This document shows, piece after piece, positions 1 to 64,000 of a stretch of DNA of 64,000 bases. A program made the position numbers and the translations under genes. The notes below the pieces were generated by a model. The model had not been told where the DNA came from, ran no database searches, and worked only from the letters and a program-made list of their open reading frames with translations. Position 1 is the first letter of the stretch. The number at the start of each line of letters is the position of its first letter. Origin of the DNA: Allodiplogaster sudhausi. Its lineage: Eukaryota > Nematoda > Chromadorea > Rhabditida > Diplogasteridae. The stretch is taken from assembly GCA_945643635.1 (NCBI GenBank), contig CALZFC010000271.1, positions 379,501 through 443,500 on the forward strand, in the 5' to 3' direction.

Positions 1-244
1 GTTATTCCATTTAAACACCCATTCTCCTCCGAATACCATTTACACCCGTCGAATCCCTAGAGAACGGCTGCTTTCCCATCAGAGTCAGATCGAGAGGGTT
101 CTCACACGATATTTGCATAGCACGTTTCTATCCTTCCAGCAAAGAGGGCAAAGCCATTGGTAATTGCTGCTTTTCTTTCATGCTCTCTCTTATCAAATGC
201 TTTCTCTTGCTCTCTCGCATCATATTTCTCTCCTTGACTCTTCC

Positions 245-275
245 GCGTACATTATCTTCCTTCTTAAACCTTTCC

Positions 276-320
<45 letters not shown>

Positions 321-342
321 TCTCTCTCTCTCTCTCTCTCTC

Positions 343-377
<35 letters not shown>

Positions 378-395
378 TTCTCTCTGTGTCTGTCC
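245..395. repeat. CT microsatellite block
   Basis: Long (CT)n runs broken by short TATTT interruptions. Similar but shorter CT or GA runs occur at about 545-655, 1037-1115, 1398-1480 and 1675-1750. The long reading frames here translate only to Ser-Leu or Arg-Glu repeats and have no coding signature, so I call no gene in 1-2100. Confidence 0.9.
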
Positions 396-778
396 CCATT
401 TCCCCTAATGTCTTTTCTGCTCCTTATCGGTCGGTCGTGTTCCTCCCACTCGTGGCTGTCGGTCATGTTTGCTTGACCTACCTGAAGTCGGCTTTGCCAT
501 TTCCACGCTGTGGTGCGTGTCTTCTCTTCTTTATCTCACACTGCTATCATCTCTCTCCCTCTCTCTCTCTCCATCTCGCTCTATCTCTCTTTTTCTTTTC
601 TCCTTCTCTCTCTTTTTCATTTATTCTCTCTCTCTCTCTATCTCTTTCTGTCCATATCTCCCTTGTAGTGCTCTGTCCCTCTGTTATAAATCATCTTTGC
701 CACTTGTTCCACAAAGACTGTAAGCATCTTCTTCAATAAGAATGTTTCTAGGGATAGGGCGAACAATTGCTTATAGTT

Positions 779-879
779 CCGATTATGAAGTGGAGCGATA
801 AATTTAATATTATTTTAATTCGAAGAACGAGGAAATTTTTACTTCCAGTACTAAATTTCTCGCTCCACTTCACAATCGG
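779..879. repeat. 28-bp inverted repeat with 45-nt loop
   Basis: The arm at 779-806 is complementary to the arm at 852-879 over 28 positions with 2 mismatches. The transcript of either strand would fold into a hairpin. It is not a GA/CT repeat, unlike its surroundings. It could be a foldback relic, a small MITE-like remnant or a small-RNA precursor; the sequence alone does not decide. Confidence 0.7.
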
Positions 880-1442
880 GAGAAACATGATTTCAGGTAG
901 CCGCTCTCTCAATTCATCTGGAAAACAAAAGTGTATTTGTAGAATGGCAAAGAGATGCGTAATCGAGCTCATTAGTGGTGGGCAGGTAAAGTGAGTCTTG
1001 GAGGGTGTTGGGGGGGGGAAGCGAGAGCTAAGGAAAGAGCGCGAGAGCGAGAGTGAGAGAGAGAGATAGCAAGAAAGCAAAGAGAGAGAGAGAGAGAGAG
1101 ATAGCGAGAGGGAGGGAGCGAGCGAGAGAGATAGGGAGAGCAAGGGATGGATAGCGAGAGAGTGAGAGAGCCGTATGAAGAAGAAGAGGCAGCATGCACA
1201 GCAGCCCTGACCCATGACGAATCCCCCATGGTGTTCCCTTCTCCCGTTCTTCCCTCTGCAATGTTTTTTGTCTGCTTCTTTCGTCTCTCTAATCAATCTG
1301 TTTCTTCTCCTCAACTTTCCTCCGCTGTCGTCTGTCACATTTAACCACGTCTTCCTCACCAACATATTCGTCATCGAAATATCTGTACTCATCAGCCTCT
1401 CCAATTCTCTCTCTCCCCTCTCTCCCTCTTTCTCTCTCTCCC

Positions 1443-1478
<36 letters not shown>

Positions 1479-1709
1479 TCGCCATTCCTCACCTTCATCG
1501 TCCACATCGTTTAGGGCCATCCATGCACATTTATCCTCCGCCAGTAAAAGAACACGACCTTGAGGGAGAGAGGGAGATTGCGGCTTCGGGATCCACATGT
1601 TGTATCGCGGGAATGGATAAAAAGAAAAAAAGTGGCTAGGCAGTAGCCTCTTCCTCTATCTCTGTTCTCTCTCTCACTCTCTCTCTTCTCCTCTTCTCTC
1701 ATTCTCTCA

Positions 1710-1750
<41 letters not shown>

Positions 1751-2110
1751 CCCTCTCTTGACCGGGCATGGCCAATTATTCATTTTGGGTGCGTGTGGAT
1801 GAAGAGGCTAATAGTCCCGAGTGTGTTATGTTCTGGTGACGCGAGTCTCCGTATTGTGAGAGAAGGGGAAGACACGGTAGAGACAACCACCTGAACAAAC
1901 AGGAGGAACATGCAAGGGAGGGAGGACGACTGCCTTGGGCAGTCATCTTCCACTTGGGCAGCAGGCGTGGGGTAGAATTACGGCCACTTCAATATAATCA
2001 GACGACGATGGAGCATTAAAAGTGACGAAACTGAACGAAGTCAATTTCAGAACGTAATTCTTAAATGGAGATTGTAGTTTCAGAATATTGACATGACAAT
2101 TTGCTTGCAG

Positions 2111-2595
2111 ACATGGCCATGACGGACTGCATCGATGCGGCCATCCAGAGCATCGAGCAAGGCAGCTGCCTCACTCTCACAGAGTCTTCCACGCAACCAC
2201 TCGCTTTCGTGGCTGCCGAATCCATGTCAGAGAAAGAAAGATGGAGAGAGAAAGATAGAGAGAAAGATAGAGTTAGAGTGAGAGAAGGAGATAGAAAGAG
2301 AGAAAGGTAGAGGGAGAGCAAGGAAAGAGATCTAAAGAATCGCTTAATTGAAAAATATGAACCGAAAGAAGGAGGCTGAAGATGACAGAAGTAGAGAGCG
2401 AGATAAGCCGAGAGTGAAGGAGCCATGCCGCTAATTCATGGCAGTTCCATCCCTTCTCCCCCAAGAGAAGGCATGGAGTGCCCGCAGCAGGAACAGCCGC
2501 ACGCGTTTTCTACTTTCCTCCCGCGCTGCCCCATTAATCCTGACTGGTCTCGCCTCTCCCGCAGGGGAGGGTAGCTTCTCTCTTTCTTTCTTTCT

Positions 2596-2626
<31 letters not shown>

Positions 2627-3726
2627 AATCTCTTAATTTCACACTCTCTTTTCACTCTGCCTGTATTCTCAACGTTTCACTCGTCTGTCTTTGTCAAATG
2701 GACACAAATGCCGCTCATGGCTAGCCAAAAGAGCAGGAAATGAGCCTGAGGGAGGGGTGGGTGGGGGGGGGGTTGCCAGGGGAGGGACACGGCTACTCAG
2801 CTACAGCCTCTGCTTCATCTACTCACTTCCTCGTTATCTCAGCAGATGGCCGAGATCTTAGAGAAGGACCTCGACTGACGAGGAGGACAGGAGAGGCTTC
2901 CACCCTCGCCCCAGTCTCCTTCAGGCCATCTCCTCTTCTTTCCTGAACTAAATACGCATACATTGGTGTGAGTGCAAAGTAGACGGAAGACGGAAGGAGG
3001 CCAAAGACATTGGCAGATAATGAGTAAGCCCCCCAGGGGAATTGGGAGGGGAAGAGGGGAAGAATGAGGGGAAGAGGGAGGAGAAGGTACTGGGCAGCGC
3101 GGCCGCCTCAGTGATGGCACTCATTGACACGGCCGAGATGCCTCTGAATTATACATGTGGGAGGATTCGGCGCTCAATGAGACAATTCATTCAAATCGTA
3201 GTTTCATGGGTGGAAAGTGGAAATACGCGGCCACCTCTAAATAACGGAATACCAATGAACTGAGTGGAAGAGAAATTAAATTGTTGCATGAACGATATCC
3301 TTCAATTTTCCAGGGATTGCTCGTGGCAGCAGTCGAATCGGACGATTCACCTCTCCGCCGGCTGCCTCTCGGTTTCCATTCCTATATTTTTACCGATTAT
3401 TCATTCACTTTAAACAATTATTATATTCTATATAACATTTTTCTATCAAAACATGTTTGAGTTGAATTGTTGAGTCTTACTATTCCAGTCTGATACGTGC
3501 ACCGAACTGCTCGGCCAGGCCCTCGGAGTGGAGCGGCCCCGCCATGATCTCCTCCACCACATCAACCGGCATTATAATTGCACAGGTATGATACATTCCC
3601 GATTTTCTTATTACATCAATCAACTAGATCAATTTTAAATTTTTACATAAAAGTGATGAGCATGGTAGATGTGGTGTTGGTGTAATCGGACCCGTTTCCG
3701 CGAGGTTAGACCGAGAAAGGAAAAAG

Positions 3727-3774
<48 letters not shown>

Positions 3775-4880
3775 AAGACAAAGAGAGAGAGAGAAGTGGA
3801 AGGAAGGGGAGACAGTCCTTGCATTGGCTCATCAGCCCTCATTTGCATGATGCACTAACAAGCCCGTTGTTGTGGACAGAGTCTTGAGGAGACCGTCCAT
3901 CAGAGTGGTTTGAGATACCAAGCAAGAAGGATACGGAAGACAAAAAGGAAGAGAGAGAGAGAGAGAGAGACAGCGAGAGAGTGAGAGAGAAATTGGGAAG
4001 GAACGGACTTATTCTATACCAGAGAGTACAGAATTGCAGATATGTACCTCGGCTAACCCCCTTCACATTGGCAATGGCTAACTGACCAAACCACTCCCAC
4101 CCGTCTCGACCCTCGCCTCTTCGCGACCTTAGACTGCATCGCAGTTAGGCAGGGGCTTGAGAAGAGCGAGATATTAAATAGATAAGGAAGGAGGGTGGAA
4201 GAGAGACCGAGAGATAGGCTGATGAGAGCGTAAGAGAGAGAGAGAGAGAGCGAGAGAGAGCGAGAGAGAGAGAGGGTGATATAAAGGTTGGGAACCTCTT
4301 GATGCGGAAAGGCAGCGACAGCGGGCGGGAGCGATGAAAGCGGGGAGGGCCGAGTATGAAAATTGCATAATCGCTAGCGGTGGCGCCTCCCTGCTTGCCT
4401 TTCTTGACTGGGCTAATTGAGAGGATATTGAGAGAGAGGGAATTAAAGAGAGACAGTGGTGAAGAGGGAAATTAGTGGAGAGTGAGGGAGAGAGAGAGAA
4501 AGAGGAGGAGAGAGAAGAGAGGGAGAAACAGGAGGAGAAAGAAGAGAGAGAGAAAGAGGAGGAGAGAGAAGAGAGAGGAAGAGGAGGAGAGAGAAGAGAG
4601 AGGAAGAGGAGGAGAGAGAAGAGAGAGAGAAAGTAGGTAGAGAGAGAGAAAGAGGAGAAAAGAGAGGGAAAAGAGGAGAGAGGAGAGGGTATGGGTGAAA
4701 GCCGAAACAGTAGTGCGTTAGGTTGGATCGCGGATCATCCCGAGAGAGGGCAAGACCGGCTTTTGGAAAGCGAAGGGAGGCTCCCTGCGATTACGCTTAC
4801 ACATGCTGTTTTTTTGGCACTGACGAGCTTATCTTACACATGGCTTCCTCTCCCCTCTCTCCCTTTCTTCTTCGCTCTCA

Positions 4881-4918
<38 letters not shown>

Positions 4919-5514
4919 TTACTCTCTCCCCTCTCTCTCCTCTCTCTCTCTCTCCTTTACTCTCTCCCCTCTCTCTCTCGCTCTCCTTCAGATTCTCCGC
5001 TCTATTCCTTTCTCCTTCACTCTCTCTACTCTCTCCAGTCATCCATTTTATGTTATAATTCGCCGATCTTAAAAAAATTCTCAAAGGCATATCTGTCGGT
5101 AGCTTGTAATCTTCTGTGTTCTTGTACTGCTTAGCCGATGTTTGCACTTGAACCTCTCGTGGCGGCATTCCTTGATCTCCCCTTCCTCGTGCCTCTCCTG
5201 ACCAAGAAGAAGGAAGCAAGTGAATGGGATGAGCCATGACCCATCAGAGGGTCAAGTCGAAGGAGGCATCTAAGGCTGGCCGCATTGGCATGGAAGGTAC
5301 GGACAATTGGATCGGCTCCCACTCCAATTGCCATTCTTTCCCTTTCTGTCCTCCTCTCTGCTTCTCTCTCTTTTATGGCCTCTCTCTCTCTCCTTTGTCC
5401 CTATGCAAAATAAATTAAGGGACATTGCTCGATCAGGTAACATAAAAAAGTGAGGGGGAACATTTGGATGAAGTGGATAGGATAAAAAGTGATAGACGAT
5501 TGGAAGAAGACAAA

Positions 5515-5549
<35 letters not shown>

Positions 5550-6813
5550 CGAGAGGCGAAAGATGACAAAGAAGGAAACGAAAAGAAGTCATAGAGAGGT
5601 GGTACTCCCGATGAACAGGTGGCTGTGAGTGCATGGAACGACGGGGTGCCGTTGATTGGAAGAGTGAGAGAGCATGAAGAGGAGAGAGGGCAGAGAAGAA
5701 GAGAACATAGTTGTGATGGATGACTGTAATCAACATGAAGAAGATCTTGCATTGAATGAGTGACAGAGATGGTAGAGAGCAGCCGAGGCAGCGAGCCACC
5801 ACGAAAAGCAACATTTGAAATGAGAACGATTGGGGCCATTAATATATGTAGTCTAGTATGCTGATTTGAAAACCATCATTTTGCGGATGCATTGAGTATG
5901 CATACACAAGAAGATGGTTTTCTAGTGAGCAGCAGCTCCAGAAGCAATGCGAATGAGGTTGAATGAGAAGATTACAGAGTGTACGCTGGAATGCCTGCAC
6001 GGCGGAGAGCTGGATCAAGAAGCCTGCCGCTGTGTCTGTGGATACGGATTCGAGGGAGAGCGGTGCGAAAAACTCGCTCGTTCCCGTCACTTCACGGATG
6101 ACTCTTGCGGGCTGGTCAGGGACATTTCTCATTTCCATCCTTTCTCTTCGAAAGGCATGATATCATGCAGATCTCTGCTGAGGACGCGGGAAGCATCACT
6201 CTGTCGACTTACCCAGGGGAACAGCCGAAGGCCACGTTCTGTCAGTGGCTCATCGAATCTGCCGATCAATGGGCCCACATTGACATCTCCTTCGATGGCA
6301 AGCAGGTCAGTACTTGAACAGAAGGATCTATTCTAGTGCTTGTCTCTTTCAGAGAGCTTTCTGAATCCAGTCTTTACTCTTCTTCTCCTTGCAGGATATG
6401 GATGGCGATGCAGTGCCAGGGGGGCAGCTCTGCAATGACATCCTCACTGTCCACGGGGCCAACTTCAGCGGAATGTCAGTTCATCACTCCTCAGCTCATT
6501 TTAACATACTTCAGCATATGTAAGTCAATTAATCTCATGATTCAGGATTCCTTGCAAGGATACGGCGGAGATGCCATGGACGATTCGTTCGAAGGCGAAC
6601 TGGGTGCTGCTGGAGCTGCGCACGAACCCGTGGTCACTGACGACGCACGCCGGCCCTTCCATCAGATATCGACTGTCCACTCGGCCACATCGTCAGCTTC
6701 TGCTTGACTCCCCCTCCCTTTCTCAGCTTCTGAGTGACCCCCTCTTCCTCTCAGCATCTCTTCATTCCTCTTCCGTCTCCTCACTTCTGCAAATAAGAAA
6801 TAGTCTAGAGTAG
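2111..6813 (+). CDS. EGF-CUB protein, probable astacin-like metalloprotease (partial model)
   Basis: A spaced set of phase-compatible exons on the + strand: 2111-2225, 3489-3585, 5978-6114, 6171-6305, 6395-6474 and 6546-6813 (TAG stop). The first encodes CIDAAIQSIEQGSC, like the start of the astacin catalytic domain (helix followed by Cys). The second encodes TELLGQALGV, which resembles the HExxHxxGxxH zinc helix but has lost at least the first two His ligands. The third is a six-Cys EGF module (CRCVCGYGFEGERC). The last three together form a CUB domain, starting at SCG and holding CQWLIES and ANWVLLELRTNP, followed by a low-complexity Ser/Leu tail. The order protease-EGF-CUB is that of nematode NAS astacins involved in moulting and collagen processing. 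EGF and CUB are well supported; the protease part is weaker, and exons between 2226 and 3488 and between 3586 and 5977 were not found. With these zinc ligands it may be catalytically dead, or the exon may be misread. Confidence 0.5.
4170..4690. repeat. GA-rich block
   Basis: Purine-rich GA/GGA repeats, densest at 4480-4690, lying inside the presumed long intron between exons at 3585 and 5978. CT runs follow at 4878-5045 and a GA run at 5517-5548. No coding signal was seen in 3586-5977. Confidence 0.8.
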
Positions 6814-7253
6814 TGAGCAGCGTCCTTCCTCGAAACTCATTCTCTCGCCTGCCCAACCTGCCAGGTGCATTCTCCGAAGGTGCTAATCTCACTAGAGTGA
6901 TTACTATTCAGAAGCAGACTATCGCACGCATGTAATCTCCCTCCTGGCTGTTTCTGGTTGCCGTATCCATTCATCTTCTCTCTAATATCATTTTATCTCT
7001 GCGTCTCTCCCACTCACACACTCCTCATCACTCGTCGACTCTCTGCCTTTTAATGGTTTCAACATGCAACCCGACTGCTAGTGCATTGCTCATAAATCCT
7101 GCGCCCCGTTCCTTGGTCGCTCTTAATCTCGTCTAATGTTTTTCTTTCTCAATCCTTCTCCCCCTCCCCTTCCTCTCTCCTCTTTCCTACCACTAGTTTT
7201 GGTGTCTGCTACACCCATTAGTCATAATGTTTCGCCCCCTCTGCTATAAAAGC

Positions 7254-7387
7254 GAGCTTCTTTTGCTGCTGGACAATTGACCCTGGGGCTCAGCAGCAAC
7301 TCCAGAGGGAATGAGCAGTGGCATGAACGCTGCTGAGTTGAGCAAATTGACTGCACTTCCGCCAGGCTCATTCCATAGCTCCTCTTT

Positions 7388-7432
<45 letters not shown>

Positions 7433-7786
7433 TTTCTCCCTCCTTCTCTCCTTCCTCTCATTCTCGGGGTTTACGCTAGACAATGAGTAGGATGGCGTGC
7501 TCCCACATGCACTTGATTGAAAGACACCGACATGGCAGCAGCGTGTAACTCGATCAAGAGCAGAGAAAGGGAACAGCAAGAGAGGAGGGGAGAGAGGGAG
7601 AGGAAGAGACAGAGAGGGCGAGAGAGAGAGAGAGGAGGGAATTAGATGGAAACAATTACCGTAATCAAGTTGTCGTTTTAGGAGTCCGAGCATTTGCCGA
7701 TGAGATGACAGTTTCTTCCTCAGCTTCGCGGACACTGCTGGCCGCCGGGGTGGCAGTTCTAGCCAGACTTGTCTGAAGAACAATGA
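7254..7786 (-). CDS. Two candidate exons of an unrecognised gene
   Basis: On the - strand a stretch at about 7669-7786 is flanked by a good acceptor (TTCTTCAG) and a GTAATT donor and encodes a basic segment containing SAKLRKKLSSHRQML. About 280 bp further on, 7254-7377 encodes ELWNEPGGSAVNLLNSAAF and ends in SSKRSSLL and a TAG stop. The two could be joined across a GA-rich intron. I do not recognise a family and there is no start codon in view. It may equally be noncoding DNA. Confidence 0.2.
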
Positions 7787-7829
7787 ACACCACATCCACT
7801 CAGTTCACTCCTCAATGCCTAGTGCCACC

Positions 7830-10640
7830 TCTTTCTGATCTGTCAATGAACTGTGTTCGGAACATGAGATCTCTCTCTATCTCTCTCTTTATCTCTCTCT
7901 CTATCTCTCGCTCTCTCTATCACTATAATAACTCATCCAGCTCCATTCTCAACAAATACTACCATTCTAACAGCTATTCTGTAATATTTTAAAGAAGATC
8001 AGCCGAGAAACATGAGTCAGATTTAAGCAAGAAGCCTAAAATTGCTTTGTACAATAATAACACTTCGTATGCTGAATTCGCATATTTTGTTTATTGTCAT
8101 GTCGTCTATTTCAGGAAAAACCATCTACACTATTTTTGACATTTTCGTCTGACTACGACTTTGTTCCTCATTTTTCATCCTCATTGCGGTATCTCAGTTT
8201 TTCCTGCTTTTCTAATTTCCAAGTAATATTCTGACGATCGCAGAAATAATTTTTTTACTGTTACACCTTTTATTAGGTCTACATAAAAAAGTATTCCTCT
8301 GACTCATTCATAATTCTAGGATTACTTTTCATTCCTTTCTATCCCATCATTTAGTGGTCTCCTTCTCTCTCTCTCGTTCTCTCTCTCTCTCCTACTCTCG
8401 CTCTCTGTCCTGTCTTCCTTCACCTCATCTCCTCACTGCAACGCTCTGCTCTACGAGTCGCATTCGCCGCATAGTCTGTGCGCTTTCCAGAACATTTATC
8501 AGATGCTTTTATGTTGTGCTTTCACTTATGGTTAGACTCACGAATTAGCCATGCTGGCAAATAAAGAAGAAAATATTCAACACTTATTTTGTTGCACCAA
8601 CACAAGAAAAGCAGAGGCAATTTGTAGTTTGCCTCAAATACATACATCAATATACAAAGAGAAAGAGTAACTGTATGCATAGCGTCAATTCCAACAGTAA
8701 AGCTGCCTCAGTTTCCTGTCATCACACTATCACCGAACCTGGGTGTTTTGGCTTATCATCCTGCCATCGCTCGCAATACACCACTGGAACAGTCACACTG
8801 AGCGATAGCAGCTCGTGAACAATTTTCCCAATTTTATCTTGTTTTATACAAATATGTATCACTCATTGTCAGTAAGAGGGAAGGATGATTCAAGATCCCC
8901 TTATTGTTAATGTACTGGTATTTTGAGGTGAGTGCGCCGAAGAAGCGCCACGATGTCAAAAGGTTTTCGGAATTCGTTAGCCGTGCATCCGACGCCTCGC
9001 TTACCAGCTGAAACCTGCTCTGTCACTTTTCTTTTTCTATCCTTTCTTCATGATGATATCTTCTTCACAAAAGTACAATTAATAAATTTTGTGGAAGACG
9101 CGCATTGTTATATATTATGTGCAATACATATATTACTGCCTGTCTGCATTTCTTCTGTAGTTGCTACAAGCGATGCAACCAAGACTCGCTCAGATTCTGC
9201 AGTCCGAAGGTGAAAAGTGGAAGAAATATGTTCCTCGAATGAATAAATTTGCCTTAAAGGAGACCATAAGGGAAACCCTTCTACCGAGAAGACCCTGACA
9301 AATTTGACAGATTGGTAAAAAAAAAGCATGGTGTAAGGAATCCACAGAAATGGTGCTACTGCCCCTCGCCTCTCTCCACAGAAACTTGTGGTTTGCACAA
9401 CTGTCATGTGAGCCGACGTGTAAAGCAAAACCAGGCCAACGTTGATTGCGCGCACCATATGCATGCGTTCCAAGCATGTGACCCGTCGGCCACGGTGTGG
9501 CTCTGCCAAATTTTTTAAATGGAATGGCGGTAATTTAAAATATTCGCGAATTCATAGTAGAGAATACTCTTAACTTCCTCATGGCAGAGGAATTTTTATG
9601 ACTTCGTTACACTTGCAATCGAAGTTTCTGGCTCAACCTGTCCAAATAAGGCGAAAAAATATGGCATTATTTATTCGCCTCGGAACCTTCTTTAATGTGA
9701 TTGAAACGATAAACCAGTTGTAGGAAGGTATCGTTGAGGCCAGCAAAAAAGTCTCTCGAATGCCTCTTTTCCCTGCAAGCCATTGCTTTCTTCTCTCTCC
9801 ATAAATACATATGATAAAGTCATCGTAGTAACTCATCCAGAGAAATATTGTACCTTGAAAAGACTGGTAATTAATATTCAGAGCGTTTAATTATTTATAT
9901 CTCCGAATATTCCTGAAACATTTGTTGTAGACCATGACCGTAAAAGTGATCGCTGAATGCTTGATGAAAGCTCTTGTTCGATGCTTGGGAAAGCCTGCAT
10001 TAGATTGGTCTATGTACATACATATATTGAAAAAGATGAAAGGATGCAATTTAGAAATGGTTTGAGCGAGAAGTCACAGCTACTCCATTGAAAGTCTTGA
10101 GGAGACACAGCCGAGAGCGGCTTGCTTTCATTGTCTGGAAATAACTGGACTCTCAGATATGTAGGTTAATACAGTTGGTTTTACGCAACCATTATTCATT
10201 AGGGTAACTCACCTGTCAAAGGAACTATAGAAAAAAGCTATCTAAACTTCAATAGCTTCTCTCTCATAAGAGGAGCGAGAAGCTGGCAAGAGAGGAGGAA
10301 GTTACACAGTGAAAGTGAGAGAGAGAGAAAGAAAGCAAGAGCGTGAGAGGGAAAGAAAGGAAGAGAGAGTGATGGAGAGAAAGAGTGCTGCTCAAGACAA
10401 AGACAATGCAGTGGTAACAAACACCTAAAATGGCAGAAAGTTTAAACTGTGCGGACATAAATTAGTTAACGAGAAAGAGAAGAAAGAAGCAGCAGATGCG
10501 TTCTTTCTTGTGACCGTTCGAAAGTGTACAACAAATGCTGTATAAAAGGGCAGCTAGAAAACAGTGAAAGCCAGCAACAGTTATTTCTTTCTTTTAAGCA
10601 TTCATCTGGTAAAGCGATTCGCATTCTTTTTCTTATACTG
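7830..10640. other. No gene recognised
   Basis: This stretch holds CT runs at about 7870-7920 and 8360-8405, a GA run at about 10310-10385, and otherwise unremarkable A+T-leaning sequence. Several 60-130 codon open frames exist (for example 9108-9509 on the - strand), but none has family motifs or paired splice signals that I can support. Confidence 0.6.
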
Positions 10641-10652
10641 CTATATTTTCAG

Positions 10653-10749
10653 AGAAGGAAAATGGTAGCATCAGACGGCCTAGTGGCTCTGATTGCCGTG
10701 ACGGCAGCGATTGGAATGGTGGGCAGCCTGGGCGGCATTGCTCATTTTT
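10653..10749 (+). CDS. Candidate collagen N-domain exon (orphan, opposite strand)
   Basis: A strong acceptor (CTATATTTTCAG, ending at 10652) is followed 9 nt later by ATG at 10662, as expected for a trans-spliced or second exon. The exon encodes MVASDGLVALIAVTAAIG and then MVGSLGGIAHF, a hydrophobic segment of the size and position of the membrane-signal helix that starts nematode cuticle collagens. A GTATAT donor follows. The only collagen body nearby (11065-12001) lies on the other strand and lacks just such an exon. The resemblance is in character only, so another membrane protein is possible. Confidence 0.3.
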
Positions 10750-11064
10750 GTATATATTTTTTTACAAAAAAAAAAAAATTGAACGTATATCATGGAAGTA
10801 TTGGTGAATATTGTAAACTCAGGAAACCTTTAGGTGTACATATTTACATACATTTTGACACAGCTCTTGGCGGCATATAAAGGAGTACAACAACTCTATA
10901 ATTTGCATATTGTCCAAAAGTTTCCTTTCCAGATATCCTTTCGCTGATCGAAATGATCTTTCAGATGAAATGACGTTATGCAACAACAAAATGGAAATGA
11001 TGCGAAATCTTTATATCGTGGCGAGTTGTATAGAAAGAGTATGTTGGAATGCTTCTTCGAGAGA

Positions 11065-12001
11065 TTAAGCAGTCCTGTGCGCGTGGCGATGGAGAGCGTG
11101 GCGGTGCTTGTGGCGGTAGTCGGAGCCCTCTCCTCTCTGGAGGTCGTCTCCAACACCGGCATCCGAGCCAGCGGATCCTCCGCTGCCACCCGATCCTCCA
11201 GCTCCACCAGAGGATCCTCCGAAGCCGCTTGATCCTCCAGAGCCACCTGAAGATCCTCCAGCGCCACCCGAAGATCCACCGAATCCACCAGAGCCTCCCG
11301 AGCCGCCTGCTGATCCTCCGGCGCCTCCAGAAGAGCCACCGAATCCGCCACCAGAGCCGCCGCGGGACGGGCAGGGGCAGTACTCAGCATCGCCACCAGG
11401 CGAGCCAGCCTCACCAGGGGCTCCAGGACCACCGGGAGAGCCAGCCTGACCGGGTTGACCAGCAGGTCCAGCAGGGCCAGGTCCTCCGGGTGCTCCGGGG
11501 CCAGCAGGTGCTCCGGCGTTTCCGGGCTGGCCAGCGGGACCAGCGGGACCGGGCGCTCCAGCGGGGCCAGGGCGTCCACGACCGCTGTGGCCAGGGTTTC
11601 CAGGAGCGCCAGGGTTGCCGGGATGTCAAGGCTGTCCAGCGGCGCCAGCATCTCCAGCCGGTCCAGGAGGGCCAGGCTGGCCAGCTCCGCCTCCAACTCC
11701 AGGGGCACCGGGGTTTCCAGAAGGACCGGGGTTGCCAGGGGCACCAGCGGGTCCAGCAGGGCCAGGGGGGCCGGCCGGGCATTGAATGCAGCCACCGCCG
11801 CCGCTGCTTGAGGAACCAGCCGAAGCAGCATCACCAGAGGCGCCAGCCTGGCCAGGATGACCATCGTCACCGGCAGCTCCAGGAGCTCCAGGAGGTCCGG
11901 GAGGTCCGGGCGGGCAGTTCGACGGCTGGGCGCCGCAGTTGCAAGATCCGCCGGCCTAGAAACGCCCAAATTACATAGGAAAAGGAAAGTTGGTTCTTAC
12001 C
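11065..12001 (-). CDS. Nematode cuticle collagen, 5' end missing, in-frame TGA
   Basis: The terminal exon 11065-11955 has 297 codons with TAA at 11065-11067. It is joined to an upstream exon ending at 12001 through a 43-nt... short intron with GTAAGA donor and TTTCTAG acceptor. The junction reads [13 protein letters not shown], the subtilisin-type cleavage site and first Cys cluster typical of cuticle collagens. Next come a short Gly-X-Y block, a CIQC linker, a long Gly-X-Y block, the EYCPCPSR carboxy cluster, then an unusual Gly/Ser-rich tail and a His-rich end ([18 protein letters not shown]). The protein would be secreted and built into the cuticle. One codon in the long triple-helix block is TGA (11626-11628) where the Gly-X-Y register requires GGA; the frame continues perfectly on both sides. 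No N-domain exon was found upstream, because the MSP-domain gene begins at 12035 on the other strand. The gene may be a recent pseudogene, a null allele or an assembly error. Confidence 0.85.
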
Positions 12002-12034
12002 TGTCGCTTTCCACGGAGGAAGATGCCTTTCCAG

Positions 12035-12561
12035 GGCGGAACTTCCACTCACAAGATGATCAGCGCCCGCTCGCCTTCAAGGTTCCACATCCATCCAGTG
12101 TTTCCCATTTCTCTATCCCCAATGTCATTTTAATATTTATTTATGGTTAAATTTCAGAAAATTATTTATGGTTAAATCAGAATTTGTGATTAGCTATAGC
12201 AAATGAGCGTAGGTTCGGTCGTCGAACAACTCGAACTACTCCGTGAGCGTGGTGAAGGGAGTGATCAAAGTGGGTGAGACGCAAAACATCGTCATCACTC
12301 GCATGGCCAGTCTTCTTCTCTTTCTATCACACTCTTCTCTTACTCACATATTCCCACCAATACAGAAGGGAAAGCCGAAGGCCGACAAGCTGGTCATCCA
12401 ATATGCAGATGTCCTCGAGAACTGCACCGACCCGACCGCTCCCTTCAAGGCTAGAGAAGAGAATGAACGTGAGAGAACACATTCTCTTTTTTCAGCCGGA
12501 TGGCTCGATCGCTGGAGAGATTACTGGAGAGACGACGATCAAGTTGTCGGCCGCGGAGTGA
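12035..12561 (+). CDS. Small MSP-domain (SSP-like) sperm protein, 5' incomplete
   Basis: Exons 12035-12081, 12213-12305, 12366-12449 and 12496-12561 (TGA stop) encode GGTSTHKM, then LAFKV-RSSNNSNYSV, GVIKVGETQNIVITR, KPKADKLVIQYADV and a final GEITGETTIKLSAAE. This is the seven-strand MSP fold of the short sperm-specific SSP/MSD group. In the first exon the GGTSTHKM part and the LAFK part lie in different frames, so about 10 nt seem to be missing there. The start codon exon is absent. Two of the three introns (12306-12365 and 12450-12495) fit the frame only if their donors are GC rather than GT. Function in sperm is inferred from the family. Confidence 0.65.
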
Positions 12562-13000
12562 GCGGCAGCTTCTCCTCCATCCCAACACATCGAGTAAAGC
12601 TGAATACATGGAATGAGAAACCGTGCAGAATACCGCTGCTACTCAATTACAAAATGAAAAGAACATTCATATATTAAAGTATGTGTACATTGAAAAGCGT
12701 GATGTTCTCATTCGACGACAGTTGGAAATGGGAGAACTCGTATAGCGAAATGCTTTGGATTGTATGATAACTGTTCGATGTTTCTTGTGATTTTTTTTTC
12801 GGCAGACGTATTACTTTGATTTTCTTAAAAACATTTTTTCAACAAGTAATCTCACGTGACAAAAAGAATTACGGCAAATCAAAGGGAAGCCGGTTTAATT
12901 GAAAATGTAATTAGAGCAGCGAAATTCATGATTGTCGGTGCCGTCATCTCGAGCTGACTGAGAGACTTCGAATCTTCCTCCTTCCCGAACTCTCTTGCAG

Positions 13001-13200
13001 AAGAGAAGGGAAGCCAAAGGCGGACCCGTTCAGTACGCAGAAATGCGCGGCAGTTCCCGACAACGCCACCCACTCGATCGTTCCGTCCAGGGCTTCCTTT
13101 CTCATATTCACGTCAACGTGCATTACCTATTACAAGGATTGCGAGGCAAATGACCGGATTGTGGGTGGCGATGAGGGCGAGACGAGCACAGACAGAGCGG
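13001..13200 (+). pseudogene. Decayed second copy of the MSP-domain gene
   Basis: After an acceptor-like TCTCTTGCAG the text GGGAAGCCAAAGGCGGAC matches the GKPKAD exon of the gene at 12366, then VQYAEM appears only after a frame change, and a GGDEGET motif follows at about 13167 where the intact gene has GEITGET. The frame is broken more than once. This looks like a tandem duplicate in decay. Confidence 0.4.
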
Positions 13201-13571
13201 ACTGCCTTGCCAGCTTCTTCTTCAGCCATTCTTCCGCCCGTCATTTTGGCTTCTCATAAAGCGGTGTGGAAAGAAAAAGCTGTTACAAACAGCTGTCAAG
13301 AACCTATCTTCTTTCATGAACCATGCTTTATCAAGCTCTCAAAACCGCAATTTAAACACGTCTTTCAATGTGTGTGAATGACAACTGAAAGTGAATAGTT
13401 AATGACTGAAAAGTTTAAATGCGAGCTAGAAATGAGTATAAGAAGGAACAGGAGCATTTCAAACTGACAATTACATGCAGGATCACCGTCGTATTTGCGC
13501 ACGATAAGAAATGATTTGAATGACAAGAAGTGGAAAGGAGAAGAGAGACACGTCAATGTGACTAATGAGTC

Positions 13572-13909
13572 TCAGAAGGTCTCGAATCGGTGGATGAAAG
13601 AAGGCGCGTCTCGGTGTCGATTTGCACGTGAGCAGGCCTGTTTGATCTGCTTGTTCACAGCCGCGGGGCCACACGAGAACACGCCGATGTCCGACACCTT
13701 CAAATACTATTCTCTTTCGAGAATATGAAAGATCTGGTGAAACTCGAGTGAACTCATGAAAGGGAACGGACGCAGCTGTGCTGTTGCTGAACAAACTGAA
13801 GGAAACGGTCAAAGTTGGGCCGGCCGAAGTGATTTTCAGCACGGAGGCCAGTGAACATTGAGACACCTGAGTGCACTCCTCGGAAGTGCTGCTCGCAGAT
13901 GTACTGGAA

Positions 13910-13954
<45 letters not shown>

Positions 13955-16900
13955 CAGAGAGAGAGAGGCAGAGAGAGAGACAAAGCGCGAGAGAAGGTGA
14001 GAGGGCCGGATGAGAGAGAAAGAAGGGTCAGATGAGAAAGAGATAGAGAGAGAGAGGGGGAGAGAGAGAGAGAGATGTAATAGCAAGACGTTGCTATTGT
14101 AGTACACTTCTCTGCGATACGATGTAGAAGACGAGGGAGGGAGAGGGTTTTAGCAGGTTTATCTTCAGGAAACTCAGCGACACACGCGACGAAAGACACT
14201 CAACCGCTCACTAGGCGGGAGACAACTGAGACTCAACCGCTATCTATGCGGGAGGAATGCAACACTGATCAGGGAAAGCCCTGCTAGACCAACAATGACA
14301 ATGCCTACGTGGCATAATGAAAGACATAAATGCACTAACAAAGAACAACCACTAAACAACAAGGGGACACTCTACAATTAATAACACACATGGGAATGAA
14401 TGGGCAAAAGGGGTTCTAGAAGGGGCCTACCCATTACATCCCCCTCCTATCAAGGCGGACGTCCTCGGCCGCTGTCTTTCGGTTGGGTTTGGGAAAAGGC
14501 TTGTCTCTTCTGCTGATGAGGCTGCTACGAAACGGTTTGCTGCTGTAGTCGCTGCCACTCGTGGAAGAAGATTGCGCGTCGCTCGTTCTCGATTTCGTAG
14601 AGTCGCTGCCACACGACACGCCCGACTTGCTGCCGCCACATCTCCACCGCATACGCCTCTGCTTCTCCTTTCAATCGATGCTCCAATCTCATTCACTCCG
14701 TTCAGAAATTTCTTCACAAATCCGCCACGTGGCCACTCGCCCTGCTTCATACTTGCTCCATTTCTGTTCACCTTCTGAGATTCTTCTCGGTGATTTTCTC
14801 TCCACTTCATCTGCTTCTTTCTCTCTGCTTCTTCTCTCTTTCTCTTCGTTGGGCACACTCGCCGAATGTGGCCACAACCTCCACACTCATAACACTTCAC
14901 GCACTTCCTGAATCTACCACTTCCATCTGAGATACCACTGTCACTTGTGCTCCTCTCAGATTGGTTCTCTGTCTGTACTCCTACCTCTTCAATCTTATTC
15001 TCCTTCTCGCTGTCCTTCTTGAATGTAGCTGGTGAGAAAATGCTCATGTCCATTTTCTCTTCACTCTTCCTTCTCATTTGCTCCAATTCTACTTCTTTCC
15101 TCTTCAATTCTTCCTCTTGGCATCTGATCACTTTCATCATGTCCTTCATGAGAGACTGTTGTTCTTTAACCATTTTTACATATGTCACAATGTCATTCCT
15201 TTCTTGCGACAAAAGTTCCGTCTTCGCATACACTTCCTTCTTCACAAATCTCTCAATCTTAGCAGTCCTCTCGGCCACTTTGTCTCTCATTTCCTCTCCT
15301 TTCGATTTCATCACCTTCATTCTACTCTCCATTTTCACGATTACCGCACCATCACAAGCGGTCGGTTTCTCCTCGTTTCTCTGCTCCTCTCGCTTCTTCC
15401 CCCTCATCTCACTTCTCATTTGTGCACTCTCTGCACTCTCAGTCCCTCTCTGACTCTCTGCACTGTCAGACTCCTCTCTCTGTTCCTCTCGCCTCTTCCT
15501 CCTCTCTCTTCTCATTGCACTCAGTCCACTCTCGGACATTTCTCCCTTCTTCCTTGGTCGCGCTCGGTCGACTTTCGATTTGGCACGCAGCCTTTCTTCC
15601 TCTTGTTCACTTCGCCTTTACTTCTTCTTCTAGCGCGGTCGGCTTTCAATTCCGCACGTAGCCTTACTCTCTTCTTACTCCTTCTCTCTTCTCTGCACCA
15701 CGTGTAAGGACGCTGCCTTTCCACACGCAAACCACCTCAACACCAAAGTTGTCTAGAGCAACCCCTCTTGCTAACTAGCACAACGAGCCTCAACTGCTGG
15801 AAGCGAACCCCACTTCGACAATCCACACAGCACGACACCGGCTCCTCTTCAACTTCCAACTCAGCAAAAGCCCCCACGCTTCTCTCAGACAGCCCCCACG
15901 CTGATCACAAAGCCCCCACGCTTGCTCACAACCGCCTGACGATCACCAGCCACGCCACCGCCACCAGCTTCTCACTCCGCCACCAGACAGCCGAAGACAC
16001 CAGAACAGCCGAAGAGCACCAGATAAAACGGGTGGGCACTAGGCCTCTTTTAACTGGGTGGGCTCAAGGCCTCTTTTGGTGTTGTTCCCAAACTCTTCAA
16101 AAAGAGCAGGGCCCCCGTAAACTTGGAGTGTTAACAACTGGAGCAGCCGTCGGTGAGAAGTCGCAGCTCGGAGTCGCTTGGAGATGAGTCATCGCTTCTT
16201 CAGCAAGAAAACTCGGCGGATTCGGTCGGTTCGGCCCCCATGTAATAGCAAGACGTTGCTATTGTAGAATACTTCTCTGCGATACGATGTAGAAGACGAG
16301 GGAGGGAGAGGGTTTTCACAGGTTTATCTTCTGGAAACTCAGCGACACACGCGACGAAAGACACTCAACCGCTCACTAGGCGGGAGACAACTGAGACTCA
16401 ACCGCTATCTATGCGGGAGGAATGCAACACTGATCAGGGAAAGCCCTGCTAGACCAACAATGACAATGCCTACGTGGCATAATGAAAGACATAAATGCAC
16501 TAACAAAGAACAACCACTAAACAACAAGGGGACACTCTACAATTAATAACACTACACATGGGAATGAATGGGCAAAAGGGGTTCTAGAAGGGGCCTGCCC
16601 ATTACAGAGAGAGGGAGAGAGAGAGAAAGAGAGAGAGAGCGAGAGCAGGTGAGAGGGCCGGATGAGAGAGAGAGAAGGGTCAGATGAGAAAGAGAAAGAG
16701 AGAGAGGGAGAGAGAGAGGGAGAGAGAGAGGGTCAGATGAGAGGGGGGGAGAGCGAAAAAAAGTGAGAGAAAGGGGGGGGATTTAAAAAGGATAAAGAAG
16801 GTTTCGAGTGAAGCTGACCAGCATTGTTGTTCGAAGGTCGAATTTGTGGAAGAACTGAGTGACGAAGATGTGCGTCTCTAGCAGCCGGCGCTCGTCTAAC

Positions 16901-17180
16901 TCTTCCACAGTCCGCAGCACGTCCACGAACCATTCGTAGTTCTTGTGAGTGGGGCAGATCCACACGAAGTACACCTGAGAATGAGAGAGTCACGCCAACT
17001 CCTTGGAATGCTGGCTGACCTTTTTGCATCGAATGTTGTTGTGTCTTCCTGAGGAGGCATCGATCACGAGGTCAGTGAGGGTCGACGCGTACGGAGTCAC
17101 TCCGATTCCCCCGCCTATCAGCACCGCCACTTCGTACTGGTGCCACTCCTCAAGACTCTTCTCTCTCTCTTTCTCTCTCT

Positions 17181-17227
<47 letters not shown>

Positions 17228-19588
17228 ACCTGATTTCCATCTCCATAAGGGCCACTGAGATGGAGGAGTGGATAGGGAGAGCCTGTTGAGTGTGCACGAG
17301 TTATCTCTGAACGGAGTTGCCATGTCCACGGGCCGACGGCCTTAATTTCTCATTCTATGGTAAGTTGCAAATATGGATTGAAAAGATCTGACCTTGATGT
17401 ACAACTCGAGACTTGTGGCCTGAGGGGCAGAAGCGAGAGAGAAAGCATGGCTCTCATTGAAGGAGCAGGAGAAGGCAGGCGAGGAGATGCGCACCCATTG
17501 GCCAGAGCGGAAACGGAACGAGCGAGGCCGCTTGAATTGCAGGTAGATGATGTCTGCAAAGGGAACACTCCCAGCAGATCAAGAGACTGGCAAGAGGACA
17601 CCTGCCAAGACTGGCACCAGCCAAGACCAACCACTCGGGAGAAGTGCCGCATTCAGAATCTGCAGCTTCTTGTATTCCTGACGCATTCCAATGATACGGT
17701 CAATGATGAACACGACCACCGGGCCAATCACGTAGTACCAGAACTTTGGTGACTGCAACCGCACTGTTCTAAAGACAATTCTCAGGCACAAACACTGACA
17801 TCAAGCAGTTTTGGCAGTCCGTGGAGGACGGTGAGAGCATAGAAGGCAATGTTGAGGAGATGAGTGAGACGGAAAGCGTGGTAGGCACGGCGAACGAAGG
17901 CCGGCATGGCAAACACGTAGATGATAGACATCACCGACACAAGAAGAATTCCAGTTATTCCTGGCAGAGAGAATCGAGATCAGAGGACACCACTATGGAA
18001 TTGATATTTACGACAGTCACATTGTACATAATTGAACTTCTCGAATACCAGTGAGAGTTCCATAGAACCAGTAGCTGATCGACGGCAGGAAATTCGAACT
18101 GCAAGAAATCATTCATCTCAGTTCTCAATAAAGGACTTGAACAACCCGAAGACAGCCTCCTGGAAGAGGCACTGGAGGCCTTCCTGGCTCTGCGTGGCAA
18201 CGTGGTAGAAGTTGACACCGTGACCGACCGTGTGGATCGTTGCCCAGATAGCAGCTTGTATGGCAACGAGCTGAGAAGGACAAATCATTGCTGAAAAGAG
18301 GGAAGAATGCAAGGATACCTTGTGGAAAGCAATGGCCGAGTCGAAAGGAATGAACTCGCCGAGAGGAGTCTCTCGTATCATCGTGATCACATTTCTGAGA
18401 AGGAGTTCTTTTCTGCTGTTAAGAATGTCGAGTGAGGGAAGAAACCTGCAGACAGTGAGTAGAATGAGGGCCATACAGAAGGAGAGAGAAGCCGCTGCTC
18501 CTCTCGTGATTGCGATTCCCGCTCCCATCACACGGCGAAGATCGCGATGCTCAGTCTCGTATCGATAATCTCAGAAGAGAAAAGAGACACTCAAGTCACT
18601 CAACAAGTTCACTCACGCCAGAATCGTTCGAGGAAGAGGAGGATGTTGATGGCGAAGAAGACGAAAAGAATCACAATGTGCTGGCGGTAGGTCTCCAGGG
18701 CAGAGAGGAGAGGGCCGAGAGAGCCCCCGCAAGTAGCAAGAGAATTCAACCAGCCAAGGCCGGAACGGGGTTCGAGAGCGAAAGAACGCAACGAGGCTGT
18801 CCTGTCATTCAATGTCCATTCTTGGATGGCAACGATGTCATTTGACTGACTCATCCAAATTGATCTTGAGATTCGCTCCACGGAGATGAACTCCGACGGG
18901 ACGACGGCCGAGCATCTCTTCCGAGAAGATCGCCGTGAAGTCCTCGTAACTGAGGAAGTCCGAAGCTGGACTCACTCCTACAAACACAAAAAATGCGGTA
19001 TTGTTTAACTAAATTTTGTTCACAAGAACAATAATTAAAATGAGAGTGAAACCAGAACGAAGAAGAAGATTCTCGATGACGTCATTCTGGAAGCCGCCGT
19101 CGACTGCGACGCCCGCGGCAGTGTTCAGGGACTTCAGGAACTCGGCCAGCTCTCTACGCTTCACTCGCCCTTCCCCGTCACGATCACACATCGCGAAGAT
19201 CAACCGGAGACGCTCGGGCATACTGCCTGGAGGATAGAGAAGGAGGGAGAGAGAAAGAGAGAGGAAGAGGGAGAGAGGGAGCGGGAGAGGGAGAGAGAAA
19301 GAGAGAGGGAGAGAGAAAGAGAGAGGAAGAGATAGAGAGAGAACGAGAGTTGGAGAGAGCAAGAGAGAGGGAGAGAGCAAGAAAGAGAGGGAGAGATAGA
19401 GAGAGAAAGAGAGAGGGAGCGAGAAAGCGAGGGAGAGAGCAAAAGAGAGGGAGAGATAGAGAGAGAAAGGGAAGAGAGAGAGAGAGAGAGAGAGAGAGCA
19501 AAAGAGACGGAGAGATAGAGAGAGAACGCGAGGTGGACAGAGAAAGAGAGGGAGAGAGCAAGAGAGAGGGAGAGATGGAGTGAGAAAG

Positions 19589-19634
<46 letters not shown>

Positions 19635-22600
19635 TGGATAAAGAAAGAAGACACAGTGAAAGGGAACTCGGCAAGTGCAAAATGGCCTTTACCGTTAGCA
19701 AACTGGCTGAGGACGTTAAGGAATTCGTCGAAGGACATGGTGTCGGCTCCACTCTTAAAACTAAGTTATTACAAAAATCTTTAAAAAAAAAGAACCTGCG
19801 AAGTGACGACGGCAAACATTCGCTGCACGAAGAGCGCGTTCTCTCGCATTCCAATTGCATCCGCGAATTCGTGTCTGAGCAGAAGGCTCATTCTCTTGGA
19901 CATCACAGCTTGCTACTCCTGAGTGTTCTCTTCACCTCGTGAGTGTTGTCTTCAGAACGTCCTCGTGTCCCTCGAAGGACCCCGCTCCCTCTCCACTCGG
20001 CCCCCCTGCATCCGAGAGTTCCGGACGGTTGAAGACTCTCGAGTACGCCTCGCGGAAGAAGTGGTCGAGTTTGCGTTGTCTTCTGTCCTGAAGAAAGGAG
20101 GAGAATGAAGTGGGATTGAAAGAGAGAAGAACTGGCCTTTGTCTGTGCAGACTCGAGCAGAGTCTCGTTGCGAGCTTGTCTGACGGAGAGGGCCGTGTCG
20201 ATTGTGCGGAGAGCGGTGCCCAACTCAGACAGAAGACGTTGGCAGCACTTCTCAGAGGAGACACGCACGACCTGCACACTTCTCTTCATTCTCATTCTCT
20301 AAAAGGTAGAATGAGATAAAGGTTGCAAACGAGGTCATAATGACGGTCAGTGCTGATGCAGACAAAGGGGCCATGTGTGGAAGAGGCAGAGGAGCCCGTC
20401 TCCGACATCGTCACTTTCACCACACTCGACGGAGCGAACTTCACCTTCCTCAAGACTCCTTCAAACGGATTGTCATTCTAACTTGGTGAAGAGGACATTG
20501 GATATCAGGGACAGAGACATATGAACTGGACTATGTATGTACATACATATGTATATGTACATATGTATGTATGTATGTACGAACCTCCACGTGGCTTCTG
20601 AACATGGAGCTCTGGACCCTTCTCAAGCAAAAGAACGACTTGGCGGCAATACTGCTCGTGCAGCCATTCGATTGCTAAATGTAGAAGTAGAATGACTCGT
20701 GAAGAGGAAGAAGAGTACCAGGCATGCTAAATCTCTTGTTGATGGAGTCGTCGTGTTCGACTGAGTTGGCAGTGAACGAGTCATAGGAAGGGTCCCAGCC
20801 CATCTTCTTGCGCCTTTGCACCAGCATGTAACCGATCCCGACGCAGACTAAGTCACACATTCTTTCTTTCTCATGCAAATTCTCTCTCTCTCTCTCTCTC
20901 CCATGCACGCTACATCTCTCTTCATCTCTTTTCCTCTCTCTCTCTCTCTCTTCCTCGCACTCTTCGTCTCATTTCCTCTCTTTCTCACCCTCTGCTCTCT
21001 CTCTCTCTCTCTCTCTCTTCCTCGCACTCTTCGTCTCATTTCCTCTCTTTCTCACCCTCTGCTCTCTCTCTCTCTCTCTCTCTCTCTCAAACGCACTCTC
21101 TTCCGGATATACACAATTACTATGTAGAAGCATGAACTCACTCAAAGGAATGCATGCGAGACCGATGAGAGTGAAGATGTAAGTGACCTGTTTAATGATT
21201 TGTGGTTTGATAAAATCTTTTATAAGATTGTTTTGTTGTAACCTCATTGCCTGTGAAATGATCGAAACGCATAAAGGGGACGCATGGCTCGAGTCCCGAT
21301 GTTTTGACCTAAAGAATGCACTGATCTACCCGATCGCCTCTCACTCTTCTTTCTCGCAACCTGGAAGGGCTGAGGACAAGGGTCGCCATCCCGCCAAAAG
21401 AATATCTGCAATAGGATGTGAAATATCAAATAATAAATATGAAATACAAAATATGCACACCTCATTTGAGTATGAAAAGCGAAGTTAGACAAGGAGTTGA
21501 CTAATCTTACATCATTCTGCAGATGCTCGTCGCTGACATCGGTTGTCTTAAGAATGATGTCTCGTAGGGTCAGACTCCTAATCTCGTTCAGCTCTTCCTC
21601 GTCGAATATCTCGTTCAGCTGGTTTTCGAACCAGAAGCTATAATTCGGACTTTATTCTTTGCGAGGCTTTATGTTCGCTGGCCACTTCGGAAGACTCCAG
21701 AAAAGAGAGGGAATACAGAAACGAAAGCGAATGGAAGAGCCAACCGATCAGCGTCGCGAATGCGCAAGAACTGATCCTTGATGATGGCAGCGAAGAGTTC
21801 TCCAGTGCCTGACCCGTTGGACTCCAGCATCCCTCCCACGTACGCATCCAGCTGATTGACGTCTCCGTTGTACAGAACGGCCAAGTCTTCGATTAGCTTC
21901 AATCATGTTCAAGAAACAATTCATCAGTGTGACCAGATCAAACTCCGAAGTCACCTTTGGATTTTCCTTGTAAATAATGGGATTGATATCGGTCCAGTTG
22001 CGTTGTGCAAGACCGAACGAGCTGAATTTGGAAGATCAGAACAATTGAATGTCTTTTCTTTGGTTTAATTATGACTGATAAAGAGCAGCAGAGAATACAA
22101 ACCGCCGCAGGAGATTGTAGGGAGGGAGGCCGTTGTCTCGGCCACGCATTATCGAAGTGGACACAACGTCGAGACGGGTGAAGTGCATCGGACCGAAGAT
22201 GTAATCTACAATTGTATCTTCGGTTCAGTCTGTTCAGCCACAGTAAGACAGCTTCTTTGGCTCTGTCTGTTCACTATTTGAGCTGACAGCTAACCTCTCA
22301 AGTCTTCAACAACGATGTGATCCTCTGCTTCTGCAATCTGACTGGCCATTCCAAGAACGATCTCATCCACCGAGTATTCCTTACAATGTCAACATTCAAC
22401 TGATAGCTTTGATTTAGAATGGTCTAACCTGTACAATGTCTTGTGCATTCCACCAGTTCTGGCAGAGACGCAGAGCAGGGTACCCGCCCACTTCGCTGCG
22501 GAACTCACATTTCGAGTTGCGCTTCCGCAAGAGCAACGCCGGAGGCACCTGTAATCGATCTCATGTTTCTGATCTACCCTCGTCGGCCAAAGAAGAAAGC

Positions 22601-24566
22601 AGAAAGAGAGTGAAGAAGGACGTACAATGGAATGCGGGAAGCGGAAGGCGGCAGTGGCGAAAGCGTGCGAGACGCCAGGAGGCATGTGCGGCATGTATTT
22701 TCTATGCGTATTCATTTTCATAAGCATGTTTCAGCTTCAGTGACTTTTCCATATGTGAGCCATACATTTATACTTAAAATTTAAAATGAATTTCATAATC
22801 GTACTAACGTATACGGAGGAATAGCGTTTTTATCAGCAAGAAGGGCCGGGACGAAGTCATAGAGAATTATTTTCTTAAAATTCATGAGAGATTACATTTC
22901 TCAGCATAAATATGCAGTTATTTCAATGGCAAGAACGAATAGCAACCTGAAGACTGGCAATAACCCAACGGCGCGCTGCCTGGAAAACTTCCTCGTCCGT
23001 CCACTCCATATGCTTCTCTTGGATGCGTCCCGCCTCAATCAGTGAAATGCTACTAAGATGTCGAAGACCACGTACATCTAGCTAATTTAAGACCCATCTG
23101 GCCAATGTATTTAGCAAAATTGAGATTTTTACACGAACCTGATAGTTGTGCCATCGATAGAGAATGAGGCCGAACGAGAGAAGACCCGGATTCTCGTTGA
23201 TACGCGAGTCTCCGAGGACTTTGAGAGTTTCTTATTATTATTTTTAAGTGCATATTTTTTCTCTACAATGAGATGAATGAAGCAGCTCTAAAGAGAGAAG
23301 CTGAACAACCGACTGAAGAGTCGTTCGGGATTCATTAGCCGATGAATCTGCGGAGGAGGTGGATTGATGAGAGGAATGTGTGGGTTGTTGAAGGGAGGGT
23401 AGCCCGCCATTGGTCCTTCCTAGGCCAGCGTATACTTTTTTTTCTCAAGAATTTGTAAACAATGATGATAGAGTGGTCATATGCATAGAATATAAAATAT
23501 AAATAATGCGTACCTTGAGAGTTCCGTTAGCCCAGGAACGAAGAGAAGCAACCCACGGTTCTTGAGTACTGTACAGGAACGACGCGTCAATCCAAGAAGT
23601 CCTTTCGTTTACCTTGAATGCTCATTTTGTCGTGTGTTATTGATCGTGAGTGGTGGGTTCTTGACTTGTTCTCTGGGTGAATTGAATCCGTGTCCGGTCT
23701 GCTTGTCGTACTTGGCACGTGCGAATGGAATCTCCGTCTTTCCTTCGCATCCCGCGTCGAACACTTCGTCACATCTGCTTCCTCTCATTCATTCAGGAAA
23801 AAAATAAATTAATTCAAAATATGGTGCAGATTCCTAAGTACTAATAAAATGTTGCGATGCTGACTTTGGCACAGGAATCTTGATCATCTCAAGTGGGCAG
23901 CTGATCTGAGTGGAGTGCATGATCTCGTAGGCTACCACTTGGCCTGAGAAGAAAAGAAAGATTGATTTATACCCTCAAGTCCCGCCATCCCCTCCAGAAG
24001 AAGAAAAAGTGGATAGATATCCTGCCACCCCCTCCCCTCCAGAAGAATAGAAGAGTGGATATATACCCTGAAGACGCGCTCCCCCACCACTGACTGAAGA
24101 AGGCCAGCATGGTCGTCATGTTGCGTGCGTTGGGAATTCCAGATTCGCCCTTGAAGATGAGGTCGGAGATGGCACGAGCAGAGGGGAGGGAGGAGTCCAG
24201 CATGTACACTCCATCCCGGTAGTTCGAGGGAGAGTCTCGGTGAAGTCGACTCCCTCAAACAGTTTCTTCATTCACTCTTAAAATCATTTTGAAATTAAAA
24301 GATAAACTTGTTCTCTTTTGGAAGAAAAGATTGAATAAAAATGCTCACACTTTTTGCTTCAAAAGTTAAGTGGGCAAAAGGCAGAAAAAAAAACATTGTT
24401 TTCATTATGCTTTTCATTTTTGTTACTTTCATGCGGTACAACTTCGGAGAGAAATGCAACAAGAACTATGTAATAGCGTCATAAACATTTTTCACTCACC
24501 AACGGTGCCCCAATCGGGATTCGCAAGATTGTTGAACCAGCCGTCATAGCGCTGATATTCTTCCGT
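13572..24566 (-). CDS. Dual oxidase (DUOX/BLI-3 family NADPH oxidase)
   Basis: A many-exon gene read right to left. The peroxidase-homology half runs from 24566 (RYDGWFNNLANPDWGTVG) through VYMLDSSLPSARAISDLI, MRGRDNGLPPYNLL and IIKDQFLRIRDADR to about 21500. A membrane segment (YIFTLIGLACIPL) follows, then EF-hand segments (CDRDGEGRVKRRELAEF in exon 19053-19226; MSFDEFLNVLSQFANG in exon 19693-19753). The ferric-reductase core holds FHK, HTVGHGVNFYH, the FAD motif HAFSLASAP, the NADPH motif GGGIGVTPYAS and FSCGP; the protein ends FIHRFETF with TGA at 13572. Exons resolved: 13572-13706, 13772-13903, 16819-16974, 17020 to about 17147, 17230-17340, 17393-17553, 17632-17752, 17800-17960, 18049-18098, 18146-18271, 18319-18394, 18446-18569, 18617 to about 18820, about 18847-18977, 19053-19226, 19693-19753, 19796 to about 19900, 20087 (3' exon side)/20137, 24500-24566. 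Peroxidase exons are present but not all bounded. The enzyme makes hydrogen peroxide at the apical membrane; in worms it cross-links cuticle tyrosines. I found no break in the frame. The intron 13904-16818 holds an LTR element. Confidence 0.93.
13916..14075. repeat. GA minisatellite left of the LTR element
   Basis: GA-rich repeats containing the landmark GGGCCGGATGAGAGAG and GGGTCAGATGAGAAAG. The same landmarks recur to the right of the LTR element at about 16648-16740, so the element landed inside a GA-rich tandem repeat within a DUOX intron. Confidence 0.8.
14076..14438 (-). repeat. 3' LTR of the retrotransposon
   Basis: TG...CA bounded, 363 bp. It is the 3' copy because the gag ORF and polypurine tract lie upstream of it on the - strand. 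Confidence 0.85.
14427..15539 (-). CDS. Gag-like protein with one CCHC zinc knuckle
   Basis: A 370-codon ORF inside the LTR element. Residues about 80-170 are Lys/Glu-rich and look helical or coiled. A single zinc knuckle CYECGGCGHIRRVC (C-x2-C-x4-H-x4-C) follows at about residue 215, then a basic region and a Ser/Arg/Ala-rich end. This is the layout of a retrotransposon nucleocapsid protein, which packages element RNA in cytoplasmic particles. No polymerase frame follows. The last codons run through the polypurine tract and stop (TAG) 12 bp inside the 3' LTR. The first Met is the leftmost available; an internal start is possible. Confidence 0.75.
   Translation of the reverse strand: MSESGLSAMRRERRKRREEQREESDSAESQRGTESAESAQMRSEMRGKKREEQRNEEKPTACDGAVIVKMESRMKVMKSKGEEMRDKVAERTAKIERFVKKEVYAKTELLSQERNDIVTYVKMVKEQQSLMKDMMKVIRCQEEELKRKEVELEQMRRKSEEKMDMSIFSPATFKKDSEKENKIEEVGVQTENQSERSTSDSGISDGSGRFRKCVKCYECGGCGHIRRVCPTKRKREEAERKKQMKWRENHREESQKVNRNGASMKQGEWPRGGFVKKFLNGVNEIGASIERRSRGVCGGDVAAASRACRVAATLRNRERATRNLLPRVAATTAANRFVAASSAEETSLFPNPTERQRPRTSALIGGGCNG
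14439..14450 (-). other. Polypurine tract
   Basis: On the - strand ATAGGAGGGGGA directly abuts the TGTAATGG start of the 3' LTR, the position required for plus-strand priming. Confidence 0.7.
16222..16240 (-). other. Primer-binding site
   Basis: On the - strand the sequence immediately after the 5' LTR begins TGGGGGCCGAACC. TGG is the complement of a tRNA CCA end. Which tRNA it matches was not determined. Confidence 0.5.
16241..16606 (-). repeat. 5' LTR of the retrotransposon
   Basis: TG...CA bounded, 366 bp, about 98% identical by eye to the copy at 14076-14438. It contains one extra 3-bp insertion near its right end. Confidence 0.85.
19230..19650. repeat. GA-rich intronic repeat in DUOX
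   Basis: About 420 bp of GA-rich sequence between the EF-hand exons at 19053-19226 and 19693-19753. A further CT block at 17157-17227 lies between NADPH-binding exons. The long open frames over these blocks are Ser/Leu or Arg/Glu repeats and are not genes. Confidence 0.9.
20531..20582. repeat. TATG/CATA palindromic microsatellite
   Basis: Alternating TATGTATG and CATACATA units make this intronic stretch of DUOX self-complementary, so it could extrude as a cruciform. Confidence 0.7.
20880..21090. repeat. CT repeats with a 67-bp tandem duplication
   Basis: The block TTCCTCGCACTCTTCGTCTC with its CT flanks occurs at 20951 and again at 21018, a 67-bp direct repeat. It lies in the DUOX intron that separates two halves of a membrane segment region. 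Confidence 0.75.
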
Positions 24567-24983
24567 CTTTTTTAGAGCTCAAGTACTACGGTAAAGGGTT
24601 AGACTTTTCAAAAGGCTAAATACTTTCGTTTGTCTACTGTCGTCACTTTTGTTGAGATTTCAATGTTCAGATTCTTTGTGCAAACGTGATGTAGATAAGT
24701 ATACAAACCTGTGCATCCGGGAAAGGAGGAAATGCCAAAGAAAGAGAGATAGCAATTGATTAAGAGAGAAAGAGAGGAGAGAGAGAGAGGGAAGAGGGAG
24801 AAAGAGAGCGAGTGGGTGGGCGACTTCCTCTTCTTCTTCATCTCTCTGCTCACTCCTCCCTCTGCTTCTGCTGCCGCCGTCCCTTCTCTCATCCGAGAGC
24901 GCGAACTTTTCGGCAGGCCTCCGATCTAAGCTCTCAAAGACGAAAGAAGGAGAAAGAGATAGAGAAAGAGAGAGAGAGAAAGG

Positions 24984-25019
<36 letters not shown>

Positions 25020-25239
25020 GAGAGAGGAAGAGAGATCGCGAAACGGAGACGAAGAAAACGTTAAATAGTCAGAACGGTATAAATCAATGGCTGGCCAGAG
25101 ATGTACAAAAATTAAAGCATTAAATTTCAAAGCATTAAAACTCCATGCAGTTCAAAGATGATGTAATTTGGAGAGCCTGATGATCATGAGAGGGAAAGTG
25201 GGTTCTTTCATTGAATGACAAGGAATCGGCCATGGACGG

Positions 25240-25304
25240 ATAGCCAGCACAAGCGAATACGTTTGCAGTGAAAAGAATGTCAAGAGGAAGAGAAGAGGGA
25301 ACAT
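25240..25304 (-). CDS. Candidate signal-peptide exon of the dual oxidase
   Basis: On the - strand, 736 bp upstream of the first firmly assigned DUOX exon, ATG at 25304 opens MFPLLFLLTFFSLQTYSLVLA, split here as a hydrophobic core of 13 residues followed by a small-residue cleavage-type end. DUOX proteins need a signal peptide just before the YDGW segment found at 24500-24566. The exact donor was not fixed, so this is a position-based suggestion. Confidence 0.3.
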
Positions 25305-25449
25305 CCGAAGAAGAAAGAAAAGGAATGAACCGCAGCGAGGGAAGACAACCAATGAGAAAAAAAGAACGGATTGAGTGATGGAAGAAGTTTTTGATGATTC
25401 AGAAGAGATAGAAAAATCATGCAAGCATAGTAAGACTATGTAAACATTG

Positions 25450-25983
25450 TTTTAAGATAAATTGAAAGCGAGAAAATGCCAGCGCCTGTTTCTTGCCCTT
25501 TGAGACTCCCGCCTTTAAGTTCCCCTCTTCGAAAACAGTTGGAAATGGCATCTGTCAAAGAATGTGACGAAGGAAAATTCATAGAAACAGTCGCTGATTC
25601 ATTAAACAGCTGAAGCCGGAGAGGGAGGAGAGACCAAGAGACGCATACAGAATAAAAACCGAAGTGTTTCCATATCGCGAGATGACCTGCAGCCAGATAT
25701 CACACAGTTCTCTCTCTCTCTCTCTCTCTCTCACTCTCTCTCTCTCTCTCTCCTAACCACGCCATCTCTCTCTTCCACTTATTCTCTTTCTCCCTCAGGC
25801 CTCATCCTCACTCTTACTTTCTTCACTGCGCAGAGCTCGACATTGATCGCTTTCACCGATAAGACGGAAAAAGAGTTGGAGTTAGATTTGAGGGAGTGAG
25901 AAATAGTAAGAGTGATGAGGAGAGAGCAGAAGAGAGATGGACAGACAAAGTGAAGTAGAACCGGTGGTGGCCAAGCAACACCT

Positions 25984-26036
<53 letters not shown>

Positions 26037-26419
26037 CTCTCGCGCTCCCTCTCTGGGACTCTCTTACTACGACTGTCTGATGACTTCTACTACTCTTCCC
26101 GTTACTTCTCCCATCAGGCCCTTCCCCTCATTGTGTCTCTCTTCTTGTTCTCTTTTTCTCACTAGTTATCCTTATCCAGCTGCAAGCATTCTCTACTATT
26201 GCTGATCATAATGTTCTCATATATGTACATCATTAAAAAATTACTCTCCACGAAACTATTACAAGGAAGTGGATCGAATTTTTGCTAGCAATATAAAATT
26301 CATTATGACACGTTGTGATCATATGCTTTCTCATGAAATTCTCGGACAAATTTTCAAAAGAGAGAGATTGAGAGAGAAAGATACGAGAGAAGGAAAGATT
26401 GAAAGAGAGAGAGAGAGAA

Positions 26420-26500
<81 letters not shown>

Positions 26501-26731
26501 AAAAAGGACTAAGCAAAAAATATAGCGATGTGCAGAGGCAGTGTGCAAAAAGAAGGCAGAGAACGAGCACTAACACACGTTTCTCGCGCATGACATGTCA
26601 AACAGTGACTGGGAGAGTGAAAAGAAGAAGTCCTTCCCATCGTGACAGAAAGAAGACTTGCACACTGCGCAAGCACTTTCAGTCAACACTGCCACAGACA
26701 CTTCCTCCACCGTTCACGGCAACTTCAAATC

Positions 26732-26762
<31 letters not shown>

Positions 26763-27400
26763 TTCCTTCTTCAATCTCTTTCCATCAATCTGACATTCTC
26801 TTTCTTCCAACTCGCCTCTTCCAACTCTTCGTTCCAGTCTCCTACAACATCATACCACTGCTGTCAAATATTTGCATCATTTCACTCATTTTTACCATAT
26901 TGTTCTCCTTTATTCGCATTTATGATGTTTGTGCGTAACTTACAATGGTATACACTATATGTGGGTATTTCTGAAAATAAGATTAAATAGAACTAACGGC
27001 CTGCTTTAGGACGTAGCAATCACATCCTGGTTCCCCCAAAAATTCTTTTTAGAGACATAATTATAGTGACTTATAAAATATTTTCACTTACCTCTTATCT
27101 CCTGCAACTCCAATCATCTCTCTCTCACTTTCTTTTTTTCTTGTATGCATTAAGTAATTAAAGAACAGGAATGCAGAGGTGGTGTATGAATGAGAAGTAA
27201 ACTGATATGCTTCTTCTTTATTGTCTTCTCCTTCTCTTCCACTTGCCTGACTCCTCTTGCATACCCGGATAAGACAGCAGAATGAATCAACGCTCAAGAT
27301 GTACACTAGAATCTACAGAATATCGAATGGAATGGATAGCGCGCCTTACAATATCATCTAAGCCGCAACACATATCGTTGCCTCATATAGGTTGTTACCA
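25450..27400. other. Intergenic, simple-repeat rich
   Basis: CT arrays at 25709-25751 and 25987-26032, a GA array at about 26358-26497 and a CT array at 26732-26764. The long frame 26269-26793 is mostly Arg/Glu and Ser/Leu repeat. No gene seen. Promoter elements of the DUOX gene presumably lie at the left end. Confidence 0.6.
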
Positions 27401-27418
27401 TACGAACAACACAAACAT

Positions 27419-27491
27419 GGCACTGTCGCCTAATGGATACGTCGTTGGGCTTCGGATCCGAAGACTGTGGGTTCTAGTCCTTCCAGGGTCC
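27419..27491 (+). tRNA. tRNA-Arg(TCG)-like, degenerate
   Basis: A 73-nt stretch with D-arm core GCCTAATGGATAC, anticodon loop CTTCGGA (anticodon TCG) and a T-loop-like GTTCTAG. Compared with the copy at 32492-32564, the T-stem is poorly paired and the T-loop has TTCTA in place of TTCGA, and the acceptor stem has a mismatch. It is probably a tRNA pseudogene. Confidence 0.5.
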
Positions 27492-27784
27492 ACGGTTTAC
27501 CAAAGCCCAGGAAGAAGGTTCGACTTCACTCGTCACGACATATTTACACCACTAGTTTCAATTTAAATCTTTACAGGTGCTCTTGCCCGACCTGTTCGAT
27601 TAAAATCTTTTTAAACAAATTTTCGAAACCCACTTAATCGCTCTTATGATTATACTGTGAACACGATAATTTGTAAACTTACGCTTATCTCATTGTTTTA
27701 ATAGAAATAAATATGTCATTTGAACACAATGACAAAATCGACGACGAAAAGAGTGAGCTGGTAAAGGAACAGGGATGGCCAGCC

Positions 27785-28555
27785 CTATGCATCCTTGATC
27801 TCTCCAGCCATGGCGATGCACTCAATCTCGACAAGAGCACCCTTTGGCAGAGCAGCTGCCTGAAATCAACAACTACAGTAGTAACAGACAGCCGACCGTA
27901 CCCTTGTCAAGAAACGGATACGGTATCTGAGAAAGGAATTCAGTGATACCTGGTATGCGGTGCGGGCAGGGAAGTTACTAGTGAAGTACTCCTTGTAGAT
28001 CTCATTCATAGTCGGAAAGTCCGCCATATTCGACAGGAGAACAGTCGTCTTGACCACTATAAATACAATCGGTGTTGGACACTCCTTTATCCAACCTAAA
28101 GGCGACCAATCAACCATTTCCGTAGTTGAGGCCAGCCTCGCTCAGCACGGCCCCGATGTTCTTCAGGGACTGGAAATTCATTTACTAACATCCAAAGAGC
28201 ACACATTGACCATATTAATAACCGAAAGGAAGGAGCAAAAACAGATGATGATGAAGAACTGGCTGACATTGTGTGTTTGCTCCTTGAAATCGGAAGGAAG
28301 TTCGCCAGTCTCAGGTACGAATCCAACCGACCCACTCAGGTACAACGTGTTACCCACGCGGACCGCTTGGCTGAGGATTGAGAGAGATTGAGAGAGATGG
28401 AGAGAGAGAGAGAGAGAACATAAAGAGGGAAGAGAGAATAATAGTTGCAAGAATTAATTGAACGATGTAGGAATAAAAGATGCCAACTTGTAGGGTCCGA
28501 TGGGAGCGGGTGCCTTGGAAGTCTTGATGAACTGTCGAGTGGTAGAAGAAGCCAT
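27785..28555 (-). CDS. RidA/UK114 family reactive-intermediate deaminase
   Basis: Five exons with in-phase canonical junctions: 28488-28555, 28268-28370, 28115-28169, 27950-28056 and 27785-27859 (TAG). The product starts [20 protein letters not shown] and contains [54 protein letters not shown] and the family signature FPARTAYQV...[11 protein letters not shown], including the Arg that binds the substrate carboxylate. Family members form trimers and hydrolyse enamine/imine intermediates from pyridoxal enzymes, in cytosol or mitochondria. Length (about 135 residues) is normal. An acceptor (TTATTGCAG) 19 nt before the ATG suggests a leader exon or spliced-leader site. I see nothing broken. Confidence 0.93.
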
Positions 28556-28599
28556 TTGGACCAGGGACGGACGCCTGCAATAACCAAAATTATAGGAAG

Positions 28600-29490
28600 G
28601 TGAAAGAAGCCCCGATATAGGAGAAATTCTCCTTGAAAACGTTATGATTCCCCCTTTTCCTCGGCATGCGTTGGTGAGCACTCATGGCAAGACTCGCGGC
28701 CATTAACTGGACTAGAGGAAGCGCCTATTGCATTTGATTAGTGCGCGCGTTGTAGAACAGCGCTAGTCTTGACAGCAGGACACCTCAACGCACTGCCTTC
28801 CCTCTCTCTCGGAGAGTCAACACTACAATCAATAAGTAGACACGGAACCATCAGATAAAATGGCATGATCAGAGAAACGACACTCTACAAGGACACTTCT
28901 GCACACGTCCAGTTCAGTGCTCGCCATACTTTTTCTCGTCCCATCCACCAGCGACACCCTCGACCTCTTCGTCGGCCTTTCTCTTCGAGAGTCCGGAAGA
29001 AGCTAGTCTCGGCATCCCTCTCTGATAACCTCCACTTCTATCTGCGATCATTGCAACACGCGCAACACGGGGAAAATGCGGCAACATCAACAAATAACCA
29101 ACATTTCGGAAAGAGGAGTCTCGCACAGCCAATCGCCAGGAACGAAGCAGCAAGAATGAAACAACCGGAACAATTCACTCCTAACAAATTAATTTCATTT
29201 GCCTATTCGTAAGAAGGATCCCAATTCTTACGATTAACCAACTCACCGAAAAACCACTGTCAGACCTTATCAGCCAATCTCCAGACAACGAACGCTCGCT
29301 CAGTATTTATAACCCGCCCATCTCACTTACTCAACAGCACGTTTATTGCTTCACAACGAATAATTTACTTGCGTAATACACGCGCCACATGAACCATGTG
29401 TAGAAAAGACGTCCTTTAAGCTGATAACAACATGTTTATGTAACATTAGGGAAGAAACAAGACGGGAAACAAAGAAGGCCCAGTTGTCAT
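28600..29490. other. Intergenic between uS3 and RidA genes
   Basis: An open frame on each strand (28865-29212 + and 28914-29153 -) overlaps here. Neither has a recognisable domain, and each is the shadow of the other. I make no gene call. Confidence 0.5.
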
Positions 29491-29498
29491 AGAGTCCT

Positions 29499-31986
29499 TC
29501 AGTAAGCGGGCTGAGGGGGCACAACGGCGACGGGGGCGGGGGGAACTCCGCCGGCCGGTGCGGGGGGCATCTGCTGCAGCAGATCCTTCCGCTCCGTCTT
29601 GTGCTCCGAGCGAGGCTGGGCCGGATTCTCCTCGTCCGCTGGCTCCACGATGCTCACCTGCAAATCATTTATTCTCGTCAAAATTCTCCGTGAAACTCAC
29701 TTTATTTATAAACCATTTATTCTTTCTTTTTTTTAAAAATCCTGTTCGGTTAACGAACAATGCTTCAGCTCCCTAAAATGATGGTGACGTATTAAATATT
29801 TATCAGAATTGAATGTAGTATATTCGTTCATATTTGTGTCTGTTCTTTTTTTATATTTGTGTCTGTTCCTTTTTATATTTGTATCTGTTCTTTTTTCAAT
29901 AAGCATGAAATAGCTCATAATACACACTCCGAAAAAAAAGCTGGAACGGGAAAACAAATTTGGATAAACCCAGTACATTCTAAAAAGGCAACAGGAAGAT
30001 CAATATCAGTCACTAATAAAAACATACACAAAAATTTTCTCGATTTCCGTAAGAGCAAAATTTTTGTTTCAAAGATAAATCTCACACATGTGCTACAACA
30101 ACAAAAAGTTTATTAAACGGAGCAGCTCCCGCTTGATCCCCAAAAAGGACTTTTCCCGAAATATCAGACAGTTCCTTTGAGCAGAACTGCAATATCCACA
30201 TAGGAGAAGCCTCAGACGAATAGTTAAACAAACCTGGTCCGGGAGCGGGATCTTCGGTCCGAACTGTCCCTGAGGGTCGTGCGGGAGCATGATCTTGACC
30301 TTGATGCCGAGCACTCCTAGAGAAATATAAATTATGCTGATTGTAAAGTAAACCTCTCATAATAATGTAAGAGTTAATGAAAACATCAGTAGGAAGAAAC
30401 AAACCCTGGCGGAGTTGGACGTGGCGGACTGCCTGCTGGATGTAGTCATTGACGGGGTTTCCAGAATGGATCATGAGGCCATCCACGAACTTCATCGACT
30501 TCGCGCGCTGACCGCGCAGCTTGCCGGAGACGATAACCTAAACAAATAGATTTATCACTGCTAAACTGTCCGCAAGCCACAGTTGTAATGAAAATTCCTC
30601 AATACGTCTAATCCATCTTTTGAAATGTCTGCCCAGGGGTAAAAGTGTGGTCCGAGGGTACCACACAAAAGTGGGTGGGTAAGATCTCCGGGCTCCTCAA
30701 AAATTGGGTTGGTAAGCATTCTTTGAATTATCGGGTTTCAAAAACTGTGTCGGTTGTCGCATTCGGACCTGGCTTTTTTCCGTGTAATCATTTTTACAGA
30801 TAATTATCTAAATCATGGAAAACTAAAAGAAAATAACAGAAACCCAAATCTAGCGCAATTTTACACCATTGTAGGCACTTGAAACCACAAACATTATTAG
30901 CTAATTGCCAAGAAAGGCAGACATTCCTTGAATTATGCGGAGAGAGGGGTGGAAATTCAGAACAAAACTAGAACTGACCTCGCAACCCTGCGCCTGGGAC
31001 TCCATGATGAAACGGAGGACTCCGTAGCAGGCACGGCGGACAGCAAGACCACCGACCAGCTTGTAGCGGAGAGACTCGCATTGGGCAACGGCGCAGAGAC
31101 CGCGGTTAGACACCTTCTCGGCGTAGAGCTACAACAGGAGTGCATTGCTACCCCAAACTCATGAAATATTCCATAATCGTTTATTTTTTACCGAAACATG
31201 CCTCAGGACAGGACTGTTATTCGATGCGAGTAAACCGAATATGAATTTCGCCTATTTAGAGCAGAGTTGCCACTTAACATAAACCTACCGTGAAAAAAAG
31301 AAAATGGTGAAATTGAGCAAAATGAAGTTAAATTCGGTTTCCTCACATCAAATAACGCCACTATGGCAAGTTTCAGCAAAAATATTTTATTGGAAAACTT
31401 TCATGGCATTCGAGTACCGAAATAGAACCAACTTACCTTAGTTGCTTTGTTTAAGGTAAATAAATTAAATGGAACTTTCAAAAGATGCCAGGTTCCTTAG
31501 CCCGAATAAATTCAGTAGCCCTACGTTATAAGAGAAATGAAATTACAAATATGAACATAGGAACAAAGTTCCTGAAATAGTAGAATGAAATACTTTAGAG
31601 AACCTCAACGGTGCCCTCGTCGAAGCCGAATCGTTTTTGGACGACGGAAGTGAGTTCCTTGATGCGGCGTCCGCGCTCTCCGAGCACGCTCTGGGTCCGC
31701 GTAGCCATGATAATAACTTCCGCGCGGGCTGGAGTGCGGCGGATCTTCAAGAACACTTTGATTCAAAGGTCAATAAAGATCTTTCGAATACTGTTCAAAA
31801 GAACTCTACGAAAGAATACAATACGGAAAAAAGAAATTCCAATAAAGAGAGAAATGAAGTGCCCACCTCGACACCGGAGTAGCCATCCTCAGCGAGCTCC
31901 TTCATGAGGAAGTTGTTGAGCTCGGCCTTGAAGACTCCGTCCTGCACGGCCTTCTTCTTCTTCGTGATCGGGTGAGCCGACGACAT
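29499..31986 (-). CDS. rps-3: 40S ribosomal protein uS3
   Basis: Six exons: 31867-31986, 31604-31744, 30979-31128, 30405-30537, 30234-30316 and 29499-29657 (TGA). All junctions are canonical and in phase. The product begins [12 protein letters not shown], has the KH domain with [11 protein letters not shown], then [35 protein letters not shown], the [18 protein letters not shown] segment and a Pro/Ala-rich tail ending VVPPQPAY. It lies at the mRNA entry channel of the small subunit; in animals it also has DNA-repair lyase activity. Length (about 260 residues) is normal for an animal. The gene appears intact. Confidence 0.97.
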
Positions 31987-32491
31987 GTTTGTTCTCCCGC
32001 CGTTCAAGTAACCTTAAATACCTAATTTACAATGCGCTGAAGCTCGCAATCAGGGTTGCTGACGTCGTCAAACGAAAGAGGTTAGCATAATATGAAAAAA
32101 AAAGAAAACTAAACTAAACATACTTCTCAACTTTAGAAACGCGGGAAATAAGGTAGCTGGGCAAAATTCTTTTGGCTGCGTAGCATGAAGTCTTGAGAGA
32201 TGAAATGATACTCAGTTAAACGGAGGACAGTATGATAAATTTCCAAGTAGGACGTAATCCAAAGCAAGTCAGCGTATTTACCAGCTTTTTCTAAACATCT
32301 CCTAACCTTTTCAGAACGTTAAAGTAATGACCTTAAATATTGTTTAGGCAAATAAAATAAGATTTCTGGTCTTATTTTCATGGCTTCCTAAGTAGTACTA
32401 ACGTTCACGTTGAATAAAATGAGAAAAATAATTTAAGAACCCTGGTATTGGTAACTGATTGCTCTATCCTATTAATTTCATCAAAATATTT

Positions 32492-32564
32492 CGAACCTGG
32501 CAGGACTCGAACCTGCAATCTTCGGATCCGAAGTCCGACGCCTTATCCATTGGGCCACAGGGCC
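32492..32564 (-). tRNA. tRNA-Arg(TCG)
   Basis: A 73-nt cloverleaf on the - strand: acceptor GGCCCTG, D-arm GCCCAATGGATAAGGC, anticodon arm TCGGA-CTTCGGA-TCCGA (anticodon TCG), T-arm GCAGG-TTCGAGT-CCTGC and 3' strand CAGGTTC with discriminator G. No intron. All stems pair except a C-U opposition at position 3-70 and a G-U at 2-71 of the acceptor stem. Confidence 0.85.
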
Positions 32565-32867
32565 ACGTACATGCGAACGGTACATTCACTAACCGCTTAG
32601 GTCAATCGGATATCATTTAATCTGCGCATCAGAGCGTACTGCAGAAGATTTACTCCTTTTCTTGCGCTGAAACTGTTTCGTATGGACCGCAAGGCAATTC
32701 CAAGGACAGTTGATGTTACTATGAAGGAAATCGAATTGCAGCTGAAGGTTCAGTGCTGTCTTTCATTAGCTCACCTTCCATTGCCTTTGTAACAGCAATT
32801 AGACTAGTTAACTAAGTTACGCTATTTCCGGGAGTACCGCTATTTTAGGGAGCTAAAGAACAAAAAA

Positions 32868-33140
32868 AAGTTTTAGAGTTCAGGGTCTCAGCTAAGCTTA
32901 GGGAGTTAAAGAAGAGTTAAGGAGTTTTTAGAGTTCAGGGTCTCAGCTAAGCTTAGGGAGTTAAAGAAGAGTTAAGGAGTTTTTAGAGTTCAGGGTATCA
33001 GCTAAGCTTAGGGAGTGAAAGAAGAGTTAAGGAGTTTTTAGAGTTTAGGGTCTCAGCTAAGCTTAGGGAATGAAAGAAGAGTTAAGGAGTTTTTAGAGTT
33101 CAGGGTCTCAGCTAAGCTTAGGGAGTTAAAAAAGATCTAA
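32868..33140. repeat. 55-bp subrepeat array (example of those opening each monomer)
   Basis: About five copies of a 55-bp unit with core CAGCTAAGCTTAGGGAG and GAGTTTTTAGAGTTCAGGG. Equivalent arrays open every monomer: about 34740, 36230, 37970, 39410, 41310, 43180, 45130, 47000, 48950, 50630, 53130 and 60240. Every complete copy has one HindIII-type AAGCTT. Confidence 0.9.
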
Positions 33141-33943
33141 TGAGTTTTAGTTGGAGTGCAAGAAGAGAAAGAAAGACATCAAAGGTTTGAAGAAGAGTTC
33201 AGAGCACGCTAAAGAGCTTACGAATACAGCATATCATAAAGCATGAGAGTTTAAGTAAGAAGAGTTAAGGAGTTTTTAGAGTTAAGGGTCTCAGCTAAGC
33301 TTAGGGAGTAAAAGAAGATCTAATGAGTTTTTAGCTGGAGTGCAAGAAGAGAAAGGAAAACATCAAAGGTTTGAAGAGTTCAGAGCACGCCAAAGAGCTT
33401 ACGAATACAGCACATCAGAAAGCATGCTAAGTATGAGAGTTTAAGTAATTCTATGCACCAATAAAGACTCGTAATTTTTCAGGTAATTCTAAGCTTCACA
33501 TTGTCATTTTACGATTAATAAAAAAACTATTTAAAAATGAATATCCCGGCTCCACTGCACGTAGAGCTTAGAAGGCCACCTCAGCTCGACGTAACGCCGA
33601 GCCAAGAAGACTCTCTCAGCTCCACGGCACTTCAAGCCGAGACGGCCAACTCAGTTCTCAGTTCCACTGAATGCAGAACCAAGAAGGCCATTCCGGCTCA
33701 ACGAAATGCGGAGCCAGGAACAAACATGAGGCTGCGCCTCGAAGTTGCCGATTAAACCGAGTTCTGGGATGCCCGTAAACCAGCGCAACCTATACTTGAC
33801 GGCTTTTCGACCAAAATTATTTTCTCTGCGCAACGCTATTTCGCTGAGTATGCCAAAGACATGAGGGAAAGATGTATGCGGGATAAATGTGTTTAACTTG
33901 AGAGAGAGACAGTGATTGCGAGAGATACAGAGAAAGAGTTGGA

Positions 33944-33951
33944 TATATAAA
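33944..33951 (+). promoter_or_regulatory. TATA-like element of A-type monomers
   Basis: TATATAAA in a conserved context (GAGTTGGATATATAAAATG). The same element is at 42388, 46208, 51706 and 56198. Whether it drives transcription is unknown. Confidence 0.3.
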
Positions 33952-34499
33952 ATGTGCAGACTGAGTGCTCTGTAATAAGCTACTTTACATCAAAGGAGAG
34001 CCATATTAAAGCGTAGAATATACAAAAAGAAAGTACAAACCGAGTACATATGGCTGCATGTTTTGATTCGTTTGGCAGATTGCCAAGTGGCGAGAGAGAC
34101 ACTTTAACGTTGTACTTTCACGACGTTAGATACATGAGAAGAACCGCCTTTTTCTGCTGCATCCGACACCGTAGAGAGAGGGGGCTCTTTATGGCTCTCT
34201 CAATTTTTAGTTCTATTTTAAAGAGATTTTGTGCACAAATAGCTGGTCGAGACAGCACGAATTGGCAAAGTGCCAAAATAATGAGGTGCAAGGAGGTGCG
34301 AAGAGATGAGCGAAATGAGGTGCAATGTGTGTTTTTTCTGGTTGCGCAGATTTTTTACGATTTATTATGAATGTTTACGTCAAGTTTTGAATACTTACAG
34401 AGTTGTAAGCAGCATAAATGAGGCATTTAAGTTTAAAGAGCCAAAGGTCCTCGCACGAATTTGATCATACAGTAGACGGCAAGAGTTTTACTGAGAGCT

Positions 34500-34535
34500 T
34501 ATTGGTCGGCTGAGGGGAGGAGCTTATATCTCGTT
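34500..34535 (+). promoter_or_regulatory. CCAAT-type and GC-rich motif in monomer tails
   Basis: Text of the form CTTATTGG(T/C)(T/C)GGCTGAGG followed by GGAGGAGCTTATGTCTC, about 160 bp before each monomer boundary. ATTGG (reverse CCAAT) is at about 34501, 35992, 37731, 41086, 42946, 44906, 46766, 48726, 50404 and 52264. It resembles a proximal promoter placed upstream of the next monomer. Confidence 0.3.
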
Positions 34536-35087
34536 TTCTTAATTCTCTCTTTCTCGGTGTGCTCTCGCTTTTTTCTGCCTCTCACGCAAACCACGCCTCC
34601 CTCTCGCACACGCTAAAAAGATCGCAGATCCTCAAGTACTTATTAGGAGTACAGGGAACTAGTTAACTAAGTTAAGCTACTTTCTGGAGTACTACTACTT
34701 TAGGGAGCTAAACAACTTTAAAGAGCTAAGAAAAGTTTAGGAGTTTTTAGAGTTCAGGGGCTCACTTAAGCTTAGTGAGTTAAAGAAGAGTTAAGAAGTT
34801 TTTAGAGTTTCGGGACTTAGCTAAGCTAAGGAAAGAATAATTAAGGAGTTTTAGAGTTCAGGGTCTCAGCTAAGCTTAGGGAGCTAAAGAAGAGTTAAGG
34901 AGTTTTTAAAGTTTCGGGTCTCAGCAAAGCTTACGGAGTAAGAAGAGAGAGAGAGAGAGTAAGAAGAGAAAAGAAGACATCAAAGGCTTTAAGAAGAGTT
35001 CAGAGCACGATAATACACAAAACATCAATTGGCATAATTTTATTATGTACTATTTATTTCAGATGACTCTAAGTGAACCTGGCCGCA

Positions 35088-35235
35088 AAAACTGCGGTTC
35101 CAAGCGTTCGAAAGGAACCGCAAAAACTGCAGTTCCATGCGATCGCAATAAACCGCAAAATTCGCAGTTCCATGCGATCGGAAGAAACCGCAAAATTCGC
35201 AGGTTCAAGCGTTCGCAAGGAACTACAAAAAATGA
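35088..35235. repeat. 35-bp tandem array, AACCGCAAAA type
   Basis: Four units of a 35-bp repeat with core GGAACCGCAAAAACTGCAGT and TTCCAAGCGTTCGCAA. Other arrays are at 49432-49610 (five units), 56440-56560 and 60808-60895. Because 35 is not a multiple of 3, an open frame cycles through all three frames of the unit. Confidence 0.85.
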
Positions 35236-37003
35236 GCGGCCACGCTCACAGGCGAGCCAAACGTGAGACTGCGCCTCGAAGTTGCAGATTGAACCGAGTT
35301 CTGGAATGCCAGTAAACCAGTGCAACCTATACTTTACGGGTTTTCGACCAAAATTTTTTTCTCTATTTCGCTGTAACAGGCAATTTCAGGACTTGGACTT
35401 ATACTTGTAAGTGTATGTCAAAATGCTTAACGTGAATTATACACAGCTCTCTGTAGCTCATTACAAAGCTCTTACTTTGTAGATTTCACTGGTATAGAGA
35501 GAGAATCAACTTTTGGTCTCTTTGTATGTGTTTTAATCGGAAAAAACGCATAAACGCACATATGTTGGCATCGTGCCAAAAACTTTAAATGACTTGTGAA
35601 TGCGTTCAATGGACACGAGAAAAATGCAAATTTTTGCAGATAGGCAGAGGAATGCAAGAGGAAGAGAGATAAATAGAGAGAGAGTGGAAAAGTAAGTTGT
35701 AAGTGTATATATTTAATGTTTTTCATGTGTTTGGCTGCATGTGTGGTTGAGACAGCGCGAATTGGCAAAGTGCCAATAATTATGAGGTGCGAAGAAATGA
35801 GCGAAATGAGGTGCAATGTGTGTTTTTTCTGCTTGCGCAGATTTTTTGTGATTTATTATGAATATTAACGTTAAGTATTGTGTACTTACAGAGTTGTAAG
35901 CAGCATAATTGAGACTTTTGAGTTTAAAAAGCCTAAGGTCCTCGCACGAATTTGATCGTACTGTAGACGGCAAGAGTTTTACTGAGAGCTTATTGGTCGG
36001 CTGAGGGGAGGAGCTTATGTCTTGTTTTCTTAATTCTCTCGATGGTGGTGCGTTCTCGCTTGTTCTCTGCCTCTCTCGCAAACCACGCCTCCCTCTCGCA
36101 CACGCTAAAATGTTCGCAGACACGTAAGGGCTTATGAGAAGTACAGGGAACTAGGTAACTAAGTTACGCTATTTCCGGGACTACCGCTATTTTAGGGAGC
36201 TTAAGAGCTTAAAAGAGCTAAGAAGAGTTTAGGAGTTTTTAGAGTTTTGGGGCTCAGTTAAGCTTTAGGAATTTTTAGAGTTTTGGGGCTCAGTTAAGCT
36301 TAGGGAGTAAAAGAAGAGTTAAGGAGTTTTTAGAGTTCAGGGTCTCAGCTAAGCTTAGGGAGTTAAAGAAGAGTTAAGGATTTTTTTTAAAGTTTCGGGA
36401 CTCAGCTAAGCTTAGGGAGTAAAAAGCTAATGAGCTTTTAGCTGGAGTGCAAGAACAGAAAGAAAGACATCAAAGGTTTGAAGAAGAGTTCAGAGCACGC
36501 CAAAGAGCTTACGAATACAGCACATCAGAAAGCATGCGAAGTTTAAGAGTTTAAGTAAATCTATGCACTAATAAAGACTCCTAATTTTTCAGGTAATTCT
36601 TAGCTGCACATCGTCATTTTACAATTAATAAAAAAACCATTAAAAAAGGCCTATCCCGGCTCCACTGCACGTAGAGCTAAGAAGGCCATCTCAGCTCGAC
36701 GGCACGCCGAGCCAAGACGGCCAACTCAGCTCAACTTAATGCAGAGCCAGGACGGCGGAGTCAAGTTGAGGAGCAACCTCAAGCTTGGGAAATTAAACCG
36801 AATTTGGACGAAAACGCTGGATGCCTATGAATTTGCGCAACCTACACTTGCCGAGTTTTCAAAGGGAGTTAATGATGCTGGGTATGCGTACTTGGAATGT
36901 TGGCTAAGTGCCAAAAAAATTTTATTTTGAGAGTTTTACTGCTTTAAAGGATACATAAAATTACAAAAAAAATCAGAGAGTAAGAGTAGAGTGGGAGAGA
37001 CAT

Positions 37004-37064
<61 letters not shown>

Positions 37065-38822
37065 AAGTCGTCTCTCTCTCTTTCTTTCAATGTGAACAGG
37101 CTTCTTCAGGACTTGATCGTTTACTTGTAAGTGTCTGTGAGAACGCTCAACGTGAATTATATACATCTCTCTGTAGCTCATTACAAAGCTCTTACTTTGT
37201 AAAAGTCACTGGTATAGAGAGAGAGTCAACTTTCGGTCTCTTTGTAAGTGTTATAATGTGTTTTAATCGAAAAAAATGCGTAAACGCACACATGTTGGCA
37301 TTGTGCCAAAAACTTTAAATGACTTGTGAATGCGTTCAATGGACACGAAAAAATGCATATTTTTGCAGAGAGACAGAGGAATGCGAGAGGAAGACAGAGA
37401 AATAGAGAGAGAGTGGAAAAGTAAGTTGTAAGTGTATATATTTAATGTTTTTCATGTGTTTGGCTGCATGTGTGGTTGAGGCAGCGCGAATTGGCAAAGT
37501 GCCAATAATTATGAGGTGCAAAGAGGTGCGAAGAAATGAGCGAAATGAGGTGCAATGTGTGTTTTTTCTGCTTGCGCAGATTTTTTGCAATTTATTATGA
37601 ATATTAACGTTAAGTATTGTGTACTTACAGAGTTGTAAACAGCATAATTGAGACTTTTGAGTTTAAAGAGCCAAAGGTCCTCGCACGAATTTGATCATAC
37701 TGTAGACGGCAAGAGTTTTACTGAGAGCTTATTGGTTGGCTGAGGGGAGGAGCGTATGTCTCTTTTTCTTAATTCTCTTTTTCTCGCCGTGCTCTCGCTT
37801 TTTTCTGCCTCTCACGCAAACCACGCCTCCCTCTCGCACACGCTAAAAAGATCGCAGACACGTAAGGGCTTATGAGGAGTACAGGGAACTAGTTAACTAA
37901 GTTAAGCTACTTTCTGGAGTACTACTACTTTAGAGAGCTAAAGAACTTAAAAGAGCTAAGAAGAGTTTAGGAGTTTTTAGAGTTCAGGGTCTCAGTTAAG
38001 CTTAGGGAGTTAAAGAAGAATTTAGGAGTTTTTAGAGTTAAGGGGCTCAGTATAGCTTAGGGAGTTAAAGAAGAGTTAAGAAGTTTTTATAGTTTCGGGA
38101 CAGGGAAGAATAATCAAGGAGTTTTTAGAGTTCAGGGTCTCAGCTAAGCTTAGGGAGTTAAAAAAGAGCTAATGAGTTTATAACATCGAAGGTTTTACGA
38201 AGAGTTCAGAGCACGACAAAGAGCTTACGAATATAGAACTTCAGAAAGCATTATAAGCATCAAAGGTTATAAGAAAAGTTCAAAGCACGATAAAGAGGAT
38301 ACGAATACAGCACATCAGAAAGCATGCTAAAATATGGTCTCCTAATTTTTCAGGTAATTCTAAGCTGTACATCATCTTTCTACAATGAAAAGAGAACTAT
38401 TAAAAAGGCTCTTCCCGGCTCCACTGCACGTCGAGCTAAGAAGGCCATCTCAGCTCGACATAACGCCGACCCAAGACGTCCAACTCAGCTCCACTGAACG
38501 CAGAGCCAAGAATGCCAAGTTGAGGAGCAACCTCAAGCTTGGGAAATTAAACCGGCATTGGACAGAAAGAGCTGGATGCCTATTTGCGCAACCTACACTT
38601 GCTGAGTTTTCAAATGGAGTTAATGATGCTGGGTATGCGTAATTGGAATGTTGGCAAAGTGCCAAAAAAATTTTATTTTGAGAGTTTTACTGCTTTACAG
38701 GATACATAAAATTACAAAATATTTGAGAGTAAGAGTAGAGTGGGAGAGACATGATAGAACTGTCTCTCTCTCTTTCTCCCTCTCTATGTCGTCTCTCTCT
38801 CTCTTTCTTTCAATGTGATCAG

Positions 38823-38849
38823 GCTTCTTCAGGACTTGATCGTTTACTT
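38823..38849 (+). other. 27-nt exon-like block with splice signals (example copy)
   Basis: A CT-rich tract and CAATGTGATCAG precede GCTTCTTCAGGACTTGATCG plus seven more bases, followed by GTAAGTGT. Copies of the same block lie near 37101, 40455, 44272, 48092, 54054 and 63705, and diverged ones near 35378, 49783 and 56897. Acceptor and donor both stay good in most copies. Confidence 0.4.
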
Positions 38850-41247
38850 GTAAGTGTATGTGAGAACGCTCAACGTGAATTATATACATCTCTCTGTAGC
38901 TCATTGCAAAGCTCTTACTGTGTACAATTCACTGGTATAAAGAGAGAGTAAACTTTCGGTCTCTTTGTATGTGTTTTAATGTGTTTTAATCAAACGCGTA
39001 AACGCTCATATGTTGGCATCGTGCCAAAAACTTTAAATGACTCGTGAATGCGTTTAATGGATACGAAAAAATGCAAATTTTTGCACAGAGCCAGAGAAAT
39101 GCGAGAGGAAGAGGGAAAAATAGAGAGAGAGAGGAAAAGAGTGTTGTAAGTGTATATATTTAATGTTCTTTCATGTGTTTGGCTGCATGTATGGTCGAGA
39201 CTGCACGAATTGGCAAAGTGCCAAAAATAATGAGGTGCAAAGAGGTGCGAAGAAATGGGCGAGATGAGGTTCAATGTGTGATTTTCTGCTTGTTTAGATT
39301 TTTTAGCGATTTATTATGAATATTAACGTTAAGTATTGTGTACTTACAGAGTTGTAAACAGCATAATTGAGACTTTTGAGTTTAAAGAGCCAAAGGGCTT
39401 AGTGAGTTAAATAAGAGTTTAGGAGTTTTTAGAGTTCAGGGTCTCAGTTAAGCTTAGGGAGCTAAAGAAGAATTTAGGAGTTTTTAGAGTTAAGGGGCTC
39501 AGTTTAGCTTAGGGAGTTAAAGAAGAGTTAAGAAATTTTTATAGTTTCGGGACAGGGAAGAATAATCAAGGAGTTTTTAGAGTTCAGGGTCTCAGCTAAG
39601 CTTAGGGAGTTAAAGAAAAGTTAAGGAGGTTTTAAAGTTTCGGGTCTCAGCTAAGCATAGGGAGTTGAAGAAGAGTTAAGTTTTTAGAGTTCAGGGTCTC
39701 AGCTAAGCTTAGGGAGTTAAAGAAGAGCTAATGAGTTTATAGCTGGAGCGTAAGAAGAGAAAAGAAGACATCGAAGGTTTTACGAAGAGTTCAGAGCACG
39801 ACAAAGAGCTTACGAATATAGAACATCAGAAAGCATGATAAGCATCAAAGGTTATAAGAAAAGTTCAAAGCACGACAAAGAGGATACGAATACAGCACAT
39901 CAGAAAGCATGCTAAAATATGGTCTCCTAATTTTACAGGTAATTCTAAGCTGTACATCATCTTTCTACAATGAAAAGAGAACTATTAAAAAGGCTCTTCC
40001 CGGCTCCACTGCACGTCGAGCTAAGAAGGCCATCTCAGCTCGACGTAACGCCGACCCAAGACGTCCAACTCAGCTCCACTGAACGCAGAGCCAAGAATGC
40101 CATCTCAGCTCAGCGTAATGCAGAGCCAGGACGGCAGAGTCAAGTTGAGGAGCAACCTCAAGCTTGGGAAATTAAACCGGCATTGGACAGAAAGCGCTGG
40201 ATGCCTATGAATTTGCGCAACCTACACTTGCTGAGTTTTCAAAGGGAGTTAATGATGCTGGGTATGCGTAATTGGAATGTTGGCAAAGTGCCAAAAAAAA
40301 TTTATTTTGAGAGTTTTACTGCTTTAAAGGATACATAAAATTACAAAAAAAAATTTGAGAGTAAGAGTAGAGTGGGAGAGACATGATAGAACTGTCTCTC
40401 TCTCTTTCTCTCTCTCTATGTCGTCTCTCTCTCTCTTTCTTTCAATGTGATCAGGCTTCTTCAGGACTTGATCGTTTACTTGTAAGTGTATGTGAGAACG
40501 CTGAACGTGAATTATATACATCTCTCTGTAGCTCATTGCAAAGCTCTTACTGTGTACAATTCACTGGTATAGAGAGAGAGTCAACTTTCGGTCTCTTTGT
40601 ATGTGTTTTAATGTGTTTTAATCGAAAAGAAACGCGTAAACGCTCATATGTTGGCATCGTGCCAAAAACTTTAAATGACTCGTGAATGCGTTTAATGGAC
40701 ACGAAAAAAATGCAAATTTTTGCACAGAGCCAGAGAAATGCGAGAGGAAGAGGGAAACATAGAGAGAGAGGAAAAGAGTGTTGTAAGTGTATATATTTAA
40801 TGTCCTTTCATGTGTTTGGCTGCATGTATATTCGAGACTGAACGAATTGGCAAAGTGCCAAAATAATGAGGTGCAAAGAGGTGCGAAGAACTAAGCGATA
40901 TGAGGTGCAATGTGTGTTTTTCTGCTTGAACAATTTTTTTAGCGATTTATTATGCATATTAACGTTAAGTTTTGTGTACTTACAGAGTTGTAAACAGCAT
41001 AATTGAGACTTTTGAGTTTAAAGGGCCAAAGGTCCTCGCACGAATTTGATCATACTGTAGACCGCAAGAGTTTTACTGAGAGCTTATTGGCTGGCTGAGG
41101 GGAGGAGCTTATGTCTCGTTTTCTTCACTCTCTCCTCTGCACACAATTCCTCGCTTTTTTCTGGCTCTCTCGCTTGCTCCGCCTCCTTCTCACACACGCT
41201 AAAAAGATCGCAGATCCTCAAGAGCTTATTTGGAGTACAGGGAATAG

Positions 41248-44200
41248 TTAACTAAGTTACGCTATTTCCGGGAGTACCGCTATTTTAGGGAGCTAAAGAA
41301 CAAAAAAAAGTTTTAGAGTTCAGGGTCTCAGCTAAGCTTAGGGAGTTAAAGAAGAGTTAAGGAGTTTTTAGAGTTCAGGGTCTCAGCTAAGCTTAGGGAG
41401 TTAAAGAAGAGTTAAGGAGTTTTTAGAGTTCAGGGTATCAGCTAAGCTTAGGGAGTGAAAGAAGAGTTAAGGAGTTTTTAGAGTTTAGGGTCTCAGCTAA
41501 GCTTAGGGAATGAAAGAAGAGTTAAGGAGTTTTTAGAGTTCAGGGTCTCAGCTAAGCTTAGGGAGTTAAAAAAGATCTAATGAGTTTTAGTTGGAGTGCA
41601 AGAAGAGAAAGAAAGACATCAAAGGTTTGAAGAAGAGTTCAGAGCACGCTAAAGAGCTTACGAATACAGCATATCATAAAGCATGAGAGTTTAAGTAAGA
41701 AGAGTTAAGGAGTTTTTAGAGTTAAGGGTCTCAGCTAAGCTTAGGGAGTAAAAGAAGATCTAATGAGTTTTTAGCTGGAGTGCAAGAAGAGAAAGGAAAA
41801 CATCAAAGGTTTGAAGAAGAGTTCAGAGCACGCCAAAGAGCTTACGAATACAGCACATCAGAAAGCATGCTAAGTATGAGAGTTTAAGTAATTCTATGCA
41901 CTAATAAAGACTCCTAATTTTTTCAGGTAATTCTAAGCTTCACATTGTCATTTTACGATTAATAAAAAAACTATTTAAAAATGAATATCCCGGCTCCACT
42001 GCACGTAGAGCTTAGAAGGCCACCTCAGCTCGACGTAACGCCGAGCCAAGAAGACTCTCTCAGCTCCACGGCACTTCAAGCCGAGACGGCCAACTCAGTT
42101 CTCAGTTCCACTGAATGCAGAACCAAGAAGGCCATTCCGGCTCAACGAAATGCGGAGCCAGGAACAAACATGAGGCTGCGCCTCGAAGTTGCCGATTAAA
42201 CCGAGTTCTGGGATGCCCGTAAACCAGCGCAACCTATACTTGACGGCTTTTCGACCAAAATTATTTTCTCTGCGCAACGCTATTTCGCTGAGTATGCCAA
42301 AGACATGAGGGAAAGATGTATGCGGGATAAATGTGTTTAACTTGAGAGAGAGACAGTGATTGCGAGAGATACAGAGAAAGAGTTGGATATATAAAATGTG
42401 CAGACTGAGAGCTCTGTAATAAGCTACTTTACATCAAAGGAGAGCCATATTAAAGCGTAGAAAATACAAAAAGAAAGTACAAACCGAGTACATATGGCTG
42501 CATGTTTTGATTCGTTTGGCAGATTGCCAAGTGGCGAGAGAGACACTTTAACGTTGTACTTTCACGACGTTAGATACATGAGAAGAACCGCCTTTTTCTG
42601 CTGCATCCGACACCGTAGAGAGAGGGGGCTCTTTATGGCTCTCTCAATTTTTAATTATATTTTAAAGAGATTTTGTGCACAAATAGCTGGTCGAGACAGC
42701 ACGAATTGGCAAAGTGCCAATAATTATGAGGTGCAAAGAGGTGCGAAGAAATGAGCGAAATGAGGTGCAATGTGTGTTTTTTCTGCTTGCGCAGATTTTT
42801 TGCAATTTATTATGAATATTAACGTTAAGTATTGTGTACTTACAGAGTTGTAAACAGCATAATTGAGACTTTTGAGTTTAAAGAGCCAAAGGTCCTCGCA
42901 CGAATTTGATCATACTGTAGACGGCAAGAGTTTTACTGAGAGCTTATTGGTTGGCTGAGGGGAGGAGCTTATGTCTCTTTTTCTTAATTCTCTTTTTCTC
43001 GCCGTGCTCTCGCTTTTTTCTGCCTCTCACGCAAACCACGCCTCCCTCTCGCACACGCTAAAATGATCGCAGACACGTAAGAGCTTATGAGGAGTACAGG
43101 GAACTAGTTAACTAAGTTAAGCTACTTTCTGGAGTACTACTACTTTAGGGAGCTAAAGAACTTAAAAGAGCAAAGAAGAGTTTAGGAGGTTTTTGAGGTC
43201 AAGGGCTCAGTTAAGCTTAGTGAGTTAAATAAGAGTTTAGGAGTTTTTAGAGTTCAGGGTCTCAGTTAAGCTTAGGGAGCTAAAGAAGAATTTAGGAGTT
43301 TTTAGAGTTAAGGGGCTCAGTTTAGCTTAGGGAGTTAAAGAAGAGTTAAGAAGTTTTTATAGTTTCGGGACAGGGAAGAATAATCAAGGAGTTTTTAGAG
43401 TTCAGGGTCTCAGCTAAGCTTAGGGAGTTAAAGAAAAGTTAAGGAGGTTTTAAAGTTTCGGGTCTCAGCTAAGCATAGGGAGTTGAAGAAGAGTTAAGTT
43501 TTTAGAGTTCAGGGTCTCAGCTAAGCTTAGGGAGTTAAAGAAGAGCTAATGAGTTTATAGCTGGAGCGTAAGAAGAGAAAAGAAGACATCGAAGGTTTTA
43601 CGAAGAGTTCAGAGCACGACAAAGAGCTTACGAATATAGAACATCAGAAAGCATGATAAGCATCAAAGGTTATAAGAAAAGTTCAAAGCACGACAAAGAG
43701 GATACGAATACAGCACATCAGAAAGCATGCTAAAATATGGTCTCCTAATTTTACAGGTAATTCTAAGCTGTACATCATCTTTCTACAATGAAAAGAGAAC
43801 TATTAAAAAGGCTCTTCCCGGCTCCACTGCACGTCGAGCTAAGAAGGCCATCTCAGCTCGACGTAACGCCGACCCAAGACGTCCAACTCAGCTCCACTGA
43901 ACGCAGAGCCAAGAATGCCATCTCAGCTCAGCGTAATGCAGAGCCAGGACGGCAGAGTCAAGTTGAGGAGCAACCTCAAGCTTGGGAAATTAAACCGGCA
44001 TTGGACAGAAAGCGCTGGATGCCTATGAATTTGCGCAACCTACACTTGCTGAGTTTTCAAAGGGAGTTAATGATGCTGGGTATGCGTAATTGGAATGTTG
44101 GCAAAGTGCCAAAAAAAATTTATTTTGAGAGTTTTACTGCTTTAAAGGATACATAAAATTACAAAAAAAAATTTGAGAGTAAGAGTAGAGTGGGAGAGAC

Positions 44201-47200
44201 ATGATAGAACTGTCTCTCTCTCTTTCTCTCTCTCTATGTCGTCTCTCTCTCTCTTTCTTTCAATGTGATCAGGCTTCTTCAGGACTTGATCGTTTACTTG
44301 TAAGTGTATGTGAGAACGCTGAACGTGAATTATATACATCTCTCTGTAGCTCATTGCAAAGCTCTTACTGTGTACAATTCACTGGTATAGAGAGAGAGTC
44401 AACTTTCGGTCTCTTTGTATGTGTTTTAATGTGTTTTAATCGAAAAGAAACGCGTAAACGCTCATATGTTGGCATCGTGCCAAAAACTTTAAATGACTCG
44501 TGAATGCGTTTAATGGACACGAAAAAAATGCAAATTTTTGCACAGAGCCAGAGAAATGCGAGAGGAAGAGGGAAACATAGAGAGAGAGAGGAAAAGAGTG
44601 TTGTAAGTGTATATATTTAATGTTCTTTCATGTGTTTGGCTGCATGTATATTCGAGACTGAACGAATTGGCAAAGTGCCAAAATAATGAGGTGCAAAGAG
44701 GTGCGAAGAACTAAGCGATATGAGGTGCAATGTGTGTTTTTCTGCTTGAACAATTTTTTTAGCGATTTATTATGCATATTAACGTTAAGTTTTGTGTACT
44801 TACAGAGTTGTAAACAGCATAATTGAGACTTTTGAGTTTAAAGGGCCAAAGGTCCTCGCACGAATTTGATCATACTGTAGACCGCAAGAGTTTTACTGAG
44901 AGCTTATTGGCTGGCTGAGGGGAGGAGCTTATGTCTCGTTTTCTTCACTCTCTCCTCTGCACACAATTCCTCGCTTTTTTCTGGCTCTCTCGCTTGCTCC
45001 GCCTCCTTCTCACGCACGCTAAAAAGATCGCAGATCCTCAAGAGCTTATTTGGAGTACAGGGAATAGTTAACTAAGTTACGCTATTTCCGGGAGTACCGC
45101 TATTTTAGGGAGCTAAAGAACAAAAAAAAGTTTTAGAGTTCAGGGTCTCAGCTAAGCTTAGGGAGTTAAAGAAGAGTTAAGGAGTTTTTAGAGTTCAGGG
45201 TCTCAGCTAAGCTTAGGGAGTTAAAGAAGAGTTAAGGAGTTTTTAGAGTTCAGGGTATCAGCTAAGCTTAGGGAGTGAAAGAAGAGTTAAGGAGTTTTTA
45301 GAGTTTAGGGTCTCAGCTAAGCTTAGGGAATGAAAGAAGAGTTAAGGAGTTTTTAGAGTTCAGGGTCTCAGCTAAGCTTAGGGAGTTAAAAAAGATCTAA
45401 TGAGTTTTAGTTGGAGTGCAAGAAGAGAAAGAAAGACATCAAAGGTTTGAAGAAGAGTTCAGAGCACGCTAAAGAGCTTACGAATACAGCATATCATAAA
45501 GCATGAGAGTTTAAGTAAGAAGAGTTAAGGAGTTTTTAGAGTTAAGGGTCTCAGCTAAGCTTAGGGAGTAAAAGAAGATCTAATGAGTTTTTAGCTGGAG
45601 TGCAAGAAGAGAAAGGAAAACATCAAAGGTTTGAAGAAGAGTTCAGAGCACGCCAAAGAGCTTACGAATACAGCACATCAGAAAGCATGCTAAGTATGAG
45701 AGTTTAAGTAATTCTATGCACTAATAAAGACTCCTAATTTTTTCAGGTAATTCTAAGCTTCACATTGTCATTTTACGATTAATAAAAAAACTATTTAAAA
45801 ATGAATATCCCGGCTCCACTGCACGTAGAGCTTAGAAGGCCACCTCAGCTCGACGTAACGCCGAGCCAAGAAGACTCTCTCAGCTCCACGGCACTTCAAG
45901 CCGAGACGGCCAACTCAGTTCTCAGTTCCACTGAATGCAGAACCAAGAAGGCCATTCCGGCTCAACGAAATGCGGAGCCAGGAACAAACATGAGGCTGCG
46001 CCTCGAAGTTGCCGATTAAACCGAGTTCTGGGATGCCCGTAAACCAGCGCAACCTATACTTGACGGCTTTTCGACCAAAATTATTTTCTCTGCGCAACGC
46101 TATTTCGCTGAGTATGCCAAAGACATGAGGGAAAGATGTATGCGGGATAAATGTGTTTAACTTGAGAGAGAGACAGTGATTGCGAGAGATACAGAGAAAG
46201 AGTTGGATATATAAAATGTGCAGACTGAGAGCTCTGTAATAAGCTACTTTACATCAAAGGAGAGCCATATTAAAGCGTAGAAAATACAAAAAGAAAGTAC
46301 AAACCGAGTACATATGGCTGCATGTTTTGATTCGTTTGGCAGATTGCCAAGTGGCGAGAGAGACACTTTAACGTTGTACTTTCACGACGTTAGATACATG
46401 AGAAGAACCGCCTTTTTCTGCTGCATCCGACACCGTAGAGAGAGGGGGCTCTTTATGGCTCTCTCAATTTTTAATTATATTTTAAAGAGATTTTGTGCAC
46501 AAATAGCTGGTCGAGACAGCACGAATTGGCAAAGTGCCAATAATTATGAGGTGCAAAGAGGTGCGAAGAAATGAGCGAAATGAGGTGCAATGTGTGTTTT
46601 TTCTGCTTGCGCAGATTTTTTGCAATTTATTATGAATATTAACGTTAAGTATTGTGTACTTACAGAGTTGTAAACAGCATAATTGAGACTTTTGAGTTTA
46701 AAGAGCCAAAGGTCCTCGCACGAATTTGATCATACTGTAGACGGCAAGAGTTTTACTGAGAGCTTATTGGTTGGCTGAGGGGAGGAGCTTATGTCTCTTT
46801 TTCTTAATTCTCTTTTTCTCGCCGTGCTCTCGCTTTTTTCTGCCTCTCACGCAAACCACGCCTCCCTCTCGCACACGCTAAAATGATCGCAGACACGTAA
46901 GAGCTTATGAGGAGTACAGGGAACTAGTTAACTAAGTTAAGCTACTTTCTGGAGTACTACTACTTTAGGGAGCTAAAGAACTTAAAAGAGCAAAGAAGAG
47001 TTTAGGAGGTTTTTGAGGTCAAGGGCTCAGTTAAGCTTAGTGAGTTAAATAAGAGTTTAGGAGTTTTTAGAGTTCAGGGTCTCAGTTAAGCTTAGGGAGC
47101 TAAAGAAGAATTTAGGAGTTTTTAGAGTTAAGGGGCTCAGTTTAGCTTAGGGAGTTAAAGAAGAATTAAGAAGTTTTTATAGTTTCGGGACAGGGAAGAA

Positions 47201-48887
47201 TAATCAAGGAGTTTTTAGAGTTCAGGGTCTCAGCTAAGCTTAGGGAGTTAAAGAAAAGTTAAGGAGGTTTTAAAGTTTCGGGTCTCAGCTAAGCATAGGG
47301 AGTTGAAGAAGAGTTAAGTTTTTAGAGTTCAGGGTCTCAGCTAAGCTTAGGGAGTTAAAGAAGAGCTAATGAGTTTATAGCTGGAGCGTAAGAAGAGAAA
47401 AGAAGACATCGAAGGTTTTACGAAGAGTTCAGAGCACGACAAAGAGCTTACGAATATAGAACATCAGAAAGCATGATAAGCATCAAAGGTTATAAGAAAA
47501 GTTCAAAGCACGACAAAGAGGATACGAATACAGCACATCAGAAAGCATGCTAAAATATGGTCTCCTAATTTTACAGGTAATTCTAAGCTGTACATCATCT
47601 TTCTACAATGAAAAGAGAACTATTAAAAAGGCTCTTCCCGGCTCCACTGCACGTCGAGCTAAGAAGGCCATCTCAGCTCGACGTAACGCCGACCCAAGAC
47701 GTCCAACTCAGCTCCACTGAACGCAGAGCCAAGAATGCCATCTCAGCTCAGCGTAATGCAGAGCCAGGACGGCAGAGTCAAGTTGAGGAGCAACCTCAAG
47801 CTTGGGAAATTAAACCGGCATTGGACAGAAAGCGCTGGATGCCTATGAATTTGCGCAACCTACACTTGCTGAGTTTTCAAAGGGAGTTAATGATGCTGGG
47901 TATGCGTAATTGGAATGTTGGCAAAGTGCCAAAAAAAATTTATTTTGAGAGTTTTACTGCTTTAAAGGATACATAAAATTACAAAAAAAAATTTGAGAGT
48001 AAGAGTAGAGTGGGAGAGACATGATAGAACTGTCTCTCTCTCTTTCTCTCTCTCTATGTCGTCTCTCTCTCTCTTTCTTTCAATGTGATCAGGCTTCTTC
48101 AGGACTTGATCGTTTACTTGTAAGTGTATGTGAGAACGCTGAACGTGAATTATATACATCTCTCTGTAGCTCATTGCAAAGCTCTTACTGTGTACAATTC
48201 ACTGGTATAGAGAGAGAGTCAACTTTCGGTCTCTTTGTATGTGTTTTAATGTGTTTTAATCGAAAAGAAACGCGTAAACGCTCATATGTTGGCATCGTGC
48301 CAAAAACTTTAAATGACTCGTGAATGCGTTTAATGGACACGAAAAAAATGCAAATTTTTGCACAGAGCCAGAGAAATGCGAGAGGAAGAGGGAAACATAG
48401 AGAGAGAGAGGAAAAGAGTGTTGTAAGTGTATATATTTAATGTTCTTTCATGTGTTTGGCTGCATGTATATTCGAGACTGAACGAATTGGCAAAGTGCCA
48501 AAATAATGAGGTGCAAAGAGGTGCGAAGAACTAAGCGATATGAGGTGCAATGTGTGTTTTTCTGCTTGAACAATTTTTTTAGCGATTTATTATGCATATT
48601 AACGTTAAGTTTTGTGTACTTACAGAGTTGTAAACAGCATAATTGAGACTTTTGAGTTTAAAGGGCCAAAGGTCCTCGCACGAATTTGATCATACTGTAG
48701 ACCGCAAGAGTTTTACTGAGAGCTTATTGGCTGGCTGAGGGGAGGAGCTTATGTCTCGTTTTCTTCACTCTCTCCTCTGCACACAATTCCTCGCTTTTTT
48801 CTGGCTCTCTCGCTTGCTCCGCCTCCTTCTCACGCACGCTAAAAAGATCGCAGATCCTCAAGAGCTTATTTGGAGTACAGGGAACTA
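41248..48887. repeat. 3,820-bp A+B higher-order repeat, two adjacent copies
   Basis: 41248-45067 and 45068-48887 are the same 3,820-bp unit and differ at only a few positions I could see (for example ACACACGCT at 41191 versus ACGCACGCT at 45011 just before the boundary, and GAGTTAAG versus GAATTAAG near 43341/47161). Confidence 0.9.
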
Positions 48888-51800
48888 GTTAACTAAGTTA
48901 AGCTACTTTCTGGAGTACTACTACTTTAGGGAGCTAAAGAACTTAAAAGAGCTAAAAAGAGTTTAGGAGTTTTTAGAGTTCAGGGGCTCACTTAAGCTTA
49001 GGGAGTTAAAGAAGAATTTAAGAGTTTTTAGAGTTCAGGAGCTCAGTTTAGCTTAGGAAGTTAAAGAAGAGTTAAGAAGTTTTTAGAGTTTCGTGACTCA
49101 GCTAAGCTTAGGGAAGAATAATTAAGGAATTTTAGAGTTCAGGGTCTCAGCTAAGCTTAGGGAGCTAAAGAAGAGTTAAGGAGTTTTTAAAGTTTCGGGA
49201 CTCTGCAAAGCTTAGGGAGTACAAGAAGAGTTAAGGAGTTTTAGAGTTCAAGGTCTCAGTTAAGCGTAGGGAGTAAAAGAAGAGCTAATCAGTTTTTAGC
49301 TGGAGTGTAAGAAGAGAAAAGAAGACATCAAAGGCTTTAAGAAGAGTTCAAAGCACGACAATACACAAAACATCAATTGGCATAATTTTATTATGTACTA
49401 TTTATTTCAGATGACTCTAAGTGAACCTGGCTGCAAAAACTGCGGTTCCAAGCGTTCGAAAGGAACCGCAAAAACTGCAGTTCCATGCGATAGCAAGAAA
49501 CCGCAAAATTCGCAGTTCCATGCGATCGGAAGAAACCGCAAAATTCGCAGGTCCAAGCGTTCGCAGGGAACCGCAAAACCTGCGGTTCCAAGCGTTCACA
49601 AGGAACTACAAAAAATGAGCGGCCACGCTCACAGGCGAGCCAAACGTGAGACTGCGCCTCGAAGTTGCAGATCGAACCAAGTTCTGGGATGCCAGTAAAC
49701 GAGTGCAACCTATACTTTACGGGTTTTCTACCAAAATTTTTTTCTCTGCGCAACTCTATTTCGCTGTAACAGGCAATTTCAGGACTTGGACTTATACTTG
49801 TAAGTGTATGTCAAAATGCTCAACGTGAATTATACACAGCTCTCTGTAGCTCATTACAAAGCTCTTACTTTGTAGATTTCACTGGTATAGAGAGAGAATC
49901 AACTTTTGGTCTCTTTGTATGTGTTTTAATGTGTTTTAATCGAAAAAAAACGCATTAACGCACATATGTTGGCATTGTGCCAAAAACTTTAAATGACTTG
50001 TGAATGCGTTCAATGTACACGAAAAAATGCAAATTTTTGCAGAGAGACAGAGGAATGCGAGAGGAAGACAGAGAAATAGAGAGAGAGTGGAAAAGTAAGT
50101 TGTAAGTGTATATATTTAATGTTTTTCATGTGTTTGGCTGCATGTGTGGTTGAGGCAGCGCGAATTGGCAAAGTGCCAATAATTATGAGGTGCAAAGAGG
50201 TGCGAAGAAATGAGCGAAATGAGGTGCAATGTGTGTTTTTTCTGCTTGCGCAGATTTTTTGCGATTTATTATGAATATTAACGTTAAGTATTGTGTACTT
50301 ACAGAGTTGTAAACAGCATAATTGAGACTTTGAGTTTAAAGAGCCAAAGGTCCTCGCACGAATTTGATCATACTGTAGACTGCAAGAGTTTTACTGAGAG
50401 CTTATTGGTTGGCTGAGGGGAGGAGCTTATGTCTCGTTTTCTTGACTCTCTCCTCTGCACACAATTCCTCGCTTTTTTCTGCCTCTCACGCAAACCACGC
50501 CTCCCTCTCGCACACGCTAAAATGTTCGCAGAGACGTAAGGGCTTATGAGGAGTACAGGGAATAGTTAACTAAGTTACGCTATTTCCGGGAGTACCGCTA
50601 TTTTAGGGAGCTAAAGAACAAAAAAAAGTTTTAGAGTTCAGGGTCTCAGCTAAGCTTAGGGAGTTAAAGAAGAGTTAAGGAGTTTTTAGAGTTCAGGGTC
50701 TCAGCTAAGCTTAGGGAGTTAAAGAAGAGTTAAGGAGTTTTTAGAGTTCAGGGTATCAGCTAAGCTTAGGGAGTGAAAGAAGAGTTAAGGAGTTTTTAGA
50801 GTTTAGGGTCTCAGCTAAGCTTAGGGAATGAAAGAAGAGTTAAGGAGTTTTTAGAGTTCAGGGTCTCAGCTAAGCTTAGGGAGTTAAAAAAGATCTAATG
50901 AGTTTTAGTTGGAGTGCAAGAAGAGAAAGAAAGACATCAAAGGTTTGAAGAAGAGTTCAGAGCACGCTAAAGAGCTTACGAATACAGCATATCATAAAGC
51001 ATGAGAGTTTAAGTAAGAAGAGTTAAGGAGTTTTTAGAGTTAAGGGTCTCAGCTAAGCTTAGGGAGTAAAAGAAGATCTAATGAGTTTTTAGCTGGAGTG
51101 CAAGAAGAGAAAGGAAAACATCAAAGGTTTGAAGAAGAGTTCAGAGCACGCCAAAGAGCTTACGAATACAGCACATCAGAAAGCATGCTAAGTATGAGAG
51201 TTTAAGTAATTCTATGCACTAATAAAGACTCCTAATTTTTTCAGGTAATTCTAAGCTTCACATTGTCATTTTACGATTAATAAAAAAACTATTTAAAAAT
51301 GAATATCCCGGCTCCACTGCACGTAGAGCTTAGAAGGCCACCTCAGCTCGACGTAACGCCGAGCCAAGAAGACTCTCTCAGCTCCACGGCACTTCAAGCC
51401 GAGACGGCCAACTCAGTTCTCAGTTCCACTGAATGCAGAACCAAGAAGGCCATTCCGGCTCAACGAAATGCGGAGCCAGGAACAAACATGAGGCTGCGCC
51501 TCGAAGTTGCCGATTAAACCGAGTTCTGGGATGCCCGTAAACCAGCGCAACCTATACTTGACGGCTTTTCGACCAAAATTATTTTCTCTGCGCAACGCTA
51601 TTTCGCTGAGTATGCCAAAGACATGAGGGAAAGATGTATGCGGGATAAATGTGTTTAACTTGAGAGAGAGACAGTGATTGCGAGAGATACAGAGAAAGAG
51701 TTGGATATATAAAATGTGCAGACTGAGAGCTCTGTAATAAGCTACTTTACATCAAAGGAGAGCCATATTAAAGCGTAGAAAATACAAAAAGAAAGTACAA

Positions 51801-52539
51801 ACCGAGTACATATGGCTGCATGTTTTGATTCGTTTGGCAGATTGCCAAGTGGCGAGAGAGACACTTTAACGTTGTACTTTCACGACGTTAGATACATGAG
51901 AAGAACCGCCTTTTTCTGCTGCATCCGACACCGTAGAGAGAGGGGGCTCTTTATGGCTCTCTCAATTTTTAATTATATTTTAAAGAGATTTTGTGCACAA
52001 ATAGCTGGTCGAGACAGCACGAATTGGCAAAGTGCCAATAATTATGAGGTGCAAAGAGGTGCGAAGAAATGAGCGAAATGAGGTGCAATGTGTGTTTTTT
52101 CTGCTTGCGCAGATTTTTTGCAATTTATTATGAATATTAACGTTAAGTATTGTGTACTTACAGAGTTGTAAACAGCATAATTGAGACTTTTGAGTTTAAA
52201 GAGCCAAAGGTCCTCGCACGAATTTGATCATACTGTAGACGGCAAGAGTTTTACAGAGAGCTTATTGGTTGGCTGAGGGGAGGAGCTTATGTCTCTTTTT
52301 CTTAATTCTCTTTTTCTCGCCGTGCTCTCGCTTTTTTCTGCCTCTCACGCAAACCACGCCTCCCTCTCGCACACGCTAAAATGATCGCAGACACGTAAGA
52401 GCTTATGAGGAGTACAGGGAACTAGGTAACTAAGTTGATTGTTTAGCTAAGTTAAACTATGAGCTAAGTTAAGCTTGGAACTAAGTTAGAAAGGAAATTT
52501 TTGTTGCTATTTTTACTAATTTTCTAAGGTATTTTGGCT

Positions 52540-52930
52540 TTATACGCTCCTTTAAGGCTCTGTTACTGTAGCTATTATGAAAATGTACATTAAAAGAAAC
52601 ATGCTGGCCAAGTTTGGCGGCTTTTGGAGCAAGTTGACCAAACGGACCAAAGTTGACCCTTTTGAACGGGTTACTGTAGCTAATATGTAAAATAACAAAA
52701 AAAAGAAACATGTTGGCCAAGTTTGGCGATATTCGAAAAAAAAATTGAATTTGAACTATGTTTTCTCCCGTCGCGAAATTGTTCGTACTGTAGCTTGGCA
52801 AGCAGCCAAGTTGGAAATGCTTGGCAAGTAGCCAAGTTGAAAAATTGAATTTGAACTATGTTTGCTCCCGTCGCGAATTTCTTCGTACTGAAGCTTGGCA
52901 AGTAGCCAAGTAGTTTTTTCTCTGCCAACA
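52540..52930. repeat. 108-bp unit and TTGGC palindrome block, copy 1
   Basis: Contains about two units of the 108-bp repeat (core AAACATGCTGGCCAAGTTTG, GACCAAACGGACC, GAACGGGTTACTGTAGC) followed by three NFI-like palindromes in a context TCTCCCGTCGCGAA...CGTACTGTAGC. Confidence 0.85.
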
Positions 52931-53064
52931 CTATTTCGCTTCCGTTCTATGTCTGCTCTCATCGTTCCTGCGCTATTTTCGCTGTCTTCGAGGACGCTCT
53001 TCGCTTTGTGCGCTATCTCGCTGGGACATTGTCGTTAGCTATGTTGCTCTGAACAGGGGACTAG

Positions 53065-54400
53065 TTAACTAAGTTACGCTATTTCCGGGAGTACCGCTAT
53101 TTTTAGGGAGCTAAAGAACAAAAAAAAGTTTTAGAGTTCTGGGACTCAGCTAAGCTTAGGGAGTTAAAGAAGAGTTAAGGAGTTTTTAGAGTTCAGGGTC
53201 TCAGCTAAGCTTAGGGAGTTAAAGAAGAGTTGAGTTTTTTGAGTTCAGGGTCTCAGCTAAGCTTAGAGAGTTAAAGAAGAGTTGAGGAGTTTTTAGAGTT
53301 CAGGGTCTCAGCTAAGCTTAGGGAGTGAAGAGCTAATGAGTTTTTAGCTGAAGTGCAAGAAGAGAAAGAAAAACATCAAAGGTTATATGAAAAGTTCAAA
53401 GCACGACAAAGAGGATACGAAAACAGCACATCAGAAAGCATGCTAAAATATGGTCTGAACATCAGAAAGCATGATAAGCATCAAAGGTTATAAGAAAAGT
53501 TCAAAGCACGACAAAGAGGATACGAATACAGCACATCAGAAAGCATGCTAAAATATGGTCTCCTAATTTTTCAGTTATTTCTAAGCTGTACATCACCTTT
53601 CTACAATAAAAAGAGAACTATTAAAAAAGGCTCTTCCCGGCTCCACTGCACGTCGAGCTAAGAAGGTCATCTCAGCTCCACTGAACGCAGAGCCAAGAAG
53701 GCCATCTCAGCTCAGCGTAATGCAGAGCCAGGACGGCAGAATCAAGTTGAGAAGCAACCCCAAGCTTGGGAAATTAAACCGACTTTGGACAGAAAGCGCT
53801 GGATGGCTATTTCGCGCAACCTACACTGGCCGAGTTTTCAAAGGGAGTTAATGATGCTGGGTATGCGTACTTGGAATGCTGGCAAAGTGCCAAAAAATTA
53901 TTATTTTAAGAGTTTTACTGCTTTAAACGTTACATAAAATTACAAACAAAAATCAGAGAGTAAGAGTAGAGTGGGAGAGACATGATAGAACTCTCTCTCT
54001 CTCTCTTTCTCTCTCTAAGTCGTCTCTCTCTCTCTTTCTTTCAATGTGAACAGGCTTCTTCAGGACTTGATCGTTTACTTGTAAGTGTCTGGGAGAACGC
54101 TCAACGTGAATTATATACATCTCTCTGTAGCTCATTACAAAGCTCTTTCTTTGTAAAATTCACTGGTATAGAGAGAGAGTCAACTTTCGGTCTCTTTGTA
54201 AGTGCTTTAATGTGTTTTAATCGGAAAAAAATGCGTAAACGCACACATGTTGGCATTGTGCCAAAAACTTTAAATGACTTGTGAATGCGTTAAATGGACA
54301 CGAAAAAATTCAGATTTTTGCAGAGAGACAGAGGAATGGGAGAAGAAGACAGAGAAATAGAGAGAGAGAGTGGAAAAGTAAGTTGTAAGTGTATATATTT
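53065..54400. repeat. Further monomer, B/D-like
   Basis: Starts with the boundary text, has the 55-bp array, a duplicated CATCAGAAAGCATG segment (53405-53560), the 35-bp-type GC-rich region near 53630, the CT tract and the exon-like block, and ends where the macro-domain gene region begins. Confidence 0.8.
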
Positions 54401-54598
54401 AATGTTTTTCATGTGTTTGGCTGTATGTTTGCAAGAGGTGCGAAGTGGTCGTCGGAGGTGCGAAGTGAGAGTCGACGTCTGTTTTTCTCTGCCAACGCTA
54501 TCTCGCCTTTTCGCGCCTGTGACTTTTTTTCTCTGCCAAGTTTGGCGGCTTTTGGAGCAAGTTGACTAAACGCACCTAAGTTGACCATTTTGAACGGG

Positions 54599-55285
54599 TT
54601 ACTGTAGCAACCATCCATGAATGCGAGCCTTGCGCAGACAGTTGTAGTAAGCAGCCCAGAGACGATGATGCTGGTGACCAGTCAGCTTCGTCTTGTCAGC
54701 GTTGCCGCTGCAGATGGGCGCAACGGCGTGAATGATTCCTAAAAGCAAAGTGCATTACGAAATGTCCACATAAATGAATAAAGAGGAATATCATAAAAAT
54801 ATTAATAATTGTTATTGAATCAATTTTGCTAACCATTGCAGGAAAGGCCGTAAGCCGCAGTGCGAACGACGTCGCCTGCCTTGAGCTCGAGCTTGTCGTA
54901 ACCAAGCTTTCTGCAATGCTTCGCCTTCCTCATTCCCAACTCAGCATCCAGAGCCTTGAGGTTGTCAGCGCCACCGACATCGAGAATGCGGTTGCGGATG
55001 GCACCGTTAACTCCGGAGCCTGATGAATAGGCGTATAATGTAAATGTAAATAAGTAAAATAAAGTGAGTAATAATTTTAAAAAAAATTATAAAATACGTG
55101 AAATTAATTGGATTTTTGTTATGGAAAAATGAAAATAAATGAAGTTGTCTTACGAGAGGTATATAAAAGAAGGAGAACATACCGATGCCAAGCTGAGCAT
55201 TGGCCGCGTTGACGATGGCATCGTGGCCAGTGACGAATTCGATCTTGCCCTCGTTAACCTTGATGGTCAGGTTGCGAAGCGGCAT
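54599..55285 (-). CDS. Macro-domain (ADP-ribose binding) protein, truncated 3' end
   Basis: Three exons with canonical, in-phase junctions: 55183-55285, 54834-55019 and 54599-54738. The start reads MPLRNLTIKVNEGKIEFVTG and then HDAIVNAANAQLGIG-SGVNGAIR, which carries the macro-domain signature: the DAIVNAAN motif that recognises ADP-ribose and the glycine-rich substrate loop. YGLSCNGIIHAVAPICSG is the later core strand-loop. Such proteins bind or remove mono-ADP-ribose from proteins or hydrolyse related metabolites. The usual last third of the domain (the second phosphate loop and final helix) is absent: after HGWLLQ the frame reaches TAA inside GAACGGGTTACTGTAGC, which is the 108-bp satellite. 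The gene is therefore probably broken by repeat expansion, unless a further exon is spliced in from beyond the repeat. Confidence 0.8.
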
Positions 55286-55289
55286 CGTT

Positions 55290-56110
55290 GAAAGAAGAGA
55301 AAGAGTTAAAGATGAGATATCTGTAAAAGAAGAGGAAGGAAGTCATTGAAAAAATTGAATGATACAGACATATGTATGTAATTAAGGTAAAAGGGGAAAA
55401 AACGGAATAGCAGAAACATAGTATGATCGGGAGCTAATAATGCAAGCACAATGAAGGAGTAATCTATGATGATGAAGCTGGCGAAATTAGCACCTATAGA
55501 AATGTGAATGCAGTTGAAGTGTTCACACCAATTAGAAGAGGGGATGCATAAAATTGACTCGTAAGTAGTGGTCACGCCTGTTTATTAATCCGCATGACTG
55601 AATCTCCGTATTCGCAGTAAATTATTAAAGAAGAGGCATCATGAGAGTGGGAGAGAGAAAGAGAAAGAGAGAGGTCGCAGCAAATTATTAAAGAAGAGAC
55701 AGCAGCAGAGAGGGAGAGAAAAAGAGAAAGAAAAAGAAAGAAAGAAAGAGAAAGAGCTGAAGTGACCTTTATGTAGAATATGTATATGTTAATTCCTTTA
55801 TTTCTCAATGAATGTAATAAGGCTTGCTCCAAATACGTGTGCATATTCAATGTATGTAGATAAGTGTAGCGAATAAATTTATTCCAAAAACTGCAAAAGT
55901 GTGCACATGCGAAGAAATATAATATTCTAAGAACAGTAATAAAATGAAATCAATAAGAAATGGAGTAAATGAATAAGCAATGAATGTGTTAAATCCTTTG
56001 TTTCTCCTTTATTTCTCAATGACTGTAATGCTAAGTACTCACAATAATTTATTTTCTATGTCTAATATTTTGCTAAGTACTCAAAATTATTTATTTTAGA
56101 TGAATGAGAC
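55290..56110. other. A+T-rich spacer with short duplications
   Basis: No gene seen. The text CGCAGTAAATTATTAAAGAAGAG at about 55614 is repeated with changes near 55675 (truncated here to key text: AAATTATTAAAGAAGAG), each followed by a GA tract. TTTATTTCTCAATGA and GCTAAGTACTCA also occur twice, at 55798/56008 and 56031/56072. Confidence 0.6.
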
Positions 56111-57480
56111 ATGAGCGACAGATGTATGCGGGATAGATGTGTTTAACTTGAAAGAGAGAGAGAGAGAGATTGCGAGAGATACAGAGAATGAGTTAGATAT
56201 ATAAAATGTGCAGACTGAGAGCTTTGTAATAAGCTCATTCCCATCATATCCACATTAAAGCATCAAAAATACAAAAAGAAAGTACAAACCGAGTACATAT
56301 GGCTGCATGTTTTGATTATCTAAGTCTGTTATTTGGCAAAGTTCTCTCTATTAGTTATTTTCTAAGTCTGCTATTTTGTAATGTGCTCTCAAATATTTAT
56401 ATTCCACGTATGCGATGTTGATATCTCAAAAAAGAACTGCAGTTCCAAGCATCCACAAGGAACCGCAAAAACTGCAGTTCCAAGCGTTCGCAAGGAACCG
56501 CAGTACCCAGCTCTCGCAAGGTACCGCAAAAGCTGCGGCTCCAAGCGTTCGCAAGGGAACAGCAAAAAATGAGCGGCCAGGCTGACAGGCGAATCAACCG
56601 TGAGGCTGTGCCTGGAATTCGCCGATTAAACCGAGTTCTGGGATGCCCATGAACCAGCGCACACTATACTTGACGGCTTTTCGACCAAAATGTTTATCTC
56701 TGGGTATGCCTTCTTGGAATGTTGGCTAAGTGCCAAAAAGAGACTATTTTGAGAATATTACTCCTTTAAAGGATACATAAAATTCCAAAAAAATCGGAGA
56801 GTATAAGGAGAGCGTGAGAGACATGATAGAACTCTCTCTCTCTCTCGTTCTCTCTCTTTATGTCGTCTCTCTCGCTCTTTCTTTCTATGTGAACAGGCTA
56901 TTTATGACTTGGCCGTGTACTTGTTAGTGTATGTTCAAACGCTCAACGTGAATTATATACATCTCTCTGTAGCTCATTGTAAAGCTCTTGCTGTGTACAA
57001 TTCACTGGTATAGAGAGAGAATCAACTTTCGGTCTCTTTGTATGTGTTTTAATGTGTTTTAATGGAAAGATGCATGTATGTTGGCATTGTGCCAAAAACT
57101 TTGAATGAGTTGTACATCTGTTCAATGGACACGAAAAAATACAGATTTTTGCAGAGAGACAGAGGAATGCGAGAGGAAGAAGGAGAAATAGAGAGAGAGT
57201 GGAAAAGTAAGTTGTAAATGTATATATTTAATGTTAGCAGAAGGTGCAAAGTGGTCAGCGGAGGTGCGAAGTGAGAGTCGACTAAGTGGCTCGGTCGCTA
57301 TTGGTCGAAATCGGGAATGGGCCAATGAGCGAGGGGGGCGGAGTTTCTTTCTATGTCTGCTCTCCTCGAGCATAGCGCTATTTCGCTATTTTCGCACTTC
57401 TTCGAGGACGCTCATCGCTTTGTGTGCTATCTCGCTGTTCCAGACACGTTAGCTCTTTTGCTCTGAACAGGGGACTAGGT
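56110..57480. repeat. Diverged monomer fragments
   Basis: Holds the TATA-like element (56198), a 35-bp AACCGC array (56440-56560), a diverged exon-like block (56897) and two NFI-like palindromes, in the same order as in the main array but with more differences, so it is an older or rearranged copy. Confidence 0.75.
57297..57345 (+). promoter_or_regulatory. Divergent CCAAT pair with GC box
   Basis: ATTGG at 57300 and CCAAT at 57322 are followed by GAGCGAGGGGGGCGGAG. The same layout is at 62033-62075, there 17 bp after a perfect TTGGC(N5)GCCAA site. CCAAT plus GC box is a classic eukaryotic promoter layout; no gene is seen downstream. Confidence 0.35.
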
Positions 57481-57559
57481 AACTAAGTTATTTGTTTTGC
57501 TAAGTTAAGCTGTGAGCTAAGTTAAACTGTGTTGCTAAGTTGAACTATGAGCTAAGTTA

Positions 57560-59970
57560 AGCGTGGGGCTAAGTTTGGCGGCTTTTGGAGCAATTTGACC
57601 AAACGGACCTAAGTTGACCCTTTTGAACGGGTTACTGTAGCTATTATGAAAATGTACACTAAAAGAAACGTGCTGGCCAAGTTTGGCGCCTTTTTTAGCA
57701 CTTTGACCAAACGAACCTAAGTTGACCCTTTTGAACGGGTTACAATAGCTATTATGAAAATGTACACTAAAAGAAACATGCTGAAAAAGTTTGGCGATAT
57801 TTGGAGCAAGTTGACCAAACGGACCAAAGTTGACCCTTTTGAACGGGTTACTGTAGCTAATATGTAAAATAACAAAAAAAGAAACATGTTGGCCAAGTTT
57901 GGCGATATTCGAAAAAAAAATTGAATTTGAACTATGTTTTCTCCCGTCGCGAATTTGTTCGTACTGCAGCTTGGCAAGTAGCCAAGTTGGAAATGCTTGG
58001 CAAGTAGCCAAGTTGAAAAATTGAATTTGAACTATGTTTGCTCCCGTCGCGAATTTGTTCGTACTGTAGCTTGGCAAGTAGCCAAGTTGAAGCTTGGCAA
58101 GTAGCCAAGTCGTGGGCTCGGTGATGTGTCTACGTTCTCGCTAATCGCAGGCTCGGCGAAAAGATTTTTTTTTCTCTGCCAACACTATTTCGCTTCCGTA
58201 CTATGTCTGCTCTCCTCGAGCATAGCGCTATTTCGCTATTTTCGCACTTCTTCGAGGACGCTCATCGTTTTGTGCGCTATCTCGCGGCGTCGATTACGTT
58301 AGCTCTTTTGCTCTGAACAGGGGACTAGGTAACTAAGTTAATTGTTTTGCTAAGTAAAGCTATGAGCTAAGTTAAACTGTGTTGCTAAGTTGAACTATGA
58401 GCTAAGTTAAGCGTGGGGCTAAGTTTGACCGGGTTACTGTAGGTATTATGAAAATGTACACTAAAGGAACATGCTATCCAAGTTTGGAGGCTTTTGGAGC
58501 AGGTTAACCAAACGGACCTAAGTTGACCCTTTTGAACGGGTTACTGTAGCTATTATGAAAATGTACACTAAGGGAAACATGCTGGCCAAGTTTGGCGGCT
58601 TTTGGAGCAAGTTGACCAACCGGACCTAAGTTGACCCTTTTGAACGGGTTACTGTAGCTATTATGAAAATGTTCACTAAAAGAAACGTGCTGGCCAAGTT
58701 TAGCGGCTTTTGGAGCACTTTGACCAAACGGACCTAAGTTGACCCTTTTGAACGGGTTACTGTAGCTATTATGAAAATGTACACTAAAAGAAACATGCTG
58801 GCCAAGTTTGGCGGCTTTTGGAGCAAGTTGACCAAACGGACCAAAGTTGACCCTTTTGAACGGGTTACTGTAGCTAATATGTAAAATAACAAAAAAAGAA
58901 ACATGTTGGCCAAATTTGGCGATATTCGAAAAAAAAATTGAATTTGAACTATGTTTTCTCCCGTCGCGAAATTGTTCGTACTGTAGCTTGGCAAGTAGCC
59001 AAGTTGGAAATGCTTGGCAAGTAGCCAAGTTGAAAAATTGAATTTGAACTATGTTTGCTCCCGTTGCGAATTTGTTCGTACTGTAGCTCGGCAAGTAGCC
59101 AAGTTGAAAATGCTTGGCAAGTAGCCAAGTCGTGGGCTCGGTGACTGTTTACGTTCTCGCTAATCGCAGGCTCCGCGAAAATTTTTTTTTCTCTGCCAAC
59201 ACTATTTCGCTTCCGTACTATGTCTGCTCTCCTCGAGCATAGCGCTATTTCGCTATTTTCGCACTTCTTCGAGGACGCTCATCGTTTTGTGCGCTATCTC
59301 GCGGCGTCGATTTCGTTAGCTCTTTTGCTCTGAACAGGGGACTAGGTAACTAAGTTATATGTTTTGCTAAGTTATAAATAAACTATGAGCGAAGTAAGCT
59401 CTAGGCTAAGTTAGAAAGGGAATTTTTGTTTGCTATTTTTACTAATTTTCTAAGGTACTTTGGCTTTATACGCTCCTTTAAGGCTCTGTTACTGTAGCTA
59501 TTATGAAAATCTACATTAAAAGAAACATGCTGACCAAGTTTGGCGGCTTTTGGAGCACTTTGACCAAACGAACCTAAGTTGACCCTTTTAAACGGGTTAC
59601 TGTAGCTATAATGAAAATGTACACTAAAAGAAACATGCTGGCCAAGTTTTGCGGCTTATGGAGCACTTTGACCAAACGGACCTAAGTTGACCCTTTTGAA
59701 CGGGTTACTGTAGCTATTATGTAAAATAACATTAAAAGAAACATGTTGGCCAAGTTTGGCGATATTCGAAAAAAAATCGAATTTGAACTATGTTTTCTCC
59801 CGTCGCGAATTTGTTCGTACTGTAGCTTGGCAAGTAGCCAAGTTGGAAATGCTTGGCAAGTAGCCAAGTTGAAAAATTGAATTTGAACTATGTTTTCTCC
59901 CGTCGCGAATTTGTTCGTACTGTAGCTTGGCACGTAGCCAAGTTGAAAATGCTTGGCAAGTAGCCAAGTC
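57560..59970. repeat. 108-bp tandem arrays and palindrome blocks, copies 2-4
   Basis: 108-bp units: about three at 57565-57870, four to five at 58430-58880 and two to three at 59480-59720. Each array is followed by the same block with TCTCCCGTCGCGAA and four NFI-like palindromes, then by TCTGCCAACACTATTTCGC text and a boundary-like ACTAGGTAACTAAGTTA (57475, 58325, 59341). The whole cassette is about 850-1015 bp and is itself repeated. The unit length is 36 codons, so long open frames result on both strands. Confidence 0.85.
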
Positions 59971-60177
59971 GTGGGCTCGGTGACTGTTTACGTCTCGCTA
60001 ATCGCAGGCTCGGCGAAAATTTTTTTTCTCTGCCAACACTATTTCGCTTCCGTTCTATGTCTGCTCTCATCGTTCCTGCGCTATTTTCGCTATTTTCGCT
60101 GTCTTCGAGGACGCTCATCGTTTTGTGCGCTATCTCGCGGCGTCGATTACGTTAGCTCTTTTGCTCTAAGGAGGGGA

Positions 60178-60740
60178 CTAGTTAACTAAGTTACGCTATT
60201 TCTGGGACTACCGCTATTTTAGGGAGCTTAAGAGCTTAAAAGAGCTAAGAAGAGTTTAGGAGTTTTTAGAGTTTTGGGGCTCAGTTAAGCTTTAGGAATT
60301 TTTAGAGTTTTGGGGCTCAGTTAAGCTTAGGGAGTTAAAGAAGAGTTAAGGAGTTTTTTAAAGTTTCGGGACTCAGCTAAGCTTAGGGAGTAAAAAGCTA
60401 ATGGGCTTTTAGCTGGAGTGCAAGAACAGAAAGAAAGACATCAAAGGTTTGAAGAAGAGTTCAGAGCAAGCCAAAGAGCTTACGAATACAGCACATCAGA
60501 AAGCATGCGAAGTTTAAGAGTTTAAGTAAATCTATGCACTAATAAAGACTCCTAATTTTTCAGGTAATTCTAAGCTGCACATCGTCATTTTACAATTAAT
60601 AAAAAAAACATTAAAAAAGGCCTATCCCGGCTCCACTGCACGTAGAGCTAAGAAGGCCATCTCAGCTCGACGGCACGCCGAGCCAAGACGGCCAACTCAG
60701 CTCAACTTAATGCAGAGCCAGGACGGCGGAGTCACTTTAA
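60178..60740. repeat. D-type monomer, 5' part
   Basis: Boundary text, 55-bp subrepeats and GC-rich segment very close to the monomer that starts at 36155. It breaks off near 60735 and joins a 35-bp array. Confidence 0.8.
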
Positions 60741-61015
60741 CGTTGTTCTGCAACTACGTTAGATAAGAAGAACTTCTATTTTAAATAGCTTTTGTGCACA
60801 TATGGCCTGGCCGCAAAAACTGCAGTTCCAAACGGTCGCAAGGAACCGCAGAAGCTGCAGTTCCAAGCGTTCGCAAGGAACCGCAAAAGCTGCAGCCGCC
60901 TTTCTCTGCTGCATCCGACACCATAGAGAGAGGCGGCTCTTTTAAGCTCTCTCTATTTTTAATTCTATTTTAAATAGCTTTTGTGCACATAAGGATGCAT
61001 GTCTCGACTCTACTG

Positions 61016-61617
61016 CACGTCAAGCCAAGAAGGCCATCTCAGCTCGACTTGACGTCAAGCCAAGAAGGCCATCTCAGCTCGACTTCGCGTCAAGCCAAGA
61101 AGGCCATCTCAGCTCGACTTCACGTCAAGCCAAGAAGGCCATGTCAGCTCGACGACACGTCAAGCCAAGAAGCCCATCTCAGCTCGACGACACGTCAAGC
61201 CAAGAAGGCCCTCTCAGCTCCACGGCACGCCAATCCAAGAAGGCACTCTCAGCTCCATTGCACGTGGAACCAAAAGGCCCTCTCGGTTCAGCGATGCGCT
61301 GAGCTGGGAAAGCAGTCACGTCAAGCCAAGAAGGCCATCTCAGCTCGACTTGACGTCAAGCCAAGAAGGCCATCTCAGCTCGACTTCGCGTCAAGCCAAG
61401 AAGGCCATCTCAGCTCGACTTCACGTCAAGCCAAGAAGGCCATGTCAGCTCGACGACACTTCAAGCCAAGAAGCCCATCTCAGCTCGACGACACGTCAAG
61501 CCAAGAAGGCCCTCTCAGCTCCACGGCACGCCAATCCAAGAAGGCACTCTCAGCTCCATTGCACGTGGAACCAAAAGGCCCTCTCGGTTCAGCGATGCGC
61601 TGAGCTGGGAAAGCAGT
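61016..61617. repeat. 301-bp direct duplication of 35-bp repeats
   Basis: 61016-61316 and 61317-61617 are near-identical and each consists of about eight 35-bp units (core CGTCAAGCCAAGAAGGCCAT, CTCAGCTCGA). One visible difference is CACGTCAAG versus CACTTCAAG at about 61458. Another array of the same unit is at 62420-62640. An open frame of 206 codons results, with three peptide versions of the unit in rotation. Confidence 0.9.
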
Positions 61618-62764
61618 CAGTTTGAGGACGTACCTCAAACTTGGGTGATTAAACCGACTTTGGCCAGGAAGCACTGGATGCCTATAAGCTGGCGCAACCT
61701 ATGTTAGCCGAGTTTTTCTTAGCATGTGAGGCCAGCGTGTTGGGGGACACTTGGTAACGCGGGGAGCAGGAGCGACCAAAAATTTCATATGGCTGCATGT
61801 CTTTTTGGCGATTGGCAACTTGCCAACCTGTGAGAGAGACACTTTAACGTTCTCCTGCAACTACCTTAGATATGTCAAAATAACCGCCTTTCTCTGATGC
61901 ATCCGACACCATAGAGAGAGGCGGCTCTTTTAAGCTCTCTCTATTTTTAATTTTATTTTAAATAGCTTTTGTGCACATATGGATGCATGTCTGGTTAGCG
62001 GTTGGCAACTTGCCAAGACCTGGCTCGCTCGCTATTGGTCGAATCCTGAAATGGGCCAATGAGCGAGGGGGCGGAGCTCCCGTGGCCTCGGCGATCTCGC
62101 GTGTCGCAGGCTCGGCGAACTTTTCTCTATTGCAAAGTGCTCTTCTTATCATGTGTTCTAAGTGCTACTATAGAAATCTTCAAATTTTTCTGGTCATTTT
62201 GAGCAATCAACTATGTTTCTGCGATAAAAATGATGGATGAGGAAACTTCTTTTAAATGTCTAATCGTTCAGGCTTACTTTTATACAACATTACATAGCTA
62301 AAAAAACCGCCTTTCTCTGTAGAAAAATGTAGGATAGAGAGAGACACAGCTTCCGAGCTCTCTCTAAATGTTTTACGCTAAATTAAAGACTTGTGATTAC
62401 ATATGGCTGGCTCAACTGCGGCCATCTCAGCTCGACGTCACGTCAAGCCAAGAAGGCCATCTCAGCTCAACGTCACGTCAAGCCAAGAAGACCATCTCAG
62501 CTCAACGTAACGTCAAGCCAAGAAGGCCATCTCAGCTCAAGTCAACGTCAAGCAAAGAAGGCCATCTCAGCTCAACCCAACGTCAAGCCAAGAAGGCCAT
62601 CTCAGCTCGACACCACGTCGAGCCAAGAAGGTCAACGGTACAGCCCTGGGCGGAACCAGGCAGGCAGTAAGATTGAGGAAGTACCTCAAACTTAATTAAA
62701 CCGGCTTTGGTCAGGGAGCACTGGATGCCTATGAACTGGCGCAACCTATGTTGGCCGAGTTTTT

Positions 62765-63025
62765 CTCTCAATGATTTATTTTTAATGTCTGCTATATTGC
62801 CATCTGTTCTCAATGAATTATTATCTAAGTCTGCTATTTTGCCAAGTGCTCTTAATGATTTATCATCTAAGTCTGCTATTTTGCCAAGTGCTCTCAATGA
62901 TTCATCATCTAAGTCTGCTATTTTGCCAAGTGCTCTCAATAATTTATTATCTAAGTCTGCTATTTGGCTAAGTTCTCTCTATATTTAAATTCTAAGTCTG
63001 CTATTTTGTAAAGTGCTCTCAAATA
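62765..63025. repeat. 42-bp tandem array
   Basis: Five to six units of 42 bp with core CTAAGTCTGCTATTTTGCCA and AGTGCTCTCAATGA. It translates to 14-residue repeats (KSAILPSALND) but has no other coding sign. The unit holds an NFI half-site (TTTTGCCAAG). Confidence 0.85.
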
Positions 63026-63074
63026 TTTATATTCCATGTATGCGATGCAAGAGCTGCAGTTCCCAGCTCTCGAT

Positions 63075-64000
63075 ATGCTCCGGAGTGCAAGAAGAGAAAG
63101 GAAAACATCAAAGGTTTGAAGAAAGTTCAGAGCACGCCAAAGAGCATACGAATACAGCACATCAAAAAGCATGCTAAGTAAAAGAGTTAAAGTAATCCTA
63201 ATAAAGACTGATAATTTTTCAGGTAATTCTAAGCTGCACATCGTCGTTTTACAATTAATAAAAAAAACATTTAAAAGGCCTATCCCGGCTCCACTGCACG
63301 TAGAGCTAAGAAGGCCACCTCAGCTCGACGTAACGCCGAGCCAAGAAGGCCATCTCAGCTCAGCGTAATGCAGAGCCAGGAAGGCAGAGTCAAGTTGAGG
63401 AGCAACCTCAAGCTTGGGAAATTAAACCGGCTCTGGACAGAAAGCGCTGGATGCCTATGAATTTGCGCAACCTACACTGGCCGAGTTTTCGAAGGGAGTT
63501 CATGATGCTGAGTGTGCGTACTTGGAATGCTGGCAAAGTGCCAAAAAATAATTATTTTAAGAGTTTTACTGCTTTAAACGATACATAAAATTACAAAAAA
63601 AATCAGAGAGTAAGAGTAGAGTGGGAGAGACATGATAGAACACTCTCTCTCTCTCTTTCTCTCTCTAAGTCGTCTCTCTCTCTCTTTCTTTTAATGTGAA
63701 CAGGCTTCTTCAGGACTTGATCGTTTGCTTGTAAGTGTCTGTGAGAACGCTCAACATGAATTATATACATCTCTCTGTAGCTCATTAGAAAGCTCTTACT
63801 TTGTACAATTCACTGGTATAGAGAGAGAGTCAACTTTCGGTCTCTTTGTAAGTGTTTTAATGTGTTTTAATCGGAAAAAAATGCGTAAACGCACACATGT
63901 TGGCATTGTGCCAAAAACTTTAAATGACTTGTGAATGCGTTCAATGGCCACAAAAAAATGCAGATTTTTGCAGAGAGACAGAGGAATACGAGAGGAAGAG
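63075..64000. repeat. Monomer continuing beyond the window
   Basis: From about 63075 the text follows the D/B-type monomers: CATCAAAGGTTTGAAGA, AATAAAGACT, the GC-rich segment, CT tract, exon-like block and a perfect palindrome at 63900. The array therefore runs off the right end of the window. Confidence 0.85.

Follow-up and report, generated by a model that had tools for sequence, protein, structure and literature searches.

An approximately 31-kb satellite repeat patch in the nematode Allodiplogaster sudhausi carries 47 exact copies of the palindrome TTGGC(N5)GCCAA, the arrangement of a full NFI binding site. All of them lie between positions 34072 and 63914 of the window (the whole stretch of 64,000 nucleotides analyzed here, from contig CALZFC010000271.1) and none before 34072, in agreement with a sequence-only reading of this DNA that had reported about 47 sites and none in the first 34 kb. 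We consider it plausible, if just short of probable, that binding by an NFI dimer is why this mosaic satellite, with its diverged modules, has retained full-consensus sites.

Array architecture and excess of NFI-type sites

The array consists of diverged head-to-tail monomers overlaid by a highly identical multi-monomer period, which makes it a complex satellite with higher-order repeats (Table 1). Among the self-BLAST matches listed, all those of at least 350 bp are on the plus strand, and those outside the higher-order repeat show about 66-98% identity; long self-matches are scarce around 54.6-56.1 kb. Segment 39397-45468 aligns to 43215-49357 with 98.0% identity over 6144 columns, and each of the two complete 3.82-kb periods starting from 39397 carries five NFI-type sites. 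The higher-order repeat is recent. Pairs of sites keep a distance of 190-198 bp (190 bp from A to B, 196-198 bp from C to B) even though the DNA between the paired sites is not detectably related from one kind of pair to the other; D and C are 359-395 bp apart.

Table 1. Coordinates of the array, its higher-order repeat, the recurring word and the NFI-type sites in the window
Feature	Positions	Strand	Basis or remark
Mosaic satellite array, head-to-tail modules	32802-64000	+	self-BLAST, tandem repeats; window end cuts array
Recent higher-order repeat, period 3.82 kb, ~98% identity	39397-49357	+	self-BLAST and site list
Recurring word GGCTGCATGT, first copy	34052-34061	+	
NFI-type site, family A	34072-34086		
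NFI-type site, family A	42516-42530		
NFI-type site, family A	46336-46350		
NFI-type site, family A	51834-51848		
NFI-type site, diverged family A	61812-61826		spacer and adjoining bases altered
NFI-type site, family B	34262-34276		
NFI-type site, family B	35762-35776		
NFI-type site, family B	37491-37505		
NFI-type site, family B	39210-39224		
NFI-type site, family B	40847-40861		
NFI-type site, family B	42706-42720		
NFI-type site, family B	44667-44681		
NFI-type site, family B	46526-46540		
NFI-type site, family B	48487-48501		
NFI-type site, family B	50165-50179		
NFI-type site, family B	52024-52038		
NFI-type site, diverged family B	62002-62016		related upstream flank, unrelated downstream flank
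NFI-type site, family C	35565-35579		
NFI-type site, family C	37295-37309		
NFI-type site, family C	39013-39027		
NFI-type site, family C	40651-40665		
NFI-type site, family C	44469-44483		
NFI-type site, family C	48289-48303		
NFI-type site, family C	49969-49983		
NFI-type site, family C	54250-54264		
NFI-type site, family C	57081-57095		
NFI-type site, family C	63900-63914		
NFI-type site, family D	36900-36914		
NFI-type site, family D	38651-38665		
NFI-type site, family D	40280-40294		
NFI-type site, family D	44098-44112		
NFI-type site, family D	47918-47932		
Family D position	53879-53893		left arm CTGGC, outside the 47
NFI-type site, family D	56722-56736		
Family D position	63530-63544		left arm CTGGC, outside the 47
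Family E cluster	52795-52909		site starts 52795, 52821, 52895
Family E cluster	57971-58108		site starts 57971, 57997, 58071, 58094
Family E cluster	58988-59128		site starts 58988, 59014, 59114; position 59088 damaged (TCGGC)
Family E cluster	59827-59967		site starts 59827, 59853, 59927, 59953

The NFI-type sites are strongly over-represented. Across 100 dinucleotide shuffles of the 64-kb window the exact pattern occurred 0.03 times on average and at most once, against 47 real copies. When all dyads with 5-bp arms and gaps of 0-15 were ranked in the region 32.8-64 kb, TTGGC with a gap of 5 came first in both copy number and distinct flanks (47 copies, 25 distinct flanks), followed by CTAAG with a gap of 0 (41 copies, 11 flanks). 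The spacing is also nearly exclusive: for TTGGC(Nk)GCCAA with k from 0 to 35, 5 nt is the sole spacing present in quantity (47 matches), the remainder comprising five matches at k=31, which are tandem family E sites, and one each at k=12, 24 and 28. Once every stretch that aligns to an earlier part of the array had been masked, 5352 of 31200 bases remained; this non-redundant portion holds 8 sites, whereas 1500 shuffles gave 0.0067 on average. The eight include two position-D homologues and three tandem E sites, and therefore represent five contexts. The array also has more half-sites than a first-order expectation predicts (90 copies of TTGGC against about 30, 133 of GCCAA against about 27), which is owed partly to the full sites and to 35-bp repeats.

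Site contexts and conservation of the arms

The 47 sites fall at five homologous positions (A-E) of the mosaic satellite; with three arm-changed copies, they make up 50 homologous site positions. Flanking sequences relate contexts A, B and the sites starting at 61812 and 62002, while C and D are weakly related. Flank similarity suggests about three site lineages, a smaller number than the at least six unrelated contexts counted by the sequence-only reading. The 47 copies include recent duplications of about 98% identity. Between A and B, the adjoining 12 bases match at 1 of 12 positions upstream and 2-3 of 12 downstream, which is near-random, and the arms match at 10 of 10. Matches to one flank without a site also occur: two for A, two for B, six for D and several for E.

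In aligned homologous copies, the inferred changes number 2 over 60 arm columns, 7 over 30 spacer columns and 318 over 1039 flank columns, consistent with the earlier description of fixed arms and 5-nt spacing around a varying spacer. The aggregate conservation of the arms has P ~4e-5 over six aligned sets and 3.4e-4 over A-D alone. Thus, the arms vary less than the spacer and flanks, as is typical of a functionally constrained site, in aggregate only. Single-family arm tests are mostly weak and mostly not significant, the fraction of windows as conserved being 0.164 for A, 0.041 for B, 0.057 for C, 0.194 for D, 0.683 for E1 and 0.068 for E2. In a ten-unit module alignment, 15-column windows that cover a site with its spacer score well only for B (0.055); those of D (0.402) and C (0.294) are unremarkable. 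Other repeat blocks are conserved as well as the sites—four of them are invariant over 21-28 columns of the same alignment—and picking the most conspicuous dyad biases toward conserved positions. The comparison of arms with flanks proposed by the earlier reading thus favors constraint in the pooled sets, but mostly weakly within single families, and other blocks equal it.

Selection may not be needed to account for the sites. The founder modules could have contained two or three NFI-like palindromes, inherited or arisen by chance, which segmental duplication and gene conversion then multiplied; that they look conserved would reflect youth, homogenization and the observer's noticing. We regard such passive inheritance as possible, though doubtful. 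The flank links between contexts, the weak single-family tests and the equally conserved other blocks agree with it, and recent duplication within the 98% higher-order repeat accounts for many copies. However, with 0.0067 sites expected in about 5.4 kb, even two or three founders of independent origin would be improbable, and passive inheritance also has to contend with the aggregate arm conservation and with arms that stay fully matched across contexts whose adjoining bases mostly match near-randomly.

Correspondence to the NFI site and candidate readers

The looser NFI consensus is YTGGCN5GCCAR, and 49 of the 50 homologous positions fit it. The 47 exact copies display TTGGC arms, dyad symmetry and 5-nt spacing, as in the NFI full site. 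An A occupies site position 6 in 48 of the 50 copies, and 35 of them have T at position 10. The preferred NFI site is TTGGCANNNTGCCAA (PMC3082249), which 31 sites fit exactly; the bases at positions 6 and 10, which lay outside the pattern originally noted, also fit NFI, although all 14 exact E sites are without T at position 10, which speaks against it. That NFI binds this full site, as the sequence-only reading held, applies to C. elegans: its NFI binds in vitro the same site as vertebrate NFIs recognize, and worms without nfi-1 are viable (PMC1277823). The array sites share arm sequence, dyad symmetry and spacing with the sites of C. elegans NFI-1 and vertebrate NFI/CTF. However, the NFI sites described in these sources lie in promoters or other regulatory regions, unlike the dozens of putative sites in this satellite.

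We infer that the array sites are bound by the NFI protein of the host and that the arms are preserved by this binding. Most likely, NFI dimers placed at intervals in each module would set the chromatin state of the array or phase its nucleosomes, and any sponge effect on NFI would be a by-product. DNA-binding factors in mouse pericentromeric heterochromatin offer a possible parallel: sequence-specific factors are proposed to set the chromatin state of the satellite there, although those named there are Pax3-9, Gfi1b, Sall1 and BEND3, not NFI (PMC4363358). Mouse cells show an enrichment of NFI sites in the vicinity of chromatin boundaries (PMC3610271). A stronger version of the NFI reading, which we consider unlikely, takes the array to be an NFI-dependent chromosomal element. 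Selection would then keep high-affinity NFI dimers, paired at the roughly nucleosomal distance of 190-198 bp, amid module turnover, with NFI setting chromatin, acting as a barrier or being titrated; the identity of such a satellite would reside in one transcription factor's sites and not in its sequence. If NFI binds, the 31-kb array would hold about the number of perfect full sites expected by chance in ~100 Mb, since 47 sites compare with 0.03 per 64 kb (a rough mean of 100 shuffles), and would provide a natural setting in which to ask whether satellite DNA titrates a transcription factor or carries factor-defined chromatin. Among the matches listed in open-licence literature on NFI with nematodes, satellites or tandem repeats, no title names an NFI-site satellite, a weak sign that none has been described.

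Constraint on the arms does not identify the protein, and the RFX X-box was set aside, its half-sites being oriented opposite to those of the NFI-type site. Another host dimeric DNA-binding protein with NFI-like specificity, for instance one with a meiotic-pairing or centromere role, could be the reader of a genuinely constrained site, which we judge improbable. In the meiotic pairing centers of C. elegans (ZIM/HIM-8), certain chromosome segments are likewise enriched for short motifs bound by proteins; these are 12 bases long, read by zinc-finger proteins and concentrated near one chromosome end (PMC9071541). Against such a protein, the arms, the 5-nt spacing and the mostly A/T bases at positions 6 and 10 match the published NFI preference.

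Junctions, hairpins and other identities

The palindrome could also mark where modules are cut and joined, persisting by seeding rearrangement. This has a nematode precedent in the satellites of Meloidogyne chitwoodi and M. fallax, where the monomers of higher-order arrays have diverged strongly yet retain a short motif, and some monomer transitions fall exactly at this motif, the CENP-B-box-like Box 1 (PMC3694981). The mosaic structure of the array and the one-flank matches that in some cases stop near the site position are compatible with such a role. Unlike Box 1, the array motif resembles an NFI site and is avoided by breakpoints: of 528 breakpoint clusters, a fraction of 0.011 lies no more than 10 bp from a site, compared with 0.032 for shifted sites, a depletion not to be over-read because BLAST ends tend to overrun conserved words. 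With breakpoints fewer, not more, near the sites, the motif does not coincide with module junctions as Box 1 does, and a rearrangement role is very unlikely. In programmed DNA elimination, somatic breakage and telomere addition occur at a motif termed the Sequence For Elimination (PMC13370393).

A hairpin or cruciform in DNA or transcript, selected for pairing and not for base identity, is the least credible alternative and was rejected. The sites could form short, perfectly paired stems closed by small loops, with 5 pairs from the arms and as many as 2 more inward and 1 more outward. However, the palindrome extends no further than the arms at 29 of the 50 positions and by one further pair at 21, one arm sequence is kept with no compensatory double changes (0 of 50), the three arm-changed positions each break one pair, and gap-5 dyads with other arm sequences are far rarer. 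The limited extent of palindromy, together with the avoidance of sites by breakpoints, fits a protein site better than a hairpin or a recombination motif.

An RNA-gene identity was rejected as well, as the only Rfam hits at gathering thresholds were two tRNAs that lie left of the array, and ARAGORN found one tRNA. As to relatives among mobile elements or viruses, one 1301-base module had no match among plasmids, and one composite B-site pattern was found in no viral contig; these negatives say little because they are expected for an animal satellite.

Some sites are accompanied by a recurring word, found in 13 exact copies as GGCTGCATGT and in two as GGATGCATGT. It sits 10-19 nt upstream of all five A sites and 8 of the 12 B sites, and appears at 56301 and 60993 without an adjoining site.

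Number, spacing and kinship of the palindromes

The palindrome TTGGC(N5)GCCAA, of the type bound by Nuclear Factor I (NFI), occurs 47 times as an exact match in the window, always in its right part, whereas shuffled sequences yield 0.03. This bears out the count and confinement claimed by the sequence-only reading. Grouping by flanks gives 50 homologous positions in five families, A (5), B (12), C (10), D (8) and E (15); 47 of these are exact, two D copies reading CTGGC and one E copy TCGGC. As a safeguard against by-eye choice of the pattern, all 5-bp dyads with gaps of 0–15 were counted across the array. The leader, both by copies (47) and by distinct flanks (25), is TTGGC with gap 5; CTAAG with gap 0 has 41 copies and 11 distinct flanks. 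The 5-nt spacing is specific, and in TTGGC(Nk)GCCAA with k = 0–35 we find k = 5 47 times, k = 31 five times (tandem E sites) and three singletons besides. Copying was removed by masking each array stretch alignable to an earlier one. The remaining 5352 of 31,200 bases contain eight sites, against 0.0067 in 1500 shuffles. The mask missed two D homologues among the eight, and another three stand in tandem within family E, which leaves five contexts as the fair count.

Kinship of the contexts was assessed by anchored flank alignments against a null of 600 draws at random array positions. The diverged A site at 61812 is linked to A by both flanks, and the diverged B site at 62002 to B upstream, with a score of 36, beyond 99% of the null. 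C and D are weakly linked on the downstream side (13–17 in the best pairs, against a null 99% point of 12). Further cross-links near the 1–5% level, such as B to C and D to 61812, were left uncounted because many pairs were compared, and family E shows no cross-family flank link below 5%. The word GGCTGCATGT (or GGATGCATGT) lies 10–19 nt upstream of all five A sites and of eight among the 12 B sites; the other four B sites, each preceded by an A site, lack it. Together, the flank links and the shared word suggest about three lineages, a number that is a judgement; the six unrelated contexts proposed earlier were thus overstated, the five homologous positions being partly related.

Distances between sites follow a regular pattern: 190 bp from A to B and from 61812 to 62002, 196–198 bp from C to B, and 359–395 bp from D to C (8 pairs). 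Relatedness between the A–B and C–B intervals was not detected (P 0.22), so similar spacing may have been kept over different sequence, though two independent cases are only suggestive. The 61812–62002 interval resembles the C–B interval, a resemblance that disappears without its last 45 nt (P 0.16), which contain the shared GGCTGCATGT/GGATGCATGT word.

In a flank-based search for copies that had lost the site, no stretch resembled a single family on both sides. One-flank matches without a site number two each for A and B and none for C. There are six for D, each resembling just the flank upstream of 56722; the many for E are mostly register shifts within the tandem repeat.

Conservation of the arms

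Parsimony changes per column were inferred on trees for six aligned sets that together cover 49 of the 50 positions (family E forms two sets, E1 and E2, and 62002 was excluded); gene conversion and recent duplication blur these trees, and the focus on the most conspicuous dyad biases toward conserved positions. Gap-free columns show 2 changes in 60 for arms, 7 in 30 for spacers and 318 in 1039 for flanks. When one random window is drawn per set, two or fewer changes arise with P = 4e-5 (3.4e-4 for the A–D sets alone), and with gaps counted none of 20,000 draws is as low as the arms. Across contexts the arms match at 10 of 10 bases and the 12 adjacent bases are mostly near-random, with exceptions in related pairs (A and 61812, 61812 and 62002, C and D among them).

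Single families mostly give weak tests. The share of windows that equal the arms in conservation is 0.164 for A, 0.041 for B, 0.057 for C, 0.194 for D, 0.683 for E1 and 0.068 for E2. When ten units of the D-C-B module are aligned, site windows of 15 columns (spacer included) do not stand out for D (0.402) or C (0.294), and only B does well (0.055). Four non-site stretches are invariant over 21–28 columns there, which makes the sites some among several conserved blocks. In aggregate, the proposed constraint on the arms passes the comparison with flanks that the sequence-only reading itself suggested; within single families it is mostly weak, and other blocks are equally conserved.

Protein site, hairpin or junction motif

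A role at repeat junctions, as described for Box 1 of Meloidogyne satellites (PMC3694981), is disfavoured, since array breakpoints avoid the sites (0.011 of 528 within 10 bp, against 0.032). A hairpin fits less well than a protein site: of the 50 positions, 29 lose palindromy at the arm ends and 21 carry it one pair further, and no compensatory arm change was seen among them. Positions 6 and 10, unused by the sequence-only reading, also fit the preferred NFI site given as TTGGCANNNTGCCAA (PMC3082249): position 6 is A in 48 of 50 and position 10 is T in 35 of 50, E departing at the latter. C. elegans NFI is reported to bind the vertebrate site (PMC1277823), and a motif conserved in promoters of this worm resembles the documented NFI-1 site (PMC3337475).

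Our preferred reading is an NFI-occupied satellite, in which predicted occupancy would set the chromatin of the array. Work on mouse cells links NFI with chromatin boundaries and with promoters (PMC3610271, PMC3082249). For mouse pericentromeric heterochromatin, a state set by sequence-specific factor binding has been proposed (PMC4363358), and we propose the same mode here. A cell-wide sponge effect would require a site number high relative to NFI protein.

Array architecture and neighbouring features

Coordinates of features in the window
Feature	Position	Strand	Remarks
Gene-bearing left part	1-32800		CT/GA tracts abundant
tRNA-Arg (TCG) gene	32491-32565	-	about 240 bp from left edge of array
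Head-to-tail repeat mosaic	about 32.8 kb to end
Positive GC skew	32001-60000		14 of 14 two-kb steps
Exact palindromes	34072-63914		none earlier
Largest self-match (among those listed)	between 39.4 and 49.4 kb		3.82-kb period, 98% identity
Three invariant blocks	40866-41022 and homologous stretches		22-28 columns, just downstream of site B; conservation equal to NFI-type sites
E, second site of pair missing	52921
One-flank A matches without site	56321, 60705
One-flank B matches without site	54448, 60825
Macro-domain gene fragment	54600-55300	-	PF01661, E 2.9e-10 (exons joined by eye)
Additional B loss by deletion	57.2 kb		seen by eye
CCAAT-box-like words	57290-57335, 62030-62075	both	adjoining GGGGCGGAG-like word
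Open stretches, 117-209 codons	60.9-61.7 kb	+	all three frames
35-bp tandem repeats, GCCAAG-rich	61000-61620, 62430-62640		read by eye

The left part has Pfam matches to ribosomal protein S3, animal haem peroxidase and the MSP domain; collagen and NAD-binding domain matches fall below Pfam's cut-off. Against the PDB, the S3 protein scores 392 bits with 9bh5, a C. elegans ribosome, and 365 with the next single-stretch match; 9p8h_SD, which aligns in two stretches, exceeds both at 709 bits. The DNA is thus probably that of a nematode. tRNA genes, one of which lies near the array edge, can serve as chromatin barriers in other systems.

Among the matches listed, array self-matches of at least 350 bp are on the plus strand throughout. 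The GC skew is expected if all modules share one orientation, and could alternatively reflect one-way transcription. The invariant blocks downstream of B, which a second alignment shows as well, may be further protein sites. The macro-domain fragment lies within the array, and its 3' end appears directly continuous with an E-type repeat; capture or truncation of a gene may account for it. The open stretches probably arise because the 35-bp unit happens to lack stops, and the CCAAT-box-like words have, by eye only, a promoter-like look.
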